Shown one piece after another: positions 1 through 64,000 of a DNA stretch of 64,000 nt; the stretch's first letter is position 1, and each line of letters starts with the position of its first letter. The position numbers and the translations under genes are program-made. Location: the NCBI RefSeq assembly GCF_040807025.1, contig NC_090952.1, forward strand, positions 7,084,001 through 7,148,000, given 5' to 3'. Origin of the DNA: Struthio camelus (taxonomy: Eukaryota; Chordata; Aves; Struthioniformes; Struthionidae). The notes under the pieces are model-generated. The model made no database searches. It had not been told where the DNA came from and saw nothing but the letters and a program-made list of their open reading frames with translations.

Positions 1-295
1 CGGTTTCGTCGATACGCGAGTTGTTCCTTGAGCCTGCCTTTAGTATAGGTATGTCCCCAAGCAAACCTTTTACTCTGATCCTTTTCCATCAAGTTGGGGG
101 GAAAAAAAAAAAGCTGAAAGGATCATAAGTAATGAGCCTTTGATTTATTGCTTTTGTAGCTTGAGGCTATTAACTGAAAATATGCATCTTACGGACATCT
201 CACACTGCTTGGCTTTCCTGTAATATGCACCAGTCACAAAATCAGAGTAGATTCCATTTCAAGCTATTTGCAATACTGCAGTAGAAAAGACTCAC

Positions 296-352
296 CAGTG
301 TTGGCTTCATAGTCTCCAATAAATCTTTTTGTGAGAAAGCGCACAACCAGGG
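296..352 (-). CDS. RASL11A: RASL11A coding exon 2
   Basis: A 57-base exon between acceptor TTTTACAG (360-353) and donor GTGAG (295-291). Joined to exon 1 it reads ALVVRFLTKRFIGDYEANTG, with the last Gly codon split. This is the switch I/effector region and is nearly invariant in RASL11 proteins. It is too short to have been found as an open frame on its own. Confidence 0.88.
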
Positions 353-1943
353 CTGTAAAACAATCAAAAAAAAAAAGGGTCTTTAATGTAAACCAAAATC
401 AATCTTTGAAGAACACATGTAATACCTTACTGGAAGAGTTAGTATAATGGGAAATCAAGTTAATCTTGCTATTGCTCACACATTATTCTGCAAACGCCTC
501 TCTCTGCACTCAAAAAAAACAGATTTGGGGCCAGGGTGTGACATCCTAGCACAGCATTTTTGGCAACTTGTATTGTAAATGGTCCCTTAGATTCAGTTAG
601 GCTAGTCAATGTGGGTTACGGAGTACTGTTTGTTATGATTGCAGATATAACAATCTGACCCTTGGTATAAGATAATTCAGGAAAAAAATAACGAAGCAAA
701 CCCTTACAATCCTGAAACTGATCCCAATACCAAATTTAAGATGTCTGTGTCAAGTAAGAAGCAAGACTGATGGATCTAATGGTTCTTCCCAGGCTTAAAA
801 ATCCTCAGTCGTCCTCGTGAAACACATTAGTGATACCTAGTCGCATCCACCAAACAAACTGCATGTGCTACACGCAGAGGGGTCATGCTGCAGTGCTCTG
901 TGCCTTCTTTTTCATCTTAACCAGTGGTGCTTTCATACACTCTTGGATTAGAACATTTTCCTTATTCTTGATCTCTTATAAGACTTAAAGTCCCTTCGTG
1001 GTGATAGGAACTTACATTTCTACAGCGTCCTCATCTCAGCAGATCTGCCATCGTTTACAAAACCACGCAGCTAATATCTAAATAAAAAGCTTTTTTCTGC
1101 AAACAGGTCTATCATAGGCGTCTTCTATAAAAATCATTTTTCTCATGACAGGTACACAGTCACCTCTTTGGTGCCCTTAAATGAAATCGACAGCGTAGGT
1201 ATCTTCAACAAGTTACTTAAAACTGATGTGAAAATGTGGCTGCTTCAAATCCAAACAACGAAATGTTTTCCTGAGTGCTGTGGAACCTCAGATGTAGTAA
1301 AATAAAATCTGGCCTTAGTCATTTCTGAAATCATAAATCATTACATTCAAAAGTGGTAGCGCTCCCTTTATCCTTTAGCCTCCTTTCCTCTCCTCTCCTT
1401 TAGAGAATGATATGGAAAAATACATTTTGTGCACTGTTATTTGTCCACAGAGCATAAAACATTTACAACAGGAGAATAAAAATCCCCCCTCTCATTTTTG
1501 CGTGCAGAAGCTGAGACATATAGTTAAATAATTTGCCCGGGACCAGAGTGTCACTTGTGAGTGCAGAGCTCCCAGCACGGTGCCCTGTCCACTTAACTGC
1601 TACCTCGTGTTTGATCCAAGTCTGTATGACCAGCCAGCCTGCCTCACAAATTATCCAGTGCATTTTCAAAACAGCAACTTAAAATGTTTCAGCTGCTGCG
1701 GTTAAGCGTTTACACAGCCTTGGGTCTATCCGAGCTGTAAATTAGCCGCCAAGGACACGCAGGGAGCAAACAGCATGGAAGTACACCTGTGGACTTACCT
1801 GTCTTGCCAACGCTACTGCCACCCAGCACCACGAGCTTGATGATTTTGTTGGGCACGCAGTCTAGCACGGGATACTCGGGTATGGGAAGCAAGAGAAAGT
1901 TAGTAGAATACTGTGACATAGTATCCTGAGAGATGAGACGCAT
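296..1943 (-). CDS. RASL11A: RASL11A, Ras-like small GTPase (partial: coding exons 1-2 only)
   Basis: Coding exon 1 is 1799-1943 (48 codons plus one base) and exon 2 is 296-352 (57 bases); later exons lie outside the window. The P-loop GGSSVGKT is at residues 41-48, and exon 2 reads ALVVRFLTKRFIGDYEANTG, the switch I region of the RASL11 subfamily. Donors are GTAAGT after exon 1 and GTGAG after exon 2; the acceptor before exon 2 is TTTTACAG. Phases agree. The FLLLPIPE stretch and the NTG after switch I favour RASL11A over RASL11B, while VGKTALVVRF is shared with RASL11B. Family knowledge: RASL11A is a nucleolar GTP-binding protein that supports RNA polymerase I transcription and lacks the C-terminal prenylation box; that end is not visible here. 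The gene is divergent to USP12, as in mammals. A third RASL11 paralogue is possible. Confidence 0.85.
353..1798 (-). other. RASL11A intron 1
   Basis: A GT-AG intron of 1446 bases between the two recognised exons. I see no further exon, repeat array or RNA gene in it. Confidence 0.75.
1799..1943 (-). CDS. RASL11A: RASL11A coding exon 1
   Basis: The exon starts at ATG 1943-1941 and ends before the donor GTAAGT (1798 downward). It encodes residues 1-48 and ends with the P-loop; the final G is the first base of the next codon (Ala). A second in-frame ATG lies at 1919-1917 (MSQYST). Human RASL11A also has a short leader before its LLAPIPE motif, so the upstream ATG is preferred. Confidence 0.85.
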
Positions 1944-2179
1944 GCCAGAAATGAGAGCTGATCAACTGCCGTGGGAGTTGGGGGAGAAAAGAAGGAAAAC
2001 AGCTTCTCCGCCTCTTTTCTTGGCTGTAAATCCTTGGATAGAGAAGCCTTTTCATTTCATTTAAGTAGCTTTCCTGAGGAACGCTGGAGTGACTGGCCTC
2101 CTCTTCCCGGTGCCTCTGCTCAGACAGCAACTTTGGAAAGCGAAGGGAAACTTTTTGATCAGCCCCCGTGAAAACTGAC

Positions 2180-2300
2180 TCCTCCATTCCCCAGCCAATC
2201 ACAAGTGAAGCCATGACATTCCTCCGGCCGGGCACCGAGCGTGTGCCTCCACGAACCCCGCTCGCTCGCTCGCCCCTTTATCCGCCCCGCTGCCTCTTTT
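2180..2300 (-). promoter_or_regulatory. Probable RASL11A promoter
   Basis: On the minus strand this stretch carries a GC box (GGGGCGG, 2282-2288) followed by a TATA-like GGATAAAGG (2275-2283), and an inverted CCAAT box at 2195-2199. CpG density is raised at 2220-2290 compared with both flanks. A start site near 2250 would leave about 300 bases of 5' UTR before ATG 1943. No transcript evidence is available. Confidence 0.5.
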
Positions 2301-4300
2301 ACGGGCTGTCCCTTGGCCCTTTGCTAAAACGAGATCCTTCTGTTTTTCAGTCGTCACGGTAGGGTTTTCAGCAAAATGCAGTCACCCAGTGCCCTGCTCT
2401 AATTCCACTTTGAATAACGCTGTTCTGCCTGTCTAGTTCCTCTGCATTTTCAATTGCTTCCAACCCCACGCTCTGTTGTTCTCCCCGGCCTATTGTGTCC
2501 TGCGGTTGGGCCCCTTCAGAGCGCTGAAGCTGCTGGGACACTTTGTGAAAATAAACATGTATTTTTTCCCCAGTTTTTGCACAGCATATCCTCCAAGATA
2601 TATTTGATCTACTCCTTTATACATGTTATTCATCTCAATGCGCCACCGGAATGAGGGTCAGCACTGGATTGGGGCACTGTTGGTCCTCTGAACATGGAAA
2701 AATGAATTTAGCGCTAGTGACACACTTGGGAAGGCTCAGGAAGGACTCAGGATCCTTCCTGCGGGGCAAGCGAGAAAGGGGGAATGAAAGATGAATGACC
2801 GCTCCAGGAAAACCCAGAGCAGTTGTAAGACAGCTGGCGGCTGCGAGGTCTGTCGGGATGACAAAATGTGACTGTACACTGGCTACAGTCAACTCTAAGT
2901 TATCACGGGTAAGGGGGAGGGGAAAAAAGGGAAGAGCAATGGGGAGGGAATGGCCCAGATAAAGCCAAACTGTAAATAATATAAAACAGATGTAAATTAA
3001 ATGACAGAAATTACAGTCAGAGCATTCCTCTCGGAAAAACTTATCAAAAGAGGTCTGCAAAGGGCAGGGGCCAGCAGTGGGCAGAGGCCAGCCTGGTGCA
3101 AGCAGCATACTTCTATCGGAGACGTGCGCTCTGTCACGCTATGTGGGAGACGGGGACGTTAAGGAAAAGTGGCACCACAGCTAATCCACCCACAAATTAC
3201 GGAGACCTGGCTGTGCAGACTTTTCCTGTCTTATGCACACTCCTACCAGGCAGATGGTAGGCATGGCTGTTCATGTAGGGACTGCAGCCACCAAAAAGGC
3301 TTTTTCTGCTCAGCTGCTTTCATGCAGCTGCTTTCAGTCATCATATATCCATGAGTCCTCCCATGTAGGTTTTAGAGCCCAGGGGCATGGTATAAAGCTA
3401 GCTCAGGAGGTTAGAAAATCAGGCCAGGTCTCTAGATGACCACCTCTTCTCAAAGGAGTGGTAATCTAAGGGGCAGGTTTCCAAAAGATCTCAGTTTCTG
3501 TGCCAGCATCACGGAGGACCTTGGCACGTTGAGTATGAACTTTGATGCACAGCAGTCCAATGAAATAAGCACAGGATTAGAAGATTTATGGATGTGTCAC
3601 TTTTCTAAGGCTCAGTTTCCCCTCCAAAAACTAATTCTGAAGCAGTATTTGTGCTGAGTTGCTGAGTAAGCACTAGGTATTATTACTTTGTCCATCATGA
3701 TAGTCAGCTGATGAGGAGGTGGAACAAAGTGTCTGGAAGGTCTATCCAGCTCATGGTACTGGGAGGGAGCCACCAGATCACGTGTCTTTCAGGACATGGC
3801 TCCGACGTGAAGAGTTTTCAAATCCTCCAGTATGGATTTCCTTCCAAATTTTTGTAAAAACCCAAACAGTGAAAAATCTTTTCCTGGAAATTTTGTTACC
3901 AGGGTTCTTTAATGTCACAGAAGTTTTGTAAGAGCAGGCAAAATGAGAGGAGAATGCTCAGTATCTTGTTGACAATAAACAGCGCACTTTGAAATGTGTT
4001 ATCGAGCTGGGCACAGTATAAATCTTGGGATGAGCTAGCAACAATGTGTATCCGTCCCCCTCTCTAACTGTGGGAGGTCGGAACCTTTGTTGCTGTTTGC
4101 TATTAAAAGCATATGTTGTTGGGTAATATGAAAGTATTCTCACAATATTCCTCCTATAAAAACAAACAATAATATATCTATCAGCTTCTGGGTGGCCAGG
4201 AAATTTTCAGCCTAGCAAAAAAGACCAGATAAATTAAGCAATGTCATGGGGAATATTCTATACAAGCAAAGACATTCCTAGAAAAACACAGATTTACCAA
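2301..4300. other. Intergenic, no feature recognised
   Basis: This lies between the RASL11A promoter and the CR1-like fragment. Only short open frames without recognisable products occur. RPL21, which lies between USP12 and RASL11A in human, is not seen here in any frame. Confidence 0.6.
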
Positions 4301-4309
4301 CTTGTTCCA

Positions 4310-4860
4310 AAGAGTGACAACACAGCTGACAGAAGCAGAAGTACTTTCGGGCAGCCATATGTTGTGCCAATGCTGAGGAACGTCAGAAGGATCTCAAAGA
4401 AGTGAGTGAGCATGCAGAAGGTTGGCAGATGAGCTTTAATATAGAGAAATGTAAGGTAAAGCATCCGGAGAAAAGTAATCTGAAGTATGCCTCAATGATG
4501 CTGAACTTGGAAGTGGCACTACAAATTAAGAAAGAGATCTTGGAGTCATCACTGGCAGTTCTCTGAAATCATCAGCGCTGCGCAGCAGCCACCAAAAAAG
4601 CCAACTAAATGTTGGGTATCATCATCTCCATCATGTGGAGAACAAGACAGAGGATATCATTTTGCTGCTACGTAAAACCTTGGAGTATCCACATCTCTAG
4701 CGCTGTGTGCAGTTGTCCGCTTCTCAAGGACATGGTGGAGTCTGAGAAGGTACAGAGCTGGGTAACTCAAACGATCGAGGGGATGGAGAAGCTGCTTTAT
4801 GAGGCGAGGCTCAACAAGCTGTTCACCATGTGCTTGTACGGATGCCGGTGCTGACACAAG
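4310..4860 (+). mobile_element. Old CR1-type LINE fragment (3' part of ORF2)
   Basis: The segment carries word after word of the end of the CR1 reverse-transcriptase ORF in decayed form. Examples are GGCAGATGAGCTTTAATATA near 4424, GAGATCTTGGAGTCATCACT near 4533, AAAAAAGCCAACTAAATGTT near 4591 and CAAGACAGAGGATATCAT near 4643, ending in an Arg/Leu-rich stretch near 4795-4830. The frame is broken by stops and indels, so the copy is dead. Identification is from memory of the CR1 consensus in reptiles and birds; exact ends are uncertain. Confidence 0.65.
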
Positions 4861-4989
4861 AGAGGAGATGTGTGGGGGCAGGAATGAAAGACTCGAGGTG
4901 GAGGAAATGTTGAACTGCTTCTTTTGGCAGCTGTGAGGGCTTCTGGTCGCTTAAAGGAAATGTGAGAGCGCAGGCTTGGACTGAATCTT

Positions 4990-5880
4990 GAAAGCAGCCC
5001 AGTCGATTTCTAGTTCCTTTTCTAATATGGCTCAGTCTAAATTTCTTACCTGCTAGCCTAGTCTTCTTGTATTTCTAACCAAAACTTTTTTCCACTGGGT
5101 ACAGAAATCTCTTTCCAGAGAGAATGTCTTTTAATACAAAAAAAAAAAGAAAAAAAGAAAAAAACCCCACCCCAGCATATTCTCCAAATATTTTTATTAT
5201 GTTCTCCAGTGCCTTTTTTTTTTCCAAAAGTCATAACTCATAGACTCTAATGCTGGACGAATTCTTTTAAGATACATAATGAAAGCCAGAGGCTTTCTAA
5301 TCTGATCTTTATCTGATTTTCTAAATTGTCTAATTGTCTTTTCGCTGAGTGCAACCACGCAGAAGGATTCGCACTATTTGAGATTGTATAACCCTTGGCA
5401 TGGAGAGTAAGAATTGTTTTTAAAAGAGATTTTTATTGTTTGTGTACAATGGACTTATATTTAGCTAAAAAAAGAGCATGTTTCTAATTCAAATTCTCTT
5501 GGAAAAACAATAGCTTAAATTAAAGGGCGAATGCTTGCAAAACTCAGAGTAACTTCAGAAACATTTGGATGATTTTGGAGACTTCACTAACCACTCATTG
5601 GGTTGCTCCATGCAAAGATACGCGCCTGTGCATGTTGCAGAGAGATTATGTTATTTCCACACCACATTTTTTACAGATTTATTTACTGGTCTGTGTTGCT
5701 TTTGGCTACGGCTTTTAGAAGATTTGCTATTTTTATTGTTGTTGGCACTCTCGAGACGAAGCATTCTAAAAATAAAAATATTTGCCGTTACCATTGGAGC
5801 TTTTCGCACGAGGATGTCCAATTGCTTTTGAAACTGGATACGATTATTCCTCATGCGTCTCACAAAGGCGGTAACACGAG
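4990..5880. other. AT-rich intergenic stretch upstream of USP12
   Basis: AT-rich sequence with A-runs at about 5138-5165. Nothing recognisable as coding, RNA or repeat. It ends abruptly at the USP12 CpG island. Confidence 0.5.
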
Positions 5881-6493
5881 CAAAGGGCTAGGAGGGCCTT
5901 GCCGAGATGCCAGCAAGACGGCGGGAAGCGTTGCCGCCGCTCTTTCCCCTTCTGCCGCCCGTTGACACAAACACGGTCTTTCCTCTGAGAGCCGGCCGGT
6001 ACGGATTACGGCGCTCCTCAGGAGTTTTTGCGCGTGCCGAGGGGATGGCAGTCCCGACCGCGTCCCCCGCCTCGCCGCCGCCTGGGTCCTGGCGGCCGTG
6101 CGTGACTGCGTGTGCCCTGCGCTGCCCGCCCGAGGCCCCAGGGCCAGTTCTCGCCCGGCCGAGCTGCCGCCCCGGACACGAGCCGCCTTTGTACCGCTGG
6201 ATACCCCGGCCGCGGCGCAAGGCGAGTGAAAAGCGTCGGTAGCGTTCAGAGAGGAGCAGCGGGGCGCGGGGCGCGCAGGGGAGAGGAGCCCCCTTTCTCA
6301 TGCGCTCAGGCCGCTTCTGCTGTGGAAGGGAGGAGAGGAAACTGCCCGAACCCGCGTTGACACTGCGTTTGGCTCTGTGCGAATCTGGCTCTTTCTGTTA
6401 TTTCCCTTTCGCTGATTTTGTTGCTTTGCGGCCCGTGCTTTCAGCACCACGTGTCCTTTTCCACTGTTTGCATGTTTTATAAGGAGATACACC

Positions 6494-6533
6494 TATATAT
6501 ATATATATATATATCTCTGTGTGTGTGTGTGTT
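6494..6533 (+). repeat. (TA)n-(TG)n compound microsatellite in the USP12 CpG island
   Basis: About ten TA units followed by TCTC and about seven TG units, interrupting an otherwise GC-rich island. The TG tract runs directly into TTTTCCAG (6532-6539), giving the layout of a splice acceptor. Length is likely to vary between individuals. Confidence 0.85.
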
Positions 6534-6867
6534 TTCCAGATTGCAGACCGTCCCCGCCGCCCCGGCAGCGCGGAGCAGACGCCGTGGGAAGGACAGCGTG
6601 GCCGTGGGAGCCTCGCTGCGGGCCAGCGACGCACACAGAGCCCAAACCTCTCGGCCTCCTAAAAACAGGGCCCCCCTCGCCGGCTCGGCCGGGAGGAACC
6701 TTCTGTGCGGGGCCGGGCCGGACCCGGGCCGGGGGGGGCCGCCGGGGCGCGGCGCGGCGCGGAGCCGGCGCCGTTTGTGCGTCGCACCGCCGGCGCCCGG
6801 CCCCATTTGGCGGTTGCGCCACCTGCGGCTGCGGCTGCCGCTGTCAGTTGGGCGGCTGGGTCGCAAC

Positions 6868-6936
6868 ATGGCGCCGGCGGCAGCGGGGGCGGCGGCCGCG
6901 GGCAGCGGGGCCGCGCCGGGCGGATGGACATACTGA
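6868..6936 (+). CDS. Upstream ORF overlapping the USP12 start codon
   Basis: ATG at 6868 has a strong context (A at -3, G at +4) and opens a 22-codon Ala/Gly-rich frame that stops with TGA at 6934-6936, ten bases beyond the A of the USP12 ATG (6924). It is in a different frame from USP12. The USP12 ATG itself has a weak context (C at -3). If the transcript includes this ATG, most scanning ribosomes should be diverted, with USP12 depending on leaky scanning. The peptide has no recognisable domain. Confidence 0.45.
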   Translation: MAPAAAGAAAAGSGAAPGGWTY

Positions 6937-6971
6937 TGACGGTCCGCAGGCTCGCTTCCATCTGTACCATG
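6924..6971 (+). CDS. USP12: USP12 coding exon 1
   Basis: Sixteen codons, [16 protein letters not shown], followed by donor GTGAGC at 6972. Human USP12 starts MEILMTVSKFASICTM, which fixes this start. Phase 0 at the junction. Confidence 0.92.
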
Positions 6972-9900
6972 GTGAGCAGCGCCGCCGCCGCCGCCGCCGG
7001 CCGGGGGGGTTGCGGGGGGGGCAGCGGCGGGCCCTGCCGGCCTGGGCCGCGGGGCGGCGGCGGGAGGGGCCGGGCCGGGGGGCCGCGGAGGGCGGCGGTG
7101 GCGGCGGGGCAGGAGCCGCCGGGCCGGGCCGGGCCGGGCGCGGTGCCAGCAGTTCGCGGAGCCCCGAGGTCGCGCAGAAACGGGAACCTGCCGGTGTTTC
7201 CCGTGGCCTCCCGACCCAGCAGCGGCAGCGCGTTGTGGCCTTGGGGGGGGGGGCGGTTTCCTCCAGAGCGAGATGAGCTAAGGGAACTGAAAACATTACC
7301 TGTACTATATATATATTTTTCCCCCCAATTGAGTTCGCTGTCACTAGTTGTGATATCCCAGCTCCGTTTAACGCTCGTATACCGGCTTATAAAAGCTCCG
7401 TAATCATCTCACGCGAACGCACAGGGCAGGGGCATCGTCCGTATCGTGGGTGAAACCCTCGCGAGGGGGTAGACTGATAATTGCATGATTATGCAGAATT
7501 CTTAACGAAGCTACATGGCCACGTAGACGGCTGAGCAGTTCTCCTCAAATGCAGGTGGCTTATAATAAAATACTGCGTCTCGTTAATGATACGCCGTCTA
7601 AACACTTTACAGCTCTCTTAGTGAAGAGCATAAACCCAGACAGAGAGCTGAACTGCCACGTTCCAACTTGGGATCTGGCTGAGGGTGTATTCAGTTTTAG
7701 TACTCTGCTTTTCATAGCCCCGCGTCTTCATTACTCCAAGTGGTCAAGCTTGAGTTCTGTATTTCATTTGAAACAGTAGCTCTTGCAGAGCGGATAGTAG
7801 GTTGCAGTGTCAAAAGAGGCTCTTGTGTACCAGCTTGCTGGGACTGATTTCAGGTGTATGTACAGGGTGTACTGTTTCTATGCCTTTTTTTATTTTTTAA
7901 CGAATTTAGGTACTGGCTATCAGTTTTGATTAACTTGAGATCCAGTTAAACAGAACGGTGGTGGTGTTATACACACGGTGGTGTTTGGAGTTTCATGTTA
8001 ATACTCTTAAAAAAAAAATTGAATCTCTTGTTATGGGAATGAATACCTGATGTTAAAATTGGGAGTTAAATGTTTCAGAAGACTCTCCAGAGCTTCACAA
8101 TTCACTGATCTCACTAGATTTTTCGAAATAAATTGTATTTTTAGTTCCCCATCACAAGCACAGGTGAAATTAAGGTCACGAGAAGTGTCTGAATCATGAC
8201 TTGGTTGTGGAGTTCCCTACCCCAGAGGCAGGTGATTGACTCAATCCCATATAATATTTTGGATGCATTCCTGAGATCAGCTGCCTTAGCCTCAGATTAA
8301 GAGGGCAAATATAAGGCAATGCGTTTTCCTATGAGTGTGTAGCCAAATTTGAATACAGTCGTTCCAATGGTTCTGTGATTATTTTTAGAAACCTTGGCTA
8401 TACGTAGTCTCTCCTGGGTTCATTTCCGCTCTTGTGTTTATCTTAATTTGGTTTGGGAAGCTAGAAGCCAGGGAGATGCTTGTACCGTGTTAATGTCCGT
8501 GCTGAAGTACTATTTCCTTCCAGAGGAGGTTTTTAACAATTATATTGTCAGTATATTACAGCTTTGGGGAAGCAGATTCTGCTTACTGTTCTTGCTTCAA
8601 GAGAAGTTATGGTTTCATTTCTCTACAGAAAATATTGAATAGAGCTACTAACACAAAATAATTGTGGCTTTCTCCCCCAGAGAAACTTGCTTCCAACTCC
8701 ATTACACGTCCGTTTCATCAAACGTTATGGGATTTTTCAGGATCAGTGTTGTAGGTGTATATGCAGGTTGGCTAAACCTACAGTCCAGCTTGCTCTGTTT
8801 TTTCTTGAGTTAGCACAGGAAACTTAAGGTGCTAGGTGCTGCGTTTTCAAATTGAATCAGCTTATTTGCGTCTCCTTATATTAGCATCTAGTAAATAAAA
8901 ATATTGTTTGCTTTGTCATAATGTGAAAAATCTACTGAGATTGAAAAGACCACTCAATTATTTCAACAAAGTCTATCTGGGAAGCTACTTTCTTCAGGGT
9001 AACGCTAATATGTAGTGCTTGCACAGTACTGTACATCTTTTTAGTAACGTAGCCAATTTTCAGCGCTTCTGGTCATCGTATGCCCTTCAGACTGGAAAAC
9101 TGAAACACAAGTTTATCACGCTGTTGGACCCCTTAGTCAGCAGCATAAGGATTGGTGTTCCTGACTTCTCATCTCATAGTCGCTCCTGTATTCAGCAATG
9201 TCTCTTTAAAAATTAAATTCAGTGCCACAACTACATTACTGTCAACTAATGAATTCAAACTTTAGTCAGTTCTCCCTCCCTAAAGTAACTTCCTAGATTT
9301 TTGAAGTGTGGCTCATCTCTCCTGTGCCTCATGATCTCTGCATTTCCTGTATACCAGCGCCATCCCTTTTTTGTGATTGCGTAACATTCATGTGGCAACT
9401 GTAGCACTGCGAAGATTGGAAATTCTTAGGAAAATACATGTTAATTTGAATGTGATTCATTGCTTAGTAAGGAGACCAGCGCCATGCAACAAGACACATC
9501 CATAGCCAAAAGCTACCAGCTAGAGCTCTATTTTTTTGCTGTATCGCTCTGGCTTAATTTTGCTTCCGAGCCCTTGTCCAGTCAGGTAGTCCAGGAGCTT
9601 TCCTTTTCTTTTTGCAAGTGACTGCAAAATTATCTAGGAGACTGAAATGGAAAGCAGTCTTGAGGCTGTTTTTTAACCTCTGCCCCTTTTGCTTCATGGA
9701 GTGCAGGAGTGCCTAGCTCCTGTTGCAAAAAAATATATAAAACCCATTATCTTTGTAGTCCTGTGGCATGTGCACAGTCATGGAGAGATTCAGATCCTGC
9801 CTTACTGAGGAGAGATGGCAGGGAGGACCCAGTTGTGTGGTTCTGACTACATCATCTGAACCAGAACGTGCCTGCCCTGCTGCAGAGGGCTGGAGACCTC

Positions 9901-12900
9901 TTGGCCCATGGGCTGTGACAACTGGTAGTAGAACTGAGGCTTAACTCAGAAATCTGAGTCAGGAGTCATGGCTTGTTGTTGTTGCATTAACAATAGCTTT
10001 TTTGGCATTTGGAAGAGCAAAGCAAAACACATGCATGGAAGAAAATGAAAAGCATTGATCTGGTCTTTTCCTTCCTCAGGCTGCTAATGTGATGAAAAGT
10101 CCGTAGTCAGCTGTTTACAGAAGTATTGGTGTTTCTTGGTAAGCTAATTTAGGGATGCTTCCCACTAGATTCATGGCTAATTGTTTGCTGAACCAGCAAG
10201 ATCTACCTGAGGAACTCAAATCCAGTATACAAATTGGTGGCAGTCCTATTCTGCTCCTCTGAATCAGTACAGCAGGGATATAATTAACAACTTCAGGGGT
10301 AGTGAAGAGATGACCAAATCATTTGTAGATAATACATTTCTATTTGCCAGCCGAACAGTATATATTATTCGGTTCCAGCAGGGCTGTCATGTCACTGATG
10401 TACAACGTTGGTCTCTACTGCTGTTTCACCTACGTTTTTAGAACTTTGTTTTAGCCTTACCAGAAGAATAACATTGGGTGGATGGGTGGATATCGGGCAG
10501 GTTTCCTGTGCATGGTGGTGGTGGGTTTTTTTATTTATTTTGTTTTGGTTTTTTGAAATTATGCACAAGTCCTGAGCTACCACATGCATGAGTGTCTGTT
10601 TTGATCCAAAGTTATCTATCGACTTTAAGATTTCATGTCTTCACGGTCCCTGGGAAAATGAGAGAACATAATTCTTGTGCTACGGAGTAATGAGGAAACT
10701 GAGAAGTAAATGGTTCATTATCTGAGACTAGATAATTAATTATCCTAGAGGCATCTCCAGTATAGGAGCTGTCACAGTTTAAAAAATAAGGTATGAATAG
10801 TTGGGAAAAGATGTTATAGCAGCAGAGCATAGATAGTTGAAGAGGTGCTCTGGGTTACTGCATGTTTCTTGCTTTGTTCGTTAATCAGGACTTTTAGCAA
10901 ATTTTTTGAAAGACGTTTGAGTATATCTATATTTGTATGCATATCTCTTATAACTTGTACATCCATTCCTATTAAAAAAATAAGTGGCTTTCAGTATTTA
11001 CTCTTGCAGATGTCGATTTGGGAAATTCCTAGACTTGTTGCCAAAATACAGGGCTGCACTGTAGATCATTTTGTTTTGTTCCTTGTGTTGTGTTTTTATA
11101 TTTTCAGCTCCTTCCCTAGCGATTGATCCACTTCACAACTCAATGCCAGAGGGGTTAATATAATCACATTCAGATCCATTGACGGGCCCTGTGCCCGAAT
11201 TTCCTTGCTGTCATTGCTCCCTGCCCATTTAACCTGTACATGTGTAATGTCTGAAACTGCAACCCATTCGTAAATCTGTAATGTGAAGTTTTGCTTCTGT
11301 CAGCACCCGCTTCCTCCCTTTTTACGGTATCGTTCTTATATTGTTTAACATCGATGCCTGAAGATCAGCCTGCAATTTTACTACCCCTCACAAAAACCAG
11401 CAGTGGGAAATACGGGGGGCCTTGAATACACCCGTAGATCTGTGTTTGTACGTGTTCTTGTCTCACTGCCTGTTGGCCCTCTCTGAGAGCTGTGCTGGCA
11501 AGGCACCCCTACGCACCGGGTCAACTAAGAGAAACTCAAGGTCGGGAGGAACCTTGCAGGGCTCTTTTCACGTGGATGAACTAGTTGGAGAGAGCTATGT
11601 AATCTTGGAGAGGGTGGCTGAGGAGGGCGAAATAGTCTGTTTACGATACCACGTTTCAGAGGTCGAGACTCTAAGCAGTAGTTCTGTATTTCCTGCCCTT
11701 AATCCAGCATCCTTTCTGCATGTCCTTTTTAGTGGAGCCTACCTTTACAGTCTAATTTTGAAGAGCATAAAATTACAGAATTTCACAAATACTTATGTGT
11801 TGCTGTGCTTCAGTCAGTAAGGCATAGATCCTGTGGACCTTGCAAGACTAGCTTCTAATTGAATAAACATTTACATGGAGGAGTTTGTAAAGCATTTTAT
11901 TTTTTTAAAAATGCTTTAATTAGAACTGTATTTTGGCTTTGAAAGGCTTCGTGGTAGTAACTTTATTTTGAAATGGTGTTTTGCAGTTTCACTGTAGACT
12001 CCTTAATATTAGTAGCAGCCGCCAGAGTGCTCTGTAAACTTTACTGACCATTGAAGAACAGGCAGAGATAGTCATTTCCGTGTGCAGAATATTCCGTGCA
12101 GATTAGAAAGACTTTCTACTGTTTAGAAGTGTGGAGTCTTGGGAAGCCCGTGACACCGCGCTACCTGCTCCTTTCAAGATTATCAATTTCTTTGGCTTAT
12201 ATAAGCATACCAAATGCAGGAATCCAAAGTTCAATTTACCATAATTTGCTATGCCTAAAATCACAGCCTGCCTTGATGCATGAAAAGGGATAACTTCAAA
12301 AGCTATAATCGTAGTGTGGGGTAGCTGAGCTGACAGCTCTTTTTAACTGATTTCAGTGCTACACGTGACCAAGATGTTTTAAAAGAGGGGGAATTAGCAT
12401 CTAATTCTGAGATTTAAAAAAATCATGGCTATATGTTTTATTAACTGTTTCAGAACTACAGCCCCAGTTCTACTCCCTTTCATGCTCCTCCACATGGTAA
12501 TCTTCGTAGTCCTGAACCTGGACCTATTATCGCGGCTACTGTAGCAAAGTAAATATTGGCAGATCGTATGAAATACATCAACTCATTCAGGTTTCTTCCC
12601 TGACAGATTTTAAGTAGCTCTGGCATGGCCTATTTGGTTTTATTAAGTTGTTGTTGTTGGCTTTTTAAAACCATTCTTTACTCATGCTGTATGTTTAACC
12701 AGTTTTTCTAATCTCAAGGTCTGCACGATGGTATCCCTTGGAGCCTTTCTGCCCAACTTGAAAACCACTTCCCAGCTTTCTTTCATATGCTAAATCTCTT
12801 CTGCTCTAATTTGTGGGGAAAAAAAGTCAAATGAATAATTACGAGAGACTCCAGCAAGACTTGTGCACCAGATATGTTCTATATACTGAAATCTCTCCTA

Positions 12901-15900
12901 GATCTTTCTCCCATTTTTGCCTGATGACATTGTTCTTTAGGGAAATGGCTTTTGCAGGCAGGTGCATGCTGTGAGCTCAGTGAGACGAAGCTGTTTCCAA
13001 TCCAAAAGTCGAGGTAGTATAATGCCGTACCCAAGCTGATATATTATAAGGCACTTTCATTTCAGCTGGCTGTTATACCAGCAGCCATGCTATGCAGCTT
13101 CTGAGCGTGCATGCAGCTGTCATAAAAGTTTAGATATATTCTAAGTTGCAATGCCATAATTACTTTATTGGAGCTGAACTATGTTAATTGTAACAGGAGA
13201 AGGATAAAGCGCTTGGAGGAGAAGTGTGTAATGCTGAAATTAATACTTCGCACAGAGCTAAAAACTAGCAAGTAATTTACCTTTGAAGAAAGGCTATGTT
13301 GTTAGATTTCCGTGGACTATATGGAGCCGTGAAAGGAGAGTGTTTTAAATTAACTGATTTCTCTTCAGTTCGTTAAAAGTAATCTGATGACAAAGTAGTC
13401 TAGTGTATGTTTTACATAGGGCTAAAGTAGTTGAAGTATAGGCAAGTGTAGGAAACTACACTTTAAACTCGATACAGTATTCAAATAGGAATTTTTTGAA
13501 ACTCTTAAGAGCAGTACTATATGTACTGATGATATCCAGAGTTTCTCCTCTGAAAATATCCTACTATCTACAAATAAACTGTAAATGGAGCATCTAAAGG
13601 GATGGCTTTCCCCAAAATAAACACAGCAGTGACTTAACGGGATTTGTCATTGGTTTTGTTGGGATCATTAATATTAAAAAGAAACAAACTGCTAGTTCCA
13701 GGCTGTATTTTTGGAAAACACGAGAAGGGTTTCACAGTTCTAGTTACTTTCTTTTGTTATCCTTTAAGCAATTGCTTCATTCTTGCTTCAAAAAACCTCT
13801 AGTAACATTGATTTGGCAAATGTAGCATAGTTTAGGTATCTGTAACTTTCCATGTCCCTTCTATTAAAGCAGACAAATCATTAGTATTTTGTCCCATTAT
13901 GTTGAGCTAGCAATGAAGCTGTCTGTAAATCCATTGATAATCTTTTGCTGTTGCGCGTATTTGCTTGTATAATTTCAAGAACGCTGTATGATTAGGAACA
14001 TGTCAGAGATAATTCATGCACTATATCAACGTTTAATGAGTGTTGTAATGGGTGTATTTTTCTTTGCTTGCTCTCCCATTTCTTTCACCATAGTTTCTTG
14101 TTGTTTTCTTGCCATACTTCTCTCTTCCAACCTCTTGCATAAATTTGCCTTGCATCCATTCATATAACTTAGAAAATATACCCAATTTCTAATAGCTAGT
14201 GGACTGTGCTAATAAGGTGAGACACTCCACCGGTCATCAGGCAAAGCTGATGTGAAACCGGTGCCCTCCAGAACGCGCAGGGCTGCAGCCTGTGCCTTCC
14301 TCCTGTGCTTAGTTAGAAGCTCAGTTTGGCAGCAATAAATGCTGCAAACTGCTCCAGTTCCCCATACTAAATCTTTAGACTGTTGCAAAGGTGGCAATGG
14401 GATCTTTCTACTCATGCCCTTTCCTGTTGCCTGCTGTGGTTTTTTTTTTCCTCCTCATTTTATAGCTTCAGTGCGTCTCTACTCACCGTTTGCTCAAGCA
14501 GCGGGACAGAGTTGACCTGATTATTTTTGACAGGAGTTCTGAGTAACAGCAGCGATACTGACCCAGCCTTGTGCTAATTTTGATCCTTTTCTTACTGCAG
14601 CTATGGCAGCAGCTGCTTTGTGCTCCCGCGGTCTGCTGGCATGCTGAGGAAGAGAATACAACATTGCTTTTATAACCATTCCCACCTCTGTAAAGCCACG
14701 TTTGTAGCCGCAAAAGTAGGTACTACTTGCCAGCGGAAGCTTGGATTCGTCAAAGTGGAAGTGTTAATTCAGAAAAAATGGTTGTTCACTAATGTTTGCT
14801 TTTGGCTGAGTTTTGTGGAGGCCTAGGATTTCACTGAAATCTACTAAAAATTCTAGTACCGAAAAGCAGGGGGGAAGTTATGATTTTAAGCTAAAACCAT
14901 GTGGATGCTGGACGTGTGAATTAGTCTCATCAGTAGACCATAGTTCATCATCTGTGCTGCACTGTTGTTTTTGATCACTCCCAGCTGTTCTTTGGTTCGT
15001 CGATAGCCTCAGAAGAACTCTGCGGGTCTGGGCCATGTTCTTATTCCTACTGTAAAGCTACTCATACACAGCGGAGAGAAAAGTGGTAACTTTTATTCAC
15101 CTTCCAACAGTCACTTCTCGTTATGCTTCTTGTCAGACAAGCAATGCAACCTGTCATCCATCTGTCTGCCAGGATGGTTATAAATGCAAACAAGCTTTTG
15201 GGCATACAAGTATTTAAGACCCTGGAAGGTATGAGTATGTTTCCAGTGTCTGTAGTCAATTTACTCTAAGCCAGGCAAACCGTTTGTATGCTTTGCAGGA
15301 ATAGCCATGAGCTGGTTGAAGGGATGATAAGAGCCCGTAGAGCTTGAGCATGCTTCTTTCTTGTCTAGTTTCAGCGATGCAGTGCGTTAGCAGTGTAATT
15401 TGAGAAATAAAGTCTACTCTGGTTATTTTCCCTGGCATGGTGTATTGAGCTGGAAGTAAATCTTTAAGACTTCTCAACTGAGCAGAAAAGATTTATGGCT
15501 TCCAAGTTACTAGACGCGATAGATCTCTATTGTGTTTTTGATGGGTCATCCAGTTAAAATTTCAGCTTTACGGTAGGATCACTTCACGTGTGATGACTTG
15601 CTTAGACAGCTACCTCAGGCAAGACCTTTTGGAAACTGGGCTTTTCACATCCCTTTTTACCTTACCACCTCAACAAAACCCGCCATAAAAAAGGTTTGGG
15701 GAGTTCTTGGGTAAACATCAGTTTCATTCAATTATTTCCGTCTTCTCTGTATCTCGTATGCATCAAATGTTGATGTCCGCACTGAGCTCCTCTGAAAACT
15801 GGAGAAGAAAAACTTGAACGTTACCAATTCCTTGTGCTCTTGCTTGATATTCTATAATTCAGCATATGGGATTTTTTAAGGGTGTTGTTTAATGTCTTCT

Positions 15901-18900
15901 GATAGAAATCAGTGAATACCAGGAATGTTCTTGGAAAGTTTCCTTTTTTTAATGAATCCTATTATGCACAAAAATAAAAATAATTGATGCAGCTATGATG
16001 GGAAATATTTTATCCTCTGTATGCTCTTGGGGTTTCCTTGACCATTGTTAGCAGTATTTTTTTTCCAATGAAAAGCAAACAAAAGGAATAGATGATTAAA
16101 ATGCGCATATCGTTTGCCGTGCAAGAATTCTGGCGCTTAAAATTGGTTGAAGCCCTATAGTGTCAGTGGATTACTCTGAACTGCTAAAATGGTGATAGTT
16201 TGGATGGGCCGGGCGACTTTCCTAAGACTCAAATAGTGCCAGAATGAGGGTGACTCACTAAGCTGAACTTCCTTATTCTCTCTAGGTTCAATGTCAGTTC
16301 TGCGAGTGGCCGTGTGAATGCAATAGGGGAGGTTTTGAAAAGTGCAGCCAACCTCTGAGGCGTCCTTCTAAGTCATAGCAATTTATAGAAAATTGCAAAT
16401 CCTGATTAGAAGTTGCTGAAACTTTAGTTGGTCACCTCCCCCACCGATGTGGAAGTGTTAATTAGACTCTAAGATTTAGAGTGTGAATTTATATAAGTAA
16501 AACACTATTACCGCTTCACTTAGGCTGGGAGGGTGCTTTTTTTGTCAAGTGCATATTGACCCTATAAATTTGTGTTTTGTTCCTACTCAAGGAGCTACGT
16601 ACAGAAAGTTTTATCATCTCTCCCTGAACCACAGTAGCAGAGCAATTCCTTGAGGGCGTTTCATGGACCTCCTAGAAGCCTCATGGATGCACTTGTGAAT
16701 TTTCCTAAGATGTATTTACGTGTCTTGAGCTAGCAATGAGGAATCAATTCTTATCTCATGCATTGAACTTTACGTTCAGGTGTATTGTCATGCCCTTTTC
16801 TTTGCTTAGCTTTTATGTGCCAAGCAAACTCAGTGGCTTTGTAAAAGAGATTTTTTTTTCCTTGTCATTATTATTGCTTCAACAATTTGATTTTCTTATA
16901 GTTTTAAAAGTGTTATGTACTCTAAGATGCAGAATAGTTTCTTTGCTCCACCAGAAATGCCCCTCAATTCATTGAATAATCGAGTATAAATTCTCATACT
17001 TTGGAGACTTGCAGCTTGAGTCGGATTTTATTTCTCATTGAGAACTGGGGCGTTTATGTTTGCAAAATAGCAGAGCGTGCATTGTGTCTTATCAGGAGAT
17101 ATTCGCTTGATCTTTGGCAGAATTATTTATCCAGATGGAGAAATCTTTTAGGCGGGTGGGAAAATGTAGATAACATCTATCGGTCTGAAAACTGCACTGC
17201 TTGTTAAGGTGCACAGCAGTGCAGTACGGTTCATGCCTTACTAGTCTGGCTCTCCCGTCGAATAATTTGCTCTTTGCAAGTTGAGCTGCAAAGATCGTGG
17301 GTGCTGACTAGCTGAACTTTGACTCTGGTTACGCTGCCTTGCTCACAAATATGCAATGGGTAATTCCTCGCGAAACGTGACCGTGGCCAATGTGTGCTGT
17401 CGCTGTAAAGAGAAGTGACTGTTCTGCCCGTCTGTTGCCCCGTGCAGTATAGTCCTCCTGGGCGTTCACTCCCAGCATAAATCACTCTACGCTGCGTGCC
17501 ATGTAGTTATTTTCTCGTGGTATGATAAGCACGTGCATTTTCTAGAGCCTCTTCAGTACCTTATTTCCATGCCTTCTTATTTAGTTTGCAAGTTTACAAC
17601 TTCAGAGCTATTTTAAAGGAGTGAATTTTTTGATGTGAATTCCTCCCGCGATTAGAGGTTTGAGCCCTCTTTTGTTTTTCCTGATTTTTGGTGTGATGAT
17701 TTAAAATGTTCTCTGATAAGAAACGTTAGGAGAAATGGAAACTGTTAGGCTAGTTCAGCTTCTGTAGCTGGGTGACTTTAACTTAGGCATTTAATTTATT
17801 AAGGGCACTTTAATTTGTCATCTGTCCCCGCACTTAGGACAGATCTGCTTATCTAGATTTGCAAATCTTGGGCGGTAGGTAGGATTAAGCACTTGCGGGG
17901 AGTGGAGGGGGAAGGCACAGGTAACCTGTTAGATTAAATTGGTAAATACATGGGGCATACAAGTCGGTGGTGTAGTTGAATCACATTATTGCTCTATGTT
18001 AGGTTGGTAAATTCTTTACAGCATACTCTTGTTAAAAATTACAGTTGTTTTATTATTTTAATTGGTCAGACATTTATTTATTCTAAAGACAGCTTATCGT
18101 ATATCTAGATTTGCCTTTGGGGTTTTTTTTTGTTTTTTGATATAGCGGAGGGAAAAACAAGTAGTTGGGAGCGGGGAATGGACGTGGGGAAACAAATGAG
18201 AGGAGCTGCTTCAACTGGCGCTCGAAAAATGTCTGTGTAATTGCTGCTTGCAAAGAGCCTTGCTTGTAAATCTATCAGCGCTTGATGGTTTTAGTGTGTT
18301 TTTGTAGTATATAATTATGAGCTTTCCTTGTTTCCCGTCTTTTTGATATACGTTATTCCCTGTAAATCTGATATAAGAGATCTGACTACAGAGTTGCCAT
18401 TGCTCTTGTTAAACCAGATTACTACTTAGTATCTTTTCTGTCTTTTAGAAGATTGTATTCTTTTTTGTCCTTTTCTTGGTTCTATCTAGATGGTCTGTAA
18501 CAGACTAAATACAGAGCCTCTACTTGTCTGTGTTTTCTGCTAATAGTAGAGTGCTCATGGAAAAGATCGAAACATTTACTCAGTTATTAAAAGTCATCGC
18601 TAGTTTCAGGGAAGCAGATGAACGGATTTTTGCCAGACTCTAATTGTTGGGTTAGTTTAGTGTTTTTTCTGAGAGGCTTGTATTTAAGTTTTAAGATGGC
18701 TCATCTGTGCTGCAGGATCTCTCTTTACTATTTGCAGAAGGTTATAGGTGTATCCAGTGACTTAGATATCTAAAAGAGAAGACGGGAATCCAAAGGGCTT
18801 GGATCTGGCATTGAACGCTCACAACTCCCTAGATAACAGCGCGGACGCAACGGGATGCGGCTGAGGGGTGCTGGAAGATCACCGAGACACGTTAGAGAAC

Positions 18901-21900
18901 GGGATGGTGTGGTATGAGGGAAGGCACCAAGTCCCAAGTGGGAGCTCAGCTCTAAGGTATTGGTGGACAAAAAAAGAGGAGAAAATGGAAAGAGACCACT
19001 TTAGATTTGAGGTGGACAAAGTTAAAATTAAAACTGGAATATTGGTACGCTTTAGTTTCTCTTCTCTGGGTTAAGTAAGACCGTATGGATGTATGGTGGT
19101 ATTTCTCAGTCATATCTAGGGTTCTGTCCTCATTACATTGCTGGAGACTCAGGGACATATTCAGAAATACGCCGTAAGCTTAATACGTAAGAGTAGCAAA
19201 GCCGAAGTGAATTGAACTTAAGTAATGTCTAATACAGTTCTTCTTTCTGTTCTTTTTGTCTCTTTCCTAACTATGCTTTCCAGAAAAAAAGGTCAGAAAG
19301 TGATAGGATTTCTGATGTAAAGTAGCATTAAAGGCAAGAAGTTTTTCAACGATTCTTTATACATGATAGAGATGCAAACAGTGAACGCAAGAGTTTCTTT
19401 CTCTTCGGCATGTTTTTGTAGCCCTTTATGATAACATTAAAAAGGGTGGACGTGGTTTACATTTCTTGGTATTTTTCTTTTGCAGTCTTTCTGTTGTACA
19501 GCTATAAAATTTGTTTTTTTGTCCTTGATAGTCTAAAAAGAATTTCATCAGCAACATTTATTTTAAAAAAACTGCAGCGACATTAGAAAATCTAATGAAA
19601 ATGAAGTTAAATTCTAATGCTAATGAAATTCTAACAGGTACTCAAAGCATGTTGAAATATGTTTAGGAAAAAAGCCATTTTTTTTCTTTCACGGAATTTT
19701 AAGCCTAGGTGTTTTTGGTCCTCCAGATTTAGAAGTTCTCTCTGTGTGTCTTATAAGTTTCTTTATTTTTATAATGCATACTTCACTGAACTTAAGTTGT
19801 CATTTCTATGTCACTGTGAATAACCTGAAATCTTAACTGAGAACAACTTTCTTATTATTAATTTTCAAATAAATTCAAATGCAGAAGACCCTTCTGATGG
19901 ATCTAATAGTACTCTGCTGCAATTCAGGCTGATGAAGTAGGGCTTTTTGTCTTGTTTTATAAGTGAAACTGTGGTACCTTTTATAATAGTAAATAACAAG
20001 TCTCAGATTGATTACATTTTCAAGAACGCAGATAACACTTTAAATGCTGATTCTCCATGGAAGTAACACCTTTTCTTGGCTTTTTTGTTTCTGTGGGAGG
20101 CGTATGGATTCAGCTGGATGTTTTTTAGGAAGATTTTTTTCCCTCTAACATAACACACGTTTTCTTCTTTGCAGGGCGCCAATGCCTCTGCTTTGGAGAA
20201 AGAGATTGGTCCTGAGCAGTTCCCAGTGAATGAGCATTACTTTGGCTTGGTCAATGTAAGTGAATTTTCTTTGCTTTAAGTGCTGTTTTCCTATTTATAT
20301 CCTAATGATAATAAATTCAATTTGGAATAAATTCAAAATCCTAATTTTGAATTTAACAGGATTCTCTTTCAGAACTTTTTCTCTGGGCACTCCTGACACA
20401 AAGTGGGAATGTGCAGAGACACCGCATCCTGCAATGTGATGCTATGCCTTGTCGCTTATAACCAATATATACATCTTATTTTAAATACTAAAAAAGAAGT
20501 ATATTTTTAAATTAAAAAGTCTTTGAGATAAACCTTCATACTTGGGCACATTTCCAGTTATAGGATTATAATACAAAGCTGAAAGGAACATTAATAAAGT
20601 GCAAATGCTGTTAGAGCGTGGTTTCTGCTCCTTTTAGAGCAAAGATATTTGATGTTACACTGATATTCAATGTATGTAAGCCTTGAAGTTTTTAAACCAA
20701 AACGCATTACTTCTCTAAAAACATACTACTTGTGGAATTCATGGATGTTCTTCTACATGAAGACATAGCCAAGAGATAAATGACGTTTACTTGGCTGATA
20801 ATTTTCTAACATGTAGAAATACCCCCTTTTTTACTGCCTCGTATACCAGTGAGTCCTTTCAAAATGATTTTTTTTGATCTGTCAGTTTGCGTACATCTGA
20901 CTTGACTAGGATCTGTTGGGCAATAAGAGTTGTCTGTTTAAATTAACCATGGAAAGAATGGAGCATTGGTGCAATATCGCCTCTGCTCCTGGAGGAGAAA
21001 GGCGGCTGTTGCTTTTGTTGCCAATGATGCTATATAAGAAACGAGATATAGAAACAGTGATTCTGTATCATCCCATTTATGATGTGAAAATACATTTTTG
21101 GCAGAACTCGCTATAAACCCAGATACTGTTTCTGTTTACTGGTCGTCTAGGCCCATTTCATGGAAAGCTGAAGAACAAAATGATCTACCTTTTGACATAC
21201 CAAGTAAGGTTAACACAGCTACTAAAGTGTTATTTATTGCAGTGCATTAGAATTCATTTCATTGATTTCTGTGTGTCTCTAGCAGTTTGTGTTCTCAGAC
21301 ACCAAGCTATCTAAAGGCATTGAATTATGTTCCTTAAGTATGGTGTTAATGGCCATTCCAAAGCTTCTGAGGTTTGCACCATAATGAGAAAAATGGAAGG
21401 CATCTCCAATTGCAACATAAATAGCATAGTGATGAATACTGTGAAGAAAAAAATAGTATTCTAAAAATAACCAGAGTTACTTTACCCACATGCATACTCT
21501 GTTTAGAAGGACAAAATATGACTAATAGTGTTGTGCTTTATTTCTTGCGATGAACTTCTCGGGGATAATCATTTTCCTGCTGCTGTTCTGGAGAACTTTT
21601 TCCTGAGTTATTCCTAGCTCTTTAATGAGCTGAAACGAATTGGAGAGCTTTAAAGAATGTAATTTCATGCCATCCAAATGCAAGCCTGCTGCGCAAAGCA
21701 GTCCCACTTTACTCCTCGTACAGGTATTGCCACTCGTGTTTCTCCTTTACATCAGGACTGGTACCTGTGCTGAGCACACGCTAAAGGTGCTGAACCCAGG
21801 ACCGGTTTTCTGAAGGGCTAGATTTCTCTTTGGATCAGTGAGCTGAACCAACTTGCCTGCAGTCAAACGTTTGCTAGAGCCACCGCAGGGTCTATGTTGC

Positions 21901-24900
21901 GGGGGGAAGGGTCTGACCGTTTCTTTTGACATCCTGTCGTTAAAATGGAGTGTGTGTGGTGTGAAACAGCAGTGTACCAGGGATGGAACAATGCTTTTAG
22001 TTCTAGAATTTGGTCTTGCTTTTCAATTTTAAAAACTTTTGCCTTAGAGTGAGTCTTCAAACTTTAATTTTACATGGAAAGTGTAACGTTTTTTGAAATT
22101 AGATTATATTGACTCTAAATACAATCAGTTTTAAGCAAAAAAATTTTTGGCACCTGTTTGAAAAACTTATTTATACCAGAGAAACCGTGACAAAAAGAGT
22201 TGTTAAAACTTACGTGTTGGTACCTGCTTTTTCCTTTGTACTTTGGGTCACGTAGACCATATACACGTGAATTGTCTGTTTGATCTGTGCTTGTCGCTCT
22301 AGGATTGCAGATATTCAGCCTACTGAGACTTGCCATGCCAACCTCTCTTTTTCAGCCTGTTTTTTCTGGGTTTTTTAATCCAAGACAAATGGTCACATCC
22401 CTCTTTTTCCAGCAAAATTAAGGTCGTGACTGGGAAGACCTGACTACGTTGTATTTCCGAATGCAAGCAGATTGAAGTTAAAATTGTAACGCTGCTGTCT
22501 AATAACTTTGTTTATTTTGGAGAACTGTCTATAATGCAGAGAAGGGTAAATCAGTAGTTGATTTACTCAAAAGTTTGAGCGATTCAAGGCCTTGCGAAAG
22601 TTAGTAGGATTTTGTTCTAACATTGAAAAAGCCAGAATTTCTGAATTAAATGCGTCACATGGTCTTTTTGCAAAGTACGTGGCGTGTGGTGACATCTAAA
22701 ATGTGAACAGGCAAGATAGGGATCGGAGGAAGAAAAGTTCTTCCCCGTTACTCCGTTATGTAGCGATAGGAACAAGCAAAGCAAGCTGAAATACTGTTTA
22801 GAAGGACATTTGTAAAATTTAAAACTTTCCATAAGGTATATTATTTGTCATATCACTTCAAGACTGCTACAAAGCCTCCTGCATCTGACGGTCAGAAGTT
22901 TTTAAAACTATTTGGACTGAACTTTAACTCTTCCGTTTGGTTTTCAGAACGTCTCGGTGGGTAACATCAAAGCTGTACATGTACAACTGATGAATTTCTT
23001 ACCCTTTGACGTGTTTTCTCCGTAAATACAATCCTAAAATCTCACCGACTGCTTACTTTGTAAACTTTTTGACTTAAGGAGCACCATGACCTCCCAGGTT
23101 TTTTTAACAAGGTTAATTACTAGTTTCTTGTGTCTCTTAAAATTATTTTCTGGGATTATTATAGACAAATATATTAGATATGATTGTTCCAAGACAAAGC
23201 GTCTACTCATGACAGATCTTCACTCATTTTCGTACTTCTCTTGCTTATTTTGTCTTGCATGCAAATCTAATTACTGTGATGTTTATTCCATTTTTTAGGT
23301 CACTAATAAACATGAATTCGGTTCTGTCCTAATTCACATGCTCAGCTCGTATATTTGTTTTGCTCATGTGAATAAGTTTTGACTGTTGTTCCGTGTTGTT
23401 TGCATATGGTAAAAATTAATGTTAATGTATGTGTAAGGCTGTAACCTTTTGAGCTGTGCGAGTTAAACTCTTAATTTTCTGTTTCTCTCAGTCAGCAAAC
23501 TGATTATTAACTTGCAGTCATTCTGCTACAGTAATTATACCGAATTCTGGTGAACGCTAGTGTCCGTATTCTCTGAGTACTGCTTAATATGATTATCCGT
23601 GTTCTGTGATCAGATTATTTGTATGTTTATTTTGTTTATTTTAAATATTTTGCCCTCAGTGCGCTTAAGATACAGAAGCGCGTTACCAGAGTACCTGGGG
23701 ACTGGCAAACCTAAAATCCCAAAACCCGAAAACGTTTTTGAAGCAACAGCATTGTACAGTACAGTTGCACAATAAATTGCAGAGAGGAAACTCAAGCATG
23801 CTGTATTTCTTCTAGATGATACGCAGCTTTAGGTGATTTTTCAGTGGTTTAAGCGTTAGTCCTTGTTAAGCAATCTGGAACGCCGCCTCTGGAAGCGGTG
23901 TTATCGCTGGCCTCCTCTCCGCAAAATGACGCTGCCTTCAGATAGGGCAGATGTCAAACAGCTGCTCTTTGCATTTGCCTGCATCATGTGCTTTTCATAA
24001 GATTTCATTGTAAACAGGAAGTATTTAACATGCACCTTGCTAGCTAATCTCAAAAAGCTAATTTTGCTATCTGACGCAGGCAAATCTAAAACACGAGTTA
24101 ATGCCTTGAGCTCCTGTTACCGTAATGTAATTGGGAGGCAGAGATGCGGTGATGCTGATGGATGCTGTCTGCCCGCTCTCCTGTTTGCCTGTCCCTGAGT
24201 TGCGCTGTGTCGCTGGCACCTTTCTGCATCAGTGGCAGCAGGATCCGCCCTGCCCAGGCCTGGCAGCCTGCTGTGTCTCCAGAAGTTTTGATTCTGTGCT
24301 GAGCCCTTAATTGGCTTTTGCTTATGTCAGTGGTTTCCCGTTTTATTTGTGCGTGTCACCGTTGTGACTACTGTCTTCCCTTCCTTTTCTTGCTGTTTCT
24401 GGTTGTGATGAAACAAGGACGAGTCTTTTGGTGAACGTCTACTAGTATTTCCCCCAAAAATGAACTTTGGGAGATGATTTTCCCATTTGTAATATACGGC
24501 GTTTTTCATGAGCGACCTCTTTCTTTTGTTTCTTTTTAACAGACCTAATATGAAAATGTTTGTTTTCCCTTTGTTCTGTTTTAACCAGTTCGGCAATACC
24601 TGCTACTGCAACTCAGTCTTACAGGCACTTTATTTTTGTCGTCCATTTCGGGAAAAAGTTTTGGCATACAAAGTGCAGCCCCGAAAGAAGGAAAGCCTCC
24701 TGACATGCCTCTCTGATCTCTTCAACAGTATCGCTACGCAAAAGAAGAAGGTGGGAGTCATCCCACCCAAGAAATTTATTTCCCGATTGAGGAAAGAAAA
24801 TGGTAAATGAGTAAATGAAATCCTCATGCAGATGTAAACGTTGAGTATTTAAGCATATTAAAATGTGGCCACAATTTTCTTTTTAAGTGAGTCCAAACCG

Positions 24901-27900
24901 TCAAGTTTTAACAGATTTCTGAGAGATTTTTGAACTCCAGTTTGTGGTGTGAATTTCACCACCTCTGTGGCATAGGAAGAGCGATTATATCAGAATTAAC
25001 TGTGCTCTGTCATAGAAGGATTATCTAGATGTCTTTGTGTACCGAAATCTCAGTGCTCCAGTTATTCTGTGTTGGCATAATGAACTCTGGAGGTCTGCTG
25101 CAAGTCTGCACGCTGTGGGTTGTGCCAGAAGTTATCAGGTGCCAGTTAGACCTCGCACAGTTGGTCAAAATTAAAGTCTCTGAGGAGACTTATGTACTTT
25201 TAACCTCCTTTCTTACATTTGTGGTAGTATGAATACTTTATGATGAGAATTGGCGGTTATTTCCCAGGGCTAGTTTGTGAAGGAAAGTGCTATATGTTGA
25301 TTTATCATCTCTGTTTGGACTCGAAAAGGTAACAGACTTATGTTAATGTGGGAATTTTTGCGCCTTGGTGCTGGACTTAATGAACTGACGGCCCAAGGCA
25401 ACGCATATGAATTTCTTTATTTCTCCCCTTCTCACCAAGGGGAAGAAAGGCACGGTTTTCTTCTGTTCCAAGCAGTGCCCGAAGTTTCGTTTATATAATC
25501 TTTCAGCTATCTGTCTGTTTGTTGCAACCTGAGAAATAAGTAAGAGTAATCTAATATCCGTTGCTAGGACCACAGCAGCGTACCCCAAAATTTTGAGAGT
25601 CATATAATAGAGTAGAGAAGGGGAAAGGGCATGCACAGTAACTTGATATTTTAAAGCATCTGTGTTTTTCCATTTTTCCCTGTTCTTTTCCTTTCCAGAA
25701 TTATTTGATAATTATATGCAGCAGGATGCACATGAGTTCCTAAACTACCTACTTAACACTATTGCTGATTTACTACAAGAAGAGAAAAAGCAGGAGAAGC
25801 AGAACGGCAAACTCCAGAATGGCAGCATCGAGAGTGAAGAAGGAGACAAGACTGATCTGACGTGGGTCCATGAAATCTTCCAAGGAACACTAACCAATGA
25901 AACCAGATGTCTTAACTGTGAGGCTGTACGTTTAAAACAAAACAAAATCTCTTTAGATTTTTTTCACAGGTTCTGGATCGTTTTCCCTAATACTAAGCAC
26001 ACTTTTTCATTTATTAGGATAGATGAATTTGCACTCTATTAAAATATGGAGCATAGCGTATTTTATGACTATCACCTCTATGTTCAAACCAATGCTCATT
26101 AAGGTATGTTTCTCAGAAAAAGCATAGTGTTTTTTCTATTCCTCCTCCCTGTTTCCATCAAGGCAGTCTGCACCTGGCTGATATGAGCTGCCTTTTTGTC
26201 TTCATGTTATTTTTTGTGTCAGTGATTGATAGTTTATGTTGTGTTTATACATGAGAGTTACTCACTATTTATTTAACTCTGGGATTAACTGAATTTAATG
26301 ATTCTTAAAATGAAAGTCTGTGCTTCTTGGTGCTGATCCATAGCCACTCTATTTGACAGCAAGAGAAGTGCCAGAAGTCTAAAATTAGAAGAACCACACC
26401 ACCTTCAGACCAGGAATTTGTAGTTAGTCATGTGCTGCTTCGATTAAATAATATTTCGGAAAGAGGGAAAAAAAAAGAAAAGGGAAGAAAAACCACACAG
26501 ATGGGGAGAGAAGAAAAGAGAAATGATTACAAATGAAGCGACTACTCTTGGCATTTTAAATCTAGAATTATGGCTATATGGTGAATAGAAATTCTAAAAA
26601 TGGCATTAGTTAGATTCTGTCTCAAGAATTCTGAGATTAAATGTGCCTGTTCCACAAATGGAAAGATGTTTTCTAACCCATCCTAGGATTTAAACGAAAA
26701 CCCAGCTGTTTCTGCGTTTCATATAAGATCTGCTGTTAGACTCCGAAATGCAGCAGAAAGCTATATTAGTCTTCAAAACAGTGGAACAGTTAAAGCTTCT
26801 CCAGCTCTGAGAGCTCTCAGTGGTAAGAACTTGTTTTTGCCAGTGAAGTAAGCAGATGTGTCTTGAAGGCTCGAGAGGGAGAGATATGTTTTGCAAGGAA
26901 GGCTTTATTTTCCATTTTTTTCCTGTTTATTTTCTTTTTTAAGATATTCCATTTTGGATTATAACTACACATCAGATTATTTGTTCACTTTTAGTTTTCT
27001 TCAAGAAAGGACCTCTGTGTGTATTTGTAAAAATCACACATCTGTCTGTTTGCAAGCAGGACATTGCACTATTCCAGGAGCTTAAAGCAATTCTAAAACC
27101 TGCCAGATTCCAAACTGTTATGAAATATTTCTTCTTATTTTTTTTTTCAAGGTTAGTAGCAAAGATGAAGACTTTCTGGATCTATCGGTTGATGTGGAAC
27201 AAAATACATCAATTACACACTGTTTAAGGTAAATGGAAATGTTGTGGGGTGGAGGAAAAAACTGCACTTGGTCAGAAGGGAAGAAGCTGAGTTAGTTGCT
27301 CTGTTGTGCAACAGTTGCAGAGTGTTGTTGATGTTATCTTTATCATGCTTATTGAGTCTGCTGTTTTCTTGGTGTTTACTAAAAGATAACCCAGACTTTG
27401 GCTAGTCAATGGCTGGTGGTTATAGGTTCTAAAATTTCATGTCTAGCACCAAGTAAAATATGGAATGGAAGCAAAACCTATTACCTTATTGCTGTGTCTT
27501 GTTTGATTCCTCTCTAGAAACTAGTTGGTGTTCTGGAGAGAGTCGTTTCCAGCTTTTTCTAGTTGAGCGTTGATAGCACAGCCCAAGACTGAGACAAATG
27601 CAGCTTAGAAGCATTTGGGAGATATGAGCGATGTGAATAAGAGGGATTTCATTTTCTGTGTGTACTGTTTTCTCGGCCGTATTAGGAATAACTTTAAACG
27701 GGATGGTCTGACTGAATATTCCTGCCTATTTGACTTTTTTTTCGCCTTCATTTCCACAGAGGGTTTAGTAATACTGAAACTCTGTGCAGTGAATATAAAT
27801 ACTATTGTGAGCAGTGCCGCAGTAAACAGGAAGCACAGAAGAGGTAAGGTTTAAATATTTGGGCTAATGTAAATGTTCTCTTAATATATGAGTCAAATGT

Positions 27901-30900
27901 GAAATCAGTAAAAAGATGCAAGACTACTTAGGTCTGTGTTTGGCGGGGAAGGAGGGTAAGGAAAAGTATCTCTATGGAGAAAACAGGTAACTGTAGCAAC
28001 CTTACCGGAGAGAAATGGAGGGGTTAATTTAATATTCCTCTCTGTGGTGCTTCGAGACATACTTTTTCTCGCCCATTAGCGTTAATCAGCTCAAAGCCAC
28101 TGAAGAGAATCCTCCCTGCTTTCTCCGAGCACTATATGCAAAAATCTTACTTGGCAGGAGCTAGAGCGCCAAGACGGAGATTTATTCCATCCCCTTCTTT
28201 CCCTTGATATGATGACAAACAGCTGTTCTGCAGTCAGATATCAGTTACGTTATTAATCTTTCCAAGTAAATGTTGCCCATTCTCACCAAAACATACATGA
28301 GAAAGCAGCCTTTTAAAAATCTTCATCAGCTTTTTAGATGGGTTTTAAGAAGCTTCTTCAAGACCATATTGAAATAGTTTTAGAACAAAGCTCTGTTTTA
28401 GGTGATCTGCTAATACCTTGTTCTTTGTTTAACCTATTTTTATGGTTCAGAATGAGAGTGAAAAAGTTGCCCATGATTCTAGCTCTGCACTTAAAAAGGT
28501 TCAAATACATGGACCAGCTGCATCGATATACCAAACTCTCCTACCGTGTAGTCTTTCCCTTGGAGCTCCGGCTCTTTAACACTTCAGGAGATGCTACAAA
28601 TCCTGACAGAATGTATGACCTTGTGGCTGTAGTTGTTCACTGTGGCAGGTATGTCTCTGTGCTTTCTGGACCTTAAAAGCCTTTCCTTGACGTTTAAAGC
28701 GAGTCGGTCATTCGTATGCTATTGTATGACAGTACAGTGGCTGACAATATGGGAGTATGCTGAGCAGCATCAGAGCTGTTTGTCTGAAAGTATTTAGAAT
28801 ATATATTTACTTAGCAACACTTTAAATTTTGCTTTCAGAGCACACAGTCGCAGGCTTGCTCTTTTCTCAGCTCTCAGATGTGCTGGCGATTCAGACAAGT
28901 TGTGTCTGTGAGCCTTAGGAAAGTAAGAGCAGTCTTAAAAGTACAAAAACAAAAAAAAACCCCTGCTTTCCAGGAAAAATAAATGAAATAAAAACAAATT
29001 TTGGAAAAGCACTGACTAAAATAGAATTAATTTATAGATCCCTTGTTGCCACTTGCTAAACCATTAAAGGTTTTTTTAGAAGCTAGCGCCACCAAGTGGA
29101 ATAAACAGTGTACTGCTTTTTTTTAAAATAACTTTATACCCTTTATAGGGCTTGGTTAAAGCCTTTTTTGTTATAGTGGTTTTAATTCTGTTTGAATATC
29201 AAAGAAGAACAAAGATTAAGCACTTTTAAGAAAAAAGCAGTCATGGAGGTCAGAAAAAATGTTTACATCTGCCTTTTGGAACAGTGAATTTCAAAGTCAC
29301 AGGAAGTTGCTGCAGCATGCAGAAGTGTTTTGAAACATCTGTATTGCGAGGAATGACAATAGGATCAACACGCTGGTGTTGCGTAGATTTAGCACAAGTA
29401 AGCTATGCAATTCTAACTTGTTTCTGTTGTGTACAGTTGTGCTATTTTTGGATTTATTTTTACCGTATTAAGAATCCTTCCTGTGCATTTTCTATAGATT
29501 CTTAATTTGCTACACCTGTAACTATATTTTTGTTTTAGCAATGTAAAGAAGTGGCGATTAATAACGTTAAATGTGTTAGGTGTGTGGCTTAGCTTTTTGT
29601 TCTCAAAGCTGTTGACTTGTATGATGAGGCTTTTAGGGGTCCCATGTGACTCTTCTGCTTTTAATTCTTACGAAGAACTTACCAAAGACTTTAGATGTTG
29701 TTTTCCAAGTAGATGAGTTTTCAGAACTTATTTAAAATATTTTGTTTTCTTAATTTTACTTTTCATTTACTGACTCTAAACCAGTTTAGTTCTGTGACAG
29801 GTATTGTGTTTAAGTACATCAATAATTCTGAAAACTAGAGAAGTAGCATAAAGGCCATATAAATGTATCTTGTTTTAAAGTCTTATTTAGCTTCTAAGCG
29901 AAAAGTAAAGCCAGAAAAATTAAAAGGAAAAATCTTTTTTTTCATTGTTTCTGAATTGTGCTCTCAAAGTTGGAGGTTAGTAGATGGAGAGCTCATGTTA
30001 TTCTTTGCATACCGTTTCTTATCCTAAACTAATACTTTTTTTAGGGCTGTCTGCCTGCCTTTACTCTGTCTATCGATCCTTCCCCCTTTGAGTTAGGTCG
30101 TTTTGTTGTCCTTTTGCATCAGGGTAAGCATTCAGGATGTAGGAATCAGCCTGGGAGACTGCCACAGGAACTAGGAGCAGCAGTCGCAGAAAGCCCATCC
30201 CCAGTCATCCACAGGCTGAGGCACGCTCAGTATTTGAAAAAAAAGTCTCCAGACAAGTTTGGCGTTTGCAAATAAAGTATTTCAACCAGTTATAATGGTC
30301 GAAATACTCAATAGTCATGAGTGTGACAAAACAGCGATTGAAATAACTGGTTTTTAATTATGTCTTTTGAAATATGTGAATGACTATCTGAAATATTTAT
30401 AAAATTGTATATTTTGACTTGAACGTATTTGGCAAGTGGCGAAGATGGAAATTTTAGTTCAAGCAATTTGGCAAAGTCTAAGAACCTAAACAGTCTTATG
30501 GGTGGTGTTAGACAACATTAAAAGATGGGGAATCTAACTCTGCCAGTAACAGCTGCAATCACTTGGGAAAGCAGTGGGTCCTGCCTCTGTAGGCGCAACA
30601 GTAATATATTTTCAATCCTTTTTCTGGCAGTGGTCCAAATCGTGGACATTATATCACCATTGTGAAGAGCCATGGCTTTTGGTTGCTGTTTGATGATGAC
30701 ATTGTAGAGGTAGGTATGCTTTTCCATAGTGAAAACGGTGTAGACAGCATCACTCTCCAGCTCCGTGGCTGGCAAACCAACCTGAAGGCTGTATTGACAG
30801 CTAAGACCTAGGCTGATGTGCGGCTGTTCAGTCTGAAATACTGCACGGACTTTGAGCGTATCAAATCTTTACATTTCTGCCTACCTCTAGGCGTCTTTGT

Positions 30901-33900
30901 GACAGTTGTATTTCATTGCTACATTAAGTTTTTTTAAACTTTTATGTAGACAGTTGCCCCCAACAAATAGGACTGTAGAAAGAGTGTGAAAAAGATTTTG
31001 GAGGCCTGTGGTGGTTAGATCCTAAGGATACACATAGACGTTTGGACCATTGGTGACTATGTTTAAAGATTGTACTCAAGCAAGCTGTTCCTTAACTTTA
31101 CTATTAACATATCTATAAATACGGATATCCAGAATATTTATACATCCATATCTTTCACATAGTTATCAACCACATATCAAACAGCACAATAGAACTGCTC
31201 TCTCTATATAAAGGTGAAAATGTACTGTTTGCCTCTGAGATCTCATGATCAGGTTCAGGGCCTGATGCGAAGTGTCTCAATGTGCAAGATCCTTGCTTGT
31301 GCTGAAATAAAGAGATGTTATAGCTTTTTCTTTTTTCTTCTTAATCTTTGGCTAATTTTTGAGCGTTAGGAGTGACTGCCTAGTGATTTGGACAGCTTAT
31401 ATGACTACGGCGAGTTATCTTTCCCCGTTTATTATATTCTGAGTGTTACTTTCCTCTGTCGTAGCTGACATAATTACACACTTCCGCCATTTCTGAAAAT
31501 AATGCTCACCTTAATATTTTAAATGTAAACATTCACCGTCTTTTCCATCCAGGAGATAAGCTTGTCATTTTAGAAGTAGCTATAAAATAACTGTCTTGCT
31601 GTTCTTTATTTGTTTTCTGTCAATCACTTCTATGTTGAATAGTAGCTTATAGGTTGAAACAAAATTCCTTTTTATCTCCAAACACTGTTGGCAGTTTTAT
31701 AGATGTATCAAAACAGAGCTTTTACATGTGTACCGCCTGGTATTGGATAATAAATTCAAGGAGCTGTCACAAGGAAGGTAGAATGTAGTTCTTCTCCTGG
31801 AGGGATGCTTTTTTCTTAAGTTGCTTTTCTAACTTCAGTCATGGCTTTTTTTTTTTTCTTTTTTTCCAATTTCATTTTAACAGAGTTCACTAAAAATGCT
31901 GTAAAAATAAAGCTCTTTGATCTGAAATTTCTACTTTTTGTGTTTTTCAGTGTTTCTCCTTTGAGCTTTTGCTGTGTGCGCATGGTCTTTGTTTTCTATA
32001 AAAGTTAGGCTTTGTTTTTCTTCCTCGTGGTGGGCATGAAAAATTGCATGCAAGAGTTTTGCATAGGAGTCTTATCATTGGACCTTTCATAGGAACAGAG
32101 TTGCTCCTTGAACCACTTTGGATTAGTGTAGCATAAACAAGTAGTGTAGCATAAACCTACTGGGTTTGTCCCAGAGGATTTTTTCTCTGACTACCCATCA
32201 TATCTGCTCTTGCCTTCCAAGTGTTTGCTAAGCATGACGCTCTCACTTTCCTCTGCCTAGGAAGTATCACCTGTTCTCTTGCCTAGACTCTCTAGAACTC
32301 ACCTGAATTTCTGGTGATTCGGTGATCAAGGGGAACAGAGTAGTGGAGACTGCTGATAATACCGGCTGCTAGAGGAAGTAGCTGCAGTTTTGCTCATCTC
32401 TTCTTTCTCCTTAGTCCTCAGCTCTGGAGATCGACTTCTACTCTAGCTTTTACTGAAAAAATAAAGCGAAGCTGTAACTGCTGTTACCAGTTCCATCTGC
32501 TGCCCAAAGAGATTTAAACATCTATTCTGAAGATAACCAAGTACTGTTTTCAAACTATTTGTGATTGGCGTTAAGGTGACAGCAGAGGAAATGTATTGCT
32601 GTGTATCACAATCCAGAAGTTGTCCTCAAAAATTGAGTGGCTCCAAAACCCCTAAAATGTGAATTATGGAGATGTTTGGGGGGCTCACCAGGGAAGCCTC
32701 CTACTCTTCAGAGACTCACAGAACAGGCAAACAATTTTGTTTTTTAAAGCTTTGGACGCTTAACATTCTAACTATGAACTGGGTGCATAGTGAAACAAGT
32801 ACTAGTCAGCAGACTTGAGAAGATGAGTCCAAAGCTCTTGTTCCTGTATATATATCTATATTGTTATATAGATGCTAAAAGTGTAACACAGCGCAGGAGA
32901 AAACGTTTCCCCCTTCCGTACAGTTGAAAAGCTTTGTTGTATTTTTGATAAGTGATGTGAGTTAATAGCTCTGAAGTGTCAACAGGAAGTACTTTACTCT
33001 CACTGCTCTGTTGAATGCCATGGAAGTGGTGAAGTCGTATTTCTCTATTTGGGTTTGATTGGAAGGTCGGTTTTCAATTAAAACTGAAGACAGTTGATAA
33101 CAAAACATACTACAGCGTATGTGAAAAGCAATTTTGCCAAATCCAAGGGGCGCATCAGTTCAAAGGGGATAGTGTGCCAAGCGAAGTAATTGAGAAACCT
33201 GAGTAAGCGATCTGTGGTTGGTTTGGCAAGTTGTCATTAGAGCAACTAAGCGATACATCACAGTGACTATGTTTATCTGAAACGGAGGGAGAAGTGTCTA
33301 TCCAAGGAGCTCTCCAAATTGAGAAAAGGGTGAGAATGATTATATATCTTAGCTTAAAAATTTGTCAGAGATTTGCAGCATTCAGCTGTGTTGTGAATGG
33401 TACACAGGGAAAAGATTTGCTTTGGGAAACTCAGATAATTGTGTAGAAATGTGCAAAGGAAAGCAAAGCTCAGTAACATGAAAAACCATCTTAATGCCAG
33501 GTGAGGCTTTGCAATCTTAAATGTAGTTGTGAAACGACCAACTCTTTATCACTTAAAAACCGCAACTGGCTAAAACTTTGTTGTCCACAGCATACGTAGC
33601 AAGCTGAGGACAGAGGAAGAAGGAGGTCTGTATAATCTTCTCGTTTCCACTGTGTTTTCTGTGGATAGTGGAATTGAAAAAGGAAGTCAGTTTGCCATGA
33701 TAAAACAAACTAAAAATATCTATAGAATGAATTAATCTATATAAGATGTTGAGTTGCATTCAGAATGAGTGGAAAGAGTAGTGGAAATGGACTTGATTAC
33801 ATGGCAAGTTAGTAAAATGTTTGAGTTGTCTGCTAAATACATTACAAGGACTAAAGAATATTCTTTTGCTGTTTTTCTATTAAAATACGTATCTAACAGT

Positions 33901-35606
33901 TAGCAGTAGACATGCATTATGTTAATAAATTGTGTGGAAGTCCTAAAGCCCTCCCTGCAGTATTTCAACTTCTCTGAAGTCTTCAAATGGAGAGAGAAAG
34001 ACAAAGCAGCTGCTTTTTTTTTTTTTTTTCCCCCCAAAATTATTTTAACGGAAGGTGTCTGACCAAGCTATTCAAAGGAGAATTTTCTGCTGTTATGTCT
34101 TGGAGTTGATACATCTTCTGGAAACTTACTGACTATGCCTATTTTTCTCATATGCAGTGCTTCAAAAGGGATAGGGAAAGAATGGCCTAAACTTGCAGGT
34201 TGTTTGACAGTGCCACTTAAAAAAACCAATGCTTTTGGGTTTGCTGGTGATGCTAAAGTCCGCTCAGTGAGCAGGGATTCAGCATGCTGCCAAGTGGATT
34301 CTGCAGCAGAGGAGGCTCTTTGAAGGAGCCATAGCGTGGTCCCTTCCTCTGAAATGTAGGCAGAGGTTGGTCTCTGCTGCTCCCTCTCCCAGTCAAAACA
34401 GAGGAGTTCTTTGATCATCCCAGTGTCTCTCTAATATTCTGAACTTTTTTTTTTCCTTCCTCAATTTTATTCCTTGGGGAATAAAAGGAGAAGTTGCTTT
34501 GCTAATTCCAGGCCAGTCTCCCATTGGTCCTCCACATCAGTGTCGGGCTACTTCAGCCGATCGTTTCTGTGGATCCAGAGTCTTAAAGGTGTTTTAAAAT
34601 ATTAAAACACAGTGGGCTGCTGAGTAATACAGGTCATTGCGAGTGTTTTATTTCAGTGCTTCAATCTCTGCACTTGCTCTCCCCTGATCGCAGAATCAAA
34701 TTCAGTAATGTGAAACCAGCCGTTCTCAGGAGTTGGATCAAGACTGTAGAACTTGCATCTTTAAAACATAACGCTCTATGGGCCTGGCTTCTTGGCGTAT
34801 AAAATGAAAAACTGCTTTTCTGCACGTATTCACAACTTTAAATGTAAAGAAGTCGTTTATTTCTGTTAATATGAAGAACAAGTTATTTATCTTAAAGCAC
34901 CAACCTTGTGGTGATGTTCTCGTCGGCATTGTACTAGCAAATCCGAACGCAAGGAAAGCGCTCATAAAACCAGATGATTGTCAGATGTGGTCCACATGTT
35001 TTATGGTACAGTTAGTAGCTGCTGTTGCAGGACTTCCCCACGTAAGAGGGCCGCAAGATCTTTAAAATCTAAAGTTACTTTAGCTGAATGTTGAATATGC
35101 TCACAAAGGTCCTTATGTACTCCCAATTATGCAATAATTTTCTTTGCTGATCTTTAACTGTTTTTCATCTACATTGCAGACCTATAGCTGGGAAAGGTAA
35201 CTCCAATGTGAACGAGGAGGCAAAAATAAAAAACATCATGCAAATTTTTGGGAATACACTTTTATGAATCCCTTTGCCATAGTCCCTCTTAAGAGTGTAC
35301 CGCTTCTGAGAAGGTTTTTTTGTCTTGATTTCTTTTTTTCAATATTTCATAGTTAATAAGCAGGGAAAATGCTTGTTCTATCATTTTATTATTACTGCAT
35401 GGCTTTCCAGCATCACCCCCAGAAAACTGAAAGTAATGTTTGGGAAAGGGATTCTTAAAGTGGTGTTTTGTCTGAGCCTAATTTTAACTCTCGTTAATTT
35501 TCAGAAAATCGATGCGCAGGCCATTGAAGAATTCTATGGGTTAACATCAGACATTTCCAAAAACTCAGAATCTGGATATATCCTCTTCTACCAGTCGAGA
35601 GACTAA
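6924..35606 (+). CDS. USP12: USP12-type ubiquitin carboxyl-terminal hydrolase (nine coding exons, 369 aa)
   Basis: Joining exons 6924-6971, 20175-20255, 24589-24802, 25699-25925, 27152-27228, 27760-27843, 28451-28648, 30631-30709 and 35505-35606 gives an unbroken 369-residue protein, against 370 for human USP12. All introns are GT-AG with matching phases. Catalytic Cys48 sits in [15 protein letters not shown]; the QQD box [12 protein letters not shown] is at 118-129; zinc-binding pairs are C185/C188 and C232/C235; catalytic His316 is in [11 protein letters not shown] with the Asp in FDDD (331-333). Known role: a cysteine protease removing ubiquitin, activated by WDR48 (UAF1) and WDR20, with reported targets including histones H2A/H2B and signalling proteins. 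Several residues match USP46 instead ([30 protein letters not shown]), while others are USP12-specific ([18 protein letters not shown], final SRD). It may therefore be a USP12-like paralogue rather than USP12 itself. Confidence 0.93.
6972..20174 (+). other. USP12 intron 1 (13.2 kb)
   Basis: GT-AG intron from GTGAGC (6972) to TTCTTTGCAG (20174). The first 300 bases are the downstream shoulder of the CpG island; the rest is AT-rich. I found no coding exon, tandem array or convincing mobile element; the open frames inside it are short and unrecognised. Confidence 0.8.
20175..20255 (+). CDS. USP12: USP12 coding exon 2
   Basis: 27 codons, beginning [16 protein letters not shown] and ending FGLVN, between TTTGCAG and GTAAGTG. 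Matches human USP12 residue for residue as I remember it, including the USP12-type GANAS and FPVNE (USP46 has GTNAS and FPINE). Confidence 0.95.
20256..24588 (+). other. USP12 intron 2
   Basis: A 4.3 kb GT-AG intron, AT-rich, with no recognised internal feature. Confidence 0.8.
24589..24802 (+). CDS. USP12: USP12 coding exon 3 (catalytic Cys box)
   Basis: 214 bases between TTAACCAG and GTAAAT. It starts [20 protein letters not shown], with the nucleophile Cys48, and ends FISRLRKEN plus the first base of the next Glu codon. Differences from human USP12 include AYKVQ, LSDLFNS and FISRL. Confidence 0.95.
24803..25698 (+). other. USP12 intron 3
   Basis: A 0.9 kb GT-AG intron with nothing recognised inside. 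Confidence 0.8.
25699..25925 (+). CDS. USP12: USP12 coding exon 4 (QQD box, first zinc pair)
   Basis: 227 bases between TTTCCAG and GTACGT. It carries [19 protein letters not shown], then an acidic linker ([15 protein letters not shown]) that is the most diverged part of the protein and one residue shorter than in human USP12, then [19 protein letters not shown] with the first zinc-binding Cys pair. Confidence 0.95.
25926..27151 (+). other. USP12 intron 4
   Basis: A 1.2 kb GT-AG intron; purine-rich near 26460-26520. No feature recognised. Confidence 0.8.
27152..27228 (+). CDS. USP12: USP12 coding exon 5
   Basis: 77 bases encoding [18 protein letters not shown] and TSITHCL, ending with two bases of an Arg codon. 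The acceptor has a long T tract and TTCAAG; the donor is GTAAAT. No in-frame ATG, so it is invisible to a start-to-stop scan. Confidence 0.93.
27229..27759 (+). other. USP12 intron 5
   Basis: A 0.5 kb GT-AG intron; nothing recognised inside. Confidence 0.8.
27760..27843 (+). CDS. USP12: USP12 coding exon 6 (second zinc pair)
   Basis: 84 bases encoding [20 protein letters not shown] and then RSKQEAQKR, with phase 2 at both ends. C232/C235 complete the zinc finger. RGF and SEYK are USP12-type; EAQKR is USP46-type. Confidence 0.93.
27844..28450 (+). other. USP12 intron 6
   Basis: A 0.6 kb GT-AG intron; nothing recognised inside. Confidence 0.8.
28451..28648 (+). CDS. USP12: USP12 coding exon 7
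   Basis: 198 bases between GGTTCAG and GTATGT. It encodes [39 protein letters not shown] and [18 protein letters not shown], ending in VVVHCG plus two bases of a Ser codon. SGDATNPDR is diagnostic of USP12 versus USP46 (SSDAVNLDR). Confidence 0.95.
28649..30630 (+). other. USP12 intron 7
   Basis: A 2.0 kb GT-AG intron, AT-rich, with no recognised internal feature. Confidence 0.8.
30631..30709 (+). CDS. USP12: USP12 coding exon 8 (catalytic His box)
   Basis: 79 bases between TTTCTGGCAG and GTAGGT. It encodes [20 protein letters not shown] and FDDDIVE, with catalytic His316 and the acidic triad member in FDDD. ITIV and SHGFW are the USP46 forms (human USP12: IAIV, SHDFW). Confidence 0.95.
30710..35504 (+). 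other. USP12 intron 8
   Basis: A 4.8 kb GT-AG intron. It contains a long T-run followed by C-run at about 34013-34036 and otherwise nothing recognisable. Confidence 0.8.
35505..35606 (+). CDS. USP12: USP12 coding exon 9 (terminal)
   Basis: 33 codons plus TAA (35604-35606), after acceptor TTAATTTTCAG. It encodes [20 protein letters not shown] and [13 protein letters not shown]. The final Asp is the USP12 form (USP46 ends in Glu). Confidence 0.95.
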
Positions 35607-37915
35607 AGACAAAAGATAAATGTGTCTAAATAAGAGGAAAAAAGGGATCAAGATATGTCCAAATGGAACATATTTGTGACAGCAGAAGCAGTTCCTCATT
35701 GTTGCTGTAGGACCAGGACAGATCCAGCAGGGCGGATAAAGGCTTCTCTCTGCCATTTCTTGGAGGATTAGTGCTGACTGCCGTAACAGGAAGAGCTTTT
35801 GCTCCAATTTTTTTCTGGGCTTTTTTTACGTGCTATCTTCCAAAATCTGTGTTACCTCTACTTGAAACCTGGCTGCTTATTTGTTCATGAACTGAAGAAG
35901 AGTTTTAAAAGTAGCACTGTAGAATTTTTACCATTTAATGTTGGCCTGAGGCTATACCTTGGTTTCTATCATCATCGTTTTTCTGTATTTTAGCAGAACG
36001 ATTTCAATATTCAGTGTCAGCTGAAGGCATATTTTAGGATATGAACAGCAGCTGGTTGCTGGAAATTTTTGGTGACTCAGACTTGAGAAGCAGTACAAAG
36101 CTAAGACATATTGGAAATGTCAAGTCTGTAATTTAAAAAAAAAAAAAAAAAAGACAAAAAACTCTCTATGCAGCATTGTAAATTCCCCATTATGCATTAT
36201 CCTGGTTTTCGATAACACTAATAGCACTGTTTCTTTTTATATTTTAATTTTTACTGTTCTGTTTCTTCTTCAGAAGGTATAGGACTTTATCCATATTCAG
36301 CCTAATCTATTCTTCCTTTTTTCTTTCGAAGCAGAAGTTTTGACTCAAAGCTACATTGCTGCTTTTCTGCTCCCCTTGAATCTGCAGTTACGTTTTGAAG
36401 AATATGTCTGGCAACCAGTTGCTGTAGAAAGTTTAAAGTTACAGCATTTGTTGGAGCTATTGCATAAACCAAAAGTGCCCTCTTTCTGAAACAGAATCTG
36501 TTCAACATTTCACTTGATACCTTGTAAACTGATGCAACTAGCATTTGAATCTATGCTAATACACAGAAACAGCACTAATTGTGAAGGGTTAACCAAGGGA
36601 AGCATTACTTACATAACTAACCCACTTGTTCTTAGTCTTCAAGATAATGGACGTTTAAGAAGGAAAAACAAACCCCCTTGACATTACCTTGCTAAATGTT
36701 GCTCATCATCTGTTGGTAATGTTTGTGTTGACCTGGGACTCATAACCTCCTGAAAATGCTTCTGATTGTTTTACCTCTATAGGCCTTGCTTTACAGAGGA
36801 AAGTATGTTAGTCTTTTGAAGACTGAAATTAAGTAATTATCCGTTACGTGTGTATATATTATAATCTCAAGGATAACTAGAAAGAAAAGACTAAGGGAGT
36901 TTGTAAGAAATCTCTGAGAATCTTAGGTAATTTTCTTTTTTGAAAAGTCCTGTTACTGTGCCAAAGCTTGTCGCAGCTGGCTCTAAACTACCAGTGGAAA
37001 TTACCATTTTCCTTTCTTCATTTTGTTAGATAACGCAAGAGCTGTCCTCGGTGTGGTTGTGCCCAGTACAGCCGGTCATAGCATACACTAGTGATTGTTG
37101 TTCCGGAGGACGTTTAACTTATGCAATTCTGTGGCTTGTACAGGATATAGAATATTTTACCAAAATATTGTCCTCAGGAAAACAGCAGATCACAAACAGT
37201 TTCTTGCGGTGGCTATACGTATCTGTTTTTTCCTTACCATGACCAGAAACATCCTGTTAGCAAGTAACTCCTCTCTTCAGCGTGCAAATTAGTCGTCATC
37301 GTTGTGTTCCAGCTGGGTGCAGGTCCCCTTCTCTCCGCACATCTCCTCCTCCAGCAGATAAACTACAGAGGGTTTTTTTTTTTTTAATTATACAGAGTAC
37401 TGTCATTTGAAGAGACATTCAATAACCTTTTTGTCATCTTGTTCCTACTGTGTGAAAATTGTTCTTGGCTAAGAGTCCTCTCCCCTTGTTCGCACACGAG
37501 TCATAAGTCCTCTCTTGGTGGCGCCAACAGAAGTCTGTCATCAGTAAGTCTAGCAAAAAAATAAAAAAAAAAAAAGAGCACTGAGTTAAGAATAATCTAA
37601 ACAGTAAATACAAAAAATTAATGTAGTACACTAGACATGTATTTTGTATATCTGGCGATACGTTTTTACAAATAAAATACCTGATTGAGAGAGAATATTG
37701 AAAGATATATACTATAGATTAAAAACTGTTAAAAGTGCACTTTTGCTACAGATTTATAAGGAAACTAAAAGGAATTAAATTGGAAGAGAATGGTGTGATG
37801 TTACTTCTGTATAATAAATGACCCCACCTGTCTCCAATAAAGGTCATGTATGGTCAAATGCACATGGCCCAAATGCTTTTCCTTGAGTTTCAATCAAAAG
37901 CAGAAATAAAAGTAA
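35607..37915 (+). other. USP12 3' UTR with candidate poly(A) signals
   Basis: AT-rich non-coding sequence after the USP12 stop. AATAAA hexamers are clustered at 37671-37676, 37813-37818, 37836-37841 and 37905-37910, so cleavage is likely just after one of these, giving a UTR of about 2.1-2.3 kb. TGTATATA at 36851-36858 fits a Pumilio site (UGUANAUA). An A-run of about 17 lies near 36135. Which signal is used cannot be read from the sequence. Confidence 0.55.
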
Positions 37916-40900
37916 TTGGTTAGTCACCATCTCTCCCTAGTTTCTCTCTGCACGTTGGCTGGCTGAGTGATTCTGACTAGTAGGTTTTTTTTCATGCGTA
38001 AAACCTCTGCGTAAGCAGTTAAAGATAAATAATTCAGCGCTGCAGTTAAGAACTGATGCGCTGGTAAACCAAGGCGAGGTTACCGAGGGCCTTCTCCCCC
38101 GGCACCCCTCCCACCGCAGGCATTCCCTAGTCTCCTCCTCAGCCCCTGGATTGCCTTTTTCCTTCTCTCTCCTTTGCCCCTGGCTGCTGGACTCGGTAAG
38201 ACTTTGTTGAGAATATTGTTTGACTGATCTGGAACAAAGACATTTAAAACCAAAAATAGTACCGTATGCTTGGAGCTTTTTATCTTCATGGAGGGGCAGG
38301 TCTTCCTTTCTGTGCTGTTCGCTCCTGTATAGGGAAAACTTGGTTAAAGGCTGCTTCCTAGAGTAGGAGTCCAGGGGAGTAGGTTAAAATGCCATAGAAG
38401 CAAATGAGATTTTGAAGCTGCTTGTAAAAAAAACACTTTTTCAATCCAAAATGCTGCCTGTTCCTTGTCTTGCTGGGTCACACATTAGCAATGAATAAAT
38501 GGAGCCAGTTTTTACTCTAGTAAATACAAGTTTGACTTTCATTGAAAGAGCTGAGAGTTTTCCCCAAGATGAATTTTGCTGAGGACAAATAACCAAAACC
38601 AGAACATGGGAAAGCAATGTGGCTTTAGCTTAGAGCACCAGTAAGGCGGGATTTATCTTAGCTGTTTGGGGCTGGTTCTGTCTTGCTTTTCACTGATGAA
38701 TGGTTGCATTTGTCTTGTTGCTGTAGGTCTCTTGCGGAGTTTGGTCCTGGAGTGAGGGTGAAGGCCCTCCCATGCTTATTATTTCTCTCTGCTAACCCGC
38801 GGCAGAAACAAAATGCTCCCTGTTCTGCTGTTTTACTTCTTTTCAGCAGATCCTACTGTTTGGTTGTGGAGAGGTTCCTGCCCTGAAGACTTCAGAAACA
38901 AACGCTTGTTTATGAGTTGGCATTTGTGCTTGGCATGTTCTGGTTACCAGCAGGAGTTTTTAAAGCCACCGTGCCAGCTCGGTTTAGGATATGTTTAAAA
39001 CAAATCATATTCGATTGGTACAAGAAAGAAAATAGACTAACAAAGGCCCCTGAGACAAGTAAAACCTTCCCCTTGTAGTCCCCGGCATTCATGGAAAGGA
39101 AACAATCCTCTGAAACGTAATTAATTCTCAACATGTAAAGTCCTGCTAGCATTTGCTAGTGTTGCACTAATTAACCTTCAGGCTACTTCTGTCTGCTTCC
39201 CTTCCCCTCCTGTGAAATCAGCCCTATCTACAGGATTTGTTTCCACCTACCCAGCCAGCCTGTTTTGTTTGGTTCCTGAGAGCAGCAGCAGGGCAGGATT
39301 AGATGTCTGTAAGAGATAGTTCAGAATACGTAAGGTTGAAAAGGAAGCGGTATTGGTGGGATAATGCAGGGGTCCTCTTGCATTTCGTTTCTTAAGACGG
39401 AGCACTATGCAAAGGAGAACGGTTTGACCTTCTGCGCCATCCGGCTGTTCATTTTAACTCACTTGTCTTTGTGCCAGTATGTGTTTTGAGGGGATGCGTT
39501 CTCGGCCTGTGGCACCTAGGAAGCTTGTTTTACGTTAAAGCAGAGCCAAACAGCCCCAGTTATGGGTGAGGATCTCACTGGGGCTAGCAGCTGTGCGTAC
39601 AAACGTACCAAGTTTGTAGCGGTACTAGATGTTTTCAAATGCTGACCATCCAGCTCCTTTCAGCCGGCATCTGTCCGCTCAGAGCTGTCTGTCTTCAGCA
39701 CAGGTTTGTGTTACACTTCCTCCTCCAGCCCCAAGCAGTAATCGAGTGAGAAGCACTATTGTATGAATACACAGAGGTGACAGTGGTTCTTAGTCCCGTG
39801 TCTTCCACTAAGTACATCCGTGCCATACATCCATCCCACATGGGACGTTGATCCTGACCTAGGTGCTAGGCCAGCAGGCTCCAAAGCAGCAAAGACCTGG
39901 TGACATGGACTGCAAAATATTGTAGGTCCTTGGGTAGTCCTGAGTTTCTAGCTTGGGCTGTTGGGTCATTGGTAAGACTGTTGTTTGCATGAAGCTGTTA
40001 CAGCTGCGTGCAATGTTTCTGCACTGCACCTGGCATGATGGATGAAGCCCTGAAAGGGAAAGACTAATTGCACAGTGGCACCATGTTATTTGAGTTGCTA
40101 ATAACGAGTGTGTGTGGTGGTTGTCAGTTGTTTTAAAAGCTCCTTAATGCAAATAAATGCAGGGGTTATCGGCAGTTCAGCAATGCATCAGGCTTTTTTC
40201 CCCACTTCATCAGGAACAGTACTATCTTTTAGATCTTTGTCCAGGAACTGCTAAAAGCTGCATACCACTTAAAAAAAAATTCTCCATTTGGGTTGGTTTT
40301 AGGCCGTTGTTGTGGGAGAGGTGGTTATCTCCTGCAAAGCAGAACTTTACAAGTTCCCTGAAAAGAGAGTATAACAATATCAGCTGGGCCTGGGGAGGTG
40401 GAACATTGCAGATCTGCTGAGTGCTGTTTGGGTGCTAACAGGTTAGTTACCTCTAAACAAGATAAGCAGTCAGCAGCTAGGGGATGCTCAGCAGGGGGAT
40501 CATGATGGTGCAGCACTGCCTTCGTGTGCAACATGGCAATCCTGGGCCAAAAGGAAGAGACTGGCGAGTTGATTGATGCCAGCAGAGGCTCTGCAGACTC
40601 AGGCTGTGAAGCCTTCTTGAAACAGCGCTTGGCCTCATGAAGGGAAGCTACAGAATGACTCCCCGGAGACTTTAGATGTAAATAGCTCTGGGGGGCTTCT
40701 GGGCGCCTCATTCGGCCCAGCTAACCCCTCTCAGAGCAGCTGTGGCTGGGTAGTTGGTTTCTTCGTCAGGGCACCTTGTGGGCTGTCTCGGGTGCCGCGA
40801 TGGGATCGGCGCTCTTTGGGGAGATGGACGTGTGAAGCGTGAAGGTGACAGATGTAGGAACAGATGGTGCCTGAGATCGGTATGAAGTGAGGGGGAGCGG

Positions 40901-42140
40901 ACTCATTTTGGTGCATGGACCAATGTCAGCTTGGATGGGGAGGGCAGCAGAGAGGCCCTGGCCATAAAGGGTAACTTAAGAAGCCCCAAAATTCCCCCTG
41001 GGGCTTGAGTTGAACCTGAAGGGTCAAGACAAAAAGGATTTGTGAAAGGTTTGGGAATAATGAGGAGAAGGGAGTATCCAAAAGGAAAAGAGATGGAAAG
41101 AGTCATTTTCCTAAGGCCTGGACTTAGAAGAGGCAGGATAAGCGGTGCTTCAGCCTGCCAGCTAGAGCAAGCCTCAGCACTGCTCCTGAAGACAAGATCG
41201 TGGCCCTGGATGGAAGTGAAGTCAAACGTAGCTGGAGCCATTTCTTCTCGCTACCCGTGGATGTAGACACACAAGAAAATAGCAGGCAGTTTTCCGTAGG
41301 AGTTGAACAATTTCTACTGTAATTAAGTGGCCTAATTAGCACTCTATTAGCGCGTTATGCATTTGTTTCCTTTAGTGAGAAGTAGCCTACACACACTGCA
41401 ATAAGGCAATGAGTCAGCAACGCTGTAAAGCAGAAAACAGGGACAGTATGGTTATGATCCATGTTTTGCTTGAACTTCCCTAAAGCACACAGAAATGAGG
41501 GGATGCCCCAAAAGAGGGGAGAACACATCCGGGATCGCGTGCAAAGCAGCTCAACCCCGTGAGGCTTGGATTTCCCAGGGAAACTCTTTGAGACCTCCTT
41601 GTCTTTGCCTCCTTTGTATCCTCTACAGTATGAGTCAGATGAGCGCTAGGAAGACCTTTTCCTTTTTCTCTAAGTGACGGACAATTTGCAATGCGCTTTG
41701 CCTTAATATTTGGAAAAATTCAGGCTTGCAGCAGCGTTTTTGCAGGTGGTGGCCACGCAGTTGGAAAGCCGTGGCTCTTATCTCAGCAGCACGGCTCCGT
41801 TGCTGAAGGCCCCTGGCTTTGTGCTGGCCAAGAGGGAAAAGGTGGGAGGATGTTCGGTTGTAGCGAGAAATTGGGGCACCATCAAATTGCAACTGGAAGC
41901 CACGTCTGCTGGTCCCCCTTTCCCATTACCTGGCCATGTCTAGTTAAAAGGCGTCAGTGCCAAAAGATTGCTCAGTTATCAAACTTCTCCGGGTCCCTTT
42001 CTTTCCACCCTTGTGCCAGCAAACCCTCATCGCCTCCCCAGGAAGGGTAGGGCGAATTACACGAGAGAGAGGATGTAGCGGCGGTGGTGGCGACGAGTGT
42101 TATTCTTGGCAACGTTTTCCAATTCCCTCCTCCCCCTTTT
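37916..42140. other. Intergenic region between USP12 and the 42.2 kb exon-like block
   Basis: Mixed-composition DNA with scattered open frames on both strands, none recognisable or conserved-looking. No RNA gene or tandem repeat stands out. Confidence 0.5.
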
Positions 42141-42164
42141 TTTAAAAAAACTGTTCATTTTCAG

Positions 42165-42400
42165 ATTTTGAGTCACAATATTTCTCTAAGCGAAAGGGCG
42201 AAAGTCTGGAAGAAATCCAGTTGATTTCTTCAAACTTCTTTGGAATCACTGCAGAGGAAAAGAGCCAAGCTGTGCCGGTGTCTGCTGCAGATACCGATCT
42301 GGAAATGCCAGGGGTCTTGCTGAAGACTGAGCCCATCGGAGGCCCCGAAACAGTCGCCGGCCGCTGCGCCGAGGCCGGGCAGCAGCACCTCCTAAACTAA
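42165..42400 (+). other. Exon-like open block (possible terminal coding exon or conserved non-coding element)
   Basis: After a pyrimidine tract (42124-42143) and TCATTTTCAG (acceptor AG at 42163-42164) an open frame runs without ATG to TAA at 42398-42400. It has 78 sense codons with balanced, protein-like composition. It contains SKRKGESLEEIQLISSNFFG and later VLLKTEP, which fits a sumoylation-type motif (LKTE). I do not recognise the protein. The opposite strand is also open over much of it, so a conserved non-coding element is an equal alternative. No partner exon was found upstream. Confidence 0.3.
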
Positions 42401-42899
42401 AGGGCATGTGAAGCAACCAAAATGTAAATCTATTGATTGAATTATCTCTAAGGTGCAGTGAAGATGGTGAACTGAGATTTCACTCTTATTTTCCTGGTTT
42501 CTCATGGATGATACAAGACTGAATATAAATCTGATTTTGATTTTTTTTTTTTTTGGTGCATTTCAATTTATCCTGCCTTAGAAATGTCAGAAAGGTCGAG
42601 TTTCGTTTTTGCAAAAAGTTCATGGTAGTCCCCCAAGACGAGGGAGGTCAGTTAGTTAAATGTGGGAAAACAGGGTTTCTCCTAACTCTTTCTTAGCAGC
42701 TTGAGCGAAGCATTTCAAGCAGGTTAAATACCATCAGAACGGAAGAATTTCCCTGAGATTTGGAAACCACGTTGCCTTCGGGTTATTTTCAAACAAAGAA
42801 TATCTTCCAAAGAAACGGAGACCTCCCAAAAATAAGGTGTGTGAAACTGAGGGATCTAGTTCAGTGGTCTTGAGAGCCCCCAGCTCAACCTGCAGCGCT

Positions 42900-45800
42900 G
42901 AGAGTTGCCAGCAGAAGGGCAGGAATTGGGGCAACGCCGCCGGGAGCCGTGTCCCGTCTCCGAGGAAAAGCCAGCAAGGGGATGAGACTGAAGAAAGCCG
43001 CCGTGTGAAACGGGCCCCGCTGGAAAGGGGTTTGCAAACGGGAGCATCGTCTGCGCTGCTGCGGGAAGGAGCCAGAGGGAAAGCGGGGAGGGAGAAGAGC
43101 GGCCTCCAAGAGGCGCCCTCCAAGCTTATTGCGCCCTGCGGAAGACGAGGCGGCTCCAAAAGTTCTTCTCGTCGCGGGGGAAAAAAACCCAAGAATTCAC
43201 CCCCCGCCGCCTCGCTCTTCCCCGAGCGCGTTTAATCATTTGCGAGTTAGTCATATTCCTAAGAAAAGAAAACCGAGCGTGATGGTGAGTGGCAGCTCCC
43301 AAAGAACTGTAACTAATTTTATCTCGGCACAGAAAAAAATAACGCGAAGGGCTAGCGAAGCTGGCTGGAAGGCAGCCGAGCTCCGCTTTGAGTCGGAAAA
43401 AGCTGGGATTTCTGATGCTGCAAAATCGCTGGAGAGTCTCCACCGCGCGGTGGGTCCCCTGGCTCGCTGGCCCTCTCCCCTTGCCCTTCTCGCCGCCCAA
43501 GGTTTAATTGCCGGCTTTTACTTGCCGTGGTTTAATCCAGACCTTGGGTTTTCCTCCGAAGCCAGCGTGGTTTGGAGATGGAGGCAGCAGGAGCGTTTAG
43601 TGAGGTCTTCGTTTGACTTTTGCCAAAATCGCTGCTCTTCACCTCGGCCATTCCCAGCTCCACAATGGCGCCGTCAGCTGCCGCGTTGATCGTTGCACTC
43701 GACGGCCCCATCGTCACTTCCTGGGACACCGGGAACATAAAGGGCGTTTTGATTCCCCCCCTCCCCCCAATTTCCATTGTTGCAACGATGCTCTCGCAAA
43801 CACGCTGAGACTTCCCGTCCCGCTGCCCGCTTCGCATCCCGGCACGTGCAGGGTCCTGCCCCGCCAGCCAAACTCGGTATTGGACCAGTTTGATCCTTGG
43901 CCGACGTCACCCACCCATCTGAAAGCTGCGATGGACGTGTCCGTTGGGTCGGGCCTCAGTTGGGCTCCCCGCGCAGGTACGCCCGCCGCGGGCGCGCGGA
44001 TCGCCGCGCAGAGCAGGCCCCGGCTGGCTGGTTCGGCTCTCGTCTGGGAGACGCCGGTCAAAACCCAGAGCAACCCCGAAGAGAAGAGCAAAGCCTTCGT
44101 GGCACAAAGGGCTCTTTTGCTGCCCGATGGAGCCGCCGAGCGACTCAGAGCGGCGCCGGGAGGGAGACGCGGCGCTCGCCGGCTCCTGGGGCCGACGCTG
44201 CGGCGGGGACGTTTCCATCCCGCGGCGGCTGCGTGGCGTCCCGTCCCTTGGGGGTGGGCGGTGATGCCCGGAGCCCCGAATGGTCGCTCTTTCCCCCCGT
44301 GCTGGGAGTCGGGGCCCGAGCGGCAGCCTCGGCTCCGCGTTTCGCGTGCTTCGTTTTCTCAGCGGGGCGCTGCTTAAACCGAATCGCGCCGCCTTCGGCT
44401 TCCGCGCCGCCTGATGGACTTGCTGAGGGATTTAGCTAACAACGCTAGTAGTGAGCGATCAAATGAACTTTGCATCGAGTAGCGGCTCTGTCCCTGCTCG
44501 GAGCATCGACCCTCCCAGTTCCAGCGAAGGAGATGCCGGCGAGCCAAAGCAGCCTGCGCCTTGCGGTGAAGTCCCTTATATTTCGCTCAACCTGCCGGCA
44601 AAGCCCTCCGTGAAGGCACCGCTCTGCAAGGGGGTGGCCGGCAGCACCCCAAATTTGGGGGAATTAAATAAGGGCTCCGGGCTCGCCGCGCTTTATTTCA
44701 TTTTCTTTTTATTTTTCTCCCTGGGTTTGGATTTTGTCTTCTTAAAAAGCCGGCTGGCTAAAAATAGCCCGCCGCCCGCCCGCCCTCCGCCTGCAGCACC
44801 GCCGCGCGGCTCTCCCGCCGGCTGCTGACCTTCAACGCGCGGGAACCGGCTGCGCTGAGTTCGCTGCTTCCGGCTTCCACCTTGGCGGACCGGCTGGCGG
44901 CGGCGGCCTCTGCTCGGCTCGTCAAGGAGGAAGCCCTTCGCCTCTCGCGCGTCTGGAAAGAGAGGGGGCCAGCCTCGGCGGGGGAGCCCCGGCGGGAGGA
45001 AGGATGCGGCGGGCAGGGATGCGCGCCGCCCGGCGCTGCTGGAAGCCGTCGGGGCGCGGGGAGGCGAATGCAGGTCTCCGAGAGGCAGGCTGAGGGCCGG
45101 GCGTTGCTCTCCTGTTGGCGCAGAGCTGCCGGCTGCGGAAAGGCCCTCCAACGACACGTTTCTCCAAAAAGTTACAGCCAAGGGGGGCTGGCGGCTCGGG
45201 CGGGCTCTGGTCATTTTGCCGCCCGTGTTTCCTCCATCGCAAAGAGTCATTAAGATAATTAAGGTATTGTCTCTCGCTGGTGAGGAATCGCTGCAGCAAC
45301 CAGGCCGCAAGTGATGCGTGCCACACGATGGCACTGATACGGGGGGGGGGGACGGGACAGACGGTCGTGACAAGCGAGAGGCGAGCGGGACGGCGCTGAG
45401 TCCCGGGCGCGCGGCATCCCGGCTGCTCTCCCGCGCCGAGCGTTGGGAAGGAGCAGGGAGCCTTCGCTCCGAACATCGAGGTATCCCCGGCTGGCTTTCC
45501 CGCGGCCCTGCGCCGGGCGGGCTGGCTTGGGGGCCGCTCCCGAGGAGGAGGAGGAGGAGGAGGAGGAGGAGGAGGAGGAGGAGGAGGAGGAGGAGGAGGA
45601 GGAGGAGGAGGAGGAGGAGGAGGAGGAAGGACACGGAGCGGCCGGGGGCTGTGATTTCACGCCGGCTCCTGCGGAAAGGTGGGGAGGCAGGGGTGCAAAG
45701 CCGCGAACAGAGAGCACAGGGCTGTGCTTGGCTTCGCGGGTGTCGTAGCCGGCTTTCGCTCGACTTCAAAGCCGAGAACGCGTTGCCCGGGGTTTTATTA

Positions 45801-46400
45801 AAACCGGCCTCCTTCCTGCCCAGCCGGAGAGGAGCTGGAGAGGTCGGAGGGCCTCTGAGCGCGCCGGGCTGGCGGCTCCCCCCCGACCCGGGGCGCTGCG
45901 GGCCACCTGAGAGCTCGCCCGCCCGAGGTGACGTCCTCCCCGGCCCTCGGGCGACCTGCTGGCTGGCACGGCGAGCCCAGAAATCCCGGCCTGGCCTCTC
46001 CGCTCGGGGCGAGAGCGCCGCAACGGCCCCGGCTCTCTGATATCTCGCCGGGCGCCGCGCTGTAGCCCGGGCTGCCGCTCTTCCTCTTCTGGGAGCTGGC
46101 CCTCCAAGCAGCCGCCGGGGAGATCTTTGGCGGCGGGGCTAGCGAGCGCCGCTAGCCCCTGCCGTCTGCAGAGCCGGGGGATTGCCCGGGTTGCCGGCGA
46201 TTGCCGCTGCTCTGCTTCGCCCTCGCCGCGCGGCGCCTTCGCGCGCCGGGCTGGCCGCTCGTGCCTCCTCCGGGACGGCTCGCTGCAGGCCCGGCTTTGG
46301 AAAGATCATGTTGGCGACAGGAGGTGGCCCCGGCTGGCAGCGAGAACGTCAGGCAGCAAAGCACCGTCCTGCGCTGATTCGCACAAACCCTCCGGTCTTT
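42900..46400. promoter_or_regulatory. Orphan CpG-rich domain
   Basis: About 3.5 kb of GC- and CpG-rich DNA with no recognisable protein-coding exon, lying 7 kb after USP12 and 10 kb before the receptor gene. It holds a consensus MEF2 site (CTAAAAATAG, 44758-44767), CRE-like GACGTCA (43900-43906) and TGACGTC (45929-45935), a GAG microsatellite, and homeodomain cores TAATTA at 45257 and 46481. It could be a distal promoter or 5' exon region of the receptor gene, a non-coding RNA promoter, or a Polycomb-bound developmental region. The choice cannot be made from sequence. Confidence 0.5.
45542..45625 (+). repeat. (GAG)28 microsatellite
   Basis: 28 uninterrupted GAG units. In reading frames this gives poly-Glu, poly-Gly or poly-Arg on the plus strand and poly-Leu, poly-Ser or poly-Pro on the minus strand, which explains the long spurious open frames here. 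Perfection over 84 bases predicts length polymorphism. The purine/pyrimidine strand bias could allow triplex (H-DNA) formation. Confidence 0.95.
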
Positions 46401-47056
46401 TTTTTTTAATAACGATTCTTTTCTCCAAGCTCGGTTTTTCCCCCTCCAAAAACACAGACAACCTTCCTCACTGCTAGAAGGCTAATTAAATTATTGCTAA
46501 TCGTTATTTACTACAGCAGTCGCTCTCTCTGCCTTTCACCCTGCAAGATCTCAGCGCCTTTCTGTGGCTCGGTGAATCACAGCGCCGGGGAAAGGCAGTC
46601 GCGTCTGAGCACGGCCGCGGCAGCCAGCTAGGGCACCAAATAGAGCATGAGAGGAGGAAGAAACAACCCAAAAGGCATTTCTTTCTGAAGGAAAAACGTC
46701 CGCGCGCAACCTCGGCCCCTGAGAGCTGTGTTGACATAAGGGTATTACTGCAAGAGTGAACCAAGGTGTTGTAAAAAGGGTTTCTTTGGATCAGCAGAGC
46801 AGCAGAGCTTAGTAACTTGGAGCAACGTTGTCTGGATGGGAACAATTCCACGGAAGGGACAAGGAAAAAGCCTCCCCTTGGTGTGACCTGCTGGCAGCAG
46901 AAATCAGGAGGAGAAGTCAGAGCTAGCCTTCAAGCTGTAGGGCTGCCTCTGACCTCCCGGTACGGGTCACGCCTGGGCGGCTCTGCTGGCACTGTGGCTT
47001 CAGCAGCATGGGAACATCGTGGCGGCTTGTCATTGCCTCAGCTTATCCACGCTGGT
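46401..47056. other. Intergenic with homeodomain-core cluster
   Basis: At 46480-46505 a short AT-rich stretch contains TAATTAAATTATTGCTAAT, several homeodomain cores together, at the edge of the CpG-rich domain. The remainder up to the minisatellite shows nothing recognisable. Confidence 0.35.
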
Positions 47057-47533
47057 GGGGTCCTGGCCCCATGCATGAGCCAGCGGGGCCCTGTCCTCAT
47101 GCGTGCGCCAATGAGGTCCTGTCCCTGTACACGTGTGCCAGTGCGGTTCTGTCCCCAAGCATGAACCACTGGGGTTCTGCGCCCACAAACATGCAGTTGG
47201 GTCCTGACCCCATGCACACACCAGTGAGGTCCTGACCCCATGCATGCACCAGTGAGGTCCTGACCCCATTCATGCACCAGTGAGGTCCTGACCGCATGCA
47301 TGCACCAGTGATGTCCTGACCCCATGCATGCACCGGTGAGGTCCTGACCCCATGTACGCACCAGTGAGGTCCTGACCCCATGTACGCACCAGTGAGGTCC
47401 TGACCCCATGCATGCACCGGTGAGGTCCTGACCCCATGTACGCACCAGTGAGGTCCTGACCCCATGCATGCACCAGTGAGGTCCTGACCGCATGCATGTG
47501 CCACTGGGGTCCTATCTTCACACATGCGCCAGC
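47057..47533 (+). repeat. 28-bp minisatellite, 17 units
   Basis: Head-to-tail units of 28 bases beginning GAGGTCCTGACCCCATG; 477 bases in all. The middle units (about 47196-47475) are nearly identical and the first five and last two are degraded, typical of array edges. Variants alternate ATGCATGCACC and ATGTACGCACC and the A/G in CACCAGT or CACCGGT, showing unit-block duplication. Because 28 is not a multiple of three and no minus frame has a stop, all three minus frames stay open; no gene is implied. Confidence 0.95.
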
Positions 47534-48519
47534 AAGGTTGTAAAACAGCAGCACATCCTTAAGCAGGTGGAGCTCACTGCAGAGGCTCCCATGGGTGCCC
47601 TTACTTGGGGCACGCTCCTGAGCGGCCCCTCTGAGCCTGGACCTGCAGCCAGAGTGCTGTGAGCCCAGCTCCAGGGACCAGGACCCGCAAGAGCCTTACA
47701 GGGTGAACCCGCTGGTGCAAACGGCTTTCTGGGTGACAAAAAACAAGCAGAACCTCGTCCCGAGTAGCTGCCCCCACCCCTGCACGGCTGCCGGTTGTCT
47801 TGGGGCAGGTCCTGCGGGGATGCAGCATCTCCATCGCCAACGCCATAGCATGTCCCCAGGAATGTCCCCAGCTAATCTGTGCTTGGCAGACGGGGGGCGG
47901 CGAGAAGGTCTCCGCGAGCACCTGGCGTTCACGCTGCCAGCAGTCACGCTGCGATTTTGCGCCTGCGCGGCCCTGAGGGTGCAACAAAACGTGGGAGCGT
48001 TTTTACAGCCACTAACTGTAACGGTGCAGCGAGACGCTGGGTTCCCACCATCCATGCGCTCAGCAACCCAGAAATACCTCCCTTCGGCGCAGGCAGCACT
48101 GGGGGAAGTTCTCTCATGCCTCTACCGTGCCCGGCGTCCTGGGACCCTGTCATCCCCATCGCTACGCAAAAATTGCCATCCACCTGCATTTCTGAGAGGG
48201 AAAAATATGGTTGCAACCATAGTTTCAGGCATGGCAGCAGAGGTCACTTCTGAAAGCCGAGCCCTTGATCCGGTCCACGATAGCAGCCTGTAACAGAGAT
48301 TTTTTTTCAGCCAAATCAACTAGTTGTTGTCAAAGCTGAACGGTTTGACAAGCCGGACTCCCACCTTCCTGCCTCTACCGTCTCCATCGCCGCTGGCCCC
48401 GCGTTTAACGTTATCACAGTCTTTTTTATCCGGAAAACCCATCACTAAACCCCATTTCTTCCTCCTCCCCTTAGACTGGGCTGAAACGCTGTGTCCAAGC
48501 AATGCAGTTGGCAAAGGAA
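47534..48519. other. Intergenic, no feature recognised
   Basis: Moderately GC-rich DNA with overlapping open frames on both strands, none recognisable. Confidence 0.45.
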
Positions 48520-48950
48520 AGGGCGCCTAGAGACGCCCCCGTTCTCCGGGGGCGGCCGGGGCCGTAAAACGGCCTCGTTACGCAGCGCTGCAGCCGCAAA
48601 GATTATGCGAAGCCTTGTAAGGCAGAGCTTCGCCCGCTCAGCCACGGCACGCGGCCCTGCAAGGCCCCGCTGGGGAAGGCTCGCGGGCGCAGCGCTGCCG
48701 TTGTGCCGCCCCGATTAGTTAGCACTGCTAATTATAGCCGCGCTCTACTTCTTCTGATTTCAAGCACCGTTGGAGTAAGAGGGACCGAGAGAGCCAGCCG
48801 CAACGAGCCTGCATCCGCTTGCCTCCGAAAAGACGCTGGCATAAAACGCCGGGTAAACGCGGACGTGCATTTCCAGCGCTCGGCAGCTAGGGCGGGAAGA
48901 GCACAGTAGCTCGTCTACCGCGGAGGGGTAACGACGCTTTACCTTAGAAT
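48520..48950. promoter_or_regulatory. Small CpG cluster
   Basis: CpG-dense stretch with an inverted repeat GGCCGTAAAACGGCC (48560-48574) and a homeodomain core TAATTA (48729-48734). No coding exon recognised. It may be a small CpG island or enhancer. Confidence 0.35.
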
Positions 48951-51900
48951 AAGAGATGAAGCCAATTCTTGTGCTTTCAGACCAAAAGCAACAACAAAAA
49001 AACAGTGAGAGAGGATTGCACTCCATTTATTTCACCGACCGTGCCCACGCCGGGGCTGCTGCTGCAGCACGCTGCGCGGTCGCACGGGAAACCGGCACGG
49101 CCGCAGAGCAGGGGGCAGCGCCTAGGAAAAGCCCACGGCGTTCAGAGCAGCGATGACGGCCCAGGGCTAGCCGGGCGACACACGGTGGTAGGAAACCGTC
49201 CCTTGCCTAGTGTGGTTTCCTGTGATTTTCGGGGCGTTGCGGTCGCTGTTTGCAGAGCTGAGGCGCCGCGGTGAAAACGTTGCCAGTGCGTCTGCTTTCG
49301 CAGGTTGTTGGTGGCACGGTTATCCTCCTTTCTGACCTCTGCAACAGGAGTTACAGCCCTCGCATGCCAGCAAGCAGCTGTTAACACTGAACTTTGCCTT
49401 CACAAGGCAAGGCCAAGGCCTGGGGCAGGAGGAGGAAGAGAAGCGAAGACTGGCCCTGGCCTGGAGCCAGTTGTTGTTCCTTAGCTCCCTGTTAGGGTCG
49501 TTACTCCAAACAAATAGCTGGCCCCCTGCTACAGGAATAGCTTCAGTGTCTTAACTCACTAGTTTGTCTTCTGCTCTCCAGACGGCACAGCTTGCTGGAC
49601 ACTTTTTAACCAAAAGGTACATCTTCTAGGGCTGTATGAGAGACCTAGTTCCTCTGCAGACCACCTCCTACTCCGTACCAACAGCAGCGTTACGTAGCGC
49701 ACCTCCACGCTCTGCGGCAGCGCTTCAAATGGGTCATGTCAGCACCAGGAAGAGGACAGGCGACCGCCTTTAGCATTGATCTTCCCTTGAGTGGTCAAAG
49801 CCCAAGGAGGAACATGAGAGATTAAAGTGAAAAGCCGTCTCCTTTCAGCACGGTGCTCTCATATGATACTGGTGGCCTGTTGATACGTAATTACGGGGTC
49901 GGGCATTCACTTTTGCTCTTCATTACCAAATCTGTAATTTGAATATAGATAAAGCACGCTTAATATACTGCAGAAATGTCCTTATAGATACCAGGATAGC
50001 TCAGAACATTAAGCACATCCATAAAAGGCCAATGCTCAAGTATTGCAAGTGCAAAGCAATGACACGTCCTCCCAGGTGCAAAGCCATTTGAGTTTGGGGC
50101 AGCTCTGGAGGTGTCACAGCTGGGTTTTAAACTGCCGTATAACGTCACTGCTGTCCCCAGTGCTTCAAGGAGACTGCGAAGCTCCCGGGATGCCCCAGCA
50201 GCGCTTGACCCTCATGCGCCAAGGGGGCTGCCAGGGGCAGCCTGCAGCGTCGCGGGGCGCTCTGCCCGGGAACGCAGCGCAGGTTGCAGAGACGCTTGGC
50301 TCCTGCGATCTCCGTGAAGAAGAGAGGGGGGGAGAAAGGTATGGGCAGTGATATTAGATATCAGGGCATCCGCATGGTGCCCTCACTCTCAGGACAGAAA
50401 CCGCTCCCAAATCGGATGCCAGCCGCTGCGAAGCAGCTGGCACAGGGCTAAGTGAGAGGCAGCAGCTCCCTTCCCCACGAGCGGCACGCGCTGCGTGGGA
50501 AAGAGCTAGCAAATTTGGTGGTGGACAGCAGGTACAGCAGGGGATGGCCAAGCAGCACAGCCGACAGGAATAAACATTTCACCAGCCCACCACCACCACT
50601 AGAAAACCGGTGAGCAGCGTGTGGTGGCTGCAGCCCAGGAGGATGGTTGCTTGGGGTGGTTTTGCCATGGCTTGTGATTTGCACAACAGCGCGTGCAGTA
50701 GGGGCTGGATGCGGCCGTCAGGCAGAAGAGCAGACCTGCTCCTGGGCCAGGATCCCTCGTGGACCTGCTGCCGCACAGTAGTGATGGTCCCAGCCATCTC
50801 TGCTTGACCACAGCAACATCTCAGCTGCCTTTTCAGCTTTCCATGCACTGCCTATAATGGAGACGGAGACCAGGCACAGACGTTAACATCTGCTGAAGGC
50901 TTTCTCTGCCTTCGTCTCCACCACCGACATGAAAACAAACCGGGGCGGAGAGATCGCCTTGGAGCCTGTAAGCGGCCACACAGCACGGCCGTAGAAGAAA
51001 GCTGGGTTTCTCCTGCTTGTCTCAGCAGCATGTGAACACATGGCTCCCAAAGGACACCAGAAATACCACCCCTGCTAATCATTTCACCCCAGTCAAAAGT
51101 CACTCAAAACTCTCTTCTCCATCTCCGTCTGAGGAGGAGCAGATCTGGGGGCAAATGGCAGCCTGCCGGCAGTGGGCTGGGGAATTCAGCCCCTCACCGA
51201 CAAATGTAAGGTCCTTCCTCCCCTTTGCGCATCCTCCCTCCAAAGCGGTTCACATCCTCTGGCTCCCAGCTGGCAAAGACAATTTTCCATGTCCTCCTCG
51301 GAGACAGAGACGTCAGCTCACCCCTTTGCGGCTGTCCGACCCTGACAACCTCTGCACTGCAGCCCTGCGCTCCCAGCTGAGAAGGTCTAGGGGGATCCCG
51401 AAATGCCTTCAAGCTAACTGGAAAAGAAACAGCTGTAAGGGAGAGGGGCAAGGCACCCTGCGCTAAATAAAAAGGAGTCCACAAGTGCGTGGCCAGGATC
51501 ACATCACCAGGGACACCAAATCAATAGTGTCTTCCTCAGTATGGGACCAAAGGGAGGGGAGGGCAGAGAGGCGTGTCGTTGACACAGTTTACAAGGCTTC
51601 TTTCAGTTCAGAGGAGAGGCCCTCCTTGGGATACAATACCTGGCAGACAAGCAAGCTGTAGGAGTCGGCCTGGTTTCTACCCTGGGGGAGCAGCAGCAGG
51701 TCATCCAGGGTGTGGATGGATCCCTGAAAAGTTGTCTTCTCGCTCCAACATTTGTTGCTCCCTAGGAGCAGGGCTCCGACCAACCTGGCCTTCCCTCCTT
51801 TCATCGCTTTGCCAGGCGCGATCTCCAGGCGGTCCGCACTTTCACTAAATGCGGCTGCACGGAAAACGCGGGATGTCCGATGAGACGCAGCAGGCTGCGG

Positions 51901-53640
51901 GGTCTGAGCAGGGCTTTCGGATGTGAACCCGTGCTTCCCCTCCGCAGCCCGGCAGGCAAAATACATGCGTCTGACCAAGGGCAGCCGCAGGGCTCAGCGG
52001 CGCTGAGCAGTGGATAGCCAGAGTTTCTGGTCTCTCACGCTCTGCTCTCTAACGCCAAGTGCCGTAGCGGGAACGAGCAAGTGCAGCAGACGAGGTGTTG
52101 TGCTGGGAGCACGGTGCCTGGGAGTTGCTGCAGCCGGGAGAGGAGGAGGAGGAAGAGCTTCAGGTTTCCGCCGATGCTTGGGTATCTCCCCCTTGAGGGA
52201 CTCTGCTACCCACGGCAGGTTTCCTCCCTGCAGAAAAATGTGATGAAGGACTCCAGCTCTTTCTTTGGCAGATAGGATAGCAAGTCCTAGCTCTGGGTTG
52301 GCAGTAAAGGCTGATAGTCTTCAAAAGACTTTGAGCTGTTGGGGAATGACAGGTAGTATATAAATATAACAAAAAAGGAAATTGCTGGATGCCCAAGTGA
52401 GAGCGCTGTGACATTATAACTGTTCAGCTCCCTTGCGCAAGAGAAGGCAAAGCCAGCGAAGAAGAGAAAGCCGGTGTGTGGAAGATGGGGCGCTGGATGA
52501 TGGGCTGGTAAAGGTTGAGGAGCTCAGGAGGACTCCTTCACCGGGAACTGGAAGATGTTTTTCCCCAGTGATTGCAGTCAAACTGCTCCCTCTCTTTACC
52601 ATTGTGCTCTCTATTTCAGAGCTTCAGCAAGACCATCTTGTGTTCACCAGGGATTACATATTTCTGCCCACATCTCTGATTGCTCACGGAGAATTTTTAT
52701 GTTATACAAATATCCCCAAATCCCAATTCCAGCCTTCCAAGGAGCACACGCCAGTGGTTTCGTGGAAATTTGCACTCGAAATGTTCCCATCCTAAAGCGT
52801 AAGTGCATCTACCCAGGTTTTTGGGAACCCCAATAACCTAATTGGAGAAACGGAGCAGCTCGAGTCGGCTCCTCGCAGGGCTCATAGGAGGGCACAAAGC
52901 CCCAGTTCCCAGGAGAGCATCCCGTCCCGGCGAGCTAACTGGAAGGCTCTCCGGCGCTCCTCTCACACCAAGAGGGTTAATACCTGCGGGGGCGTGGGAC
53001 TGGCTGTGGCACGCAGGGAAGAGCATCTCGGGATTGTACAAACCTTATTATGGGGTGTTTAGGGGAGGAACCAAAGATGGGGAAAGGGAGGGGCCATGTT
53101 GGTTTAGGGAGGGAGAAATGTGGGAAAATAGAAGGACTGGGAGCAAAAGGGGCCAGTTGCGTGTGAGCAGCTTGCTGGTCCGTATGCTTGTCCGGCCATG
53201 TGCCGCCGTCTGTCCTGTCTTCTCCTTGAACTCCATTTCTTAGTATTTCCTAGGCAAGAGACTCTCCTCTGTGTGCGTGTGTGTGGATGGAGGTCTACGT
53301 GGCAGCAGCTGGAGTCAGACCTCTGCCAGAGGGGCCCGCGCACCGCGGGTGCCAGCACCTGGGGAGGCTGGGGGTCCAGGGACCAGCGCCGGACAGGCTG
53401 CGCACTGATGGCCGGCTGCCTACCGGATTCGGCAACCCCAGCAGACATGGCGGTGAAAGAGGGGCCAGCTCTGCTCCGGCGGTGCTTGCTCGTGGCTGAG
53501 GGTCCCCCCGAGCCCTGGCAGCCTGGACGGGCTGAAGCCGACCGGCTTCATATCTTGGGCTGGGGGCTGTCATTGCATGGTGTCCTTGCAGAGCACCTCG
53601 CGTGGCCATCAATTCCCCTCCCCGCCGTGATAACTAACAA
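48951..53640. other. Intergenic, no feature recognised
   Basis: Mixed-composition DNA. Open frames on both strands are short, overlap each other and show no recognisable motif. No RNA gene, tandem array or mobile element stands out. Confidence 0.45.
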
Positions 53641-54854
53641 AGCTAAATAAAGCCGTTCTGCCGGACCGACCTCCTGGCAGAGGGAGCTGCTGATAGGAGT
53701 CAGTCAAAACTCTTCATCCGCCTCCCCTTTCCCAGGCGGTGCGTAATTACTGGGAGCTGGAGTGAATTCATTCAGCTCTCTCGCTCGGGTTTCCTCCTCC
53801 CTTTCCCATGCTGCTCGTGTCGCCCGGGCTCGACACACAGCAGCAGCGAGTCACGCGGCCGGCGGCTCCAGGTAGATGACGATTCAATTCCCCTCAGACG
53901 GGTCGCAGCCGCATTTGGAAGCCAGATGCTCCAAACTGGGGCAAGTGGATTCAAACAGAGCCACTGACATAACCCTAAATATCTTTGCCCATCAGGCGCT
54001 GAAGATCCTTCCTAGCAGCCAGCTCGTTGCACTGCAGAGCTACAGCCTGTAAAGGAAAGGGGGGGGGATGAAAGAGTAAAGCTGGAGTGTTATGAAACCA
54101 GCGGGAAAGGGGGAGAAGTTGTAGCTGAAATATCCCCGCTCTGCGAGCTGAGCATCCCTGTTTTGAAAATCCTGCTCCCTCTGTGAGTCACTGAACGGTT
54201 TGTGGACACAAAAATAATTGTGCCTTTGGGATTTGTTTCCCCCCCCCCCCCGCTGATTCTTCACCAAATGGCTGGAATAGGGAAGGAGCAACTGCTGCTC
54301 CTCCTGAGGAACAGGAAGCCTCGGGTGTGGGTGGATGCCGCAACTCAGTGAGAGGAGACTGACCCCCCCACCCCACGGGCCCACAGGCAGCACCTGCACG
54401 CAGGATGGAGGGGCACCAGGCTGGGCGCCCCGCTGGGCTGGGGCATGCCGGTGCTGGTCCGCCTGATCCGAGCTTTTATGGATGGAGGAAAGCACGTTGG
54501 TGGGTGAAGGCTCTGGGATATGATGCATCCCCCAGCCTGGTTGCCCAGGGCACCCCCCCCCCAACCCAGCACCCATCTCTGCCGGCTCTGGGGGGTGGCA
54601 GGGGGCCAGCGGTGCTGTCTGCAGGCATTGCCCTTGAGAAGGGGGGATGTGAGCCGCACCGCATCAGAGCGGCCCCCCTTTTCGATCACCAGATCCCTCG
54701 GCTCAGGCAGTAAAAATAAACCTTACCCGGCCGCCTTTGCAAGCAGCCGGGGCCTGGCTGGCACCCAAGCTGCATCCGCAAAACGCAGGTGTGAAGCGCC
54801 CCGACCTTGGGGAGGTGCATCCGGGCGGCGGGAGAGCTCATGAATGAACCCCGG

Positions 54855-54964
54855 CGTGTGCGTGCGCGGGTGTGCGTGTGTGTGTGTGCGCCTGGGTGTG
54901 TGAGCGTGAGTGTGTGTGTGTGTGTGCGTGCACCCCCTCGTGCCTGCGGGTGTGCGTGTGGATG
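54855..54964 (+). repeat. Imperfect (TG)n microsatellite
   Basis: Broken runs of GTGTGTGT mixed with GCGC and GAGC, about 0.8 kb upstream of the candidate TATA box of the receptor gene. Alternating purine-pyrimidine sequence of this kind can adopt Z-DNA. Confidence 0.85.
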
Positions 54965-55048
54965 TGGAGCAGGGAGCCAGCCTTGTTGTTATTCTGATCA
55001 CAGCGTCTCTGATTCACAGACTTGGATCATGAATACAAGTGAAGACTT

Positions 55049-55056
55049 TGACGTCA
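55049..55056 (+). promoter_or_regulatory. Consensus CRE palindrome TGACGTCA
   Basis: A perfect eight-base cAMP-response element inside a block of balanced composition (about 55000-55160) surrounded by GC-rich DNA. It lies 627 bases upstream of the candidate TATA box. CREB/ATF proteins bind this palindrome; binding here is an inference. Confidence 0.5.
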
Positions 55057-55682
55057 GAGTTGAGATTTATCAGCAGATCCAATGGGGCAGGAATATTAAG
55101 TGCAAGTCGATGCCAGCTATCTGCCAATGTTATTAGCGATGCTCACCGAGGAATGAGGCTTAACACCAAGGACTGAAAGGACTGGGAAGGAGGAAAGGAA
55201 AAAAAAAAGGGGGCAACAAAACGGAGGAAGCAAGCTGATCCTCAAGCGTTAAAGCAAGGTAAAACAGCAACGGGCGGCGTTCGTGCGTGCCCTGTGCCGG
55301 CTGCGTGTGCCGGGCGGCGGGCAGCGGGCCCTCCTCGCAGCTCACCGAGCGCCGGCGGCGGTGGGCAGTGGCCGGGCTGGGGGCCGGTGGCCTCCGCGCT
55401 TGCGGAGGGGACGGGCTCCGCCGGAGCACCGCACCGAGCCGGGCTGGACCTTTGCAGCCGGCGATGGAGAAGCATCTTTGCAGCCAGCGTTTTACAAAAG
55501 GGAGGAAGAGACGGGAAAGTTAACGTAGCCTTATCTCCAGCCGCTGCCTTCTCATTTCATCAGCGACTCCGCATACATGCGAGGGCTGTCCTATTAATAG
55601 TATTTATTTTTACGCGCCCCACGCACAAAAAAAAAAAAGGGAAAGAAAGGGGTGAGGGTGGGGGATGTGGTGCCTTTTGTGC

Positions 55683-55692
55683 TATAAATAGG
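55683..55692 (+). promoter_or_regulatory. Candidate TATA box of the GPR12-like gene
   Basis: TATAAATAGG flanked by GC-rich sequence, about 490 bases before the coding exon. It would direct a start near 55713-55720, giving a short non-coding first exon, spliced to the acceptor at 56173-56174. The matching donor could not be chosen among several weak candidates. Confidence 0.45.
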
Positions 55693-56172
55693 CGGCGAGG
55701 TAGCCTTGCGCCGGGGAAAAGCGGAGGAGAAGGTGTAGCCGGGCTTTGCCGGAGAGGGAGAAGCCGCTTCCCGCGGCGTGAGCGCTGGGACGGGGCGGGT
55801 GGAGGCGCCTGCGGCTGCCCCCGCGCAGCGGCGCGGAGCCGTGCGCTGGGGCGGCCGGGGGGGGGGGGAAGCGTAGCCCGGGGAGGGGGCCTGGGGGAGC
55901 GGGGCGGGCGGGGGGGGGCTTTTTCCCAGGGAAGCTGCAGCCGGGCCGGGCCGGGGGGAGGCGGCTGGGGATGCGCTCGGCGGCGGGCGCGGCGCGGAGC
56001 GGTGCGGAGCGCGGTGCGGGACGCGGGGCGGGGGGGTGCGGAGCCCGGTGCGCGGCTCGGTGGGAGGGGGGTGGGGGCAGCTCGGCGGGGCGGAGACCGG
56101 TGCGCAGCCCGGAGCGGGGCGCCCCGGAGCCGCCCGGCGCCCCTCACCGTGGCCCGCTCTCCCTTTCTCCCC

Positions 56173-56174
56173 AG
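56173..56174 (+). other. Splice acceptor before the GPR12-like coding exon
   Basis: The AG ends an 18-base pyrimidine-rich tract three bases before the first ATG. Human GPR12 likewise has a non-coding first exon and its whole coding region in the next exon. This argues against the longer open frame that begins at 56036, which would be intronic. Confidence 0.65.
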
Positions 56175-56197
56175 CGATGCTGCACGGCCCCGCCGCC

Positions 56198-57271
56198 ATG
56201 GGGGAGCCGTGGCAGCCGCAGCCGCAGCAGCAGCGGCTGGCGGGGCCCAGCAACGCCTCGGTGCCCAGCGCCGGGCCGTCGGCGGCGGGCTGGCCGGGCA
56301 CGGCGGCGCCGGGCGGCGGCGGCGGCGGCGGCGGGAGCGGCGGCGGCGGCGGCGGGAGCGGCGGCGGCGGCGGCGGCGGCGGCGGGGCCGTGAGCCCCTG
56401 GGACATCGCGCTGTGCGCCACGGGCACGGCGGTGGCGGGCGAGAACGCGCTGGTGCTGGCCGTGCTCTTCTACACGCCGAGCCTGCGGGCGCCCATGTTC
56501 CTGCTCATCGGCAGCCTGGCGCTGGCCGACCTGCTGGCCGGGCTGGGGCTGGTGGCCAACTTCGCCGTGCGCTACCTGCTGCGGCCGCCCAGCGAGGCGG
56601 CGGAGCTGGGCGCCGCCGGGCTGCTGCTGGCCGCCTTCTCCGCCTCCGTCTGCAGCCTGCTGGCCATCACCGTGGACCGCTACCTGTCGCTGTACAACGC
56701 GCTCACCTACCACAGCGAGCGCACGCTGGGCTTCACCTGCGCCATGGTGCTGCTGATGTGGCTGCTGTGCCTCGGCGTGGGGCTGCTGCCCCTCCTGGGC
56801 TGGAACTGCCTGCGGGACCAGAGCGCCTGCAGCATCCTGCGGCCCGTCACCAAGGACAACGCGGCGGTGCTGGCCGTCACCTTTCTGCTCCTCTTCGCCC
56901 TCATGATGCAGCTCTACCTGCAGATCTGCAAGATCGCCTTCCGGCACGCCCAGCAGATCGCCGTGCAGCACCAGTTCATCGCCACGGCCCAGGCCACCTC
57001 CACCCGCAAAGGGCTCTCCACCCTCTCGCTCATCCTGGGCACCTTCGCCCTGTGCTGGATCCCCTTCGCCATCTACTCCCTGGTGGCGGATTCCAGCTAC
57101 CCCGCGGTCTACACCTACTCCCTGGCCCTGCCAGCCACCTGCAATTCCCTCATCAACCCCATCATTTACGCCTTCAGAAACCCAGACATCCAGAAGTCGC
57201 TGTGGCTGGCCTGCTGCGGGTGTATCCCTTCCACCTTCTCCTCCAGACCAAGGACATCCAGCGATGTGTGA
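56198..57271 (+). CDS. GPR12: GPR12-like G protein-coupled receptor (GPR3/6/12 family), 357 aa
   Basis: A single-exon class A receptor. A good acceptor (CTCTCCCTTTCTCCCCAG, AG at 56173-56174) precedes two in-frame ATGs, 56177 and 56198; the second sits in a perfect Kozak context (GCCGCCATGG) and is chosen. The N-terminus has one sequon (N19-A-S) and a 25-residue Gly/Ser run (39-63). Then come SPWDIALC, TM1 with GEN (81-83), TM2 Asp111, ITVDRYLSLY (DRY 160-162), GWNCLRD before Cys211, CWIP (286-289), NPIIY (320-324), palmitoylation-type CCGC (339-342) and C-terminal SSDV. As in this family, the TM3 cysteine (3.25) is missing. LRAPMFLLIGSLALADLLAG, TYHSERT and CCGCIPS point to GPR12 over GPR3 or GPR6. 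Known role: constitutive Gs activation raising cAMP in neurons and oocytes. Its distance from mammalian GPR12 suggests it may instead be the GPRx-type fourth member reported in frogs. Confidence 0.9.
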   Translation: MGEPWQPQPQQQRLAGPSNASVPSAGPSAAGWPGTAAPGGGGGGGGSGGGGGGSGGGGGGGGGAVSPWDIALCATGTAVAGENALVLAVLFYTPSLRAPMFLLIGSLALADLLAGLGLVANFAVRYLLRPPSEAAELGAAGLLLAAFSASVCSLLAITVDRYLSLYNALTYHSERTLGFTCAMVLLMWLLCLGVGLLPLLGWNCLRDQSACSILRPVTKDNAAVLAVTFLLLFALMMQLYLQICKIAFRHAQQIAVQHQFIATAQATSTRKGLSTLSLILGTFALCWIPFAIYSLVADSSYPAVYTYSLALPATCNSLINPIIYAFRNPDIQKSLWLACCGCIPSTFSSRPRTSSDV

Positions 57272-58525
57272 GGACTGAGTGCAGAGCGAGATACGCTCCC
57301 TTGCTCTCCTCCTCCTCCTTTTCCCCTTCGTTGTTATTGTTTCCTACCAGGAGGAACCCCCCCCCAGCCAGCACATCTCGTTCCATGGAAAGATGTCCAA
57401 AAAGAAAAAAAAAAGACGAGGGAAGGGAAAAAAAAGGGGGGAAAGAAAGAGAGAGAATAGAATGATAATGGTTTCCTTTAAAAATATTATTTTCTTACAC
57501 ATTTTATTTTTTATTTAAAAACACAAAACACCAAAAAAAAAAAAGGGGGGGGGGTTAGCTGATCGACGTACGATAGCGTTTGTCTCATCTCGGGGTAAGG
57601 AGACGGGGGAGCAGCGTGCTTGCCAGCCCAGCCTGGATCCCTCCCCCCCCCCCGCCCCGCCCCGCCCCGCCGCTCCGGGGGCAGGTCCCCACGCGTGGGG
57701 CAGGCGGGGGGCGGGGGAGGCGGCCCCCCCGGCCCCCGGCCCCTCTCATCAGGTCTTGCTCTGCTATGCAATAACGGGGGGTGGGGGGCGGCGTTCAGCA
57801 CCGCGGGGCGGACAGCTCCGCCGGGCCGCCCCGGAGACGCGCAGGGAGCCCGGGCCGGGGCGCGCGGGGGCCGCGGGCTGGGATGGGATCCAGGGGGTCC
57901 AGGGGATCCCTGGGATCCCTGGGATGGGGACGGATGAGCTGCGGGGGGGAGGGGAGGGGAGCGACGCCTCTCTGTTTCTATGTCGTTTGCGAAGCACTTT
58001 GAGAAGCCGCAGGGCGAAAGGCACTTTAAGGCGTTGCCGTTGTTTCTCGCTGTCGCGGGGGTGACGGCGATTGGGGGGGGGGGGTTACCCGGGGAATCCC
58101 TTTCCCCGAAAGGTGACTGCAGGCAGGGTGGGGGATCACTGTGTGCAGGCGGCGTGGGCAGCCGGGGTGGCCCTGCCTCAGGGCTCTGGGGAGGCCGGGA
58201 AGGGCTCTCCTGCCTGATTTGGGGCTGTGGGGTGATGTGCTGCCCTGGTTGTGCACGCTTCCGCACTGATCGTTTACATGGGGTGGGATTTTGATCCAAA
58301 GACAGATCTGGTCTTGCTTGGGTCCCCTAGAGGGAAGCCAATGTAATCACACGTATTATTCCGGATGCTACTAGTTTAATTTGCTTCATTAGAGAAGCTA
58401 CAGTACCCTCACATTCCTCTAGTATATCATGTGCTTTGTGGTGTTAGTGAGACCATGATGAAGTGTCCTTTATCTTGTGCTTTCTTTTGGCCAAGAAGTG
58501 GAATAGTGCATTCACTTAAAATAAA
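57272..58525 (+). other. Probable 3' UTR of the GPR12-like gene
   Basis: Non-coding sequence after TGA 57269-57271, with A-rich and G-run segments near 57395-57560. The first AATAAA downstream is at 58520-58525; the UTR would then be about 1.2 kb. A CpG-dense stretch at 57600-58080 lies within it. Confidence 0.4.
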
Positions 58526-59142
58526 ACCAACCCTCAGAGAGAGGTCAGGCTTGGGGTAAAACGCCCAGGGAGGCCCAGGGGAATGGTAGAAGTTAGGTCG
58601 CTTGCACTGCTCTGGGGTCCTGCATGGAAACAGCTCAGTGAGCTCAGCAGGAGCCACCCCGTCAGCTGAGCCTGGTGTCCCAAACATGTTACTCTCCTTT
58701 AGGAGATGACACTGTGCTCTCGTGCATCCAAAATGACCCACTTTGAAACAGGAGCTCGATTCTGCTGTACCATGGGCAAACCAGATTAAGGTTCCTATTA
58801 GCACAATCCAGCGGCATCATTGCCAGCAAACCGCAGCATGTGTACATCGTAGTTTCAGGGAGGACAGAGCTCTTCTTGTTTTGTGAGGCTATAGTAGATG
58901 CAAAGTCACTCTATGTCTGCATATAGGTGCAACTGTATTTTCTCTCTGGAACTGTGCAATGAATGTCTATTTGTAGCTCCTAAGAGCTAAGTGTACATGA
59001 AAAAGCTATGACTCTCCAAAGCATGCATTGAACTCGGACTTACTTTCTACCTTTGAAAAGTGGCCAGTCTCTCCTTTTTTTCATTTCCTTTCTTTTTGAA
59101 CACCTGAGGCAATGGGCATGTTGAATCAGTACATATATAGAC

Positions 59143-59177
<35 letters not shown>

Positions 59178-60700
59178 TTATATATATATATACACACAAG
59201 AGAATTATATATAGATTATATATATGTATACACTTTTCCCTGTTCATTTCATTTCTTTTGATTTCCGTAAGTGCAGCCTGGTTCCTGCAGTTCCTCAGTG
59301 TGAAAAACTCAATGCAGAGTTAATTTAAGCCATTTAAAACACATTTTGAGCATTTTTGAAATGTTTTTATACAACCTGATCTAGAACGCAAGTGTTGTTT
59401 CTCTGGGCAGCTTTTTTTGTATTTTTAAATGATATGTAGCATTAAGCAATCATCTCTAGATAAACCTTTACATTAAAAAAATTTGCATTTTACTGGGTTT
59501 CCAGTCAATTCCCTGTTGTCAAAGACTTTAAATTTTAAGAATGTTCCTTCTGGAGTTTAATTGTATGCTTGAAACTTGCCTCACTTCAAGGGAGGCATTG
59601 ATCAGATTTGACAAAGGCATACAAGGATCAATGCAAAATAATTTTTCTTTGTGGCCCTCCAGAGCAGTAGGAGAAAGGTGTGGGATGTGATTAGCTAAGG
59701 CTGAGAACGTAGTCATTACCAGACAACTAAGAGAGGAGGCGAAGCTGACCTCACTGGCAGGCTTATTACTTGATCAAACTCTGTTGCAAGCGAACTCTGT
59801 TGCCTGAATTCTAGTCCTTGCATTAAAGAGACTCTTACTGTGCTCTAGTAATCCAACTCATAGGCAATATTAACATGTGGGCCAAGTATATTGCAAACTC
59901 ATATTCAGTATAAAAATGCCAATCTATTTTTTTCTCTTGTGGTGATGGAGGACTTCTCTCCTGGAGATTGTTATAGGAAGCCATGGAAGCTGTTAAAAAT
60001 TCTCAGCAGGCTTCAGGAAAAGTCACTAAAAATCTTCCCTAAAGAACATTTTGAGCAATTGGCACTTTGTGGTCTACTTTTTGTAGGTGTTTTTGTGGTC
60101 AAGCACTTTTTTGTAGGTGTTTTTTCTTTTGTTCACCTCCTTCTCCCCTTTTTATCAATGGAAAGAGGAAAAATGAAGAGAAGTGAGGAAGGAGATAAAA
60201 GGAGCTAACCTGTGGTGCATTGCATTTAAGAAATCTCTGACCATTCTACTGCACCTTAGTTTGGGGGGTTTGCATTTGTTCACTTGTTTTTTTAAAGAAC
60301 ATCTTTCCCAAAAAGAATTTTTACATGAAAAAATTCTCAATCAAATGTCATGCATCAGTGATCAGTAAGGAGAGCTAACTTAAAACCTTAAAACTAACTC
60401 AGCAACGCTGTGTGTGCTGTGTGTAGGGTGGGAATTCATTGATGTTCAGTGTCTTTCGGTGCTGGCTTTGGGACATGTTTAGCTACAAAATACAGGACCT
60501 GATTTTGCTTGTGGTCCTACCACCATCCCTTGAACACAGCGGTATCGCACCTGTATGGTAGCATGTCTGTATGGGGCACCAGCTATAGGAGGAGAATTGG
60601 GGACACAGAATGGCTTTTCCAGCAGGGTGAACATTTTGTGCCATTCTGAGGATCTAAAGCATCTAGAAACATGGTGTAAGTAGCGAAGCAACCTTCTGTA
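58526..60700. other. AT-rich downstream region
   Basis: AT-rich DNA after the receptor gene. Nothing coding is recognised. The stretch 59260-59680 has evenly complex, non-repetitive sequence that could be a conserved element. Confidence 0.4.
59143..59233 (+). repeat. (TG)n-(TA)n microsatellite
   Basis: A short GTGTGTGT run passes into about 11 TA units, then interrupted TA-rich blocks (TTTATATATATATATACACAC and on to 59233). Likely polymorphic. Confidence 0.9.
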
Positions 60701-60744
60701 TCGCTCATGATAGGAAGGACACAGAGCAACTGGAGTGCAGCAGG

Positions 60745-60760
60745 GAATCTGGCCCATCAT
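60745..60760 (-). repeat. Possible ancient repeat end (GGGCCAGATTC), copy 1
   Basis: On the minus strand the sequence begins GATGGGCCAGATTC and continues into unique-looking DNA. The same opening words occur at 61123 and 63203, suggesting copies of one old dispersed element. Extent unknown. Confidence 0.25.
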
Positions 60761-61122
60761 TTTCAATCTTAGGTTATTGAATTTATTGGCAAGCCTCCCC
60801 CTGTTGGGATTCCTATGTCATAAGTCATTAGAAATGTTGAGGTCTGTAGAAGCAACTGTTGATTTAATTACTGGGCTATTCAGGAGAAATACAAGTGGAC
60901 AGCAGGAGCTCTACAGAGCACAAGGGCCAGGTCTGTAGCTGGTGGGAATTAGCATGTGTCCTAGCCTCTGTGGGTGTCTCCAGCTGGAAACTGGGCCTGC
61001 TTGGAGAGGACTGGTTGGCAGTGAGTTGGGAAGACCTCTATGGCTTCACCCTGAGGAATGACCTAGATATTGCTGTACCTTTGAAAACTGAGATTTGCAA
61101 ATAGCTTTTGATAAATGATGAA

Positions 61123-61250
61123 GGGCCAGAGTCCAGCCCCAGTTACATACACTCATGTTACTTCTGAACTCCATTGGTATTAGTCTAGATTAACAGCAGT
61201 AGAAAAAAGTGGAGCTTTGGTCCTTGAGCAATTACTCTTGGTTTCTACCC
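61123..61250 (+). repeat. Possible ancient repeat, copy 2
   Basis: Opens GGGCCAGAGTCCAGCCCCAG followed by TTACATACACTCATGTTACT. Resembles an amniote dispersed family that I remember as starting GGGCCAAATTCTGCTCTCAG with tandem TTAC words. Family name not certain. Confidence 0.35.
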
Positions 61251-64000
61251 ATACCTGAGCCTATGACGGTGTTCAGCGTAACCACAGAAACGTGAACCTG
61301 GTTCTCGTTATTTGGTTGGGTTTTTTTACAAGTTTTCTGCTTGCCTTTTGCTTTCTTGCTGTGAGTTTGGTGGCAAGCAGGATATATACATGAAATGCTT
61401 TCTGAGTTGGCTGCTGGCTGTTTCAGCTGAAAGGATAAGGAAAGGAAGAGAAGGAGAAAGAGAAAGCATTCCTTGAATATACACACTGTGAAAAGGTCAG
61501 GGACACCTGGCAGTTGGACGTAACCACAGCGGCATGAGCTCTCTGAATTTTGTGGAGCTGCGCTAGGGGTCGATATGAACTTGTGCATTTACAATGAAAC
61601 CTGTCCCTCCAGTTGTTTAAACCGGAGAATTAAAAAAAATAACAATTAAATGTATAGACACTGCCAACAAAATTGTTTAGATTTTTTTTTTCCTTCTCCA
61701 TTTTGTTCAGCTTGAGACTCTGATGGGTGAAAATGTAGCTGTCAGGTTTGGTCTCTTTTTAGCCAAGTTCATTTCACTAACCAGCAGTTAAATGTCTTAA
61801 GAGTCTCAGTCCAAATGTGGCAGTCACAATTTGTTCATCTCAAACCAAGAGTTTTAACTGAACTTAGAATAAAAAAAAGAGAAACCATTACTGTTCTCAA
61901 TAGGTAATAAAGTACCTCTTTCTTGTAGAAGCATCTGATTTTTGGAGGGGTGGTCTTTAAAAAGTCTACGATCTTGATAATTATTTGTATTGATGTGTAC
62001 TTACCAGCATCGACAGTTCACTTGATTGTTAACAATTAATTAACAGTTCACTTTGAATTGTCAGGAATAATTGTTCAATGCATATGGTATTTCCTTGTAA
62101 CTCCTTTCATTCGTGCTAGACCTTTTCTCTTGGTGAGGTAGTAGCGTTTCAAACCTTCTAACAGCTTCATTTGTACTAGTCTGTTAAAAGCGCAGTTGCC
62201 AACTGCAAAATAGCCAGCTAGCTGCCCTTCCCTCTGTTCCTGCAGCTCCTGAGAACACAGTTTTCCAATGCCCATGGGAAAACTTTGCAATATAGAGCAT
62301 TACTGAGAGAAAGCAGATATTCAATACACAGGACCCAGATCAGAACCGGTTGGTCCAACACTCTTCTATCCCGGCTTCAAGGGATATGAATAAAACTGCA
62401 TCTGACTCCAAGCCCACCAAGGGGATTGCAAAACAAAGTTTATCTGGAGTCACTTGCCAAACGATCACTCTGGGGTATGATGGCTGTAATTTAGAACCAG
62501 AGAAAATATGGGAAATGATCTTGAGATCAACTGAAAAATGTTAATGTGAATCTACGTGGAACAAAATACCAACTAGAGTTCAGTGATCTCTCTGGCTGGA
62601 AAGGTTGAGGGAAGTAGTGGCTGCCTTCATAAATTCTGTTTAATGTCAAGTATAACTGTGTCTAAACAAAGGTTATTCCCTCACAATCGGAGCAGCCCAC
62701 ACTGGCCAGGATGCTGGATGTCTAACAGCACATTACCATATCAGTAGACACCGAAATCACAGACACAGTTTTATGACTTTATTGCAGGATCTGGGAGTTG
62801 CAAAACATCTGGGTTGTCCTAGAAAAAGCTCTTTTCCAAATGCACAATATTTCACTAATGATCAGACACCTAGAGCAGAATGCTGCAGCCTGGCCTCTAG
62901 GGTCTGCTTTGCCTTGCCTTTGCTCCACTTTGAGAGTGGTTATTTCTAGCAGCGGGCTCGCTTCCGATTTATACCGCGAGTAGATCAGAATCATGCCCGT
63001 AGCAGGTTAAATAGCACTGTCCCTAGAGATCGTGTCCTGTAGCTCAGAGGGACGAGCTTCTGGTTGCAAAGCTCAGTGGCAGCCCTGCCTTCCAGGTGAA
63101 CTTGCACAGCGTCTGCCACTGAGAGGACATTTGTTTAGGAAAGACGAGCTGCACCTGGGCTGTGAAAGTAGAGGGAGAGACTCGCCAGACAGAGGAGGCC
63201 CAGGGCCAGATTCAGCTCTGCGGTTACCAGTGTGACGCTGGAGTAACTGCCCTGATGCCTGCCCTCTTCACCTGCTCTGTGACCCCAAATCAGCCTGGCC
63301 AGTCCTTGGACAGTGTCCATCAGAGTCGTCTTCGGAAGCACACACGGACAGACTGGGAGTCGACCAGCCAAATTCCTGTTCCTCTCCCAGAAATGCGCAG
63401 GCTGGAGAGCCAATGGCAGGAGTAACCTTTGAACTCATGCACATTTTTACAACAGTTGTTTTAAGATCGTCCCACCAGCCCCCTCTCCTCTTGGGTTGGG
63501 TTTGCCCTGCTCAGTCAGATCCACGGGGCCAGGCTGGCCCTGCGTGGTGCTGGGCTTCCCTGGCCCTGGTGGCTTTGGGAGGGACGTCCGTTCAGCTTTT
63601 TAGAAGGGGTAGGGAAACATTGCACCCTGTATGAGCCTTCAGCGCGAGCTTCCCACAGAGGGACCCATGCGAGCTCTTAGGTTGCCTGGTACAAAACCCC
63701 AGCCCATCTCCAGCCGGCAAAGCCCTTCAGCATGCGCCTGACTTCACGCACTTTGCCGTGACTTCGGCTAGGGCTTGAAGAGCATTGCTGATGAGGGAGA
63801 GACACAAACACGTACCTCAGCGCTTCCCCAGGATTTAAGCAGTATGTGCTCCTTATATTGCATTTCTGCCTGGGGGTGAACCTGACCCTGAGTGATGCTG
63901 GCCAGAGCAGTGAAAAACAGGGCAGTTTTTCAAAGGCACAAGCTTTCCGTACAGGGCTGGACCCCTTGAGTGCCAGCTGTTTTGTACAGGAATCTCTGTA
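61251..64000. other. Intergenic to the window end, no gene recognised
   Basis: Apart from the repeat-like segment at 63203 I see no coding exon, RNA gene or tandem array. Open frames are short and unrecognised. Confidence 0.45.
63203..63260 (+). repeat. Possible ancient repeat, copy 3
   Basis: Opens GGGCCAGATTCAGCTCTGCG, then GTTACCAGTGTGACGCTGGA and GTAACTGCCCTGATG. The match in word order to copy 2 and to the remembered amniote family is the best of the three. Confidence 0.4.

Follow-up and report, generated by a model that had tools for sequence, protein, structure and literature searches.

In frogs, the proto-X-inactivation centre runs in the order Cdx4, Chic1, Fip1l2, Lnx3, Rasl11c, Uspl, Wave4, Slc16a2, and Rnf12, and the order in chicken, where the region was taken from chromosome 4, is said to equal that of the frog (PMC2430539). 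In eutherians, the coding genes have decayed, and what was left of them is held to have given rise to the non-coding genes of the X-inactivation centre. Published derivations trace JPX back to UspL, FTX to Wave4, and parts of XIST to Lnx3. More specifically, the JPX ORF has been reported to originate from a UspL upstream ORF that overlaps the main start codon and is associated with a TISU element (PMC5577775). Among mammals, class-4 WAVE is found in opossum and platypus only (PMC3298513). A different literature describes GPRx/GPR185/GPR12L as an orphan receptor, which has been linked to oocyte arrest in frogs and to the brain in chicken. Chicken GPR12L is an active receptor expressed in the brain (PMC8065388). 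Both chicken and duck GPR12L have been published as constitutively active, cAMP-raising receptors found in the brain and, in duck, also in the gonads, and constitutive Gs/cAMP activity of GPR12L/GPR185 has been reported for birds and zebrafish.

The window analyzed here is a 64,000-nucleotide stretch of one Struthio camelus sequence (C11; window positions 1 to 64,000 correspond to 7,084,001 to 7,148,000). Our data show that it holds, in intact form, a third copy each of RASL11 and USP12/46 as well as a fourth GPR3/6/12-type receptor. We are highly confident that the window represents the middle of an avian-type proto-X-inactivation centre, comprising Rasl11c, UspL, and GPR12L together with flanking genes on both sides. 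The block genes are named Rasl11c, UspL, and GPR12L (also called GPR185 or GPRx), and Wave4 lies just right of the window. The block itself is already known, having been published as the proto-X-inactivation centre (Rasl11c, Uspl); gene identity, intactness, and order were established in this analysis. One-to-one orthology is based on gene order, trees against bird and human paralogues, and published texts.

The neighboring genes on C11 were named from matches to protein queries. On the left side, CDX-type homeodomains (6.914 and 6.933 Mb), a CHIC-type gene (6.964 Mb), a FIP1L-type gene (6.987 Mb), and an LNX-type gene (7.010-7.027 Mb, minus strand) follow the published Cdx4-Chic1-Fip1l2-Lnx3 order across 6.914-7.027 Mb. 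The published succession of Rasl11c, Uspl, and Wave4 then spans 7.077-7.171 Mb, with RASL11 at 7.077-7.086 Mb (minus strand), USP at 7.091-7.120 Mb (plus strand), and a WASF-type protein match (Wave4) at 7.164-7.171 Mb (minus strand). Further right, at 7.267 Mb on the minus strand, an RLIM/RNF12-type gene is 96% identical to the part of the protein used as query. For the genes placed here (Cdx4 to Wave4, and Rnf12), the types found on C11 and their order agree with the chicken and Xenopus proto-X-inactivation centre; C11 differs from the published one in that GPR12L (7.140 Mb, plus strand) is located between the USP and WAVE genes. An LNX2 query gave no matches within C11:7064001-7148000, since the LNX gene lies further left.

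The three linked genes had been described in the initial annotation as intact, and indeed their frames are open, the inner splice edges of RASL11 and USP are AG/GT, and the receptor consists of a single exon. RASL11C is encoded on the minus strand, with exon 1 and the start codon at window positions 1799..1943 (beginning MRLISQDTMSQYSTNFLLLPIPEYP...GGSSVGKT), exon 2 at 296..352, and, in the same spliced frame but left of the window, exon 3 at C11:7081858-7081776 and exon 4 at C11:7077742-7077275. The spliced frame is open over 250 aa, with AG/GT at every inner edge; the 242-aa protein starting at the second Met, which was the one used in the trees, matches the Ras family (PF00071, E 1.7e-30). 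Like RASL11A and RASL11B, RASL11C has four coding exons and no CAAX end, and all three genes point away from the neighboring USP gene (with RPL21 in between on C1). RASL11C shares 51.5-57.0% identity with either paralogue, and its G3 motif reads DTPF, whereas that of RASL11A and B reads DTPG. Rasl11c forms the third lineage of RASL11, distinct from both A and B, and judging by homology it would still encode a Ras-like GTPase lacking the CAAX end.

USPL extends over nine exons on the plus strand (window 6924-35606) and encodes 369 aa, again with AG/GT at every inner edge. Exon 1, with the start codon, lies at 6924..6971, and the spliced frame continues through exons 2 (20175..20255), 3 (24589..24802, with the FGNTCYC motif), 4 (25699..25925), 5 (27152..27228), 6 (27760..27843), 7 (28451..28648), 8 (30631..30709, with the RGHYITIV motif), and 9 (35505..35606, ending in ...QSRD and the stop). 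A published record exists for chicken UspL (NM_001031123). USP12 and USP46 have the same nine-exon structure, USP fold, and length (366-369 aa). A mixture of USP12- and USP46-specific residues had been noted for this protein, and it was borne out: at the 41 alignment columns that separate bird and human USP12 from bird and human USP46 (4 of them N-terminal columns absent in USP46), UspL carries the USP12 residue at 21, the USP46 residue at 12, and neither of them at 8. Overall, UspL is 91.6-92.1% identical to USP12 and 90.4% identical to USP46, while bird-human orthologues reach 98.9%. UspL is a USP12/46-type enzyme in a lineage separate from both, and by homology it would still encode a deubiquitinase of this type. 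Upstream of the main start, we found a TISU-like initiation element (CAACATGGCGCC, 6864..6875, plus strand) with 11/12 matches to the TISU motif taken from PMC5577775; it is the sole place with at least 11/12 matches on either strand of the window. An upstream ORF of 22 codons (6868..6936, plus strand) overlaps the start codon of USPL in a different frame, an arrangement like the one reported in PMC5577775 as the source of the JPX ORF. The same overlap is seen in USP12, and the distance from the upstream-ORF stop to the main ATG equals that in the bird USP12 on C1.

GPR12L (56177..57271, plus strand) is a single-exon member of the GPR3/6/12 family of 364 aa, or 357 aa if the inner Met at 56198 is used. 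It is intronless, contains a 7tm_1 domain (E 1e-35), and has the DRY, XWXP, NPXXY, and XXXWD motifs (motif list: PMC8065388). The estimate that the receptor is about two thirds identical to GPR12 proved accurate, as core identity is 65.7% to bird and 65.0% to human GPR12. Of the genome's other three receptors, GPR12 is found on C1, and C3 and C23 hold GPR3 and GPR6 between them; the window receptor is GPRx/GPR185/GPR12L by its position as the fourth family member, as the initial annotation had supposed. Chicken and duck GPR12L likewise have one exon and are nearest to GPR12; a published accession for GPR12L is MW310571. The window receptor differs from that of chicken in length (357-364 aa versus 351) and in its glycine-rich N-terminus. 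By analogy with chicken and duck, it would encode a constitutively active, cAMP-raising receptor.

A search of the genome for a second locus recovered RASL11A-RPL21-USP12-GPR12 on C1 and RASL11B-USP46 on C4. RPL21, whose lack in the block had been pointed out, gave no matches in C11 7064001-7148000, and all five of its genome matches fall on C1 between RASL11A and USP12. The C1 row comprises CDX2- and LNX2-type genes, RASL11A, RPL21, USP12, GPR12, and WASF3-, CDK8-, and RNF6-type genes, with USP12 98.9% and full-length GPR12 91.3% identical to their human counterparts; the C4 row comprises CHIC2-, LNX1-, and FIP1L1-type genes, RASL11B, and USP46. GPR-WASF linkage also occurs on C3 and C23. Since paralogous rows recur in this way (RASL11-USP-GPR-WASF on C1 and C11, RASL11B-USP46 on C4, and GPR-WASF on C3 and C23), our data suggest that the CHIC-LNX-FIP1L-RASL11-USP-GPR-WASF linkage predates the genome duplications, whereas an assembly in ancestral amphibians was proposed instead in PMC2430539. 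C11 also carries a FOXO gene, FOXO4-type by elimination. An equation of C11 with chicken chromosome 11 was dropped, as the CDX- and FOXO-type genes indicate an Xq13-type paralogon.

Trees and AU tests included bird and human sequences only, with none from fish, frog, or turtle. For USP alone, pairing the window gene with the bird gene on C1 (p 0.002) or C4 (p 6e-6) was rejected, and the corresponding values for RASL11 alone were 0.033 (bird A, C1) and 0.0015 (bird B, C4). With RASL11, USP, and GPR joined, the AU test rejected the C1 pairing in three versions (p 0.0005, 0.0012, and 0.0007) and the C4 pairing in 3/3 versions (p <= 3.6e-6). Thus, USP and RASL11 stand outside the ordinary bird and human pairs, as do the joined data, and the split shown by these three data sets predates the bird-human divergence. 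For the receptor alone, membership in GPR3 or GPR6 was rejected, but pairing with bird GPR12 was not (p-AU 0.09), and 5/6 inner branches of its tree are weak. RASL11B as the lineage nearer to RASL11C was not rejected either (AU p 0.333), in a RASL11 tree that is weak by itself. When the C4 lineage is left with no receptor, the joined tree puts the window nearer C4 (inner branch 0.0042, which the program starred 100/99), whereas it puts the window nearer C1 when GPR6 or GPR3 serves as the C4 receptor; the order of duplication implied by the joined trees thus shifts with the receptor chosen. The proposal of a third genome-duplication copy carrying GPRx draws support from the separate loci on C1 and C4 and from the AU tests on USP, on RASL11, and on the joined data, but not from the receptor alone. 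The window genes would be ancient ohnologues of RASL11A/B, USP12/46, and GPR3/6/12, and the Wave4-type gene likewise of WASF1/2/3; we infer that they originated in the two genome duplications early in vertebrate history.

Duplication of the C1 segment with RASL11A, USP12, and GPR12 at a later time, in birds or reptiles, followed by fast divergence, would fit the USP, RASL11, and GPR copies, which resemble the C1 genes slightly more than they do the other paralogues, and the receptor alone, for which pairing with bird GPR12 was not rejected (p-AU 0.09). We consider it very unlikely, given that the C1 pairing was rejected on USP, RASL11, and joined data, that the LNX-, CHIC-, FIP1L-, WASF-, CDX-, and FOXO-type genes of C11 amount to a whole paralogon rather than a copied fragment, and that gar and coelacanth are among the animals listed with GPR185 (PMC6504862). 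The DTPF motif of RASL11C might hint at a decayed or silent relic surviving by chance. Such a relic is extremely unlikely in view of the intact frames and inner splice edges of all three genes, a USP still 90-92% identical to paralogues split off before the bird-human divergence, and the active, brain-expressed GPR12L of chicken (PMC8065388). That the window is simply a divergent version of the ordinary bird RASL11A-USP12-GPR12 locus is vanishingly improbable: USP12 and GPR12 signature words are present and these two proteins are the top solved-structure matches, but this reading is refuted by C1, which already has the ordinary locus, including RPL21, USP12, and GPR12; the window genes also fall outside the bird and mammal USP12/RASL11A clades.

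The proto-X-inactivation centre is thus our preferred identity for the window, and retention of the block as a speciality of birds and reptiles, as first suggested, does not hold, since the block has been reported from frogs too and, in broken-up form, from marsupials and monotremes. Nor did it simply vanish in eutherians, where the remains are held to be non-coding X-inactivation-centre genes. GPR185 has been listed in gar, fishes, coelacanth, an amphibian, three sauropsids, one marsupial, and one monotreme, and the listing names no placental (PMC6504862). What appears to be new is the presence of GPR12L inside the block, between UspL and Wave4, where it shares the mammalian loss pattern of Wave4. 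In the accounts of the origin of the X-inactivation centre that we consulted, we did not find GPR12L within the block, and the main texts of three papers on the centre contain no word beginning with GPR. GPR12L would have been lost in the same eutherian event, and quite probably GPR12L/GPR185 belongs to the proto-X-inactivation centre as a coding gene that was overlooked and that disappeared in that decay. A fuller version, in which membership and joint loss are joined by GC-rich GPR12L remains in the JPX-FTX interval, perhaps supplying regulatory DNA, is speculative and rather unlikely.

This reading joins two literatures that we did not find linked, one on the GPRx/GPR185/GPR12L receptor and one on the origin of the X-inactivation centre, and it makes GPR12L an extra candidate among the genes that eutherians lost as Xist, Jpx, and Ftx arose. 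The window holds intact bird versions of genes from whose remnants the placental X-silencing switch is believed to have been built.

The window (C11:7084001-7148000) carries three linked genes of RASL11, USP12/46 and GPR3/6/12 type, here called RASL11C, USPL and GPR12L. All of them have open frames, with AG/GT at the inner exon borders of the first two. RASL11C, on the reverse strand, starts in the window and ends 6.7 kb to its left, USPL occupies 6924-35606 on the forward strand in nine exons, and GPR12L is a single forward-strand exon at 56177-57271; Pfam assigned to them the domains Ras, UCH, and 7tm_1, respectively. The identity of USPL is 91.6-92.1% to USP12 and 90.4% to USP46, against a yardstick of 98.9% between bird and human orthologues. 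Across the 41 columns distinguishing USP12 from USP46 (including 4 N-terminal columns that USP46 lacks), USPL has the USP12 state in 21, the USP46 state in 12, and neither in 8. The core of GPR12L is 65.0-65.7% identical to that of GPR12 from human and from elsewhere in this ostrich genome. These data confirm the initial annotation in its description of a RASL11-USP12-GPR12 block with atypical genes.

The motifs FGNTCYC, GHY, and FDDD, which we take to be the catalytic motifs of USP enzymes, are all present in USPL. Homology predicts that USPL is an active deubiquitinase and RASL11C a GTPase. Since the G3 motif in exon 3 of RASL11C (C11:7081858-7081776, left of the window on the same contig) reads DTPF in place of the DTPG of RASL11A and RASL11B, its nucleotide cycle may differ, and the substitution could alter GTP binding or hydrolysis. 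The GC-rich stretch separating USPL from GPR12L holds a minisatellite with periods of 28/56/84 (47055-47513) and a perfect (GAG)28.7 run (45542-45627).

The searched genome (1.45 Gb, 262 contigs) also contains the ordinary RASL11A-RPL21-USP12-GPR12 locus on contig C1 at 200.908-201.127 Mb, with RASL11A at 200.908 Mb, RPL21 at 200.918-200.922 Mb, USP12 at 200.942-200.983 Mb, and GPR12 at 201.127 Mb. Contig C4 carries RASL11B (57.576-57.579 Mb) and USP46 (57.626-57.655 Mb), and the receptor search of the genome found no close relative there. GPR3 and GPR6, named from best matches and neighbours, lie on C23 and C3. The GPR3-type receptor has an open frame at C23:6622702-6623559, whereas PMC8065388 reports a probable loss of GPR3 from chicken, quail, and turkey. 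Two further observations concern other contigs. A tandem USP-family array, presumably USP36/42/17-like by its motifs, extends over C7:44390434-44946067, C182, and C235, with at least 61 first-exon matches (at least 45, 11, and 5, respectively) and a spacing on C7 of 11.8-12.8 kb (median 12.7 kb). Several gene matches occurred as equal-score pairs across C40 and C41, both large, as we would expect of a Z-W pair that has degenerated little, which is the case in ratites.

Trees were built from bird-like and human sequences only; of the human sequences, USP12, USP46, and the GPR12 core match solved-structure records by eye. USPL falls outside the pair of bird and human USP12 (support 99/98), and its pairing with bird USP12 (p-AU 0.002) or bird USP46 (6e-6) was rejected. 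Likewise, pairing of RASL11C with bird RASL11A (p-AU 0.033) or RASL11B (0.0015) was rejected; the best tree places it nearer the A lineage (80/77), and B was not rejected (p-AU 0.333). Joined RASL11, USP, and GPR data rejected pairing with the C1 copy whether the C4 lineage was given no receptor (0.0005), GPR6 (0.0012), or GPR3 (0.0007). Because these same-genome pairings are rejected, the split for USP, for RASL11, and for the joined set predates the divergence of bird and human. For GPR12L, membership in GPR3 (p-AU 0.006) and GPR6 (0.0055) was rejected, and the best tree groups it with the GPR12 pair (68/98). The receptor alone does not reject pairing with bird GPR12 (p-AU 0.09); a split of that age is supported for it by linkage and by published records of the gene from fishes.

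Neighbours were sought with parts of WASF1 and CDK8, the FOXO1 and CDX2 domains, and parts of CHIC2, LNX2, FIP1L1, and RLIM. A fourth WASF gene, whose N-terminal and VCA portions have open frames, lies at C11:7.164-7.171 Mb, 22 kb beyond GPR12L; the other three WASF loci adjoin GPR12 (C1), GPR6 (C3), and GPR3 (C23), and at all four places WASF and receptor stand tail to tail. On the other side, C11 carries CHIC-type (6.964 Mb), FIP1L-type (6.987 Mb), and LNX-type (7.010-7.027 Mb) genes, preceded by two CDX-type homeodomain exons at a distance of 19 kb (6913613-6913768 and 6932559-6932717), which represent either a tandem duplication of CDX4 or two genes; an RLIM-type gene lies at 7.267 Mb. The same CHIC2, LNX2, FIP1L1, and RLIM search detected LNX and an RNF6-type gene on C1, and CHIC, LNX, and FIP1L on C4. 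The FOXO gene at 25.57-25.58 Mb of C11 is FOXO4-type by elimination, since the other FOXO genes sit on C1, C3, and C23. Human CDX4 and FOXO4 are located at Xq13.

The C11 row of CDX-, CHIC-, FIP1L-, LNX-, RASL11-, USP-, WASF-, and RLIM-type genes follows the published order of the source region of the eutherian X-inactivation centre (XIC), or proto-XIC. Its order in frog is Cdx4, Chic1, Fip1l2, Lnx3, Rasl11c, Uspl, Wave4, Slc16a2, and Rnf12, and chicken keeps this order and orientation (PMC2430539). The initial annotation, which suggested that the block may be an extra genome-duplication copy carrying GPRx and lost in mammals, was largely right about a block that is already known. The same study traces JPX back to Uspl, FTX to Wave4, and parts of XIST to Lnx3, and places diverged remnants of Rasl11c between XIST and JPX; Duret et al. 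2006, as cited there, paired JPX with Rasl11c and FTX with Uspl instead. PMC3695352 also gives Uspl for JPX and Wave4 for FTX, and PMC5577775, which already remarks on two further paralogue clusters, derives JPX from USPL, though one of its sentences orders the pairs differently.

According to PMC5577775, USPL/USP12 has a TISU-associated upstream ORF, which typically runs across the main start codon in a different frame and from which the JPX ORF descends. In the window, the upstream ORF of USPL begins with an ATG 56 bases 5' of the main start, runs for 22 codons in another frame, and ends its stop 12 bases past the main A, in the identical place as in USP12 on C1, whereas the upstream ORFs of USP46 stop before the main ATG. 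The TISU motif matches at 11/12 positions at the upstream ATG of USPL, the sole such place on either strand of the window, compared with 10 in USP12 and USP46.

C1 and C11 share a LNX-RASL11-USP-GPR-WASF row. The row on C4 is CHIC-LNX-FIP1L-RASL11-USP and lacks a receptor; on C3 and C23 it is GPR-WASF (with FOXO) and lacks RASL11-USP. The simplest account would be that a single ancestral row underwent two duplications and that the lineage leading to C4, C3, and C23 suffered a break between USP and GPR. This account fits the published grouping of WAVE class 1 with 2 and of 3 with 4 (PMC3298513); our trees do not settle the duplication order. Since C4 and C11 each have CHIC, FIP1L, and LNX linked, this linkage probably predates the duplications, which would speak against the proposal that Fip1l2 was inserted in ancestral amphibians (PMC2430539).

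The window receptor agrees with the GPR12L known from chicken and duck (other names GPR185 and GPRx), whose DRY, XWXP, NPXXY, and XXXWD motifs are all found in it. GPR12L is described as intronless and constitutively cAMP-raising, with expression mainly in brain in chicken and in brain and gonads in duck (PMC8065388). GPR185 is reported from gar, fishes, coelacanth, an amphibian, three sauropsids, one marsupial, and one monotreme (PMC6504862), and class-4 WAVE among mammals from opossum and platypus only (PMC3298513); as these mammalian ranges coincide, GPR12L has the loss pattern of its neighbour Wave4. No word starting with GPR occurs in the main text of PMC2430539, PMC3695352, or PMC5577775, and the main text of PMC8065388 mentions no inactivation, WASF, LNX, or SLC16A2; no paper was found joining the spellings 'X-inactivation center' and 'GPR12...'. 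The presence of GPR12L inside the proto-XIC block may thus be new, as a lead rather than proof of novelty. With the block itself already known, the position of GPR12L is the part of it worth following.
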